Below are positions 1-64,000 of a stretch of DNA of 64,000 nucleotides, in pieces. The translations under genes and the position numbers were made by a program. The notes beneath the pieces are model-generated. The model did no database searches. It saw only the letters and a list, made by a program, of their open reading frames with translations, and was not told where the DNA came from. The DNA is from Lampris incognitus. Taxonomy: Eukaryota > Chordata > Actinopteri > Lampriformes > Lampridae. The stretch lies in the NCBI RefSeq assembly GCF_029633865.1, contig NC_079211.1:67243462-67307461 (forward strand). The letters run 5' to 3'. The first letter of the stretch is position 1; each line of letters opens with the position of its first letter.

Positions 1-1060
1 ACTACAGGACATCTGAGAGTCACAGTAGGGTACATCTGTACAGCTTAACAACAAAAAAAACTACAGGATATCTGAGAGTCACAGTAGGGTACATATGTAC
101 AGCTTAACAACAAACAAAACTACAGGACATCTGAGAGACACAGTAGGGTACATCTGTACAGCGTAACAATAAATAAAAATTTTAGACATCTGAGAGTCAC
201 AGTAGTTTACATCTGTACAGCTTAACAATTAATAAAACTACAGGATATCTGAGGGTCACAGTATGTTACATCTATACAGCTTAACAACAAATAAAACTAC
301 AGGACATCTGAGAGTCACAGTAGGGTACATCTGTACAGCTTAACAACAAATAAAACTACAGGACACCTGGGAGTCACAGTAGAGTACCTCTGTACAGCTT
401 AACAACATAAAAACTACAGGATATCTGAGAGTCACAGTAAGGTACATATGTACAGCTTAACAACAAATAAAACTACAGGACATCTGAGAGTCACAGTAGG
501 GTACATCTGTACAGCTTAACAATAAATAAAAACTACTGAACATCAGAGTCACATTATAGTATATCTGTGCAACTTAACAACAAATAAAAACTACAGTCAT
601 CTGAGAGTCACAGTAGGGTACATCTGTACAGCTTAAGAACAAATAAAACTACAGGACATCTGAGAGTCACAGTAGAGTACATTTGTACAGCTTAACAACA
701 AATAAAACTACAGGACATCTGAGAGTCACAGTAGGGTACATCTGTACAGCTTAACAACAAAAAAAACTACACGATATCTGAGAGTCACAGTAGGGTACAT
801 CTGTACAGCTTAACAACAAATAAAACTACAGGACATCTGAGAGTCACAGTAGGGTACATTTGTACAGCTTAACAATAAATAAAAACTTTAGACATCTGAG
901 AGTCACAGTAGTTTACATCTGTACAGCTTAACAATTAATAAAACTACAGGATATCTGAGGGTCACAGTATGTTACATCTATACAGCTTAACAACAAATAA
1001 AACTACAGGACATCTGAGAGTCACAGTAGGGTACATCTGTACAGCTTAACAACAAATAAA

Positions 1061-4000
1061 ACCACAGGACATCTGAGAGTCACAGTAGGGTGCATCTGTA
1101 CAGCTTAACAATAAATAAAAACTACAGGATATCTGAGAGTCACAGTAGGTTACATCTATACAGCTTAACAAAAAATAGAAACTACAGGATATCTGAGAGT
1201 CACAGTAGAGTACATCTGTACAGCATAACAACAAAAAAATCTACAAGACATCTGAGAGTCACAGTAGGGTACATCTGTACAGCTTAACAAAAATTAAACT
1301 ACAGGACACCTGAGAGTCACAGTATAGTACATCTGTACAGCTTAACAACAAATAAAACTACAGGACATCTGAGAGTCACAGTAGGTTACATCTGTACAGC
1401 TTAACAACAAAAAAAACTACAGGATATCTGAGAGTCACAGTAGGGTACATCTGTACAGCTTAACAACAAACAAAACTACAGGACATCTGAGAGTCACAGT
1501 AGGGTACATCTGTACAGCTTAACAATAAATAAAAACTACAGACATCTGAGAGTCACAGTAGGTTACATCTGTACAGCTTAACAATAAATAAAAACTACAG
1601 GATATTTGAGAGTCACAGTAGGTTACATCTGTACAGCTTAACAACAAATAAAAACTACAGGATATCTGAGAGTCACAGTATAGTACATCTGTACAGCTTA
1701 ACAAAAAATAAAACTACAGGACATCTGAGAGTCACAGTAGGGTACATCTGTACAGCTTAACAAATAAAACTACAGGACACCTGAGAGTCACAGTATAGTA
1801 CATCTATACAGCTTAACAACAAATACAAACTACAGGATATCTGAGAGTCACAGAAGAGTACATCTGTACAGCTTAACAACAAATAAAACTACAGGACATC
1901 TGAGAGTCACAGTAGGGTACATCTGTACAGCTTAACAACAAAAAAACTACACGATATCTGAGAGTCACAGTAGGGTACATCTGTACAGCTTAACAACAAA
2001 TAAAACTACAGGACATCTGAGAGTCACAGTAGGGTACATCTGTACAGCGTAACAATAAATAAAAACTTTAGACATCTGAGAGTCACAATAGTTTACATCT
2101 GTACAGCTTAACAATAAATAAAAACTACAGGTAATCTGAGGGTCACAGTATGTTACATCTATACAGCTTAACAACAAATAAAATCTACAGGATATCTGAG
2201 AGTCACAGTAGGGTACATCTGTACAGCGTAACAATAAATAAAACTACAGGACATCTGAGAGTCACAGTAGGGTACATCTGTACAGCGTAACAATAAATAA
2301 AAACTTTAGACATCTGAGAGTCACAGTAGGTTACATCTATACAGCTTAACAACAAATACAAACTACAGGATATCTGAGAGTCACAGTAGAGTACATCTGT
2401 ACAGCTTAACAACAAATAAAACTACAGGACATCTGAGAGTCACAGTAGGGTACATCTGTACAGCTTAAAAACAAAAAAAAACTACACGATATCTGAGAGT
2501 CACAGTAGGGTACATCTGTACAGCTTAACAACAAATAAAACTACAGGACATCTGAGAGTCACAGTAGGGTACATCTGTACAGCTTAACAATAAATAAAAA
2601 TTTTAGACATCTGAGAGTCACAGTAGTTTACATCTGTACAGCTTAACAATAAATAAAAACTACTGGACATCTGAGAGTCACAGTAGGGTACATCTGTACA
2701 GCTTAACAATAAATAAAAACTTAAGACATCTGAGGGTCACGGTATGTTACATCTATACAGCTTAACAACAAATAAAATCTACAGGATATCTGAGAGTCAC
2801 AGTAGGGTACATCTGTCCAGCTTAACAACAAATAAAACTACAGGACATCTGAGAGTCACAGTAGGGTACATCTGTACAGCTTAACAACAAATAAAACTAC
2901 AGGACATGTGAGAGTCACAGTAGGGTGCATCTGTACAGCTTAACAATAAATAAAAACTACAGGATATCTGAGAGTCACAGTAGGTTACATCTATACAGCT
3001 TAACAAAAAATAAAAACTACAGACATCTCAGAGTCACAGTAGGGTACATCTGTACAGCTTAACAATAAATTAAAACTACAGGATATCTGAGAGTCACAGT
3101 AGAGTACATATGTACAGCTTAACAACAAATAAAACTACAGGACATCTGAGAGTCACAGTAGGGTACATCTGTACAGCTTAACAACAAATAAAAACTACAG
3201 GATGTCTGAGAGTCACAGTAGAGTACATCTGTACAGCTTATCAATAAATAAAAACTACAGGATATCTGAGAGTCACAGTAGGTTACATCTATACAGCTTA
3301 ACAACAAATACAAACTACAGGATATCTGAGAGTCACAGTATAGTACATCTGTACAGCTTAACAAAAAATAAAACTACAGGACATCTGAGAGTCACAGTAG
3401 GGTACATCTGTACAGCTTAACAAATAAAACTACAGGACACCTTAGAGTCACAGTATAGTACATCTGTGCAGCTTAACAACAAATAAAAACTACAGTCATC
3501 TGAGAGTCACAGTAGGGTACATCTGTACAGCTTAACAATAAATAAAAACTACAGGATATCTGAGAGTCACAGTAGGTTACATCTATACAGCTTAACAACA
3601 AATATAAACTACAGGATATCTGAGAGTCACAGTAGAGTACATCTGTAGAGCTTAACAACAAAAAAAACTACAAGACATCTGAGAGTCACAGTAGGGTACA
3701 TCTGTACAGCTTAACAACAAATAAAACTACAGGACACCTGAGAGTCACAGTAGAGTACATTTGTATAGCTTAACAACAAATAAAACTACAGGACATCTGA
3801 GAGTCACAGTAGGGTACATCTGTACAGCTTAACAACAAAAAAAAAACTACACGATATCTGAGAGTCACAGTAGGGTACATCTGTACAGCTTAACAACAAA
3901 TAAAACTACAGGATATCTGAGAGTCACAGTAGGGTACATCTGTACAGCGTAACAATAAATAAAAACTTTAGACATCTGAGAGTCACAGTAGAGTACATCT

Positions 4001-7000
4001 GTACAGCTTAACAATAAATAAAAACTTTAGACATCTGAGAGTCACAGTAGAGTACATCTGTACAGCTTAACAACAAATAAAATCTACAGGATATCTGAGA
4101 GTCACAGTAGGGTACATCTGTACAGCTTAACAACAAATAAAACTACAGGACATCTGAGAGTCACAGTAGGGTACATCTGTACAGCTTAACAATAAATAAA
4201 AACTACAGACATCTGAGAGTCACAGTAGGTTACATCTGTACAGCTTAACAATAAATAAAAACTACAGGATATTTGAGAGTCACAGTAGGGTACATCTGTA
4301 CAGCTTAACAACAAATAAAAACTACAGGATATCTGAGAGTCACAGTATAGTACATCTGTACAGCTTAACAAAAAATAAAACTACAGGACATCTGAGAGTC
4401 ACAGTAGGGTACATCTCTACAGCTTAACAAATAAAACTACAGGACACCTGAGAGTCACAGTATAGTACATCTGTGCAGCTTAACAACAAATAAAAACTAC
4501 AGTCATCTGAGAGTCACAGTAGGGTACATCTGTACAGCTTAACAATAAATAAAAACTACAGGATATCTGAGAGTCACAGTAGGTTACATCTATACAGCTT
4601 AACAACAAATACAAACTACAGGATATCTGAGAGTCACAGTAGAGTACATCTGTACAGCTTAACAACAAATAAAACTAAAGGGACATCTGAGAGTCACAGT
4701 AGGGTACATCTGTACAAATTAACAACAAAAAAAACTACACGATATCTGAGAGTCACAGTAGGGTACATCTGTACAGCTTAACAACAAATAAAACTACAGG
4801 ATATCTGAGAGTCACAGTAGGGTACATCTGTACAGCTTAACAATAAATAAAAACTTTAGACATCTGAGAGTCACAGTAGTTTACATCTGTACAGCTTAAC
4901 AATAAATAAAAACTACTGGACATCTGAGAGTCACAGTAGGGTACATCTGTACAGTTTAACAATAAATAAAAACTTTAGACATCTGAGGGTCACAGTATGT
5001 TACATCTATACAGCTTAACAACAAATAAAATCTACAGGATATCTGAGAGTCACAGTAGGGTACATCTGTCCAGCTTAACAACAAATAAAACTACAGGACA
5101 TCTGAGAGTCACAGTAGGGTACATATGTACAGCTTAACGACAAATAAAACAACAGGATATCTGAGAGTCACAGTAGGGTACATCTGTCCAGCTTAACAGC
5201 AAATAAAACTACAGGACATCTGAGAGTCACAGTAGGGTACATATGTACAGCTTAACAACAAATACAACTACAGGACATCTGAGATTCACAGTAGGGTACA
5301 TCCATACAGCTTAACAATAAATAAAAACATTAGACATCTGAGAGTCAAAGTAGTTTACATCTGTACAGCTTAACAATAAATAAAAACTACAGGATATCTG
5401 AGGGTCACAGTATGTTACATCTATACAGCTTAACAACAAATAAAATCTACAGGATATCTGAGAGTCACAGTAGGGTACATCATTCCAGCTTAACAGCAAA
5501 TAAAACTACAGGACATCTGAGAGTCACAGTAGGGTACATATGTACAGCTTAACAACAAATAAAACTACAGGACATCTGAGATTCACAGTAGGGTACATCT
5601 GTACAGCTTAACAACAAATAAAACCACAGGACATCTGAGAGTCACAGTAGGGTGCATCTGTACAGCTTAACAATAAATAAAAACTACAGGATATCTGAGA
5701 GTCACAGTAGGTTACATCTATACAGCTTAACAATAAATAAAAACTACAGGATATCTGAGAGTCACAGTAGGTTACATCTATACAGCTTAACAAAAAATAG
5801 AAACTACAGGATATCTGAGAGTCACAGTAGAGTACATCTGTACAGCATAACAACAAAAAAATCTACAAGACATCTGAGAGTCACAGTAGGGTACATCTGT
5901 ACAGCTTAACAAAAATTAAACTACAGGACACCTGAGAGTCACAGTATAGTACATCTGTACAGCTTAACAACAAATAAAACTACAGGACATCTGAGAGTCA
6001 CAGTAGGTTACATCTGTACAGCTTAACAACAAAAAAAACTACAGGATATCTGAGAGTCACAGTAGGGTACATCTGTACAGCTTAACAACAAACAAAACTA
6101 CAGGACATCTGAGAGTCACAGTAGGGTACATCTGTACAGCTTAACAATAAATAAAAACTACAGACATCTGAGAGTCACAGTAGGTTACATCTGTACAGCT
6201 TAACAATAAATAAAAACTACAGGATATTTGAGAGTCACAGTAGGTTACATCTGTACAGCTTAACAACAAATAAAAACTACAGGATATCTGAGAGTCACAG
6301 TATAGTACATCTGTACAGCTTAACAAAAAATAAAACTACAGGACATCTGAGAGTCACAGTAGGGTACATCTGTACAGCTTAACAAATAAAACTACAGGAC
6401 ACCTGAGAGTCACAGTATAGTACATCTGTGCAGCTTAACAACAAATAAAAACTACAGTCATCTGAGAGTCACAGTAGGGTACATCTGTACAGCTTAACAA
6501 TAAATAAAAACTACAGGATATCTGAGAGTCACAGTAGGTTACATCTATACAGCTTAACAACAAATACAAACTACAGGATATCTGAGAGTCACAGAAGAGT
6601 ACATCTGTACAGCTTAACAACAAATAAAACTACAGGACATCTGAGAGTCACAGTAGGGTACATCTGTACAGCTTAACAACAAAAAAACTACACGATATCT
6701 GAGAGTCACAGTAGGGTACATCTGTACAGCTTAACAACAAATAAAACTACAGGACATCTGAGAGTCACAGTTGGGTACATCTGTACAGCGTAACAATAAA
6801 TAAAAACTTTAGACATCTGAGAGTCACAATAGTTTACATCTGTACAGCTTAACAATAAATAAAAACTACAGGTAATCTGAGGGTCACAGTATGTTACATC
6901 TATACAGCTTAACAACAAATAAAATCTACAGGATATCTGAGAGTCACAGTAGGGTACATCTGTACACCGTAACAATAAATAAAACTACAGGACATCTGAG

Positions 7001-10000
7001 AGTCACAGTAGGGTACATCTGTACAGCGTAACAATAAATAAAAACTTTAGACATCTGAGAGTCACAGTAGGTTACATCTATACAGCTTAACAACAAATAC
7101 AAACTACAGGATATCTGAGAGTCACAGTAGAGTACATCTGTACAACTTAACAACAAATAAAACTACAGGACATCTGAGAGTCACAGTAGGGTACATCTGT
7201 ACAGCTTAACAACAAAAAAAACTACACGATATCTGAGAGTCACAGTAGGGTACATATGTACAGCTTAACAACAAATAAAACTACAGGACATCTGAGAGTC
7301 ACAGTAGGGTACATCTGTACAGCTTAACAATAAATAAAAATTTTAGACATCTGAGAGTCACAGTAGTTTACATCTGTACAGCTTAACAATAAATAAAAAC
7401 TACTGGACATCTGAGAGTCACAGTAGGGTACATCTGTACAGCTTAACAATAAATAAAAACTTAAGACATCTGAGGGTCACGGTATGTTACATCTATACAG
7501 CTTAACAACAAATAAAATCTACAGGATATCTGAGAGTCACAGTAGGGTACATCTGTCCAGCTTAACAACAAATAAAACTACAGGACATCTGAGAGTCACA
7601 GTAGGGTACATCTGTACAGCTTAACAACAAATAAAACTACAGGACATGTGAGAGTCACAGTAGGTTACATCTATACAGCTTAACAACAAATACAAACTAC
7701 AGGATATCTGAGAGTCACAGAAGAGTACATCTGTACAGCTTAACAACAAATAAAACTACAGGACATCTGAGAGTCACAGTAGGGTACATCTGTACAGCTT
7801 AACAACAAAAAAACTACACGATATCTGAGAGTCACAATAGTTTACATCTGTACAGCTTAACAATAAATAAAAACTACAGGTAATCTGAGGGTCACAGTAT
7901 GTTACATCTATACAGCTTAACAACAAATAAAATCTACAGGATATCTGAGAGTCACAGTAGGGTACATCTGTACAGCGTAACAATAAATAAAACTACAGGA
8001 CATCTGAGAGTCACAGTAGGGTACATCTGTACAGCGTAACAATAAATAAAAACTTTAGACATCTGAGAGTCACAGTAGGTTACATCTATACAGCTTAACA
8101 ACAAATACAAACTACAGGATATCTGAGAGTCACAGTAGAGTACATCTGTACAGCTTAACAACAAATAAAACTACAGGACATCTGAGAGTCACAGTAGGGT
8201 ACATCTGTACAGCTTAACAACAAAAAAAACTACACGATATCTGAGAGTCACAGTAGGGTACATCTGTACAGCTTAACAACAAATAAAACTACAGGACATC
8301 TGAGAGTCACAGTAGGGTACATCTGTACAGCTTAACAATAAATAAAAATTTTAGACATCTGAGAGTCACAGTAGTTTACATCTGTACAGCTTAACAATAA
8401 ATAAAAACTACTGGACATCTGAGAGTCACAGTAGGGTACATCTGTACAGCTTAACAATAAATAAAAACTTAAGACATCTGAGGGTCACGGTATGTTACAT
8501 CTATACAGCTTAACAACAAATAAAATCTACAGGATATCTGAGAGTCACAGTAGGGTACATCTGTCCAGCTTAACAACAAATAAAACTACAGGACATCTGA
8601 GAGTCACAGTAGGGTACATCTGTACAGCTTAACAACAAATAAAACTACAGGACATGTGAGAGTCACAGTAGGGTGCATCTGTACAGCTTAACAATAAATA
8701 AAAACTACAGGATATCTGAGAGTCACAGTAGGTTACATCTATACAGCTTAACAAAAAATAAAAACTACAGACATCTCAGAGTCACAGTAGGGTACATCTG
8801 TACAGCTTAACAATAAATGAAAACTACAGGATATCTGAGAGTCACAGTAGAGTACATATGTACAGCTTAACAACAAATAAAACTACAGGACATCTGAGAG
8901 TCACAGTAGGGTACATCTGTACAGCTTAACAACAAATAAAAAACTACAGGATGTCTGAGAGTCACAGTAGAGTACATCTGTACAGCTTATCAATAAATAA
9001 AAACTACAGGATATCTGAGAGTCACAGTAGGTTACATCTATACAGCTTAACAACAAATACAAACTACAGGATATCTGAGAGTCACAGTATAGTACATCTG
9101 TACAGCTTAACAAAAAATAAAACTACAGGACATCTGAGAGTCACAGTAGGGTACATCTGTACAGCTTAACAAATAAAACTACAGGACACCTTAGAGTCAC
9201 AGTATAGTACATCTGTGCAGCTTAACAACAAATAAAAACTACAGTCATCTGAGAGTCACAGTAGGGTACATCTGTACAGCTTAACAATAAATAAAAACTA
9301 CAGGATATCTGAGAGTCACAGTAGGTTACATCTATACAGCTTAACAACAAATATAAACTACAGGATATCTGAGAGTCACAGTAGAGTACATCTGTAGAGC
9401 TTAACAACAAAAAAAACTACAAGACATCTGAGAGTCACAGTAGGGTACATCTGTACAGCTTAACAACAAATAAAACTACAGGACACCTGAGAGTCACAGT
9501 AGAGTACATTTGTATAGCTTAACAACAAATAAAACTACAGGACATCTGAGAGTCACAGTAGGGTACATCTGTACAGCTTAACAACAAAAAAAAAACTACA
9601 CGATATCTGAGAGTCACAGTAGGGTACATCTGTACAGCTTAACAACAAATAAAACTACAGGACATCTGAGAGTCACAGTAGCGTACATCTGTACAGCTTA
9701 ACAATAAATAAAAACTTTAGACATCTGAGAGTCACAGTAGTTTACATCTTTACAGCTTAACAATAAATAAAAACTACAGGATATCTGAGGGTCACAGTAT
9801 GTTACATCTATACAGCTTAACAACAAATAAAATCTACAGGATATCTGAGAGTCACAGTAGGGTACATCTGTACAGCGTAACAATAAATAAAAACTTTAGA
9901 CATCTGAGAGTCACATTAGAGTACATCTGTACAGCTTAACAATAAATAAAAAACTTTAGACATCTGAGAGTCACAGTAGAGTACATCTGTACAGCTTAAC

Positions 10001-12618
10001 AACAAATAAAATCTACAGGATATCTGAGAGTCACAGTAGGGTACATCTGTACAGCTTAACAACAAATAAAACTACAGGACATCTGAGAGTCACAGTAGGG
10101 TACATCAGTACAGCTTAACAATAAATAAAAACTACAGACATCTGAGAGTCACAGTAGGTTACATCTGTACAGCTTAACAATAAATAAAAACTACAGGATA
10201 TTTGAGAGTCACAGTAGGGTACATCTGTACAGCTTAACAACAAATAAAAACTACAGGATATCTGAGAGTCACAGTATAGTACATCTGTACAGCTTAACAA
10301 AAAATAAAACTACATGACATCTGAGAGTCACAGTAGGGTACATCTCTACAGCTTAACAAATAAAACTACAGGACACCTGAGAGTCACAGTATAGTACATC
10401 TGTGCAGCTTAACAACAAATAAAAACTACAGTCATCTGAGAGTCACAGTAGGGTACATCTGTACAGCTTAACAATAAATAAAATCTACAGGATATCTGAG
10501 AGTCACAGTAGGTTACATCTATACAGCTTAACAACAAATACAAACTACAGGATATCTGAGAGTCACAGTAGAGTACATCTGTACAGCTTAACAACAAATA
10601 AAACTAAAGGGACATCTGAGAGTCACAGTAGGGTACATCTGTACAAATTAACAACAAAAAAAACTACACGATATCTGAGAGTCACAGTAGGGTACATCTG
10701 TACAGCTTAACAACAAATAAAACTACAGGATATCTGAGAGTCACAGTAGGGTACATCTGTACAGCTTAACAATAAATAAAAACTTTAGACATCTGAGAGT
10801 CACAGTAGTTTACATCTGTACAGCTTAACAATAAATAAAAACTACTGGACATCTGAGAGTCACAGTAGGGTACATCTGTACAGCTTAACAATAAATAAAA
10901 ACTTTAGACATCTGAGGGTCACAGTATGTTACATCTATACAGCTTAACAACAAATAAAATCTACAGGATATCTGAGAGTCACAGTAGGGTACATCTGTCC
11001 AGCTTAACAACAAATAAAACTACAGGACATCTGAGAGTCACAGTAGGGTACATCTGTACAGCTTAACAACAAAAAAAAACTACACGATATCTGAGAGTCA
11101 CAGTAGGGTACATCTGTACAGCTTAACAACAAATAAAACTACAGGACATCTGAGAGTCACAGTAGCGTACATCTGTACAGCTTAACAATAAATAAAAACT
11201 TTAGACATCTGAGAGTCACAGTAGTTTACATCTTTACAGCTTAACAATAAATAAAAACTACAGGATATTTGAGAGTCACAGTAGGGTACATCTGTACAGC
11301 TTAACAACAAATAAAAACTACAGGATATCTGAGAGTCACAGTATAGTACATCTGTACAGCTTAACAAAAAATAAAACTACAGGACATCTGAGAGTCACAG
11401 TAGGGTACATCTCTACAGCTTAACAAATAAAACTACAGGACACCTGAGAGTCACAGTATAGTACATCTGTGCAGCTTAACAACAAATAAAAACTACAGTC
11501 ATCTGAGAGTCACAATAGGGTACATCTGTACAGCTTAACAATAAATAAAAACTACAGGATATCTGAGAGTCACAGTAGGTTACATCTATACAGCTTAACA
11601 ACAAATACAAACTACAGGATATCTGAGAGTCACAGTAGAGTACATCTGTACAGCTTAACAACAAATAAAACTAAAGGGACATCTGAGAGTCACAGTAGGG
11701 TACATCTGTACAAATTAACAACAAAAAAAACTACACGATATCTGAGAGTCACAGTAGGGTACATCTGTACAGCTTAACAACAAATAAAACTACAGGATAT
11801 CTGAGAGTCACAGTAGGGTACATCTGTACAGCTTAACAATAAATAAAAACTTTAGACATCTGAGAGTCACAGTAGTTTACATCTGTACAGCTTAACAATA
11901 AATAAAAACTACTGGACATCTGAGAGTCACAGTAGGGTACATCTGTACAGCTTAACAATAAATAAAAACTTTAGACATCTGAGGGTCACAGTATGTTACA
12001 TCTATACAGCTTAACAACAAATAAAATCTACAGGATATCTGAGAGTCACAGTAGGGTACATCTGTCCAGCTTAACAACAAATAAAACTACAGGACATCTG
12101 AGAGTCACAGTAGGGTACATATGTACAGCTTAACGACAAATAAAACAACAGGATATCTGAGAGTTACAGTAGGGTACATCTGTACAGCTTAACAGCAAAT
12201 AAAACTACAGGACATCTGAGAGTCACAGTAGGGTACATATGTACAGTTTAACAACAAATACAACTACAGGACATCTGAGATTCACAGTAGGGTACATCCG
12301 TACAGCTTAACAATAAATAAAAACATTAGACATCTGAGAGTCAAAGTAGTTTACATCTGTACAGCTTAACAATAAATAAAAACTACAGCATATCTGAGGG
12401 TCACAGTATGTTACATCTATACAGCTTAACAACAAATAAAATCTACAGGATATCTGAGAGTCACAGTAGGGTACATCTGTCCAGCTTAACAGCAAATAAA
12501 ACTACAGGACATCTGAGAGTCACAGTAGGGTACATATGTACAGCTTAACAACAAATAAAACTACAGGACATCTGAGATTCACAGTAGGGTACATCTGTAC
12601 AGCTTAACAACAAATAAA
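1061..12618. repeat. Two satellite superblocks (1061-5622 and 5623-12618)
   Basis: A diagnostic pair of variant units, aaaccacaggacatc followed by agggtgcatctg, occurs at 1061, 5623 and 12619. The order of variant units after 1061 repeats after 5623. The offset is 4562 at the start, becomes 4622 after one extra 60-bp unit near 5740, then 4741 after two extra units, 5749 after an extra 1008-bp stretch, 5929 after three more units, and 6996 after a further 1067 bp. Superblock B is therefore superblock A plus inserted whole units and short internal duplications. A third block starts at 12619 and soon diverges. The offsets were read directly from positions of matching variants. Confidence 0.85.
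7661..8668. repeat. 1008-bp internal duplication inside superblock B
   Basis: At 7661 the series of variant units jumps back to the one that begins at 6535 (taggttacatctatac, then the rare cagaagagtac at about 6592 and 7718). It runs in step as far as the cggtatgttac and ctgtccagc variants, after which the gtgcatctg unit at about 8672 resumes the older order. The first 60 bp or so match at offset 1126 and the rest at offset 1008, so the second copy lacks two units. It has no counterpart in superblock A, so it arose after the two superblocks separated. Confidence 0.75.
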
Positions 12619-14788
12619 ACCACAGGACATCTGAGAGTCACAGTAGGGTGCATCTGTACAGCTTAACAATAAATAAAAACTACAGGATATCTGAGAGTCA
12701 CAGTAGGGTACATCTGTACAGCGTAACAATAAATAAAAACTTTAGACATCTGAGAGTCACAGTAGAGTACATCTCTACAGCTTAACAAAAAATAAAACTA
12801 CAGGACATCTGAGAGTCACAGTAGGGTACATCTCTACAGCTTAACAAATAAAACTACAGGACACCTGAGAGTCACAGTATAGTACATCTGTGCAGCTTAA
12901 CAACAAATAAAAACTACAGTCATCTGAGAGTCACAGTAGGGTACATCTGTACAGCTTAACAATAAATAAAAACTACAGGATATCTGAGAGTCACAGTAGG
13001 TTACATCTATACAGCTTAACAACAAATACAAACTACAGGATATCTGAGAGTCACAGTAGAGTACATCTGTACAGCTTAACAACAAATAAAACTACAGGAC
13101 ATCTGAGAGTCACAGTAGGGTACATCTGTACAGCTTAACAACAAAAAAAACTACACGATATCTGAGAGTCACAGTAGGGTACATCTGTACAGCTTAACAA
13201 CAAATAAAACTACAGGACATCTGAGAGTCACAGTAGGGTACATCTGTACAGCTTAACAATAAATAAAAATTTTAGACATCTGAGAGTCACAGTAGTTTAC
13301 ATCTGTACAGCTTAACAATAAATAAAAACTACTGGACATCTGAGAGTCACAGTAGGGTACATCTGTACAGCTTAACAATAAATAAAAACTTTAGACATCT
13401 GAGGGTCACAGTATGTTACATCTATACAGCTTAACAACAAATAAAATCTACAGGATATCTGAGAGTCACAGTAGGGTACATCTGTCCAGCTTAACAACAA
13501 ATAAAACTACAGGACATCTGAGAGTCACAGTAGAGTACATTTGTATAGCTTAACAACAAATAAAACTACAGGACATCTGAGAGTCACAGTAGGGTACATC
13601 TGTACAGCTTAACAACAAAAAAAACTACAGGATATCTGAGAGTCACAGTAGGGTACATATGTACAGCTTAACAACAAATAAAACTACAGGACATCTGAGA
13701 GTCACAGTAGGGTACATCTGTACAGCTTAACAATAAATAAAAACTTTAGACATCTGAGAGTCACAGTAGGTTACATCTGTACAGCTTAACAATAAATAAA
13801 AACTACAGGATATCTGAGGGTCACAGTATGTTACATCTGTACAGCTTAAGAACAAATAAAAACTACAGGATATCTGAGAGTCACAGTAGGGTACATCTGT
13901 ACAGCTTAACAACAAATAAAACTACAGGACATCTGAGAGTCACAGTAGGGTTCATCTGTACAGCTTAACAATAAATAAAAACTACAGACATCTGAGAGTC
14001 ACAGTACGTTACATCTGTACAGCTTAACAATAAATAAAAACTACAGGATATCTGAGAGTCACAGTAGGTTACATCTGTACAGCTTAACAACAAATAAAAA
14101 CTACAGGATATCTGAGATTCACAGTATAGTACATCTGTACAGCTTAACAACAAATAAAACTACAGGACATCTGAGAGTCACAGTAGGGTACATCTGTACA
14201 GCTTAACAAATAAAACTACAGGACACCTGAGAGTCACAGTAGGGTACATCTGTACAGCTTAACAACAAATAAAAACTACAGGATATCTGAGAGTCACAGT
14301 ATAGTACATCTGTACAGCTTAACAACAAATAAAACTACAGGACATCTGAGAGTCACAGTAGGGTACATCTGTACAGCTTAACAAATAAAACTACAGGACA
14401 CCTGAGAGTCACAGTAGGGTACATCTGTACAGCTTAACAACAAATAAAACTACAGGACATCTGAGAGAGCAGATGACTACAACAGGGACACACATTTCAG
14501 CTGTGCCATCCTCTTTTACTGCACAGTTGAAATTGATGTATTGTTTTTTGGGGGGTTGACTCGGACTGGGTAGACGACTATGTTACTGACTGACTGTAAG
14601 ACCATGACCAAGATTACTATGTTCAATAACGACCTTGTTAGGGGGCGCAATTGTTTGGCAACAATGGGGGGAGGGGTTCTGGGAAACGCTGCTCACCGTG
14701 GACTTGAACTCTACACAATACAAGTACGGAAAATTTTCTGGACTTTGGACTTGGCGGTTGGCATAACCTGGTTTGTGACTGGATCAGG

Positions 14789-15875
14789 ATGGCAACTCGG
14801 GTCGATGGAAAGGATGATGATATGGAGTTTAATGGCTGGTCTCGAGTTTCTACTAGGAGAGGATGAGGAAATGGGGGAAACAGGCGAGATGTAGGTCGGA
14901 ATAGTGAAAGACGCTTGGAAGAGAACAGTTCAGTTGATGACAGGAGAGTTGTTCGGCAAAAGGTTGAGAGGGAGGATTTTAATATAATCCTTAAATTCAG
15001 AAACGATGATGAGCAAGTTCACCTAAGTCCAACACATTGTCAAGAGAATTAGAAAAGAAGCTAGTAGAGGTGGACATGGCTCAGGTTTTGAGAGGGGAAT
15101 CTGTTACTAACATGTAAAACGGAAGAACTGAGAGACAAAGCCTTGCATAGGGGATGCATTTGCAATAAAAGCATAAGTGAAAGAAGGATTTCCTTTGAAA
15201 GTAGAGTGACATGGGGAGTGATAACAGGTATTCCTGTAGATTAAGACTTGGAAAGACTCAAACGGAGTATTTGTGGGGGTGAGGTGAGCAGAATAAAGAG
15301 ATTGCTGACAACAGTTAATGGCGAAATAATTGACAGCTTGTCTGTGCTTCTGGAGTTTCAGGAGTCTGTAATTCCTGGAAAAGTTAAAATGGGGTGTATG
15401 AGCTTTCCAGTCAGGCCCTATATCCCTCCTCCGCTCCGCTGTTACTAATGCCAGAGATATGGGCATATAGCAGCAGCAGCAGCTTGCAAAGGAGAGCAGA
15501 GGTGTCCCAGATGTGGAGATGAGCACAGAGTTGGAGATTGTGAAGATAGTGTGCAGGAGAAGTGTTGTAGTTGTGGTGGCCCACACAGGGTAACACACAG
15601 GGTGATTGTGAAGTCAGAAAGAGGGCTGTGGACATTGGGCAATTGAAAGTTATTGACGACATAAGCTTTGCAGACGCAGTGAAGAGGGTACAAGGACAAA
15701 GAAGAAGGGTTGCCACGGATAAAGTGAATCAACCTTTGAGATCAGCAGTCGGTCAAACAGGGAAGCCTAACACAGCACTGACAGGGGGTAAACGGACTCT
15801 GCATTGCCTAGTCAACTGTTCTCATCAAGTCCAACACAAAACTAAACTAATTGTGAAGGGAGCTGAGAAGTTTTA
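14789..15875 (+). pseudogene. LINE ORF1 remnant with three CCHC zinc knuckles
   Basis: This is a former nucleic-acid-binding ORF1 protein of the LINE. A plausible start is the ATG at 14789 (MATRVDGKDDDM). It is followed by a charged stretch and then, in broken frames, an RNA-binding-like region ending VRPYIPPPLRC near 15438. Three knuckles follow. The first is C-x2-C-x4-H-x6-C, with a stop between its first two cysteines. The second is C-x2-C-x3-H-x4-C (CPRCGDEHRVGDC). The third begins CCSCGGPH. After them comes the conserved tail around ISFADAVKRVQGQ (about 15660-15690). In the first knuckle the H-C spacing is six rather than the usual four residues because of a small GCA run at 15468-15482. 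The product would have bound element RNA for retrotransposition. The last open piece ends at TAG near 15874. Confidence 0.7.
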
Positions 15876-15959
15876 GGGTATAACCGATGTGTCCTGGGAG
15901 CATATCAATAAAGGACTTGAAGCAGACGGAAAGCCGGGAGGACCTGGTGATAGGACAGT

Positions 15960-16600
15960 CTGGTTATTCTGCAATGGAACGCCCAACGTTTGATAGCGAA
16001 TGGCCAAGAGTTTAAAGGCTTCAATACAAAAAGAAACCAGAAATCCTATGTGTTCAGGAAACCTGACTTAAACCAGAATTAGACTTTATTATCAAAGGAC
16101 GTGATAGTTTCCGCAGAGATGAGGGGGGTGGGGGCAACGGAGGGGGGTGTAATATATTTTTGAAGCAAGGGATGCAATATGGAGTTTAGGGGAGAGGAGC
16201 AGAGTTGGCATATTTGGTAATTGAAGTTTGGACAAGAGAGGGAAATGTTAAAGTTGTTAACTTTTACAATCCGTGTTAGAAGCTGTTGGTAGAATTACTG
16301 GATGAGCCCACTGAACTTGGAAGAGGGGAAGTGAGACGCTGTGGTGATCTTAATGCCCACAGCCCGTCATGGGGTCATGGTAATGGTGACAGAGGAACAG
16401 TGACTGCAGAGTTCATGGAGAATAAAAACCTAGTGTGCCGAAATGACGGAAGTGGACCAAGAACTGGTATGAGAACAGGCACAGAAACGGCATTAGATCT
16501 TACACTGGTGTCAGACTCCTTGGCAGGTGTTTGCACATGGGAATTAATTAGGAACGACTGCAGGAAGTGACCGCTGTCTGATAGTGGTCGAAGCAGGGTT
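15960..16600 (+). pseudogene. LINE ORF2 endonuclease domain remnant
   Basis: This is an apurinic-type endonuclease domain that once nicked target DNA. The N-terminal strand motif ILQWNAQ is seen at about 15965, followed by broken matches to the QETW and GGG regions. An open segment at 16286-16570 carries CGDLNAHSPSWG (canonical GDFNAH, with catalytic Asp and Asn present), NLVCRNDGS and LDLTLVSDSL. The final GSDH motif lies in another frame at 16563-16574 and reads GSDR (cgc where cac is expected), so the catalytic His is lost. Stops and frame changes are frequent throughout. The Asp/Asn signature and the DLTLVS spacing fit I- and Jockey-group LINEs. Confidence 0.7.
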
Positions 16601-17049
16601 GAGTTTGGAAGAACAGGGAACTGATGGGTTACATAAATGGTCTTTTATTGGTGCAGACTGGGAGCAACGTACATATATCTGTGAATTAAAAATGCAAAAC
16701 TGTGATACTGCTGACGATATTGATAGTGTAAACGTTTGTGTTTGTAGAGCTACTCTAGAGGCCCATCCAGAGGAAGGGGGTAAGCACGGAAGGAAGATTG
16801 TACCATGGTGGACAAAAGAATGAGATAAAGCAGTTAAATCTAGAAATAAATATTTTAAAATGTTGAAGAGGAATCAGTTTCCAGAACCTTATTGAATATA
16901 AAAAGATGCAATCAAATGTAAGAAGAATCATAAAATATGCCAAGAAAAACTTTTGGGGGTCATTTCGTAACTTGGTGGGAAGGGAAACAGAAATTGCTCA
17001 AATTTGGAGAATGATAAAAAGAATGAGTGGGGTCAAAAGAGAATAGGGA

Positions 17050-17503
17050 TACGCAGTGCTAAATGATGGCGACGTCACAGCAGCGAGAGATGAAGAGAAG
17101 GCAGAGATGCTGGCAAACACCTTTGTTAAGATTCAAGGTTCCAGTAATATTACTGAAGAAGGGAAAATACAACAGCAGAGAATGAAAAGCTATTACAGCT
17201 AGAAAAAGACTCCAATGACCTATTCAACACGCCATTTACAAAGACAGAACCGGACCACTCTCTCAAGAAAACCAAGATGTCAGCACCAGGAAAACATCAG
17301 CACTGTTATTTAATGATAAACCATCTTAGTGAACCACCAAAGGGTATTTTATTGGAATTCTATAACAAAGTTTGGGAGGGTGGGGAATTGCCACAAAGCT
17401 GGAAGGACGCTGTTGTAATTCCAACATGTCAACCAGGAAAGGGTTGCACAAACCCAGAGAATTATACACCAATTGATTTAACATCCAGTATGTGCAAAAT
17501 CTA
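17050..17503 (+). pseudogene. LINE ORF2 reverse transcriptase N-terminal remnant
   Basis: This holds the linker and first RT blocks. Broken frames at 17070-17260 match the linker upstream of the RT. The open part from 17277 reads SAPGKHQH (usual SAPGxD; the Asp is replaced), then LLEFYNKVWEGGELPQSWKD, then VVIPTCQPGKG and NPENYTPIDLTSSMCKIYSR. These correspond to RT blocks 0-2 of I/Jockey-type LINEs. The catalytic blocks A-E and any RNase H are absent, because the sequence switches at about 17503 to the tail of a different LINE on the other strand. An apparent open frame continuing to 17828 is read-through into that second element. Confidence 0.72.
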
Positions 17504-17519
17504 CTCTCGGCTGCTCCCA

Positions 17520-18614
17520 TTAGGGGGCGCCACAGCGGGTCATCCGTTTCCATCTCTTCCTGTCCTCTACATCTTCCTCTGTCACACCAGCCACCTGCAT
17601 GTCCTCCCTCACCACATCCATAAACCTCCTCTTTGGCCTTCCTCTTCTCCTCTTCCCTGGCAGCTCCATATTCAGCATCCTTCTCCCAATATACCCAGCA
17701 TCTCTCCTCCACACATGTCCAAACCATCTCAATCTTGCCTCTCTTGCTTTGTCTCCAAACCGTCCAACCTGAGCTGTCCCTCTAATATACTCGTTCCTAA
17801 TCCTGTCCTTCTTCATCACTCCCAGTGAAAATCTTATCATCTTCATCTCTGCCACCTCCACCTCCACCTCCTGTCTTTTCTTCAGTGCCACTGTCTCCAA
17901 ACCATACAACATAGCTGGTCTCACTACCATCTTGTAAACCTTCCCTTTAACTCTTGCTGGTACCCTCCTGTCACACATCACTCCTGACACTCTTCTCCAC
18001 CCACTCCAGCCTGCCTGCACTCTCTTTTTCACCTCTCTCCTGCACCCCCCGTTACTTTGGACAGTTGTCCCCAGGTATTTAAAGTCATACACCTTTGTCA
18101 CCTCCACTCCTTGCATCCTGACCATTCCACTGTCCTCCCTCTCATTCACGCATAGGTATTCCGTCTTGCTCCTACTGACTTTCATTCCTCTTCTCTCCAG
18201 TGCATACCTCCACCTCTCCAGGCTCTCCTCCACCTGCACCCTACTCTCACTACAGATCCCAATGTCACCCGCAAACATCATCGTCCACGGAGGCTCCTGC
18301 CTGATCTTGTCCGTCAACCTGTCCATCACCATTGCAAACAAGAAAGGGCTCAGAGCTGATCCTTGATATAATTCCACCTCCACCTTGAGCCCATCTGTCA
18401 TTCCAACCACACACCTCACCACTGTCACACTTCCCTCATACGTATCCTGCACCACTCCTACATACTTCTCTGCAACTCCCGACTTCCTCATACAATACCA
18501 CACCTCCTCTCTCAAAACCCTGTCGTATGCTTTCTCTAAATCTACAAAGACACAATGCAACTCTTTCTGGCCTTCTCTATACTTCTCCATCAACACTCTC
18601 AAAGCAAACATCAC
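17520..18614 (-). pseudogene. RTE LINE reverse transcriptase and C-terminal domain (364 open codons)
   Basis: This is the largest genuine protein remnant in the window. Motif A is FVDLEKAYDRV (residues 23-33), motif B is QGSALSPFLF (84-93), and motif C reads FAGD at 114-117 instead of FADD. The Asp-to-Gly change (codon at 18267-18269) removes a catalytic metal ligand. Motif D/E is FKYLGTTVQSNG. The C-terminal part has the RTE hallmarks RLRWFGHVWRRD and GRPKRRFMDVV and ends RCGAP before a TAA at 17520-17522. The start at 18614 is only the first Met after an upstream stop; homologous residues (QQQYGFMP) continue beyond it in the same orientation. It derives from the element, not from a host gene. 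Confidence 0.85.
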
Positions 18615-18805
18615 ATCTGTGTTGCTCTTTCATGGCATGAAACCATACTGCTGCTGCTGATCATCACCTCTCCTCCTCTTAACCTAGCTTCTATTACTCT
18701 TTCCCAAATCTTCATGCGGTGGCTGATCATCTTTATACTTTTGTAGTTGCTACAGTTCTGGACATCACCCTTGTTCTTGAAAATCGGTACCAGTATGCTT
18801 CTTCT

Positions 18806-19475
<670 letters not shown>

Positions 19476-19480
19476 AAAAA

Positions 19481-19870
19481 AGTAATTTTTTAAAAATACT
19501 TTGAGTTCAATAAATGCTTTCAAACTGACTCCAGTACAATGAAATTGAACATACTCTGCAAAGGACGAGAATGTATTGTAATAGCTTCACCAACTCACCA
19601 ATGACCAAAACTGAATGTATAACTTTTACTAATGATAAAAAATTTACAAAAAAAATAATAATTTGCATTAAAATTTAAAACATATTTCATATCATATCAA
19701 AAATTATGAAAACAACATTTTATATAGAATATAAAACTAATCAACGGAGAACTTCCACACAGAAAAAATTAAGTGTCCACTCGCAGTGGGGTCTGTGCAG
19801 ACTTTAATGTGGTTTCTATCTCTGGAGGTGGAGGTGCTGCAACTCATATGTAGCAAACACCATACGTCTT
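19481..19870. other. AT-rich spacer without recognisable feature
   Basis: About 390 bp, very rich in A and T between 19480 and 19780 (for example aaaatttaaaacatatttca near 19670). I see no long open frame, no tandem repeat and no match to either neighbouring LINE. It separates the RTE 5' end from the 25-bp minisatellite. Confidence 0.6.
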
Positions 19871-20294
19871 ATACTGTCTGCAGGTCTTGTACTCCATACA
19901 GTCTGCAGGACGTATACTCCATAGTCTGCAGGACTTATATGCCACACAGTCTGCAGGACTTATATGCCATACATTCCGCAGGTCCTATATTCCATACAGT
20001 CTGCAGGACTTATATGCCATACAGTCTGCAGGACTTACATACAGTCTGCAGGACTTATATGCCATACAGTCTGCAGCACTTATATGCCATACATTCCGCA
20101 GGTCCTATATTCCATACAGTCGGCAGGACTTATATGCCATACAGTCTGCAGGACTTACATATAGTCTGCAGGACTTATATGCCATACAGTCTACAGGAAT
20201 TACATACAGTCTACAGGACTTATATGCCATACAGTCTGCAGCACTTATATGCCATATATTCCGCAGGTATTATATTCCATGCAGTCTACAGGTC
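19871..20294. repeat. 25-bp minisatellite with a 120-bp higher-order unit
   Basis: The unit is acagtctgcaggacttatat plus gccat (25 bp), present about 17 times. A 20-bp short form lacks the gccat part, and a variant reads acattccgcaggtcctatat. The variant occurs at 19971, 20091 and 20256, so five units form a 120-bp higher-order repeat once; the next spacing is 165 bp. Period-25 peptides such as MPYSLQDLYAIQSAG arise in all + frames and are not genes. The array ends about 30 bp before the 13-bp purine array. Confidence 0.92.
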
Positions 20295-20953
20295 AACATA
20301 TTTCACATGTGCAGAGACTACAGGAATAGATGAGAGGAGGAGACAAGAGGAAGACATGAGAGGAAGAGACGCTGAAGACATGAGAGAAAGGCATGAGAGG
20401 AAGAGACGAGAGGAAGAGACAGGAAGAGATGAGAGGAAGAGACGAGAGGAAGACGAGAGGAAGAGACAGGTAGAGATAAGAGGATGAGACGAGAGGAAGA
20501 TATGAGACGGGGAGACGAGAGGAAGAGACGAGAGGAAGAGATGAGAGGGAGAGATGAGGGGATGAGACGAGAAGAAGAGATGAGAGGGAGAGATGAGAGG
20601 AAGAGATGAATGGAAGAGATGAGAGGGAGAGACGAGAGGAAGAGAAGGGAGGAAGAGACGAGAGGAAGAGATGAGAGGAAGAGACAGGAAGAGATGAGAG
20701 GATGAGACGAGAAGAAGAAATGAGAAGAAGAGATGGGAGGAAGATGAGAGGAAGAGATGAGAGGATGAGACGAGAAGAAGAAATGAGATGAAGAGACGAG
20801 AGGAAGATGAGAGGAAGAAATGAGAGGAAGAGATGAGGGGAGGAGACGAGAAGAAGAGACAAGAGGGAGAGACGAGAGGAAGAGACGAGAGGAAGAGATG
20901 AATGGAAGACGAGAGGAAGAGACGAGAGGAAGAGAAGAGAGGAGACGAAAGCA

Positions 20954-23883
20954 AGACGAGAGGAAGAGACAAGAGGAGGAGATGAGAGGGGGAGACGAGA
21001 AGAAGAGATGAGAGGAAGAGACGAGAGGGATACGAGAGGAAGTGACGAGAGGAAGCGATGAGGGGGAGACGAGAGGAAGAGATGAGAGGGTGAGACGAGA
21101 AGAAGTGATGAGAGGAAGAGACGAGAGGAAGAGATGAGAGGGAGATACGACAGGAAGACATGAGAGGCAGATATGAGGGGAAGAGACGTCAGGAAGAGAG
21201 GAGAGGAAGAGATGAGAGGGGGAGACGAGAGGAAGAGACAAGAGGAAGAGATGGGAGAGAGACGAGAGGAAGTGATGAGGGGGAGACGAGAGGAAGAGAT
21301 GAGAGGGTGAGACGAGAAGAAGAAATGAGAGGAAGAGACGAGAGGAAGAGATGAGAGTGGGAGATTAGGGGGAGACGAGAGGAAGAGATGGGAAGATGAG
21401 ACGAGAAGAAGAGACAAGAGGGAGAGACGAGAGGAAGAGACGAGAGGAAGAGACGAGAGGAAGAGACGAGAACAAGAGATGAGAGCAAGACGAGAGTAAG
21501 ATTTTAGAGGCGGTAACGAGAGCAAGAGAAGAGATGAAGAGACAAGAGGAAGAAATGAGGGGGAGACGAGAGGAAGAGACGAGAGGGTGAGACTAGAAGA
21601 AGAGATGAGAGGAAGAGACGAGAGTAAGAAGTGAGAGGAAGAGACGAGAGGAAGAGATTCAAGAGGAAGAGATGAGGGGAGATGAGAGGAAGAGAAGAGA
21701 GGAGACGAGAGCAAGACGAGAGGAAGAGACAAGAGGAAGAGATGAGAGGGGGAGACGAGAAGAAGAGATGAGAGGAATAGACGAGAGGGATACGAGAGGA
21801 AGTGACGAGAGGAACCGATGAGGGGGAGACGAGAGGAAGAGATGAGAGGGTGAGACGAGAAGAAGTGATGAGAGGAAGAGACGAGAGGAAGAGATGAGAG
21901 GGAGATACGACAGGAAGAGACGAGAGGCAGAGATGAGGGGAAGAGACATCAGGTAGAGACGAGAGGAAGAGATGAGAGGGGGAGACGAGAGGAAGAGACG
22001 AGAGGAAGAGATGAGAGAGAGACGAGAAGAAGAAATGAGAGGAAGAGACGAGAGGAAGAGATGAGAGTGGGAGATTAGGGGGATACGAGAGGAAGAGATG
22101 GGAGGATGAGACGAGAAGAAGAGACGAGAGGAAGAGATGAGGGTGAGACGGGAGGAAGAAATGAGAGAAAGAGATGAGGGGAGACGAGAGGAAGAGATGA
22201 GAGGAAGAGACGAGAAGAAGAGACGAGAGGAAGAGACGAGAGGAAGAGGTGACAGGAAGAGATGAGAAGGAGGGACGACAGGAAGAGACGAGAGGAAGAG
22301 ATGAGGGGAGATGAGAGGAAGAGACGATGGGGAGACGAGAGGAAGAGATGAGAGGAAGAGACGAGAGGAAGAGGTGAGAGGAAGAGATGAGAGGTAGAGA
22401 CAACAGGGAGAGACGAGAGGAAGAGACAAGAGGAGGAGATGAGAGGGGGAGACGAGAAGAAGAGATGAGAGGAAGAGACGAGAGGGATACGAGAGGAAGT
22501 GACGAGAGGAAGCGATGAGGGGGAGACGAGAGGAAGAGATGAGAGGGTGAGACGAGAAGAAGTGATGAGAGGAAGAGACGAGAGGAAGAGATGAGAGGGA
22601 GATACGACAGGAAGACATGAGAGGCAGATATGAGGGGAAGAGACGTCAGGAAGAGAGGAGAGGAAGAGATGAGAGGGGGAGACGAGAGGAAGAGACAAGA
22701 GGAAGAGATGGGAGAGAGACGAGAGGAAGTGATGAGGGGGAGACGAGAGGAAGAGATGAGAGGGTGAGACGAGAAGAAGAAATGAGAGGAAGAGACGAGA
22801 GGAAGAGATGAGAGTGGGAGATTAGGGGGAGACGAGAGGAAGAGATGGGAAGATGAGACGAGAAGAAGAGACAAGAGGGAGAGACGAGAGGAAGAGACGA
22901 GAGGAAGAGACGAGAGGAAGAGACGAGAACAAGAGATGAGAGCAAGACGAGAGTAAGATTTTAGAGGCGGTAACGAGAGCAAGAGAAGAGATGAAGAGAC
23001 AAGAGGAAGAAATGAGGGGGAGACGAGAGGAAGAGACGAGAGGGTGAGACTAGAAGAAGAGATGAGAGGAAGAGACGAGAGTAAGAAGTGAGAGGAAGAG
23101 ACGAGAGGAAGAGATTCAAGAGGAAGAGATGAGGGGAGATGAGAGGAAGAGAAGAGAGGAGACGAGAGCAAGACGAGAGGAAGAGACAAGAGGAAGAGAT
23201 GAGAGGGGGAGACGAGAAGAAGAGATGAGAGGAATAGACGAGAGGGATACGAGAGGAAGTGACGAGAGGAACCGATGAGGGGGAGACGAGAGGAAGAGAT
23301 GAGAGGGTGAGACGAGAAGAAGTGATGAGAGGAAGAGACGAGAGGAAGAGATGAGAGGGAGATACGACAGGAAGAGACGAGAGGCAGAGATGAGGGGAAG
23401 AGACATCAGGTAGAGACGAGAGGAAGAGATGAGAGGGGGAGACGAGAGGAAGAGACGAGAGGAAGAGATGAGAGAGAGACGAGAAGAAGAAATGAGAGGA
23501 AGAGACGAGAGGAAGAGATGAGAGTGGGAGATTAGGGGGATACGAGAGGAAGAGATGGGAGGATGAGACGAGAAGAAGAGACGAGAGGAAGAGATGAGGG
23601 TGAGTCGGGAGGAAGAAATGAGAGAAAGAGATGAGGGGAGACGAGAGGAAGAGATGAGAGGAAGAGACGAGAAGAAGAGACGAGAGGAAGAGACGAGAGG
23701 AAGAGGTGACAGGAAGAGATGTGAAGGAGGGACGACAGGAAGAGACGAGAGGAAGAGATGAGGGGAGATGAGAGGAAGAGACGATGGGGAGACGAGAGGA
23801 AGAGATGAGAGGAAGAGACGAGAGGAAGAGGTGAGAGGAAGAGATGAGAGGTAGAGACAACAGGGAGAGACGAGAGGAAGAGA
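20954..23883. repeat. Tandem pair of a 1457-bp block in the 13-bp array
   Basis: The block at 20954-22410 is repeated at 22411-23867, with about 16 bp more of identity. Landmarks keep an offset of exactly 1457: gacgagaggaagagacaag at 20955 and 22412; the cgacaggaagacatgagagg variant near 21150 and 22607; the gattttagaggcggtaacg marker near 21505 and 22962; gagacatcaggtagagac near 21950 and 23407. Only a few substitutions are seen, such as gatgagaagg against gatgtgaagg near 22270 and 23727. The copies diverge at 22427 against 23884. Confidence 0.85.
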
Positions 23884-25044
23884 TGAGGAGAAGATACAAG
23901 AGGAAAAGACGTTAGGAAGAAACGAGAACAAGAGACGAGAGCAAGAGATGAAAGGGGGAGACGTGAGGGAGAGACGAGAGGAAGAGATGAGGGGGAGACG
24001 AGAGGAAGAGGCGAGAGGAAGAGATGAGGTGGAGACGAGAGGAAGAGATGAGGGGGAGACGAGAGGAAGAGGCGAGAGGAAGAGATGAGGTGGAGACGAG
24101 AGGAAGAGATGAGAACAAGAGATGAGAGCAAGACAAGAGGAAGAGATGAGAGGGGGAGACGAGAGCAAGAGACGAGAGGAAGAGACGAGAGGGGGAGACG
24201 TGAGGGAGAGATGAGAGGAAGAGATGAGGGGGAGAAGAGAGGAAGAGATGAGAGGAGAGATGAGGGGGAGATGAGAGGAAGAGATGAAAGGGTGAGACGA
24301 GAAGAAGAGATGAGAGGAAGAGAGGGGAGGAAGAGATGAGAGGGTGAGATGACAGGAAGAGACGAGAGGAAGAGATGAGAGGGGGAGACGTGAGGGAGAG
24401 ACGAGAGGAAGAGATGAGAGGAAGAGATGAAGTGGTGAGACGAGAAGAAGAGATGAGAGGAAGAGACGAGAGGGAGAGTTGAGAGGAGGAGATGAGAGGG
24501 AGAGACGACAGGAAGAGATGAGAGGGGGAGACGAGAGGAATAGACGAGAACAAGAGATGAGAGCAAGACGAGAGGAAGAGATGAGAGGGGGAGACGAGAG
24601 CAAGAGACGAGAGGACGAGATGAGTGGAAGAGACGAGAGGAAGAGACGAGAGGAAGAGATGAGAGGGGGAGACGAGTAGGAGAGATGAGAGGAAGAGACG
24701 AGAGTAAGAAGTGAGAGGAAGAGACGAGAGGAAGAGATTCAAGAGGAAGAGATGAGGGGAGATGAGAGGAAGAGAAGAGAGGAGACGAGAGCAAGACGAG
24801 AGGAAGAGACAAGAGGAAGAGATGAGAGGGGGAGACGAGAAGAAGAGATGAGAGGAATAGACGAGAGGGATACGAGAGGAAGTGACGAGAGGAACCGATG
24901 AGGGGGAGACGAGAGGAAGAGATGAGAGGGTGAGACGAGAAGAAGTGATGAGAGGAAGAGACGAGAGGAAGAGATGAGAGGGAGATACGACAGGAAGAGA
25001 CGAGAGGCAGAGATGAGGGGAAGAGACATCAGGTAGAGACGAGA

Positions 25045-28000
25045 GGAAGAGATGAGAGGGGGAGACGAGAGGAAGAGACGAGAGGAAGAGATGAGAGAGA
25101 GACGAGAAGAAGAAATGAGAGGAAGAGACGAGAGGAAGAGATGAGAGTGGGAGATTAGGGGGATACGAGAGGAAGAGATGGGAGGATGAGACGAGAAGAA
25201 GAGACGAGAGGAAGAGATGAGGGTGAGACGGGAGGAAGAAATGAGAGAAAGAGATGAGGGGAGACGAGAGGAAGAGATGAGAGGAAGAGACGAGAAGAAG
25301 AGACGAGAGGAAGAGACGAGAGGAAGATGTGACAGGAAAAGATGAGAAGGAGGGACGACAGGAAGAGACGAGAGGAAGAGATGAGGGGAGATGAGAGGAA
25401 GAGACGATGGGGAGACGAGAGGAAGAGATGAGAGGAAGAGACGAGAGGAAGAGGTGAGAGGAAGAGACAACAGGGAGAGACGAGAGGAAGAGATGAGGAG
25501 AAGATACAAGAGGAAAAGACGTTAGGAAGAAACGAGAACAAGAGACGAGAGCAAGAGATGAAAGGGGGAGACGTGAGGGAGAGACGAGAGGAAGAGATGA
25601 GGGGGAGACGAGAGGAAGAGGCGAGAGGAAGAGATGAGGTGGAGACGAGAGGAAGAGATGAGGGGGAGACGAGAGGAAGAGGCGAGAGGAAGAGATGAGG
25701 TGGAGACGAGAGGAAGAGATGAGAGGAAGAGACGAGAACAAGAGATGAGAGCAAGACGAGAGGAAGAGACGAGAGGAAGAGATGAGAGGGGGAGACGAGA
25801 GGAAGAGACGAGAACAAGAGATGAGAGCAAGACAAGAGGAAGAGATGAGAGGGGGAGACGAGAGCAAGAGACGAGAGGAAGAGACGAGAGGGGGAGACGT
25901 GAGGGAGAGATGAGAGGAAGAGATGAGGGGGAGACGAGAGGAAGAGATGAGAGGAGAGATGAGGGGGAGATGAGAGGAAGAGATGAAAGGGTGAGACGAG
26001 AAGAAGAGATGAGAGGAAGAGAGGGGAGGAAGAGATGAGAGGGTGAGATGACAGGAAGAGACGAGAGGAAGAGATGAGAGGGGGAGACGTGAGGGAGAGA
26101 CGAGAGGAAGAGATGAGAGGAAGAGATGAAGTGGTGAGACGAGAAGAAGAGATGAGAGGAAGAGACGAGAGGGAGAGTTGAGAGGAGGAGATGAGAGGGA
26201 GATACGACAGGAAGAGACGAGAGGCAGAGATGAGGGGAAGAGACATCAGGAAGAGACGAGAGGAAGAGATGAGAGGGGGAGACGAGAGGAAGTGATGAGG
26301 GGGAGACGAGAGGAAGATTTGAGAGGCGGTAACGAGAGCAAGAGAAGAGATGAAGAGACAAGAGGAAGATATGAGAGGGGGTGACGAGAGGAAGAGACGA
26401 GCTGAAGAGATTTGTGGGAGATGGGAGGAAGAAATGAGGGGGAGACGAGAGGGAGAGACGAGAGGGTGAGACTAGAAGAAGAGATGAGAGGAAGAGACGA
26501 GTGGAAGAGATGAGAGGGAGATGAGAGGAAGAGACGAGAGGAAGAGATGAGGGGAGACGAGAGGAAGAGAGGAGAGGAAGAGATGAGAACAAGAGATGAG
26601 AGCAAGACGAGAGGAGGAGATGAGAGGGAGAGACGATAGGAAGAGACGAGAGGAAGAGACGAGAGGAAGAGACGAGAACAAGAGATGAGAGCAAGACGAG
26701 AGTAAGATTTTAGAGGCGGTAACGAGAGCAAGAGAAGAGATGAAGAGACAAGAGGAAGAAATGAGGGGGAGACGAGAGGAAGAGACGAGAGGGTGAGACT
26801 AGAAGAAGAGATGAGAGGAAGAGACGAGAGTAAGAAGTGAGAGGAAGAGACGAGAGGAAGAGATTCAAGAGGAAGAGATGAGGGGAGATGAGAGGAAGAG
26901 AAGAGAGGAGACGAGAGCAAGACGAGAGGAAGAGACAAGAGGAAGAGATGAGAGGGGGAGACGAGAAGAAGAGATGAGAGGAATAGACGAGAGGGATACG
27001 AGAGGAAGTGACGAGAGGAACCGATGAGGGGGAGACGAGAGGAAGACATGACAGGGTGAGACGAGAAGAAGTGATGAGAGGAAGAGACGAGAGGAAGAGA
27101 TGAGAGGGAGATACGACAGGAAGAGACGAGAGGCAGAGATGAGGGGAAGAGACATCAGGAAGAGACGAGAGGAAGAGATGAGAGGGGAGACGAGAGGAAG
27201 TGATGAGGGGGAGACGAGAGGAAGATTTGAGAGGCGGTAACGAGAGCAAGAGAAGAGATGAAGAGACAAGAGGAAGAGATGAGAGGGGGTGACGAGAGGA
27301 AGAGACGAGCTGAAGAGATTTGTGGGAGATGGGAGGAAGAAATGAGGGGGAGACGAGAGGGAGAGACGAGAGGGTGAGACTAGAAGAAGAGATGAGAGGA
27401 AGAGACGAGTGGAAGAGATGAGAGGGAGATGAGAGGAAGAGACGAGAGGAAGAGATGAGGGGAGACGAGAGGAAGAGAGGAGAGGAAGAGATGAGAACAA
27501 GAGATGAGAGCAAGACGAGAGGAGGAGATGAGAGGGAGAGACGACAGGAAGAGACGAGAGGAAGAGACGAGAGGAAGAGACGAGAACAAGAGATGAGAGC
27601 AAGACGAGAGTAAGATTTGAGAGAGGGTAACGAGAGCAAGAGAAGAGATGAAGAGACAAGAGGAAGAAATGAGGGGGAGACGAGAGGAAGAGACGAGAGG
27701 GTGAGACTAGAAGAAGAGATGAGAGGAAGAGACGAGTGGAAGCGATGAGAGGGAGATGAGAGGAAGAGACGAGAGGAAGAGATGAGGGGAGACGAGAGGA
27801 AGAGACGAGAGGAAGAGATAAGGGGGAGACGGGGGGAAGAGTTGATAGGAAGAGACGAGAAGAAGAGATGAGTGGAAGAGACGAGAAGAAGAGATGAGGG
27901 GGAGATGAGAGGAAGAGATGAAAGGGTGAGACAAGAAGAAGAGATGAGAGGAAGAGACGAGAGGAAGAGTTGAGAGGAGGAGATGAGAGGCTGAGACGAC

Positions 28001-31000
28001 AGGAAGCGTCGAGAGGAAGAGATGAGAGGGGGAGACGTGAGGGAAAGACAAGAGGAAGAGACGAGAGGAAGAGATGAGAGGGGGAGATGTGAGGGAGAGA
28101 CGAGATGAAGAGATGAGGGGGAGATGAGAGGAAGAGATGAGAGGAAGAGATGAGGGGGAGACGAGAGGAAGAGATGAAAGGGTGAGACGAGAAGAAGAGA
28201 TGAGTGGAAGAGACGAGTGGAAGAGTTGAGAGGAGGAGATGAGAGGGAGAGACGACAGGAAGAGACGAGAGGAAAATACGAGAACAAGAGATGAGAGCAA
28301 GACGAGAGGAAGATTTGAGAGACGGTAACGAGAGCAAGAGAAGAGATGAAGAGACAAGAGGAAGAGATGAGAAGGGGTGACGAGAGGAAGAGACGAGCTG
28401 AAGAGATTAGTGGGAGATGGGATGAAGAAATGAGGGGGAGACGAGAGGAAGAGACGACAGGAAGAGACGAGAGGAAGAGATGAGAGGGGGAGACGAGAGG
28501 AAGAGACGAGAGGAAGAGACGAGAACAAGAGATGAGAGCAAGACGAGAGGAAGAGATGAGAGGGGGAGACGACAGGAAGAGACGAGAGGAAGAGATGAGA
28601 GGGGGAGACGAGAGGAAGAGATGAGAGGAAGAGATGAGAAAAAGAGAAGAGAGGAAGAGACGAGAGGAAGAGACGAGTGGAAGAGACGAGAACAAGAGAT
28701 GAGAGCAAGACGAGAGGAAGAGATGAGAGGGGAAGACGAGAGCAAGAGATGAGAGGAAGAGAAGAGAGGAAGAGATGAGAGGGCGAGACGAGAGCAAGAG
28801 AAGAGAGCAAGAGACGAGAGGAAGAGACGAAAGGAAGGGATGAGAGTGAGACGAGAGGAAGAAATGAGAGGGTGAGACGAGAAGAAGAGATGAGAGGATG
28901 AGACGAGAAGAAGAGATGAGAGGAAGAGATGAGAGGAAGAGTTGAGAGGAGGAGATGAGAGGGAGAGACGACAGGAAGAGACGAGAGGAAGAGACGAGAG
29001 GGGGAGATGAGAGCAAGAGACTAGAGGAAGAGACGAGAGGAAGAGATGAGACGGGGAGACGAGGGGAAGAGACGAGAGTGGGAGATTAGGGGGATACGAG
29101 AGGAAGAGATGGGAGGATGAGACGAGAAGAAGAGACGAGAGGAAGAGATGAGGGTGAGACGGGAGGAAGAAATGAGAGAAAGAGATGAGGGGAGACGAGA
29201 GGAAGAGATGAGAGGAAGAGACGAGAAGAAGAGACGAGAGGAAGAGACGAGAGGAAGAGGTGACAGGAAGAGATGAGAAGGAGGGACGACAGGAAGAGAC
29301 GAGAGGAAGAGATGAGGGGAGATGAGAGGAAGAGACGATGGGGAGACGAGAGGAAGAGATGAGAGGAAGAGACGAGAGGAAGAGGTGAGAGGAAGAGATG
29401 AGAGGTAGAGACAACAGGGAGAGACGAGAGGAAGAGATGAGGAGAAGATACAAGAGGAAAAGACGTTAGGAAGAAACGAGAACAAGAGACGAGAGCAAGA
29501 GATGAAAGGGGGAGACGTGAGGGAGAGACGAGAGGAAGAGATGAGGGGGAGACGAGAGGAAGAGGCGAGAGGAAGAGATGAGGTGGAGACGAGAGGAAGA
29601 GATGAGGGGGAGACGAGAGGAAGAGGCGAGAGGAAGAGATGAGGTGGAGACGAGAGGAAGAGATGAGAGGAAGAGACGAGAACAAGAGATGAGAGCAAGA
29701 CGAGAGGAAGAGACGAGAGGAAGAGATGAGAGGGGGAGACGAGAGGAAGAGACGAGAACAAGAGATGAGAGCAAGACAAGAGGAAGAGATGAGAGGGGGA
29801 GACGAGAGCAAGAGACGAGAGGAAGAGACGAGAGGGAGAGATGAGAGGAAGAGATGAGGGGGAGAAGAGAGGAAGAGATGAGAGGAGAGATGAGGGGGAG
29901 ATGAGAGGAAGAGATGAAAGGGTGAGACGAGAAGAAGAGATGAGAGGAAGAGAGGGGAGGAAGAGATGAGAGGGTGAGATGACAGGAAGAGACGAGAGGA
30001 AGAGATGAGAGGGGGAGATGTGAGGGAGAGACGAGAGGAAGAGATGAGAGGAAGAGATGAAGTGGTGAGACGAGAAGAAGAGATGAGAGGAAGAGACGAG
30101 AGGGAGAGTTGAGAGGAGGAGATGAGAGGGAGAGACGACAGGAAGAGATGAGAGGGGGAGACGAGAGGAATAGACGAGAACAAGAGATGAGAGCAAGACG
30201 AGAGGAAGAGATGAGAGGGGGAGACGAGAGCAAGAGACGAGAGGACGAGATGAGTGGAAGAGACGAGAGGAAGAGACGAGAGGAAGAGATGAGAGGGGGA
30301 GACGAGAGGAAGAGACGAGAGGAAGAGATGAGAGAGAGACGAGAAGAAGAAATGAGAGGAAGAGACGAGAGGAAGAGATGAGAGTGGGAGATTAGGGGGA
30401 TACGAGAGGAAGAGATGGGAGGATGAGACGAGAAGAAGAGACGAGAGGAAGAGATGAGGGTGAGACGGGAGGAAGAAATGAGAGAAAGAGATGAGGGGAG
30501 ACGAGAGGAAGAGATGAGAGGAAGAGACGAGAAGAAGAGACGAGAGGAAGAGACGAGAGGAAGAGGTGACAGGAAGAGATGAGAAGGAGGGACGACAGGA
30601 AGAGACGAGAGGAAGAGATGAGGGGAGATGAGAGGAAGAGACGATGGGGAGACGAGAGGAAGAGATGAGAGGAAGAGACGAGAGGAAGAGGTGAGAGGAA
30701 GAGACAACAGGGAGAGACGAGAGGAAGAGATGAGGAGAAGATACAAGAGGAAAAGACGTTAGGAAGAAACGAGAACAAGAGACGAGAGCAAGAGATGAAA
30801 GGGGGAGACGTGAGGGAGAGACGAGAGGAAGAGATGAGGGGGAGACGAGAGGAAGAGGCGAGAGGAAGAGATGAGGTGGAGACGAGAGGAAGAGATGAGG
30901 GGGAGACGAGAGGAAGAGGCGAGAGGAAGAGATGAGGTGGAGACGAGAGGAAGAGATGAGAGGAAGAGACGAGAACAAGAGATGAGAGCAAGACGAGAGG

Positions 31001-34000
31001 AAGAGACGAGAGGAAGAGATGAGAGGGGGAGACGAGAGGAAGAGACGAGAACAAGAGATGAGAGCAAGACAAGAGGAAGAGATGAGAGGGGGAGACGAGA
31101 GCAAGAGACGAGAGGAAGAGACGAGAGGGGGAGACGTGAGGGAGAGATGAGAGGAAGAGATGAGGGGGAGACGAGAGGAAGAGATGAGAGGAGAGATGAG
31201 GGGGAGATGAGAGGAAGAGATGAAAGGGTGAGACGAGAAGAAGAGATGAGAGGAAGAGAGGGGAGGAAGAGATGAGAGGGTGAGATGACAGGAAGAGACG
31301 AGAGGAAGCGATGAGAGGGGGAGACGTGAGGGAGAGACGAGAGGAAGAGATGAGAGGAAGAGATGAAGTGGTGAGACGAGAAGAAGAGATGAGAGGAAGA
31401 GACGAGAGGGAGAGTTGAGAGGAGGAGATGAGAGGGAGATACGACAGGAAGAGACGAGAGGCAGAGATGAGGGGAAGAGACATCAGGAAGAGACGAGAGG
31501 AAGAGATGAGAGGGGGAGACGAGAGGAAGTGATGAGGGGGAGACGAGAGGAAGATTTGAGAGGCGGTAACGAGAGCAAGAGAAGAGATGAAGAGACAAGA
31601 GGAAGAGATGAGAGGGGGTGACGAGAGGAAGAGACGAGCTGAAGAGATTTGTGGGAGATGGGAGGAAGAAATGAGGGGGAGACGAGAGGGAGAGACGAGA
31701 GGGTGAGATGAGAGGAAGAGACGAGTGGAAGAGATGAGAGGGAGATGAGAGGAAGAGACGAGAGGAAGAGATGAGGGGAGACGAGAGGAAGAGAGGAGAG
31801 GAAGAGATGAGAGTAAGAAGTGAGAGGAAGAGACGAGAGGAAGAGATTCAAGAGGAAGAGATGAGGGGAGATGAGAGGAAGAGAAGAGAGGAGACGAGAG
31901 CAAGACGAGAGGAAGAGACAAGAGGAAGAGATGAGAGGGGGAGACGAGAAGAAGAGATGAGAGGAATAGACGAGAGGGATACGAGAGGAAGTGACGAGAG
32001 GAACCGATGAGGGGGAGACGAGAGGAAGACATGACAGGGTGAGACGAGAAGAAGTGATGAGAGGAAGAGACGAGAGGAAGAGATGAGAGGGAGATACGAC
32101 AGGAAGAGACGAGAGGCAGAGATGAGGGGAAGAGACATCAGGAAGAGACGAGAGGAAGAGATGAGAGGGGAGACGAGAGGAAGTGATGAGGGGGAGACGA
32201 GAGGAAGATTTGAGAGGCGGTAACGAGAGCAAGAGAAGAGATGAAGAGACAAGAGGAAGAGATGAGAGGGGGTGACGAGAGGAAGAGACGAGCTGAAGAG
32301 ATTTGTGGGAGATGGGAGGAAGAAATGAGGGGGAGACGAGAGGGAGAGACGAGAGGGTGAGACTAGAAGAAGAGATGAGAGGAAGAGACGAGTGGAAGAG
32401 ATGAGAGGGAGATGAGAGGAAGAGACGAGAGGAAGAGATGAGGGGAGACGAGAGGAAGAGAGGAGAGGAAGAGATGAGAACAAGAGATGAGAGCAAGACG
32501 AGAGGAGGAGATGAGAGGGAGAGACGACAGGAAGAGACGAGAGGAAGAGACGAGAGGAAGAGACGAGAACAAGAGATGAGAGCAAGACGAGAGTAAGATT
32601 TGAGAGAGGGTAACGAGAGCAAGAGAAGAGATGAAGAGACAAGAGGAAGAAATGAGGGGGAGACGAGAGGAAGAGACGAGAGGGTGAGACTAGAAGAAGA
32701 GATGAGAGGAAGAGACGAGTGGAAGCGATGAGAGGGAGATGAGAGGAAGAGACGAGAGGAAGAGATGAGGGGAGTCGAGAGGAAGAGACGAGAGGAAGAG
32801 ATAAGGGGGAGACGGGGGGAAGAGTTGATAGGAAGAGACGAGAAGAAGAGATGAGTGGAAGAGACGAGAAGAAGAGATGAGGGGGAGATGAGAGGAAGAG
32901 ATGAAAGGGTGAGACAAGAAGAAGAGATGAGAGGAAGAGACGAGAGGAAGAGTTGAGAGGAGGAGATGAGAGGCTGAGACGACAGGAAGCGTCGAGAGGA
33001 AGAGATGAGAGGGGGAGACGTGAGGGAAAGACAAGAGGAAGAGACGAGAGGAAGAGATGAGAGGGGGAGATGTGAGGGAGAGACGAGATGAAGAGATGAG
33101 GGGGAGATGAGAGGAAGAGATGAGAGGAAGAGATGAGGGGGAGACGAGAGGAAGAGATGAAAGGGTGAGACGAGAAGAAGAGATGAGTGGAAGAGACGAG
33201 TGGAAGAGTTGAGAGGAGGAGATGAGAGGGAGAGACGACAGGAAGAGACGAGAGGAAAATACGAGAACAAGAGATGAGAGCAAGACGAGAGGAAGATTTG
33301 AGAGACGGTAACGAGAGCAAGAGAAGAGATGAAGAGACAAGAGGAAGAGATGAGAAGGGGTGACGAGAGGAAGAGACGAGCTGAAGAGATTAGTGGGAGA
33401 TGGGATGAAGAAATGAGGGGGAGACGAGAGGAAGAGACGACAGGAAGAGACGAGAGGAAGAGATGAGAGGGGGAGACGAGAGGAAGAGACGAGAGGAAGA
33501 GACGAGAACAAGAGATGAGAGCAAGACGAGAGGAAGAGATGAGAGGGGGAGACGACAGGAAGAGACGAGAGGAAGAGATGAGAGGGGGAGACGAGAGGAA
33601 GAGATGAGAGGAAGAGATGAGAAAAAGAGAAGAGAGGAAGAGACGAGAGGAAGAGACGAGTGGAAGAGACGAGAACAAGAGATGAGAGCAAGACGAGAGG
33701 AAGAGATGAGAGGGGAAGACGAGAGCAAGAGATGAGAGGAAGAGAAGAGAGGAAGAGATGAGAGGGCGAGACGAGAGCAAGAGAAGAGAGCAAGAGACGA
33801 GAGGAAGAGACGAAAGGAAGGGATGAGAGTGAGACGAGAGGAAGAAATGAGAGGGTGAGACGAGAAGAAGAGATGAGAGGATGAGACGAGAAGAAGAGAT
33901 GAGAGGAAGAGATGAGAGGAAGAGTTGAGAGGAGGAGATGAGAGGGAGAGACGACAGGAAGAGACGAGAGGAAGAGACGAGAGGGGGAGATGAGAGCAAG

Positions 34001-34030
34001 AGACTAGAGGAAGAGACGAGAGGAAGAGAT
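25045..34030. repeat. Tandem pair of a block of about 5.2 kb in the 13-bp array
   Basis: 25045-26470 matches 30282-31707 at offset 5237 (for example gacaggaa at 25331 and 30568). After a net loss of 254 bp in the second copy, 26828 to about 29045 matches 31811 to about 34028 at offset 4983 (for example gagagtaagaagtgagagg at 26828 and 31811). Inside the first copy a further stretch from about 29070 repeats the sequence from about 25125 at offset 3944. This points to successive duplication and deletion of large pieces. Edges are good to tens of bases. Confidence 0.75.
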
Positions 34031-34289
34031 GAGACGGGGAGACGAGGGGAAGAGACGAGAGGAAGAGACGAGAACAAGAGATGAGAGCAAGACGAGAGGA
34101 AGATTTGAGAGGCGGTAATGAGTGCAAGAGAAGAGATGAAGAGACAAGAGGAAGAGATGAGAGGGGGTGACGAGAGGAAGAGACGAGCTGAAGAGATTAG
34201 TGGGAGATGGGAGGAAGAAATGAGGGGGAGACGAGAGGAAGAGACGAGAGGGTGAGACTAGAAGAAGAGATGAGAGGAAGAGACGAGTG

Positions 34290-37200
34290 GAAGAGATGAG
34301 AGGGAGATGAGAGGAAGAGACGAGAGGAAGAGATGAGGGGAGACGAGAGGAAGAGAAGAGAGGAAGAGATGAGAACAAGAGATGAGAGCAAGACGAGAGG
34401 AGGAGATGAGAGGGAGAGACGACAGGAAGAGACGAGAGGAAGAGACGAGAGGAAGAGACGAGAACAAGAGATGAGAGCAAGACGAGAGTAAGATTTGAGA
34501 GGCGGTAACGAGAGCAAGAGAAGAGATGAAGAGACAAGAGGAAGAAATGAGGGGGAGACGAGAGGAAGAGACGAGAGGGTGAGACTAGAATAAGAGATGA
34601 GAGGAAGAGACGAGTGGAAGAGATGAGAGGGAGATGAGAGGAAGAGACGAGAGGAAGAGACGAGAGGAAGAGACGAGAACAAGAGATGAGAGCAAGACGA
34701 GAGGAGGAGAGGAGAGGGAGAGACGAGAGGAAGAGACGAGAGGAAGAGACGAGAGGAAGAGACGAGAACAAGAGATGAGAGCAAGACGAGAGGAAGAGAT
34801 GAGAGGGGGAGACGAGATCAAGAGACGAGAGGAAGAGACGAGAGGAAGAGATGAGAGGGGGAGATGAGAGCAAGAGATGAGAGGAAGAGATGAGAGGAAG
34901 AGACGAGAACAAGAGATGAGAGCAAGACGAGAGTAAGATTTGAGAGGCGGTAACGAGAGCAAGAGAAGAGATGAAGGGACAAGAGGAAGAAATGAGGGGG
35001 AGACGAGAGGAAGAGACGAGAGGGTGAGACTAGAAGAAGAGATGAGAGGAAGAGACGAGTGGAAGAGATGAGAGGGAGATGAGAGGAAGAGACGAGAGGA
35101 AGAGATGAGGGGAGACGAGAGGAAGAGACGAGAGGAAGAGATAAGGGGGAGACGGGGGGAAGAGTTGATAGGAAGAGACGAGAAGAAGAGATGAGTGGAA
35201 GAGACGAGAAGAAGAGATGAGGGGGAGATGAGAGGAAGAGATGAAAGGGTGAGACAAGAAGAAGAGATGAGAGGAAGAGACGAGAGGAAGAGTTGAGAGG
35301 GGGAGACGTGAGGGAAAGACAAGAGGAAGAGACGAGAGGAAGAGATGAGAGGGGGAGATGTGAGGGAGAGACGAGATGAAGAGATGAGGGGGAGATGAGA
35401 GGAAGAGATGAGAGGAAGAGATGAAGGGGAGACGAGAGGAAGAGATGAAAGGGTGAGACGAGAAGAAGAGATGAGTGGAAGAGACGAGTGGAAGAGTTGA
35501 GAGGAGGAGATGAGAGGGAGAGACGACAGGAAGAGACGAGAGGAAAATACGAGAACAAGAGATGAGAGCAAGACGAGAGGAAGATTTGAGAGACGGTAAC
35601 GAGAGCAAGAGAAGAGATGAAGAGACAAGAGGAAGAGATGAGAAGGGGTGACGAGAGGAAGAGACGAGCTGAAGAGATTAGTGGGAGATGGGAGGAAGAA
35701 ATGAGGGGGAGACGAGAGGAAGAGACGACAGGAAGAGACGAGAGGAAGAGAAGAGAGGGGGAGACGAGAGGAAGAGACGAGAGGAAGAGACGAGAGGAAG
35801 AGACGAGAACAAGAGATGAGAGCAAGACGAGAGGAAGAGATGAGAGGGGGAGACGACAGGAAGAGACGAGAGGAAGAGATGAGAGGGGGAGACGAGACGA
35901 AGAGATGAGAGGAAGAGATGAGAAAAAGAGAAGAGAGGAAGAGACGAGAGGAAGAGACGAGTGGAGGAGACGAGAACAAGAGATGAGAGCAAGATGAGAG
36001 GAAGAGATTAGAGGGGGAGACGAGAGCAAGAGATGAGAGGAAGAGAAGAGAGGAAGAGATGAGAGGGGGAGACGAGAGCAAGACAGGAGAGCAAGAGACG
36101 AGAGGAAGAGACGAAAGGAAGGGATGAGAGTGAGACGAGAGGAAGAAATGAGAGGGTGAGACGAGAAGAAGAGATGAGAGGAAGAGATGAGAGGAAGAGT
36201 TGAGAGGAGGAGATGAGAGGGAGAGACGACAGGAAGAGACGAGAGGAAGAGACGAGAACAAGAGATGAGAGCAAGACGAGAGGAAGAGATGAGAGGGGGA
36301 GACGAGATCAAGAGCCGAGAGGAAGAGACGAGAGGAAGAGATGAGAGGGGGAGAGGAGAGCAAGAGACTAGAGGAAGAGATGAGAGGAAGAGATGAGACG
36401 GGGAGACGAGGGGAAGAGACGAGAGGAAGAGATGAGAGGGAGACGAGAGGAAGAGACGAGAGGAAGGGATGAGAGTGAGACGAGGGGAAGAAATGAGAGG
36501 GTGAGACGAGAAGAAGAGATGAGAGGATGAGACGAGAAGTGTCGAGAGGAAGAGACGAGAGGAAGAGACGAGAACAAGAGATGAGAGCAAGACGAGAGGA
36601 AGAGATGAGAGGGGGAGACGAGATCAAGAGACGAGAAGAAGAGACGAGAGGAAGAGATGAGACAGGGAGATGAGAGCAAGAGACTAGAGGAAGAGACGAG
36701 AGGAAGAGATGAGACGGGGAGACGAGGGGAAGAGACGAGAGGAAGAGATGAGAGGGAGACGAGAGGAAGAGATGAGAGGGTGAGACGAGAAGAAGAGATG
36801 AGAGGAAGAGATGAGAGGAAGAGTTGAGAGGGGGAGACGTGAGGGAAAGACAAGAGGAAGAGACGAGAGGAAGAGATGAGAGGGGGAGATGTGAGGGAGA
36901 GACGAGATGAAGAGATGAGGGGGAGATGAGAGGAAGAGATGAGAGGAAGAGATGAGGGGGAGACGAGAGGAAGAGATGAAAGGGTGAGACGAGAAGAAGA
37001 GATGAGTGGAAGAGACGAGTGGAAGAGTTGAGAGGAGGAGATGAGAGGGAGAGACGACAGGAAGAGACGAGAGGAAAATACGAGAACAAGAGATGAGAGC
37101 AAGACGAGAGGAAGATTTGAGAGACGGTAACGAGAGCAAGAGAAGAGATGAAGAGACAAGAGGAAGAGATGAGAAGGGGTGACGAGAGGAAGAGACGAGC

Positions 37201-40200
37201 TGAAGAGATTAGTGGGAGATGGGAGGAAGAAATGAGGGTGAGACGAGAGGAAGAGACGACAGGAAGAGACGAGAGGAAGAGAAGAGAGGGGGAGACGAGA
37301 GGAAGAGACGAGAGGAAGAGACGAGAGGAAGAGACGAGAACAAGAGATGAGAGCAAGACGAGAGGAAGAGATGAGAGGGGGAGACGACAGGAAGAGACGA
37401 GAGGAAGAGATGAGAGGGGGAGACGAGACGAAGAGATGAGAGGAAGAGATGAGAAAAAGAGAAGAGAGGAAGAGACGAGAGGAAGAGACGAGTGGAGGAG
37501 ACGAGAACAAGATATGAGAGCAAGATGAGAGGAAGAGATTAGAGGGGGAGACGAGAGCAAGAGATGAGAGGAAGAGAAGAGAGGAAGAGATGAGAGGGGG
37601 AGACGAGAGCAAGACAGGAGAGCAAGAGACGAGAGGAAGAGACGAAAGGAAGGGATGAGAGTGAGACGAGAGGAAGAAATGAGAGGGTGAGACGAGAAGA
37701 AGAGATGAGAGGAAGAGATGAGAGGAAGAGTTGAGAGGAGGAGATGAGAGGGAGAGACGACAGGAAGAGACGAGAGGAAGAGACGAGAACAAGAGATGAG
37801 AGCAAGACGAGAGGAAGAGATGAGAGGGGGAGACGAGATCAAGAGCCGAGAGGAAGAGACGAGAGGAAGAGATGAGAGGGGGAGAGGAGAGCAAGAGACT
37901 AGAGGAAGAGATGAGAGGAAGAGATGAGACGGGGAGACGAGGGGAAGAGACGAGAGGAAGAGATGAGAGGGAGACGAGAGGAAGAGACGAGAGGAAGGGA
38001 TGAGAGTGAGACGAGGGGAAGAAATGAGAGGGTGAGACGAGAAGAAGAGATGAGAGGATGAGACGAGAAGTGTCGAGAGGAAGAGACGAGAGGAAGAGAC
38101 GAGAACAAGAGATGAGAGCAAGACGAGAGGAAGAGATGAGAGGGGGAGACGAGATCAAGAGACGAGAAGAAGAGACGAGAGGAAGAGATGAGACGGGGAG
38201 ATGAGAGCAAGAGACTAGAGGAAGAGACGAGAGGAAGAGATGAGACGGGGAGACGAGGGGAAGAGACGAGAGGAAGAGATGAGAGGGAGACGAGAGGAAG
38301 AGATGAGAGGGTGAGACGAGAAGAAGAGATGAGAGGAAGAGATGAGAGGAAGAGTTGAGAGGGGGAGACGTGAGGGAAAGACAAGAGGAAGAGACGAGAG
38401 GAAGAGATGAGAGGGGGAGATGTGAGGGAGAGACGAGATGAAGAGATGAGGGGGAGATGAGAGGAAGAGATGAGAGGAAGAGATGAGGGGGAGACGAGAG
38501 GAAGAGATGAAAGGGTGAGACGAGAAGAAGAGATGAGTGGAAGAGACGAGTGGAAGAGTTGAGAGGAGGAGATGAGAGGGAGAGACGACAGGAAGAGACG
38601 AGAGGAAAATACGAGAACAAGAGATGAGAGCAAGACGAGAGGAAGATTTGAGAGACGGTAACGAGAGCAAGAGAAGAGATGAAGAGACAAGAGGAAGAGA
38701 TGAGAAGGGGTGACGAGAGGAAGAGACGAGCTGAAGAGATTAGTGGGAGATGGGAGGAAGAAATGAGGGTGAGACGAGAGGAAGAGACGACAGGAAGAGA
38801 CGAGAGGAAGAGAAGAGAGGGGGAGACGAGAGGAAGAGACGAGAGGAAGAGACGAGAGGAAGAGACGAGAACAAGAGATGAGAGCAAGACGAGAGGAAGA
38901 GATGAGAGGGGGAGACGACAGGAAGAGACGAGAGGAAGAGATGAGAGGGGGAGACGAGACGAAGAGATGAGAGGAAGAGATGAGAAAAAGAGAAGAGAGG
39001 AAGAGACGAGAGGAAGAGACGAGTGGAGGAGACGAGAACAAGATATGAGAGCAAGATGAGAGGAAGAGATTAGAGGGGGAGACGAGAGCAAGAGATGAGA
39101 GGAAGAGAAGAGAGGAAGAGATGAGAGGGGGAGACGAGAGCAAGACAGGAGAGCAAGAGACGAGAGGAAGAGACGAAAGGAAGGGATGAGAGTGAGACGA
39201 GAGGAAGAAATGAGAGGGTGAGACGAGAAGAAGAGATGAGAGGAAGAGATGAGAGGAAGAGTTGAGAGGAGGAGATGAGAGGGAGAGACGACAGGAAGAG
39301 ACGAGAGGAAGAGACGAGAACAAGAGATGAGAGCAAGACGAGAGGAAGAGATGAGAGGGGGAGACGAGATCAAGAGCCGAGAGGAAGAGACGAGAGGAAG
39401 AGATGAGAGGGGGAGAGGAGAGCAAGAGACTAGAGGAAGAGATGAGAGGAAGAGATGAGACGGGGTGACGAGGGGAAGAGACGAGAGGAAGAGATGAGAG
39501 GGAGACGAGAGGAAGAGACGAGAGGAAGGGATGAGAGTGAGACGAGGGGAAGAAATGAGAGGGTGAGACGAGAAGAAGAGATGAGAGGATGAGACGAGAA
39601 GTGTCGAGAGGAAGAGACGAGAGGAAGAGACGAGAACAAGAGATGAGAGCAAGACGAGAGGAAGAGATGAGAGGGGGAGACGAGATCAAGAGACGAGAAG
39701 AAGAGACGAGAGGAAGAGATGAGAGGGAGATGAGAGGAAGAGATGAGAGGAAGAGATGAGGGGAGACGAGAGGAAGAGAAGAGAGGAAGAGATGAGAACA
39801 AGAGATGAGAGCAAGACGAGAGGAGGAGATGAGAGGGAGAGACGACAGGAAGAGACGAGAGGAAGAGACGAGAGGAAGAGACGAGAACAAGAGATGAGAG
39901 CAAGACGAGAGTAAGATTTGAGAGGCGGTAACGAGAGCAAGAGAAGAGATGAAGAGACAAGAGGAAGAAATGAGGGGGAGACGAGAGGAAGAGACGAGAG
40001 GGTGAGACTAGAATAAGAGATGAGAGGAAGAGACGAGTGGAAGAGATGAGAGGGAGATGAGAGGAAGAGACGAGAGGAAGAGACGAGAGGAAGAGACGAG
40101 AACAAGAGATGAGAGCAAGACGAGAGGAGGAGATGAGAGGGAGAGACGACAGGAAGAGACGAGAGGAAGAGACGAGAGGAAGAGACGAGAACAAGAGATG

Positions 40201-42530
40201 AGAGCAAGACGAGAGGAAGAGATGAGAGGGGGAGACGAGATCAAGAGACGAGAGGAAGAGACGAGAGGAAGAGATGAGAGGGGGAGATGAGAGCAAGAGA
40301 TGAGAGGAAGAGATGAGAGGAAGAGACGAGAACAAGAGATGAGAGCAAGACGAGAGTAAGATTTGAGAGGCGGTAACGAGAGCAAGAGAAGAGATGAAGG
40401 GACAAGAGGAAGAAATGAGGGGGAGACGAGAGGAAGAGACGAGAGGGTGAGACTAGAAGAAGAGATGAGAGGAAGAGACGAGTGGAAGAGATGAGAGGGA
40501 GATGAGAGGAAGAGACGAGAGGAAGAGATGAGGGGAGACGAGAGGAAGAGACGAGAGGAAGAGATAAGGGGGAGACGGGGGGAAGAGTTGATAGGAAGAG
40601 ACGAGAAGAAGAGATGAGTGGAAGAGACGAGAAGAAGAGATGAGGGGGAGATGAGAGGAAGAGATGAAAGGGTGAGACAAGAAGAAGAGATGAGAGGAAG
40701 AGACGAGAGGAAGAGTTGAGAGGGGGAGACGTGAGGGAAAGACAAGAGGAAGAGACGAGAGGAAGAGATGAGAGGGGGAGATGTGAGGGAGAGACGAGAT
40801 GAAGAGATGAGGGGGAGATGAGAGGAAGAGATGAGAGGAAGAGATGAAGGGGAGACGAGAGGAAGAGATGAAAGGGTGAGACGAGAAGAAGAGATGAGTG
40901 GAAGAGACGAGTGGAAGAGTTGAGAGGAGGAGATGAGAGGGAGAGACGACAGGAAGAGACGAGAGGAAAATACGAGAACAAGAGATGAGAGCAAGACGAG
41001 AGGAAGATTTGAGAGACGGTAACGAGAGCAAGAGAAGAGATGAAGAGACAAGAGGAAGAGATGAGAAGGGGTGACGAGAGGAAGAGACGAGCTGAAGAGA
41101 TTAGTGGGAGATGGGAGGAAGAAATGAGGGGGAGACGAGAGGAAGAGACGACAGGAAGAGACGAGAGGAAGAGAAGAGAGGGGGAGACGAGAGGAAGAGA
41201 CGAGAGGAAGAGACGAGAGGAAGAGACGAGAACAAGAGATGAGAGCAAGACGAGAGGAAGAGATGAGAGGGGGAGACGACAGGAAGAGACGAGAGGAAGA
41301 GATGAGAGGGGGAGACGAGACGAAGAGATGAGAGGAAGAGATGAGAAAAAGAGAAGAGAGGAAGAGACGAGAGGAAGAGACGAGTGGAGGAGACGAGAAC
41401 AAGAGATGAGAGCAAGATGAGAGGAAGAGATTAGAGGGGGAGACGAGAGCAAGAGATGAGAGGAAGAGAAGAGAGGAAGAGATGAGAGGGGGAGACGAGA
41501 GCAAGACAGGAGAGCAAGAGACGAGAGGAAGAGACGAAAGGAAGGGATGAGAGTGAGACGAGAGGAAGAAATGAGAGGGTGAGACGAGAAGAAGAGATGA
41601 GAGGAAGAGATGAGAGGAAGAGTTGAGAGGAGGAGATGAGAGGGAGAGACGACAGGAAGAGACGAGAGGAAGAGACGAGAACAAGAGATGAGAGCAAGAC
41701 GAGAGGAAGAGATGAGAGGGGGAGACGAGATCAAGAGCCGAGAGGAAGAGACGAGAGGAAGAGATGAGAGGGGGAGAGGAGAGCAAGAGACTAGAGGAAG
41801 AGATGAGAGGAAGAGATGAGACGGGGAGACGAGGGGAAGAGACGAGAGGAAGAGATGAGAGGGAGACGAGAGGAAGAGACGAGAGGAAGGGATGAGAGTG
41901 AGACGAGGGGAAGAAATGAGAGGGTGAGACGAGAAGAAGAGATGAGAGGATGAGACGAGAAGTGTCGAGAGGAAGAGACGAGAGGAAGAGACGAGAACAA
42001 GAGATGAGAGCAAGACGAGAGGAAGAGATGAGAGGGGGAGACGAGATCAAGAGACGAGAAGAAGAGACGAGAGGAAGAGATGAGACGGGGAGATGAGAGC
42101 AAGAGACTAGAGGAAGAGACGAGAGGAAGAGATGAGACGGGGAGACGAGGGGAAGAGACGAGAGGAAGAGATGAGAGGGAGACGAGAGGAAGAGATGAGA
42201 GGGTGAGACGAGAAGAAGAGATGAGAGGAAGAGATGAGAGGAAGAGTTGAGAGGGGGAGACGTGAGGGAAAGACAAGAGGAAGAGACGAGAGGAAGAGAT
42301 GAGAGGGGGAGATGTGAGGGAGAGACGAGATGAAGAGATGAGGGGGAGATGAGAGGAAGAGATGAGAGGAAGAGATGAGGGGGAGACGAGAGGAAGAGAT
42401 GAAAGGGTGAGACGAGAAGAAGAGATGAGTGGAAGAGACGAGTGGAAGAGTTGAGAGGAGGAGATGAGAGGGAGAGACGACAGGAAGAGACGAGAGGAAA
42501 ATACGAGAACAAGAGATGAGAGCAAGAAGA
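34290..42530. repeat. 5423-bp duplication enclosing three 1531-bp blocks
   Basis: 34290-37107 matches 39713-42530 at offset 5423 (for example the atgaagggacaagagg variant near 34972 and 40395). Between these copies a 1531-bp block occurs three times, from about 35280, 36811 and 38342 to about 39712. The gggagacgtgagggaaagac landmark is at 35301 and 36832, and again about 1531 bp later. Small differences such as gatgaaggggag against gatgagggggag, or gagatgag against gatatgag, separate the copies. The 1531-bp triplet is therefore nested inside the larger duplication. Confidence 0.75.
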
Positions 42531-42655
42531 GAGGAAGATTTGAGAGGCGGTAATGAGTGCAAGAGAAGAGATGAAGAGACAAGAGGAAGAGATGAGAGGG
42601 GGTGACGAGAGGAAGAGACGAGCTGAAGAGAGGGGAGGAAGAGATGAGAGGGTGA

Positions 42656-45229
42656 GATGACAGGAAGAGACGAGAGGAAGAGATGAGAGGGGGAGACGTG
42701 AGGGAGAGACGAGAGGAAGAGATGAGAGGAAGAGATGAAGGGGTGAGACGAGAAGAAGAGATGAGAGGAAGAGACGAGAGGGAGAGTTGAGAGGAGGAGA
42801 TGAGAGGGAGAGACGAGAGGAAGAGATGAGAGGGGGAGACGAGAGCAAGAGATGAGAGGAAGAGACTAGAGGAAGAGACGAGAGGAAGAGACGAGAACAA
42901 GAGATGAGAGCAAGAAGAGAGGAAGAGATGAGAGGGGGAGACGAGAGCAAGAGACGAGAGGAAGAGACGAGAGGAAGGGATGAGAGGAAGGGACGAGAGG
43001 CAGAGGTGAGAGGAAGAGACGTGAGGAAAAGACGTGAGGAAGAGACGAGAGGAAGAGACGAGAACAAGAGAGGGGGCAAGACTAGAGGAAGAGATGAGAG
43101 GTGGAGACGAGAGCAAGAGACGAGAGGAAGAATCGAGAGAACGAGATGAGCGGAAGTGACGAGAGGAAGAGATTAGAGGATGAGACGAGAAGAAGAGATG
43201 AGAGGAAGAGACGAGAAGAAGAGGTGAGAGTAAGAGAAGAGAGGGAGATGATGACAGGAAGAGATGAGAGCGGGAGATGAGAGCAAGAGACGAGAGGACG
43301 AGATGAGTGGAAGAGACGAGAGGAAGAGATGAGAGGGGGAGACGAGTAGGAGAGATGAGAGGAAGAGACGAGAGTAAGAAGTGAGAGGAAGAGACGAGAG
43401 GAAGAGATTCAAGAGGAAGAGATGAGGGGAGATGAGAGGAAGAGAAGAGAGGAGACGAGAGCAAGACGAGAGGAAGAGACAAGAGGAAGAGATGAGAGGG
43501 GGAGACGAGAAGAAGAGATGAGAGGAATAGACGAGAGGGATACGAGAGGAAGTGACGAGAGGAACCGATGAGGGGGAGACGAGAGGAAGAGATGAGAGGG
43601 TGAGACGAGAAGAAGTGATGAGAGGAAGAGACGAGAGGAAGAGATGAGAGGGAGATACGACAGGAAGAGATGAGAGCAAGAGACGAGAGGAAGAATCGAG
43701 AGAACGAGATGAGCGGAAGTGACGAGAGGAAGAGATTAGAGGATGAGACGAGAAGAAGAGATGAGAGGAAGAGACGAGAAGAAGAGGTGAGAGTAAGAGA
43801 AGAGAGGGAGATGATGACAGGAAGAGATGAGAGCGGGAGATGAGAGCAAGAGACGAGAGGACGAGATGAGTGGAAGAGACGAGAGGAAGAGACGAGAGGA
43901 AGAGATGAGAGGAAGGGATGAGAGGGAGAGATGAGAGGGAGAGATGACAGGAAGAGACGAGAGGAAGAGATGAGAGGGGGAGACGTGAGGGAGAGACGAG
44001 AGGAAGAGATGAGAGGAAGAGATGAAGGGGTGAGACGAGAAGAAGAGATGAGAGGAAGAGACGAGAGGGAGAGTTGAGAGGAGGAGATGAGAGGGAGAGA
44101 CGAGAGGAAGAGATGAGAGGGGGAGACGAGAGCAAGAGATGAGAGGAAGAGACTAGAGGAAGAGACGAGAGGAAGAGACGAGAACAAGAGATGAGAGCAA
44201 GAAGAGAGGAAGAGATGAGAGGGGGAGACGAGAGCAAGAGACGAGAGGAAGAGACGAGAGGAAGGGATGAGAGGAAGGGACGAGAGGCAGAGGTGAGAGG
44301 AAGAGACGTGAGGAAAAGACGTGAGGAAGAGACGAGAGGAAGAGACGAGAACAAGAGAGGGGGCAAGACTAGAGGAAGAGATGAGAGGTGGAGACGAGAG
44401 CAAGAGACGAGAGGAAGAATCGAGAGAACGAGATGAGCGGAAGTGACGAGAGGAAGAGATTAGAGGATGAGACGAGAAGAAGAGATGAGAGGAAGAGACG
44501 AGAAGAAGAGGTGAGAGTAAGAGAAGAGAGGGAGATGATGACAGGAAGAGATGAGAGCGGGAGATGAGAGCAAGAGACGAGAGGACGAGATGAGTGGAAG
44601 AGACGAGAGGAAGAGATGAGAGGGGGAGACGAGTAGGAGAGATGAGAGGAAGAGACGAGAGTAAGAAGTGAGAGGAAGAGACGAGAGGAAGAGATTCAAG
44701 AGGAAGAGATGAGGGGAGATGAGAGGAAGAGAAGAGAGGAGACGAGAGCAAGACGAGAGGAAGAGACAAGAGGAAGAGATGAGAGGGGGAGACGAGAAGA
44801 AGAGATGAGAGGAATAGACGAGAGGGATACGAGAGGAAGTGACGAGAGGAACCGATGAGGGGGAGACGAGAGGAAGAGATGAGAGGGTGAGACGAGAAGA
44901 AGTGATGAGAGGAAGAGACGAGAGGAAGAGATGAGAGGGAGATACGACAGGAAGAGATGAGAGCAAGAGACGAGAGGAAGAATCGAGAGAACGAGATGAG
45001 CGGAAGTGACGAGAGGAAGAGATTAGAGGATGAGACGAGAAGAAGAGATGAGAGGAAGAGACGAGAAGAAGAGGTGAGAGTAAGAGAAGAGAGGGAGATG
45101 ATGACAGGAAGAGATGAGAGCGGGAGATGAGAGCAAGAGACGAGAGGACGAGATGAGTGGAAGAGACGAGAGGAAGAGACGAGAGGAAGAGATGAGAGGA
45201 AGGGATGAGAGGGAGAGATGAGAGGGAGA
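42656..45229. repeat. Tandem pair of a 1287-bp block in the 13-bp array
   Basis: The word gatgacaggaagagacgaga starts at 42656, 43943 and 45230. The first two intervals are equal (1287 bp) and the intervening sequence runs in step, including the unusual words gagagggggcaagactagagg (near 43071 and 44358) and gaatcgagagaacgagatgag (near 43132 and 44419). At the third occurrence the match is lost after about 25 bp, which marks the right edge. Confidence 0.85.
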
Positions 45230-45874
45230 GATGACAGGAAGAGACGAGAGGAAGAGACGTGAGGAAAAGACGTGAGGAAGAGACGAGAGGAAGACACGAG
45301 AACAAGAGCTGAGAGCAAGAGACGAGAGGAAGAGACAAGAGGAAGAGATGAGAGGGGGAGACGAGAAGAAGAGATGAGAGGAAGAGACGAGAGGAAGAGA
45401 TGAGAGTGGGAGATTAGGGGGAGACGAGAGGAAGAGATAGGACGATGAGACGAGAAGAAGAGATGAGAGAAAGAGACGAGAGGAAGAGACAAGAGGAAGA
45501 GATGAGAGGGGGTGACGACAGGAAGAGACGAGAGGAAGTGATGAGGGGAAGAGACGTGAGGAAAAGACGTGAGGAAGAGACGAGAGGAAGAGACGAGAAC
45601 AAGAGATCAGAGCAAGACTAGAGGAAGAGATGAAGGGGGAGACGAGAGGAAGAGACGAGAGGAGGAATCGAGAGGACGAGATGAGCGGAAGTGACGAGAG
45701 GACGAGATGAGAGGAAGAGACCAGAGGAAGAGATTAGAGGATGAGACGAGAAGAGATGAGAGGAAGAGACGAGAAGAAGAGTTGAGAGGTAGAGAAGAGA
45801 GGGAGAGACGACAGGGAGAGATGAGAGCGGGAGACGAGAGGAAGAGATGAGAGGAAGAGACGAGAAGAAGAGAT

Positions 45875-48800
45875 GAGATGAAGAGACGAGAAGAAGAGAT
45901 GAGAAGAAGAGACGAGAGGAAGAGACGAGAGGAAGAGACGAGAACAAGAGATGAGAGCAAGACGAGAGGAAGAGATGAGAGGGGGAGACGAGAGCAAGAG
46001 ACGAGAGGAAGAGACGAGAGGAAGAGATGAGAGGGGGAGACGAGAGCAAGAGAGGAGAGCAAGAGAGGAGAGGAAGAGACGAGAGGAAGGGATGAGAGGG
46101 GGAGACGAGAGGATGAGACGAGAACAAGAGATGAGAGCAAGACGAGAGGAAGAGATGAGAGGCGGTAAGGAGAGCAAGAGACGAGATGAAGTGGCAAGAG
46201 GAAAAGATCAGAGGGGGTGACGAGAGGAAGAGACGAGAGGAAGAGATGAGAGCAAGACGAGAAGAAGAGATGAGAGGCGGTAACGAGAGCAACAGACGAG
46301 ATGAAGAGACAAGAGGGAGAGATGAGAGGGGGTGACGAGAGGAAGAGACGAGAGAAAGAGATTAGGGGGAGACGAGAGGAAGAGATGAGAGGATGAGACG
46401 AGAAGTGACAAGAGGAAGAGACGAGAGGAAGAGATGAGAGGAAGAGACGAGAAGAAGAGACGAGAGGAAGAGACGAGAGGAAGAGACGAGAACAAGAGAT
46501 GAGAGCAAGACAAGAGGAAGAGATGAGAGGGGGAGACGAGAGCAAGAGACGAGAGGAAGAGACGAGAGGAAGAGATGAGAGGGGGAGACGAGAGCAAGAG
46601 AGGAGAGCAAGAGAGGAGAGGAAGAGACGAGAGGAAGGGATGAGAGGGGGAGACGAGAGGATGAGACGAGAACAAGAGATGAGAGCAAGACGAGAGGAAG
46701 AGATGAGAGGCGGTAACGAGAGCAAGAGACGAGATGAAGTGACAAGAGGAAGAGATCAGAGGGGGTGACGAGAGGAAGAGACGAGAGGAAGAGATGAGAG
46801 CAAGACGAGAAGAAGAGATGAGAGGCGGTAACGAGAGCAAGAGACGAGATGAAGAGACAAGAGGAAGAGATGAGAGGGGGTGACGAGAGGAAGAGACGAG
46901 AGGAAGAGATTAGGGGGAGACGAGAGGAAGAGATGAGAGGATGAGACGAGAAGTGACAAGAGGAAGAGACGAGAAGAAGAGATGAGAGGAAGAGATGAGA
47001 GCGGGAGACGAGAGCAAGAGACGAGAGGAAGAGACGAGAGGAAGAGATGAGAGGGGCAGACGAGAGCAAGTGACAAGAGGAAGAGACGAGAGGAAGGGAT
47101 GAGATGGGGAGACGAGAGGATGAGACGAGAGGAAGAGATGAGAGGGGGAAACGAGAAGAAGAAATGAGAGGAAGAGACAAGAGGAAGAGGTGAGAGGAAG
47201 AGATGAGAGGGAGAGACGACAGGAAGAGACGAGAGGAAGTGATGAGGAGAAGAGAAGAGAGGAAGAGGCGAGAGGAAGAGACGAGAGGAAGAGATGAGAT
47301 AAAGAGATGAGAGGGAGAGACGACAGGAAGAGACGAGAGGAAGAGAGGTGAGGAAAAGACGTGAGGAAGAGACGAGAGGAAGAGAGGAGAACAAGAGATG
47401 AGAGCAAGAGAAGAGAGGAAGGGATGAGAGGAATAGATGAGAGGGGGAGACGAGAGCAAGAGAGCAGAGCAAGAGACGAGAGGAAGAGATGAGAGGAAGG
47501 GATGAGAGGGAGAGATGAGAGGGAGAGACGACAGGAAGAGACGAGAGGAAGAGACGTGAGGAAAAGACGTGAGGAAGAGACGAGAGGAAGACACGAGAAC
47601 AAGAGATGAGAGCAAGAGACGAGAGGAAGAGACAAGAGGAAGAGATGAGAGGGGGAGACGAGAAGAAGAGATGAGAGGAAGAGACGAGAGGAAGAGATGA
47701 GAGTGGGAGATTAGGGGGAGACGAGAGGAAGAGATAGGACGATGAGACGAGAAGAAGAGATGAGAGAAAGAGACGAGAGGAAGATATGAGGAAAATACGT
47801 GAGGAAGAGACGAGAACAAGAGGTGAGAGCAAGATGAGAGGAAGAGATGAGAGGGAGAGAGACAAAAGGAAAGGATGAGAGGAAGAGACTAGAGGAAGAG
47901 ACGAGAACAAGAGATGAGAGCAAGACGAGAGGAAGAGATGAGGGGGAGACGGGAGGAAGAAATGAGGGGGAGACGAGAGGAAGAGAGGAGAGGGTGAGAC
48001 TATAAGAAGAGATGAGGGGGAGACGGGGGGAAGAGATGAGAGGAAGAGACGAGAAGAAGAGATGAGAGGAAGAGACGAGAATAAGAGACGAGAGGAAGAG
48101 GTGACAGGAAGAGATGGGAAGGAGGGACGACAGGAAGAGACGAGAGGAAGAGATGAGGGGAAGAGACGAGAACAAGAGATGAGATGAAGAGACGAGAAGA
48201 AGAGATGAGAAGAAGAGACGAGAGGAAGAGACGAGAGGAAGAGACGAGAACAAGAGATGAGAGCAAGACGAGAGGAAGAGATGAGAGGGGGAGACGAGAG
48301 CAAGAGACGAGAGGAAGAGACGAGAGGAAGAGATGAGAGGGGGAGATGAGAGCAAGAGAGGAGAGCAAGAGAGGAGAGGAAGAGACGAGAGGAAGGGATG
48401 AGAGGGGGAGACGAGAGGATGAGACGAGAACAAGAGATGAGAGCAAGACGAGAGGAAGAGATGAGAGGCGGTAAGGAGAGCAAGAGACGAGATGAAGTGG
48501 CAAGAGGAAAAGATCAGAGGGGGTGACGAGAGGAAGAGACGAGAGGAAGAGATGAGAGCAAGACGAGAAGAAGAGATGAGAGGCGGTAACGAGAGCAACA
48601 GACGAGATGAAGAGACAAGAGGGAGAGATGAGAGGGGGTGACGAGAGGAAGAGACGAGAGAAAGAGATTAGGGGGAGACGAGAGGAAGAGATGAGAGGAT
48701 GAGACGAGAAGTGACAAGAGGAAGAGACGAGAGGAAGAGATGAGAGGAAGAGACGAGAACAAGAGATGAGAGCAAGACAAGAGGAAGAGATGAGAGGGGG

Positions 48801-49893
48801 AGACGAGAGCAAGAGACGAGAGGAAGAGACGAGAGGAAGAGATGAGAGGGGGAGACGAGAGCAAGAGAGGAGAGCAAGAGAGGAGAGGAAGAGACGAGAG
48901 GAAGGGATGAGAGGGGGAGACGAGAGGATGAGACGAGAACAAGAGATGAGAGCAAGACGAGAGGAAGAGATGAGAGGCGGTAACGAGAGCAAGAGACGAG
49001 ATGAAGTGACAAGAGGAAGAGATCAGAGGGGGTGACGAGAGGAAGAGACGAGAGGAAGAGATGAGAGCAAGACGAGAAGAAGAGATGAGAGGCGGTAACG
49101 AGAGCAAGAGACGAGATGAAGAGACAAGAGGAAGAGATGAGAGGGGGTGACGAGAGGAAGAGACGAGAGGAAGAGATTAGGGGGAGACGAGAGGAAGAGA
49201 TGAGAGGATGAGACGAGAAGTGACAAGAGGAAGAGACGAGAAGAAGAGATGAGAGGAAGAGATGAGAGCGGGAGACGAGAGCAAGAGACGAGAGGAAGAG
49301 ACGAGAGGAAGACATGAGAGGGGCAGACGAGAGCAAGTGACAAGAGGAAGAGACGAGAGGAAGGGATGAGATGGGGAGACGAGAGGATGAGACGAGAGGA
49401 AGAGATGAGAGGGGGAAACGAGAAGAAGAGATGAGAGGAAGAGACAAGAGGAAGAGGTGAGAGGAAGAGATGAGAGGGAGAGACGACAGGAAGAGACGAG
49501 AGGAAGTGATGAGGAGAAGAGAAGAGAGGAAGAGGCGAGAGGAAGAGACGAGAGGAAGAGATGAGATAAAGAGATGAGAGGGAGAGACGACAGGAAGAGA
49601 CGAGAGGAAGAGAGGTGAGGAAAAGACGTGAGGAAGAGACGAGAGGAAGAGAGGAGAACAAGAGATGAGAGCAAGAGAAGAGAGGAAGGGATGAGAGGAA
49701 TAGATGAGAGGGGGAGACGAGAGCAAGAGAGCAGAGCAAGAGACGAGAGGAAGAGATGAGAGGAAGGGATGAGAGGGAGAGATGAGAGGGAGAGACGACA
49801 GGAAGAGACGAGAGGAAGAGACGTGAGGAAAAGACGTGAGGAAGAGACGAGAGGAAGACACGAGAACAAGAGATGAGAGCAAGAGACGAGAGG
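45875..49893. repeat. Tandem pair of a block of about 2.3 kb in the 13-bp array
   Basis: 45877 matches 48183 at offset 2306. After about 46460 the offset falls to 2267, a difference of 39 bp or exactly three 13-bp units, and the match continues to about 47626 and 49893. Shared landmarks include gaggcggtaaggagagcaag near 46163 and 48469, and the gagaacaagagatgagagcaag series at 46490 and 48757. Confidence 0.78.
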
Positions 49894-50029
49894 AAGAGAC
49901 GAGGAAGAGATGAGAGGGAGAGATGAGAGGAAGAGACGTGAGGAAGAGAAGAGAGGAAGAGATGAGAGGGGGACATGAAAGGAAGAGATGAGAGAGAGAC
50001 GAGAGGAAGAGATGAGAGGAAGAGACAAG

Positions 50030-53000
50030 AAAAGACGAGAGGAAGACACAGGAAGAGACGAGAGGAAGAGACAGGAAGAGATTAGAGGATGAGACGAGAA
50101 GAAGAAATGAGAAGAAGAGACGAGAGGAAGATGAGAGAAAGAAATGAGAGGAATAGATGAGGGGATGAGACGAGAAAAAGAGACGGGAGGAAGAGATGAA
50201 TGGAATAGATGAGAGGGAGAGATGAGAGGAAGAGGAGAGAGGACACGAGAGCAAGACGAGAGGAAGAGGCAAGAGGAAGAGATGAGAGGAAGAGACGAGA
50301 ACAAGAGATGAGAGCAAGACGAGAGGAAGAGATGAGAGGGGGACACAAGAGCAAGAGACGAGATGAAGAGACGAGAGGAAGAGATGAGGGGGAGACGAGA
50401 GGAAGAGACTCGAGGAAGAGATGAGAGGGAGAGATGAGAGGAAGAGACGTGAGGAAGAGAAGAGAGGAAGAGATGAGAGGGGGAGACGAAAGGAAGAGAT
50501 GAGAGAGAGACGAGAGGAAGAGATGAGAGGAAGAGACAAGAGGAAGACGAGAGGAAGAGACAGGAAGAGATCAGAGGAAGAGACGAGAGGAAGAGACAGG
50601 AAGAGATTAGAGGATGAGACGAGAAGAAGAAATGAGAAGAAGAGACGAGAGGAAGATGAGAGAAAGAAATGAGAGGAAGAGATGAGGGGATGAGACGAGA
50701 AGAAGAGACGGGAGGAAGAGATGAATGGAAGAGATGAGAGGGAGAGATGAGAGGAAGAGGAGAGAGGACAAGAGAGCAAGTCGAGAGGAAGAGACAAGAG
50801 GAAGAGATGAGAGGAAGTGACGAGAGGAAGAGACGAGAACAAGAGATGAGAGCAAGACGAGAGGAAGAGATGAGAGGGGGGTAACGAGGGCAAGAGACGA
50901 GATGAAGAGACAAGAGGAAGTGATGAGAGGGGGAGATTAGGGGGAGACAAGAGGAAAAGATGAGAGGCTGAGACGAGAAGAAGAGACGAGAGGAAGAGAC
51001 GAGACCAAGAGATGAGAGCAAGATGAGAGGAAGAAATGAGGGGGAGACGGGAGGAAGAAATGAGGGGGAGACGAGAGGAAGAGACGAGAGGGAGAGACTA
51101 GAAGAAGAGATGAGAGGAAGAGACGAGTGGAAGAGATGAGAGGGAGACGAGAGGAAGAGATGAGGGGAGATGAGAGGAAGAGACGAGAGGAAGAGATGAG
51201 GGGGAGACGGGGGGAAGAGATGAGAGGAAGAGACGAGATGAGAGGAAGAGACGAGAAGAAGAGACGAGAGGAAGAGGTGACAGGAGGAGATGAGAAGGAG
51301 GGACGACAGGAAGAGACGAGAGGAAGAGACAAGAAAAAGAGATGAGAGCAAGACGAGAGGAAGAGATGAGAGGGGGACACAAGAGCAAGAGACGATATGA
51401 AGAGACGAGAGGAAGAGATGAGGGGAGATGAGAGGAAGAGACGATGGGGAGACGAGAGGAAGACATGAGAGGAAGAGACGAGAGGAAGAGGTGAATGGAA
51501 GAGATGAGAGGGAGAGACAGCGGGGAGAGACGAGAGGAAGAGATGAGGGGAAGAGACGTGAGGAAAAAACTTTAGGAAGATACGAGAACAAGAGACGAGA
51601 GCAAGACGAGAGGAAGAGACAAGAGGAAGAGATGAGGGGAAGAGACGAGAGGAAGAGATGAGGGGGAGACGAGAGGAAGAGGCGAGAGGAAGAGATGAGG
51701 GGGAGACGAGAGGAAGAGGCGAGAGGAAGAGATGAGGGGGAAACGAGAGGAAGGGATGAGAGGAAGAGACGAGAACAAGAGATGAGAGCAAGACGAGAGG
51801 AAGAGACAAGAGGAAGAGATGAGACGGGGAGACGACAGGAAGAGATGAGAGGAAGCGATGAGAGGGGGAGTCGAGAGCAAGAGACGAGAGGAAGAGACGA
51901 GTGGAAGAGATGGGAGGGAGACGAGAGGAAGAGATGAGGGGAGACGAGAGGAAGAGACGAGAGGAAGAGATGAGGGGGAGACGGGGGGAAGAGATGAGAG
52001 GAAGAGACGAGATGAGAGGAAGAGACGAGAAGAAGAGACGAGAGGAAGAGGTGACAGGGAGAGATGAGCAGGAGGGACGACAGGACGAGACGAGACGAAG
52101 AGATGATGGGAAGAGACAAGAACAAGAGTTGAGAGGAAGAGACGAGAGGAAGAGACGACAGGAAGAGACGAGAACAAGCGATGAGAGCAAGACGAGAGGA
52201 AGAGATGAGAGGGGGAGACGAGAGCAAGAGACGAGAGGAAGAGATGAGAGGGGGAGACGAGAGGGGGAGACGAAAGCAAGAGACGAGAGGAAGGGATGAG
52301 AGGGGGAGACGAGAGGATGAGACGAGAGGAAGAGACGAGAAGAAGAGATGAGAGGAAGAGACGAGATGAGAGGAAGAGACGAGAAGAAGAGACGAGAGGA
52401 AGAGGTGACAGGAAGAGATGAGAAGGAGGGACGACAGGATGAGACGAGGCGAAGAGATGAGGGCAAGAGACAAGAACAAGAGTTGAGAGCAAGACGAGAG
52501 GAAGAGATGAGAGGGGGACACAAGAGCAAGAGACGATATGAAGAGACGAGAGGAAGAGATGAGGGGAGACGAGAGGAAGAGACGATGGGGAGAAGAGAGG
52601 AAGAGTCGAGAGGAAGAGACGAGAGGAAGAGGTGAGAGGAAGAGATGAGAGGGAGAGATGAGAGGGAGAGATGACAGGAAGAGACGAGAGGAAGTGATGA
52701 GGGGAAGAGACGTGAGGAAACGACGTGAGGAAGAGACGAGAGGAAGAGACGAGAACAAGAGATCAGAGCAAGATTAGAGGAAGAGATGAGGGGGGAGACG
52801 AGAGGAAGAGACGAGAGGAGGAATCGAGAGGACGAGATGAGCGGAAGTGACGAGAGGAAGAGATGAGAGGAAGAGACGAGAGGACGAGATTAGAGGATGA
52901 GACGAGCAGAGATGAGAGGAAGAGACGAGAAGAAGACTTGAGAGGAAGAGAAGAGAGGGAGAGACGACAGGGAGAGATGAGAGCGGGAGACGAGAGGAAG

Positions 53001-56000
53001 AGATGAGAGGAAGAGACGAGAAGAAGAGATGAGATGAAGAGACGAGAAGAAGAGTTGAGAAGAAGAGACGAGAGGAAGAGACGAGAACAAGAGATGAGAG
53101 CAAGACGAGAGGAAGAGATGAGGGGGGAGACGAGAGCAAGAGACGAGAGGAAGAGACGAGAGGAAGAGACGAGAGGAAGAGATGAGAGGGGGAGACGAGA
53201 GCAAGAGAGGAGAGCAAGAGAGGAGAGGAAGAGACGAGAGGAAGGGACGAGAGGGGGAGATGAGAGGAAGAGACGAGAACAAGAGACGAGAGGAAGATGA
53301 GAGGAAGAAATGAGAAGAAGAGATGAGGGGATGAGACGAGAAGAAGAGACGAGAGGGAGAGACGACAGGAAGAGATGAATGGAAGAGATGAGAGGGAGAG
53401 ACGTGAGGAAGAGGAGAGAGGAGACGAGAGCTAGACGAGAGGAAGAGACAAGAGGAAGAGATGAGAGGAAGAGACGAGAGGAAGAGATGAGAGGGGGGTA
53501 ACGAGAGCAAGAGACGAGATGAAGAGACAAGAGGAAGAGATGAGAGGGGGAGACGAGATGAAGAGACAAGAGCAAGAGACGAGAGGAAGACTAGAGGAAG
53601 AGATTAGGGGGGGAGACGAGAGCAAGAGACGAGAGGAGGAATCGAGAGGACGAGATGAGCGGAAGTGACGAGAGGAAGAGATGAGAGGAAGAGACGAGAG
53701 GAAGAGACGAGAGGAAGAGACGAGAGGAAAAAACTATAGGAAGATACGAGAACAAGAGACGAGAGCAAGACGAGAGGAAAAGACAAGAGGAAGAGATGAG
53801 GGGGAGACGAGAGGAAGAGATGAGGGGGAGACGAGAGGGAGAAGCGAGAGGAAGAGATGAGGGGGAGACGAGAGGAAGAGGCGAGAGGAAGAGATGAGGG
53901 GGAGACGAGAGGAAGAGATGAGAGGAAGAGACGAGAACAAGAAATGAGAGCAAGACGAGTGGAAGAGACAAGAGGAAGAGATGAGAGGGGGAGACGACAG
54001 GAAGAGATGAGAGGAAGAGACGAGAGCAAGAGACGAGAGGAAGAGAGGAGAGGAAGAGGTGAGTGGAAGAGATGAGAGGGAGAGACGACTGGAAGAGACG
54101 CGAGGAAGTGATGAGGGGAAGAGACGTGAGGAAAAGACGTGAGGAAGAGACAAGAGGAAGAGACGAGAACAAGAGATCACAGCAAGACTAGAGGAAGAGA
54201 TGAGGGGGGGAGACGAGAGGAAGATACGAGAGGTGGAATCGAGAGGACGAGATGAGCGGAAGTGACGAGAGGAAGAGATGAGAGGAAGAGACCACAGGAA
54301 GAGATTAGAGGATGAGACGAGAAGAGATGAGAGGAAGAGACGAGAAGAAGAGTTGAGAGGAAGAGAAGAGAGGGAGAGACGACAGGGAGAGATGAGAGCG
54401 GGAGACGAGAGGTAGAGATGAGAGGAAGAGACGAGAAGAAGAGATGAGAAGAAGAGACGAGAGGAAGAGACGAGAGGAAGAGACGAGAACAAGAGATGAG
54501 AGCAAGACGGGAGGAAGAGATGAGAGGGGGAGATGAGGGGGAGACGAGAGGAAGAGATGAGGGGGAGACGAGAGGGAGAAGCGAGAGGAAGAGATGAGGG
54601 GGAGACGAGAGGAAGAGGCGAGAGGAAGAGATGAGGGGGAGACGAGAGGAAGAGATGAGAGGGGGAGATGAGAGGGGGAGACGAGATGAAGAGACAAGAG
54701 GAAGAGATGAGAGGGGGAGATTAGGGGGAGACGAGAGGAAGAGATGAGAGGATGAGACGAGAAGAAGAGACGAGAGGAAGAGACGAGAACAAGAGATGAG
54801 AGCAAGACGAGAGGAAGAAATGAGGGGGAGACGGGAGGAAGAAATGAGGGGGAGACGAGAGGAAGAGACGAGTGGAAGAGATGGGAGGGAGACGAGAGGA
54901 AGAGATGAGGGGAGATGAGAGGAAGAGACGAGAGGAAGAGATGAGGGGGAGACGGGGGGAAGAGATGAGAGGAAGAGACGAGATGAGAGGAAGAGACGAG
55001 AAGAAGAGACGAGAGGAAGAGGTGACAGGAAGAGATGAGCAGGAGGGACGAGAGGAAGATGTGAGAGGAAGAGATGAGAGGGAGAGACGAGAGGAAGAGA
55101 CGAGAACAAGAGATCAGAGCAAGACTAGAGGAAGAGATGAGGGGGGGAGACGAGAGGAAGAGACGAGAGGAGGAATCGAGAGGACGAGATGAGCGGAAGT
55201 GACGAGAGGAAGAGATGAGAGGAAGAGACCAGAGGAAGAGATTAGAGGATGAGACGAGAAGAGATGAGAGGAAGAGACGAGAAGAAGAGTTGAGAGGAAG
55301 AGAAGAGAGGGAGAGACGACAGGGAGAGATGAGAGCGGGAGACGAGAGGAAGATATGAGAGGAAGAGACGAGAGGAAGAGACGAGAGGAAGAGACGAGAA
55401 CAAGAGATGAGAGCAAGACGAGAGGAAGAGATGAGAGGGGGAGACGAGAGCAAGAGACGAGAGGAAGAGACGAGAGGTAGGGATGAGAGGGGGAGACGAG
55501 AGCAAGAGAGGAGAGGAAGAGACGAGAGGAAGGGATGAGAGGGGGAGACGAGAGGATGAGACGAGAGGAAGAGATGAGAGGGGGAGACGAGAGGAAAATA
55601 CGAGAGGAAGAGATGAGAGGGAGACGAGAGCAAGAGAAGAGAGGGTGAAACGAGAAGAAGAGATGAGAGCAAGACTAGAGGAAGAGATTAGGGGGGGAGA
55701 CGAGAGCAAGAGACGAGAGGAGGAATCGAGAGGACGAGATGAGCGGAAGTGACGAGAGGAAGAGATGAGAGGAAGAGACGAGAGGAAGAGACGAGAGCAA
55801 GAGACGAGAGGAAGAGATGAGAGGGGGAGAAGAGAGGGAGAGACGACAGGAAGAGATGAGAGTGGGAGACGAGAGCAAGAGACGAGAGGAAGACTAGAGG
55901 AAGAGATTAGGGGGGGGAGACGAGAGCAAGAGACGAGAGGAGGAATCGAGAGGACGAGATGAGCGGAAGTGACGAGAGGAAGAGATGAGAGGAAGAGACG

Positions 56001-59000
56001 AGAGGAAGAAGTGAGAGGAAGAGACGAGAGGAAGAGAGAAAAGAGGAAGAGACGAGAGGGAGAGGCAGCAGGGAGAGACGAGAGGAAGAGATGAGGGGAA
56101 GAGACGTGAGGAAAAAACTATAGGAAGATACGAGAACAAGAGACGAGAGCAAGACGAGAGGAAAAGACAAGAGGAAGAGATGAGGGGGAGACGAGAGGAA
56201 GAGATGAGGGGGAGACGAGAGGGAGAAGCGAGAGGAAGAGATGAGGGGGAGACGAGAGGAAGAGGCGAGAGGAAGAGATGAGGGGGAGACAAGAGGAAGA
56301 GATGAGAGGAAGAGACGAGAACAAGAAATGAGAGCAAGACGAAAGGAAGAGACAAGAGGAAGAGATGAGAGGAGGAATCGAGAGGACGAGATGAGCGGAA
56401 GTGACGAGAGGAAGAGATGAGAGGAAGAGACGAGAGCAAGAGACGAGAGGAAGAGATGAGAGGGGGAGAAGAGAGGGAGAGATGACAGGAAGAGATGAGA
56501 GCGGGAGACGAGAGCAAGAGACGAGAGGAAGACTAGAGGAAGAGATTAGGGGGGGAGACGAGAGCAAGAGACGAGAGGAGTAATCGAGAGGACGAGATGA
56601 GCGGAAGTGACGAGAGGAAGAGATGAGAGGAAGAGACGAGAGGAAGAGACGAGAGGAAGAGAGACAAGAGGAAGAGACGAGAGGGAGAGACAGCAGGGAG
56701 AGACGAGAGGAAGAGATGAGGGGAAGAGACGTGAGGAAAAAACTATAGGAAGATACGAGAACAAGAGACGAGAGCAAGACGAGAGGAAAAGACAAGAGGA
56801 AGAGATGAGGGGGAGACGAGAGGAAGAGATGAGGGGGAGACGAGAGGGAGAAGCGAGAGGAAGAGATGAGGGGGAGACGAGAGGAAGAGGCGAGAGGAAG
56901 AGATGAGGGGGAGACGAGAGGAAGAGATGAGAGGAAGAGACGAGAACAAGAAATGAGAGCAAGACGAGTGGAAGAGACAAGAGGAAGAGATGAGAGGGGG
57001 AGACGAGAGGAAGAGAGGAGAGGAAGAGGTGAGTGGAAGAGATGAGAGGGAGAGACGACTGGAAGAGACGCGAGGAAGTGATGAGGGGAAGAGACGTGAG
57101 GAAAAGACGTGAGGAAGAGACAAGAGGAAGAGACGAGAACAAGAGATCACAGCAAGACTAGAGGAAGAGATGAGGGGGGGAGACGAGAGGAAGATACGAG
57201 AGGTGGAATCGAGAGGACGAGATGAGCGGAAGTGACGAGAGGAAGAGATTAGAGGATGAGACGAGAAGAGATGAGAGGAAGAGACGAGAAGAAGAGTTGA
57301 GAGGAAGAGAAGAGAGGGAGAGACAACAGGGAGAGATGAGAGCGGGAGACGAGAGGTAGAGATGAGAGGAAGAGACGAGAAGAAGAGATGAGAAGAAGAG
57401 ACGAGAGGAAGAGACGAGAGGAAGAGACGAGAACAAGAGATGAGAGCAAGACGAGAGGAAGAGATGAGAGGGGGAGACGAGAGCAAGAGACGAGAGGAAG
57501 AGACGAGAGGTAGGGATGAGAGGGGGAGACGAGAGCAAGAGAGGAGAGCAAGAGAGGAGAGGAAGAGACGAGAGGAAGGGATGAGAGGGGGAGACGAGAG
57601 GATGAGACGAGAGGAAGAGATGAGAGTGAGATGAGAGGAAGAGATGAGAGGGTGAGACGAGAAGAAGAGATGAGAGGAAGAGACGAGAGGCAGAGGTGAG
57701 AGGAAGAGACGTGAGGAAAAGACGTTAGGAAGAGACGAGAGGAAGAGAAGAGAACAAGAGAGGGGGCAAGACTAGAGGTAGAGATGAGAGGGGGAGACGA
57801 GAGCAAGAGATGAGAAGGGGTGATGAGAGGAAGAGACGCGAGGAAGAGATTAGGGGGAGACGAGAGGAAGAGATGAGAGGATGAGACGAGAAGTGACGAG
57901 AGGAAGAGACGAGAAGAAGAGATGAGAGGAAGAGACGAGAGCAAGAGACGAGAGGAAGAGATGAGAGGGAGACGAGAGCAAGAGAAGAGAGGGTGAGACG
58001 AGAAGAAGAGATGAGAGGAAGAGACGAGAGGGAGAGACGACAGGAAGAGACGTGATGAAACGACGTGAGGAAGACACGAGAGGAAGAGTCGAGAACAAGA
58101 GACGAGAACAAGAGATGAGAGGAAGAGACGAGCGGAAGAGATGAGAGGAAGAGACGAGAGGAAGGGATGAGAGGAAGAGACGAGAGGAAGAGGTGAGAGG
58201 AAGAGATGAGAGGGAGAGACGACAGGAAGAGACGAGAACAAGAGATGAGAGCAAGACTAGAGGAAGAGATTAGGGGGGGAGACGAGAGCAAGAGACGAGA
58301 GGAGGAATCGAGAGGACGAGATGAGCGGAAGCGACGAGAGGAAGAGATGAGAGGAAGAGACGAGAGGAAGAGACGAGAGCAAGAGACGAGAGGAAGAGAT
58401 GAGAGGGGGAGAAGAGAGGGAGAGACGACAGGAAGAGATGAGTGCGGGAGACGAGAGCAAGAGATGAGAGGAAGACTAGAGGAAGAGATTAGGGGGGGAG
58501 ACGAGAGCAAGAGACTAGAGGAGGAATCGAGAGGACGAGATGAGCGGAAGTGACGAGAGGAAGAGATGAGAGGAAGAGAAGAGAGGAAGAGACGAGAGGA
58601 AGAGACAGCAGGGAGAGACGAGAGGAAGAGATGAGGCGAAGAGACGTGAGGAAAAAACTTTAGGAAGATACGAGAACAAGAGACGAGAGCAAGACGAGAG
58701 GAAAAGACAAGAGGAAGAGATGAGGGGGAGACAAGAGGAAGAGACGAGAGGGAGAGGTGAGAGGAAGAGATGAGGGGGAGACGAGAGGAAGAGGCGAGAG
58801 GAAGAGATGAGGGGGAGACGAGAGGAAGAGATGAGAGGAAGAGACGAGAACAAGAAATGAGAGCAAGACGAGAGGAAGAGACAAGAGGAAGAGATGAGAG
58901 GGGGAGACGACAGGAAGAGATGAGAGGAAGAGACGAGAACAAGAGACGAGAGGAAGAGACGAGAGGAAGAGGTGAGTGGAAGAGATGAGAGGGAGAGACG

Positions 59001-60936
59001 ACAGGAAGAGACGAGAGGAAGTGATGAGGGGAAGAGACGTGAGGAAAAGACGTGAGGAAGAGACGAGAGGAAGAGACGAGAACAAGAGATCACAGCAAGA
59101 CTAGAGGAAGAGATGAGGGGGGGAGACGAGAGGAAGATACGAGAGGAGGAATCGAGAGGACGAGATGAGCGGAAGTGACGAGAGGAAGAGATGAGAGGAA
59201 GAGACCAGAGGAAGAGATTAGAGGATGAGACGAGAAGAGATGAGAGGAAGAGACGAGAAGAAGAGTTGAGAGGAAGAGAAGAGAGGGAGAGACGACAGGG
59301 AGAGATGAGAGCAGGAGACGAGAGGAAGAGATGAGAGGAAGAGACGAGAAGAAGAGATGAGAAGAAGAGACGAGAGGAAGAGACGAGAAGAAGAGATGAG
59401 AGCAAGACGAGAGGAAGAGATGAGAGGGGGAGACGAGAGCAAGAGACGAGAGGAAGAGACGAGAGGAAGGGATGAGAGGGGGAGACGAGAGCAAGAGAGG
59501 AGAGCAAGAGACGAGAGGGTGAGACGAGAAGAAGAGATGAGAGGAAGAGACGAGAGGCAGAGGTGAGAGGAAGAGACGTGAGGAAAAGACGTGAGGAAGA
59601 GACGAGAGGAAGAGACGAGAACAAGAGAGGGGGCAAGACTAGAGGTAGAGATGAGAGGGGGAGACGAGAGCAAGAGACGAGAGGATGAATCGAGAGGACG
59701 AGATGAGAAGGGGTGATGAGAGGAAGAGACGCGAGGAAGAGATTAGGGGGAGACGAGAGGAAGAGATGAGAGGATGAGACGAGAAGTGACGACACGAAGA
59801 GACGAGAAAAAGAGATGAGAGCAAGACGAGAGGAAGAGATGAGAGGGGCTAACGAGAGCAAGAGACGAGATGAAGAGACAAGAGGAAGAGATGAGAGGGG
59901 GTGACGAGAGGAAGAGATGAGAGGATGAGACGAGAAGTGACGAGAGGAAGAGAAGAGAAGAAGAGATGAGAGGAAGAGATGAGAGGAAGAGACGACAGGA
60001 AGAGACGAGAACAAGCGATGAGAGCAAGACGAGAGGAAGAGATGAGAGGGGGAGACGAGAGCAAGAGACGAGAGGAAGAGATGAGAGGGGGAGACGAGAG
60101 CAAGAGACGAGAGGAAGAGACGAGAGGAAGGGATGAGAGGGGGAGACGAGAGGATGAGACGAGAGGAAGAGATGAGAGGGGGAGACGAGAGGAAGAGACG
60201 AGAGGAAGAGATGCGAGGGAGACGAGAGCAAGAGATGAGAGGGTGAGACGAGAAGAAGAGATGAGAGGAAGAGATGAGAGGGAGAGACGACAGGAAGAGA
60301 CGTAAGGAAAAGACGTGAGGAAGACACGAGAGGAAGAGTCGTGAGGAAGAGACGAGAACAAGAGACGAGAGGAAGAGACGAGCGGAAGAGATGAGAGGGG
60401 GAGACGAGAGCTAGAGAGGAGAGCAAGAGACGAGAGGAAGAGACGAGAGGAAGAGGTGAGAGGAAGAGATGAGAGGGAGAGACGACAGGAAGAGACGAGA
60501 ACAAGAGATGAGAGCAAGACTAGAGCAAGAGACGAGGGGGGGAGACGAGAGCAAGAGACGAGAGGAGGAATCGAGAGGACGAGATGAGCGGAAGTGACGA
60601 AAGGAAGAGACGAGACGAAGAGAAGAGAGGGAGAGACGACAGGAAGAGATGAGAGCGGGAGACGAGAGCAAGAGACGAGAGGAAGAGATGAGTGGAAGAG
60701 ACGAGAGGAAGAGACGAGAGGAAGAAGTGAGAGGAAGAGACCAGAGGAAGAGAGACAAGAGGAAGAGATGAGAGGGGGATTTGAGATGAAGAGACGAGAG
60801 GGAGATACGAGATGAAGAGACGAGAGGGAGAGACGAGAGGGAGAGACAAGAGGAAGAGATCAGAGGGGGAAGCGAGATAAAGGGACGAGAGGAAGAGACG
60901 AGAGGGAGAGACGAGAGGAAGAGATGAGAGGAAGAG
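50030..60936. repeat. Right part of the 13-bp array with shorter shuffled blocks
   Basis: Blocks here are shorter and more mixed. A 525-bp offset links about 50071 and 50596 (acaggaagagattagaggat). The aactataggaagatacgaga variant near 53731 recurs near 56117 and 56741. The stretch after 53731 matches that after 56741 at offset 3009, falling to 2970, which is again a 39-bp step. A related copy lies near 58650-59085 (offset 4913 from about 54172). The words ggaggaatcgagaggacgag and gatgagcggaagtgacgag recur many times as a paired landmark. Order is less regular than in the blocks further left, which suggests an older or more rearranged part. Confidence 0.7.
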
Positions 60937-61140
60937 TATATATTCTTCTTCTCCTAAGGCACATGAGTCTTTCTATTCTTTCTGCCCCCGCTTCCAATAT
61001 CAAATCTGTATGTCGGTGTTTTCTTGATATGTGACTCCTTCTGCACGTGCGATAATAAGCGGAATACCCCTTTATAAACGGGGAGTCCGTTCATTAAGCA
61101 GACTATACGTCATTTTCCATTAAGTCCTCTATTCATTAAG
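60937..61140 (+). promoter_or_regulatory. Non-repetitive segment with TATA-like and CRE-like motifs
   Basis: This is the first unique sequence after the purine array. It has TTTATAAA at 61071-61078, TACGTCA at 61106-61112 (a CRE-like half site) and three copies of CATTAAG at 61092, 61118 and 61134. It lies directly upstream of a dense CpG cluster. Such motifs occur by chance in AT-rich DNA, so a core promoter is only a hypothesis, and the direction is not settled. Confidence 0.3.
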
Positions 61141-61560
61141 ATGAACCGGGTCTCGTGCGCCGCAGTCAAAAGCAGCATAATGGCGGATCGCGACTGAAGC
61201 AGTGCGCGCGTGCGTGGAGTCGGAGACAAAGAGCGAGACGGGCGCATCATGTAAATGTAATGCGATATACTGTAACGCGTCATGTAAACCTTGCCCTCTT
61301 ACCCACAGTTCCGTTCCCCAGCTGCAGCTCATGCTTCCGCCCCGTCTCGTGCCCACTCCTCCACGGCTCGGCGGCTGCATGCGCTCCGTTACGGTCACAA
61401 TCTGCGGCAAAACGTCCCGGTTAGCTCGCGCTGTCTGCCGACCGACCGGAGGGCTCCGCGTGTCTGTCGTCAGACGACGCACGCACACAGGAGACCGCTA
61501 CTACACCAGCGCGTGCGCGTGCGAGTGCGCGTAGGCTGCTCAGGAGGGCGGGGTGAGAAT
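61141..61560. promoter_or_regulatory. CpG island, possible promoter or first exon
   Basis: About fifty CpG dinucleotides fall in about 420 bp, against very few in the 60-bp satellite. This density is typical of an unmethylated CpG island at a vertebrate gene start. A YY1-like word, ATAATGGCGG, lies at 61177-61186, and a donor-like GGGGTGAG at 61550-61557 would suit a first exon read on the + strand. Open frames of 62-122 codons exist on both strands here, but none shows a domain or compositional sign of coding. They are expected in stop-poor GC-rich DNA. It could also be a CpG-rich fragment of an unknown repeat. Confidence 0.5.
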
Positions 61561-61741
61561 GTCGAATCACGAGGGCCGAATTTATTTGAAAAAGGAAACC
61601 CTATTAAAAAGAATATTCTTTGTGAAGAAATAGCAGTTAGTGAAATGACATGGCAGTGAGGCACATTTATGTTTTAAATAAAACTGATCAACTACTGACT
61701 TCTGAACAATGCTCCTTCCTGTGGCGTGAGCTGAAGGTCTG
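61561..61741. other. Spacer without recognisable feature
   Basis: About 180 bp of ordinary AT-rich sequence between the CpG island and the (ATCA)n tract. It includes an aataaa at 61677-61682. No gene or repeat was recognised. Confidence 0.5.
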
Positions 61742-61834
<93 letters not shown>

Positions 61835-61835
61835 T
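61742..61835. repeat. (TCAA)23 microsatellite
   Basis: This is an uninterrupted tetranucleotide run of 94 bp (tcaatcaatcaa). Its translation as repeated QSIN is an artefact. Confidence 0.97.
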
Positions 61836-61840
61836 ACATT

Positions 61841-62130
61841 CCTCTCCTGACGGCTTGTTGTTGATACATTGTTACTGTCCTGGCGGCTTGTTTTGATACA
61901 TTGTTGCTGTCCTGACGCTTGTTTTGATACATTGTTACTGTCCTGGCGGCTCGTTTTGATACACTGTTGCTGTCCTGACGCTTGTTTTGATACATTGTTA
62001 CTGTCCTGGCGGCTTGTTTTGATACATTATTGCTGTCCTGACGCTTGTTTTTGATACACTGTTACTGTCCTGACGCTTGTTTTGATACATTGTTACTGTC
62101 CCGGCGGGTTGTTTTGATACACTGTTGCTT
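61841..62130. repeat. 31/32-bp minisatellite, nine units
   Basis: Two unit types tend to alternate: ctgtcctgacgcttgttttg plus atacattgtta (31 bp) and ctgtcctggcggcttgtttt plus gatacattgttg (32 bp). The 63-bp dimer is divisible by three, so a period-21 pseudo-peptide (WRLVLIHCCCPDACF) stays open for three dimers. Nine units are seen, the last ending in gatacactgttgctttc near 62130. Two 31-bp types follow each other near 62040-62090, which breaks the alternation. Confidence 0.92.
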
Positions 62131-62274
62131 TCTAAAATGTGAAATAACGGCGGGTCCTGACAGAAGACCAGTGGGAGGTAATTCTACGGCGGGTCCACTC
62201 CTCTTCAGTTTGTGCTACACATGGACTGATTCAGTGGCAACTTGTACACCGTACACATTTAACGAAAGTTAGGT

Positions 62275-62569
62275 TCAATCAAGATTCAAGACTTTTATTT
62301 GTCACGTACACACAAGTCCCGAGTGCAGTGGAATGAAAAAATGTACGAGCTCCGAAATGTGCAAACAACAAAGTACAGCAGGTACAAACGCATTCCAATT
62401 TGCAATATACAATTTACAATTTACAATCAACAGTTAAGAACTCTGTAAAAAGAAAACAGACAGTACAATATATACAGTAAAAGCACTTAAAATAGAAATC
62501 TGAGGTATATGTACTGAAATATGAGGTATGTATGTACATAATATGAGTTATGTGTAGTCAGTTACCTTA

Positions 62570-62608
<39 letters not shown>

Positions 62609-62820
62609 TGTGTGTGTGTGCTTGAGCATGAGGGGGGCAGTAGGGGTTAGCAAGGGGGCCCTGGTAAGGTCAGAGTTCACAGTCCTGATGGCTTGAGGAA
62701 AGAAACTCTGTCTCAGTCTCTCTGTATTTGCAGCATGACCGGTGCTTGCCTGACCGCAGCAGCTGGAACAGTCCGTTGTTGGGGTGGTGATGGTCCTTCA
62801 TATTCCTGTAGGCTCTGGTT
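62275..62820. mobile_element. Probable fish dispersed repeat, family not assigned
   Basis: The stretch starts aagattcaagacttttatttg, passes tgcagtggaatgaaaa and several short cacaatttac-like repeats, and ends with cagtcctgatggcttgagga, catgaccggtgcttgcctga and ccgttgttggggtggtgatg. I recognise this order of words as a common interspersed repeat of teleost genomes but cannot name its class with confidence. No protein motif is visible. A (TG)n tract sits inside it. No terminal inverted repeats or target-site duplications were found by eye. Confidence 0.5.
62573..62620. repeat. (TG)n microsatellite
   Basis: This is a run of about 24 TG dinucleotides with a single TATG interruption at about 62601. 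Confidence 0.95.
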
Positions 62821-62884
62821 AGCCAAGATGGATGATAACATGACCCCACCTATGACAGATGCCATCAGGTCCCGGCTCTATATA

Positions 62885-63260
62885 GTCACATGTTTTGGTC
62901 CTGCCCTTCCCTATTCCACTTTTGGTCCGAAATGTTTAAAACAATTTCAATTAGTGTTGAGATCTCAGTTACGTTGACAACTTTAACAGCTCTGGTGTTC
63001 CTCCTGCTGACCCGCCATCACCATCACATAAACACAACTGGTAGCTCTGGTGTTCCTCCTGCTGACCTGCCGTCACCATCACATAAACACACCTGGTAGC
63101 TTTCACAACTCATCTGGCCACATGCCTCATTGTACTACGGTGGACATCACCCACTCCTCCATCTCACTCTATGTGGCTCAGGGACATTTTGTATTTGATT
63201 AAGATGGAGAAAGTAAAATGTGTCAAGAGGGTTGAACAACCAGATCTCATAAAACAGGGG
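62885..63260 (+). pseudogene. L1-like LINE ORF2 C-terminal fragment
   Basis: Two short pieces resemble the C-terminus of vertebrate L1-clade ORF2. The first, from about 62884, reads SHMFWSCPSLFHFWSEMFKT, which fits the conserved HMFWxCP...FW block. The second, from 63111, reads LATCLIVLRWTSPTPPSHSM, then WLRDILYLIKMEKVKC, which fits the RW...PP...WL.D......EK block. The stretch between them holds a 55-bp tandem duplication and lacks the expected residues. The copy is a small dead 3' fragment. The assignment rests on remembered family motifs over about 65 residues. Confidence 0.6.
62988..63097. repeat. 55-bp tandem duplication
   Basis: The 55-bp word starting agctctggtgttcctcctgc occurs at 62988-63042 and 63043-63097, differing at only three positions (for example gacccgccatcacc against gacctgccgtcacc). 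A third start, agct, follows at 63098 but is not continued. It lies inside the L1-like fragment. Confidence 0.93.
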
Positions 63261-63400
63261 TCCTTTCTTTAAATGTGTTTAGGAACTGCGGTCACTTGAC
63301 ACCCCATAAACTTGGGGTCATGTATTTACATGTGTGGTGATATGAGCGTATCCCTTAACTATATTTTTTACAATTCTGTTTCTTTCTGTATAATGTATAA
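63261..63400. other. Spacer, possibly 3' flank of the L1-like fragment
   Basis: About 140 bp of AT-rich sequence with no recognised feature. It could be the 3' untranslated part of the L1-like fragment, but nothing proves this. Confidence 0.35.
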
Positions 63401-63524
63401 CGGTCATCCATCCATCATCTGAACCGCTTATCCTGCTCTCTGGGTCGCGGGGATGCTGAAGCCTATCCCAGCAGTCATTAAGCGGAGAGACACCCTGGAC
63501 AGGCCGCCAGGCCATCACAGGGCC
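63401..63524. mobile_element. Fish dispersed repeat fragment (catccatcc...cagggcc)
   Basis: The order catccatccatc, gaaccgcttatcctgctctc, gggtcgcggggatgctgaag, cctatcccagcagtcatt, gacaccctggacaggccgcc and aggccatcacagggcc is a repeat end I know as very common in teleost genomes, usually followed by (CA)n as here. It is probably a short 5'- or 3'-truncated copy of a retroelement. I do not assign a family. Confidence 0.6.
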
Positions 63525-63655
<131 letters not shown>

Positions 63656-63704
63656 TTTTGCTTTAGGTTGTCCGTCGTGTCCAATGATGACAATCCTGCC
63701 TCTG

Positions 63705-64000
63705 TCACTTGTGAGTCTTCTTATGGCTGTAAAGCCCAATCCGCGATCCACAATGTCTGCCACAGACAGAACAGGTGAAATCACTGACTGGGGGTGTAGG
63801 TGTGGTACTGGCTTCATGTCTCTTCAGACGTCTTCTGGTCCGTCGATCACCGCGGTCCTTCTCGAAGTTTTGCACCCCTTGTTGACAGAGCTGCCGCCAG
63901 ATGGAGCGTTGGGCAGCAGTGTCTTCCAGCTGGCTCGGGTTCAGGCCGCATTTCTTTATGATGCTCTTCAGCTGGTCTTTGTACCGTTTTTCTGGCCCCC
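63705..64000 (-). CDS. Partial LINE ORF2: C-terminal tail with a C2H2 zinc finger
   Basis: Read on the - strand, an unbroken frame of about 98 codons enters from the right window edge and ends at a TGA at 63705-63707. It begins GPEKRYKDQLKSIIKKCGLN, continues LEDTAAQRSIWRQLCQQGVQ and NFEKDRGDRRTRRRLKRHEA, and ends with the finger CSVCGRHCGSRIGLYSHKKT followed by HK. The finger fits C-x2-C-x12-H-x3-H. I know this tail (GxxKRYKD...WR.L...G...C2H2) from the C-terminus of animal non-LTR retrotransposon ORF2 proteins, just after an RWxGH block that would lie beyond the window. No start is visible. The frame is intact so far, so the copy may be fairly young, although only its end is seen. The clade is not assigned. 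Confidence 0.72.
   Translation of the reverse strand, partial: GPEKRYKDQLKSIIKKCGLNPSQLEDTAAQRSIWRQLCQQGVQNFEKDRGDRRTRRRLKRHEASTTPTPPVSDFTCSVCGRHCGSRIGLYSHKKTHK

Follow-up and report, generated by a model that had tools for sequence, protein, structure and literature searches.

How a strongly strand-biased tandem repeat of more than 40 kb can persist in a vertebrate chromosome, and whether it lies inside a gene, is the question raised by the window analyzed here, a stretch of 64,000 bp from Lampris incognitus (NC_079211.1). The reading that we favor, with a probability of about 0.6, is that the repeat, a minisatellite of very large size, lies within the first intron of a minus-strand FNBP1/TOCA-1-type F-BAR gene (encoding an actin-regulating membrane protein), and that it arose by slippage and block growth and is tolerated because its transcript is polypyrimidine. 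The two large arrays of the window and the parts of the second one are as follows.

1..14467, plus strand: satellite with a 59-bp unit in 244 copies, extending to the start of the window
20313..60936, plus strand: 13-bp polypurine minisatellite, consensus AGAGA[C/T]GAGAGGA, about 3,190 units
20954..49900, plus strand: region where the ten largest pairs of near-identical blocks lie (1.2-2.9 kb long, 99.7-100% identical)
52313..60936, plus strand: promoter-proximal array part with few recent block copies (last three bins 16%, 16% and 0% covered, the last bin being only 624 bp)

The polypurine minisatellite described in the earlier note is confirmed. TRF reports period 13 and 3190.3 copies, and these head-to-tail units fall within the 10-100 bp size class described for minisatellites (PMC5241972); the interval first proposed (20327..60936) starts 14 bp inside that of TRF and ends at the same base. 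The asymmetry claimed over 40 kb is borne out by a purine fraction of 0.883 across 40,624 bp (plus-strand A 17,390, G 18,494, C 2,529, T 2,211), and the autocorrelation check set beforehand gave its peak at lag 13, where identity (0.730) is the highest of lags 1-2999 (0.401 in one first-order Markov sequence generated from the array). The array is unbroken, with no 60-bp window below a purine fraction of 0.77 and with 9-mers present at least 10 times covering 99.0% of its bases. Cyclic alignment yields 3,191 units (terminal fragment counted) of 359 distinct types, 2,546 of them exactly 13 bp long. Pyrimidines are more frequent than the one or so per unit stated earlier, at about 1.5 (4,740 per 3,191 units). 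Purine runs are indeed short, but they do not reach about 12 nt in most units as had been proposed: 1,476 of the 4,422 runs are exactly 12 nt long, the median is 9 and 95 exceed 12.

The array has expanded by kilobase-scale block duplication. At thresholds of 400 bp and 98% identity, 42 pairs of near-identical blocks were identified, which together account for 70.5% of the array, unevenly, with 97-100% cover across 24-44 kb vs 16% across 52-60 kb. Offsets of 5,423, 4,983 and 1,531 bp recur between blocks. Presumably, the array originated when a short GA-rich tract underwent slippage, and it later grew, chiefly in its promoter-distal part, through duplication of blocks no longer than a few kb, a process that may have used unequal exchange or template switching in repair. 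Strand-biased CpG decay, suggested by the unit counts (CG 1,540, TG 1,211 and CA 131 of 3,191), was rejected, since just 7 of the 52 variable sites between recent copies are CpG transitions (3 C/T, 4 A/G). Amplification of an old unit variant is therefore the better explanation of the TG excess, although these numbers are small and establish no direction of change.

The evidence for a gene lies beyond the right-hand end of the array.

60937..61302, minus strand: probable intron 1 segment between exon and array, 366 bp
61303..61332, minus strand: probable first coding exon, MSCSWGTELW, FNBP1/FBP17-like N-terminus, followed by the donor GTAAGA (first base 61302)
61333..61380, minus strand: in-frame upstream extension from an earlier ATG, MQPPSRGGVGTRRGGS
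61000..61599, no strand assigned: CpG-rich stretch (three 200-bp bins with CpG observed/expected of 1.2-1.4) that probably comprises the promoter and 5′ UTR

The candidate exon reads ATG AGC TGC AGC TGG GGA ACG GAA CTG TGG, directly followed by GTAAGA, and encodes 10 residues, or 26 from the upstream ATG. Formin-binding protein 1 (FBP17/FNBP1; PDB chain 2efl_A) carries MSWGTELWDQF from residue 6; SWGTELW is identical in both, the candidate exon having an extra CS after MS. The alignment with the sole other PDB match, CIP4 (2efk_A), begins only at query residue 9 and leaves the WGTELW part unsupported. We take known FNBP1 genes to have an exon boundary after MSWGTELW, and the N-terminus of TOCA-1 is presumably similar to MSWGTELW. 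Outside the two large arrays, candidate exons running from ATG to GTRAG number 52, with 13 on the plus strand, 39 on the minus strand and 1,339 residues in all, 465 plus-strand candidates within the arrays being excluded; with uniform residue frequencies the chance expectation is 1e-6 for a given 7-mer. The short exon alone gave no match in phmmer searches of PDB or in a Pfam scan, and literature text searches for WGTELW or SWGTEL gave none. Exon 2 of an FNBP1-type gene, DQFDNLEKHTQWG-like, would be expected leftward of the window on the minus strand. Exon 1 and the identity of the gene are suggested, not proved, by the sequence. With a probable FBP17-like exon and its donor 366 bp away on the minus strand, the array would belong to the first intron of an FNBP1-type gene, and it is this adjoining probable exon that gives the purine asymmetry a transcriptional meaning.

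The array could instead be an ordinary intergenic or heterochromatic minisatellite for which transcription is irrelevant; the exon-like stretch would then be a dead first exon or a chance occurrence. The exon is short and unmatched by itself in the homology searches, the exon 2+ motifs EKHT, HTQWG, VKER, YAKQLR, DQF[DE] and DQY[DE] have 0 matches in the six frames of the window, and a second satellite and reverse transcriptase remains lie on the other side of the array, all of which suits such a reading. However, the 7-residue FBP17 identity stops exactly at the GTAAGA donor, within the CpG-rich stretch, and the crude chance of matching any of 20,000 proteins is 0.02 even before donor position and CpG context are weighed; we consider an intergenic origin unlikely. 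An assembly artefact, in which a shorter locus was inflated by duplicated blocks, would agree with the recurring offsets and with the very long exact repeats, the offset of 5,423 having one of 1,936 bp and that of 1,287 one of 1,317 bp. We regard it as very unlikely in view of the few-site differences within 9 of the 10 largest block pairs (52 variable sites in all 42 pairs), by the many different offsets between blocks, and by the right-hand end, which has few recent copies and still comprises about 8.6 kb of diverged units.

The same low probability attaches to a DNA-structure element, in which triplex or other non-B DNA would stall polymerases and drive expansion. One strand is 88% purine across 40 kb, purine stretches reach 40 nt if one interruption is allowed, and PKD1 polypurine mirror tracts are reported to form triplexes (PMC9483843). 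Yet the longest uninterrupted purine run is 27 nt, the longest all-purine mirror arm of the tandem consensus is 4 nt, and perfect mirror arms of 10 nt (loop up to 8) occur at 45 centers in the array, 0 of them all-purine, vs 170 centers, 110 all-purine, in one matched first-order Markov sequence. At this arm length, the array lacks the uninterrupted homopurine mirror repeats of H-DNA-forming tracts of the PKD1 type. The scarce mirror symmetry of the unit is not special, the best cyclic mirror match being no higher than that of the consensus (9/13) in 73% of 924 same-composition unit arrangements. The earlier suggestion that the array sits just below the threshold for stable triplexes is weakened by the lack of all-purine mirror arms that reach 10 nt, while the limiting role that it gave to pyrimidine interruptions stands; H-DNA is disfavored because mirror symmetry is missing as well. 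Triplex formation by the array is unlikely rather than impossible, because triplexes have also been reported from imperfect or non-mirror sequences (PMC9483843).

If the array is indeed intronic, a gene read from the minus strand would place 40 kb of polypyrimidine RNA within intron 1. The minus strand of the 13-bp array has an AG density of 1.8/kb vs 263.4/kb on the plus strand; on the minus strand, the longest AG-free stretch is 3,352 nt, AGGT is absent, GTRAG occurs 0 times vs 208 on the plus strand, and A[A/T]TAAA is found 0 times, as on the plus strand. A transcript so poor in AG, and lacking both GTRAG donors and A[A/T]TAAA, would offer few cryptic exons or ends. Furthermore, hybrid minus duplex energies calculated from approximate nearest-neighbor values are +0.112 kcal/mol per bp for the sense RNA and -0.259 for the antisense RNA; the sense polypyrimidine RNA is predicted to be a weaker partner for the template than the DNA strand is, and long R-loops would not be expected from it. 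PTB-class proteins should coat the intron RNA along its length, which would keep splicing silenced there until intron 1 is removed. Of the two possible orientations, the array would have the one expected to interfere least with splicing, although a single array cannot show that this orientation was selected, chance giving it one time in two. Neutral expansion, tolerated in the present orientation, is most likely. We do not propose that the gene benefits; it probably pays in transcription time, and the array is likely to be a site where length varies. Minus-strand open frames of up to 1,271 aa overlap in several frames and were rejected as genes; they are long because stops are rare in the composition of the array (45, 47 and 54 per minus-strand frame, 569-626 on the plus strand).

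The array RNA contains 6,553 PTB hexamers (YUCUYY/YYUCUY), 3,932 of them non-overlapping, vs means of 10,050 and 3,103 in ten first-order Markov sequences and 4,666 and 1,880 in ten base shuffles. Against 20 Markov sequences, UCUU is in excess (2,467 vs 1,398) and CUCUCU far under expectation (120 vs 2,056). Selection for PTB motifs was rejected, their density being accounted for by composition in these controls. PNCTR, a pyrimidine-rich repeat RNA made by RNA polymerase I from the rDNA spacer, is described as having 2,178 such motifs (565 non-overlapping) and shown PTBP1 binding (PMC6224606). The array RNA resembles it in being a pyrimidine-rich repeat with thousands of these motifs, but would be a pre-mRNA intron for which PTB binding is only predicted. 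That the unspliced intron RNA or its lariat, with roughly 3,900 non-overlapping hexamers per transcript, could act like PNCTR as an in-cis PTB depot, the array length varying between individuals and tuning PTB availability or the timing of the gene's splicing, is the most speculative idea raised here and a long shot.

Known systems provide partial parallels. Human PKD1 intron 21 is reported to hold a long sense-strand polypyrimidine tract (2.5 kb, 97% pyrimidine, 23 mirror repeats; PMC9483843), likewise within an intron, here a probable one; unlike that tract as described, the array is a regular 13-bp tandem of 40.6 kb, at 88%, in which no all-purine mirror arm that is perfect extends to 10 nt. 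For the neighboring PKD1 intron 22, sense-strand C-rich, in vitro R-loops are reported only on antisense transcription (PMC10873753). The gigantic introns of the Drosophila Y-loop genes kl-5 and ks-1 contain (AAGAC)n satellite, and because the RNA FISH probe was (AAGAC)6, the RNA detected would be pyrimidine-rich; Heph, homologous to mammalian PTB, is on Y-loops A and C and needed for kl-5 transcript processing (PMC6508621). Our locus would share with those genes a tandem satellite inside an intron (probable here), but they are described as Y-linked, with megabase introns and a spermatocyte program, whereas the array spans tens of kb in a gene that is only probable. In Sparus aurata, repeat-number polymorphism is reported in the first introns of MSTN-2 and GH (PMC3045353); in MSTN-2 a block of about 150 bp is present once or twice, whereas the present array runs to about 3,190 units across 40 kb. 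If the exon is right, transcription of the gene passes, from 366 nt into intron 1, through a polypyrimidine repeat of 40 kb that has hardly any AG and is about sixteen times as long as the tract of PKD1 intron 21. The locus would then be a natural test of how giant repeat introns other than those of the fly Y-loop genes are transcribed and spliced, and could show whether the survival of an expansion inside a gene depends on its orientation.

A 26-mer of two consensus units had 0 exact matches in viral_contigs and genome_contigs (from which records of the same genome were possibly excluded), and Rfam gave 0 matches at gathering score. Literature topic searches returned no report of the 13-bp array among the matches listed, which is not proof of its being unpublished. 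In a literature text search with five oligomers from the array unit and the 59-bp satellite, GAGACGAGAGGA and TCCTCTCGTCTC alone were matched, in three and seven papers respectively, one match being a primer of a CA-repeat locus in a fish marker paper (PMC4850654). The 59-bp satellite would share the intron of the array, and remains of a reverse transcriptase lie on the side of the array away from the exon.

The 13-bp array is a genuine, very large minisatellite, and the earlier note's description of it as an almost unbroken run of polypurine 13-bp units is borne out: TRF returns one array of period 13, lag-13 identity is 0.730 against 0.401 in a single first-order Markov control, and purine content is 88.3%. 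The array runs on without insert or break, the purine fraction over 60-bp windows reaches a minimum of 0.77, and 9-mers occurring at least 10 times account for 99.0% of the bases. Alignment to a cyclic consensus yields 3,191 units of 359 distinct types; 2,546 units have a length of exactly 13 bp, and the commonest types are AGAGACGAGAGGA (n = 406), AGAGATGAGAGGA (n = 200) and AGAGATGAGAGGG (n = 192). The core GAGA[C/T]GAGAGGA has no exact match outside the array on either strand of the window. In general character, the repeats seem to match those of bony fishes.

Features of the array and its flanks
1-14467: 59-bp satellite, 244 copies, left of the array and extending to the window start
17520-18629, minus strand: reverse transcriptase remnant (Pfam RVT_1, E 1.4e-18)
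19871-20292: 25-bp tandem repeat, 17.6 copies, left of the array, ending 20 bp before its start
20313-60936, plus strand purine-rich: 13-bp minisatellite, a single TRF array
61000-61599: CpG-rich stretch right of the array, CpG observed/expected 1.2-1.4

Above the level of the 13-bp period, the array is made up of copied blocks. Its exact repeats run up to 1,936 bp (copies at 34728 and 40151) and include ones of 1,317 bp (42654 and 43941) and 1,286 bp (27793 and 32776), and 70.5% of its length falls within 42 block pairs (≥400 bp, ≥98% identity). In successive 4-kb bins from 20313, this cover is 82, 100, 97, 98, 99, 97, 71, 40, 16 and 16%, and it is 0% in the final 624 bp; the part proximal to the probable promoter is therefore the least recently copied. 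The 52 variable sites between block copies comprise 30 transversions and 22 transitions, some of them splitting 2:2 and clustering within about 200 bp, which would fit gene conversion or mosaic copying. Transversions thus outnumber transitions among these near-identical copies (9 A/T and 7 G/T sites), and CpG transitions are few (7 of 52).

Within the CpG-rich stretch, the minus strand reads ATG AGC TGC AGC TGG GGA ACG GAA CTG TGG and then GTAAGA, so that the peptide MSCSWGTELW terminates at a splice donor, with 61303 as the last exon base. We take this peptide to be the probable start of FBP17/TOCA-1. A PDB search with a 53-residue FBP17 fragment found Formin-binding protein 1 (2efl_A) identical over 53/53 residues, and in 2efl_A the sequence MSWGTELWDQF begins at residue 6. 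The sole other match, CIP4 (2efk_A), is uninformative on WGTELW, since its alignment begins only at query residue 9. The exon peptide alone has no phmmer match in PDB and none in Pfam; we judge its seven informative residues too few for these programs, and these results therefore speak neither for nor against the exon. The window outside the two large arrays yields 52 candidate ATG-to-GTRAG exons, which together encode 1,339 residues; a further 465 candidates that lie within the arrays do not enter this count. With uniform residue frequencies, the chance expectation is about 1e-6 for one given 7-mer and 0.02 for any of 20,000 proteins, a figure that takes no account of the pair of tryptophans, the CpG-rich surroundings or the position of the donor, precisely where the match ends. 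The exon probably belongs to an FNBP1/FBP17-type gene (we put this at roughly 80%). Six exact motifs expected downstream of exon 1 have no match in the six frames of the window, so exon 2 would lie past the window start and intron 1 would be longer than 61 kb, with tandem repeats making up about 90%. The minisatellite is probably intronic.

Minus-strand RNA of the array, the sense RNA of this probable intron, would be polypyrimidine. The minus strand carries 74 AG dinucleotides in 40.6 kb (1.8/kb, versus 263.4/kb on the plus strand), an AG-free stretch of up to 3,352 nt, one acceptor-like Y10NYAG site and no A[A/T]TAAA, GTRAG or AGGT; the plus strand has 208 GTRAG, 323 YAG and likewise no A[A/T]TAAA. 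In the 59-bp satellite, A[A/T]TAAA occurs 276 times on the plus strand and never on the minus, and between the two arrays 8 and 7 times, respectively. A sample of two arrays is too small to demonstrate that orientation is under selection. By nearest-neighbor values, the hybrid would differ from the DNA duplex by +0.112 kcal/mol per bp for sense RNA, which would bind the template more weakly than DNA does, and by −0.259 for antisense RNA, which would bind it more strongly. PKD1 intron 22, whose sense strand is C-rich like that of the array, is reported to form R-loops in vitro solely under antisense transcription (PMC10873753).

The sense strand holds 6,553 YUCUYY/YYUCUY hexamers (3,932 non-overlapping), compared with 2,178 and 565 reported for the PTBP1-binding repeat RNA PNCTR (PMC6224606). 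The corresponding means are 10,050 and 3,103 over ten Markov controls and 4,666 and 1,880 over ten base shuffles, so the hexamer density is a matter of composition. Individual motifs depart from the means of 20 Markov sequences in both directions: UCUU lies above (2,467 versus 1,398) and CUCUCU far below (120 versus 2,056). Coating of the array RNA by PTB is plausible as a prediction from precedent: the fly PTB homologue Heph is described on Y-loops A and C and as required for kl-5 transcript processing (PMC6508621).

A triplex reading of the array is not favored. Purine runs are short, with a median of 9 and a maximum of 27, the consensus permits all-purine mirror arms of 4 nt, and its mirror score is typical for the unit's composition. 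Perfect 10-nt mirror arms (loop ≤8) have 45 centers, and at none of these are the arms all-purine, whereas a single Markov control has 170 centers, 110 of them all-purine; PKD1 intron 21, in contrast, is reported to hold 23 mirror repeats within 2.5 kb (PMC9483843). Most likely, the array is neutral and tolerated, an element of a kind already known. What makes it useful as a test case is its size, its probable first-intron position and its orientation.

In the flanks, the three other frames scanned alongside that of the RVT_1 remnant gave no Pfam match, and a perfect 130-bp TC run lies nearby at 19019-19148. Just upstream of the probable promoter, a perfect TCAA run of 23 copies is followed by a 32-bp tandem repeat (61742-62129).
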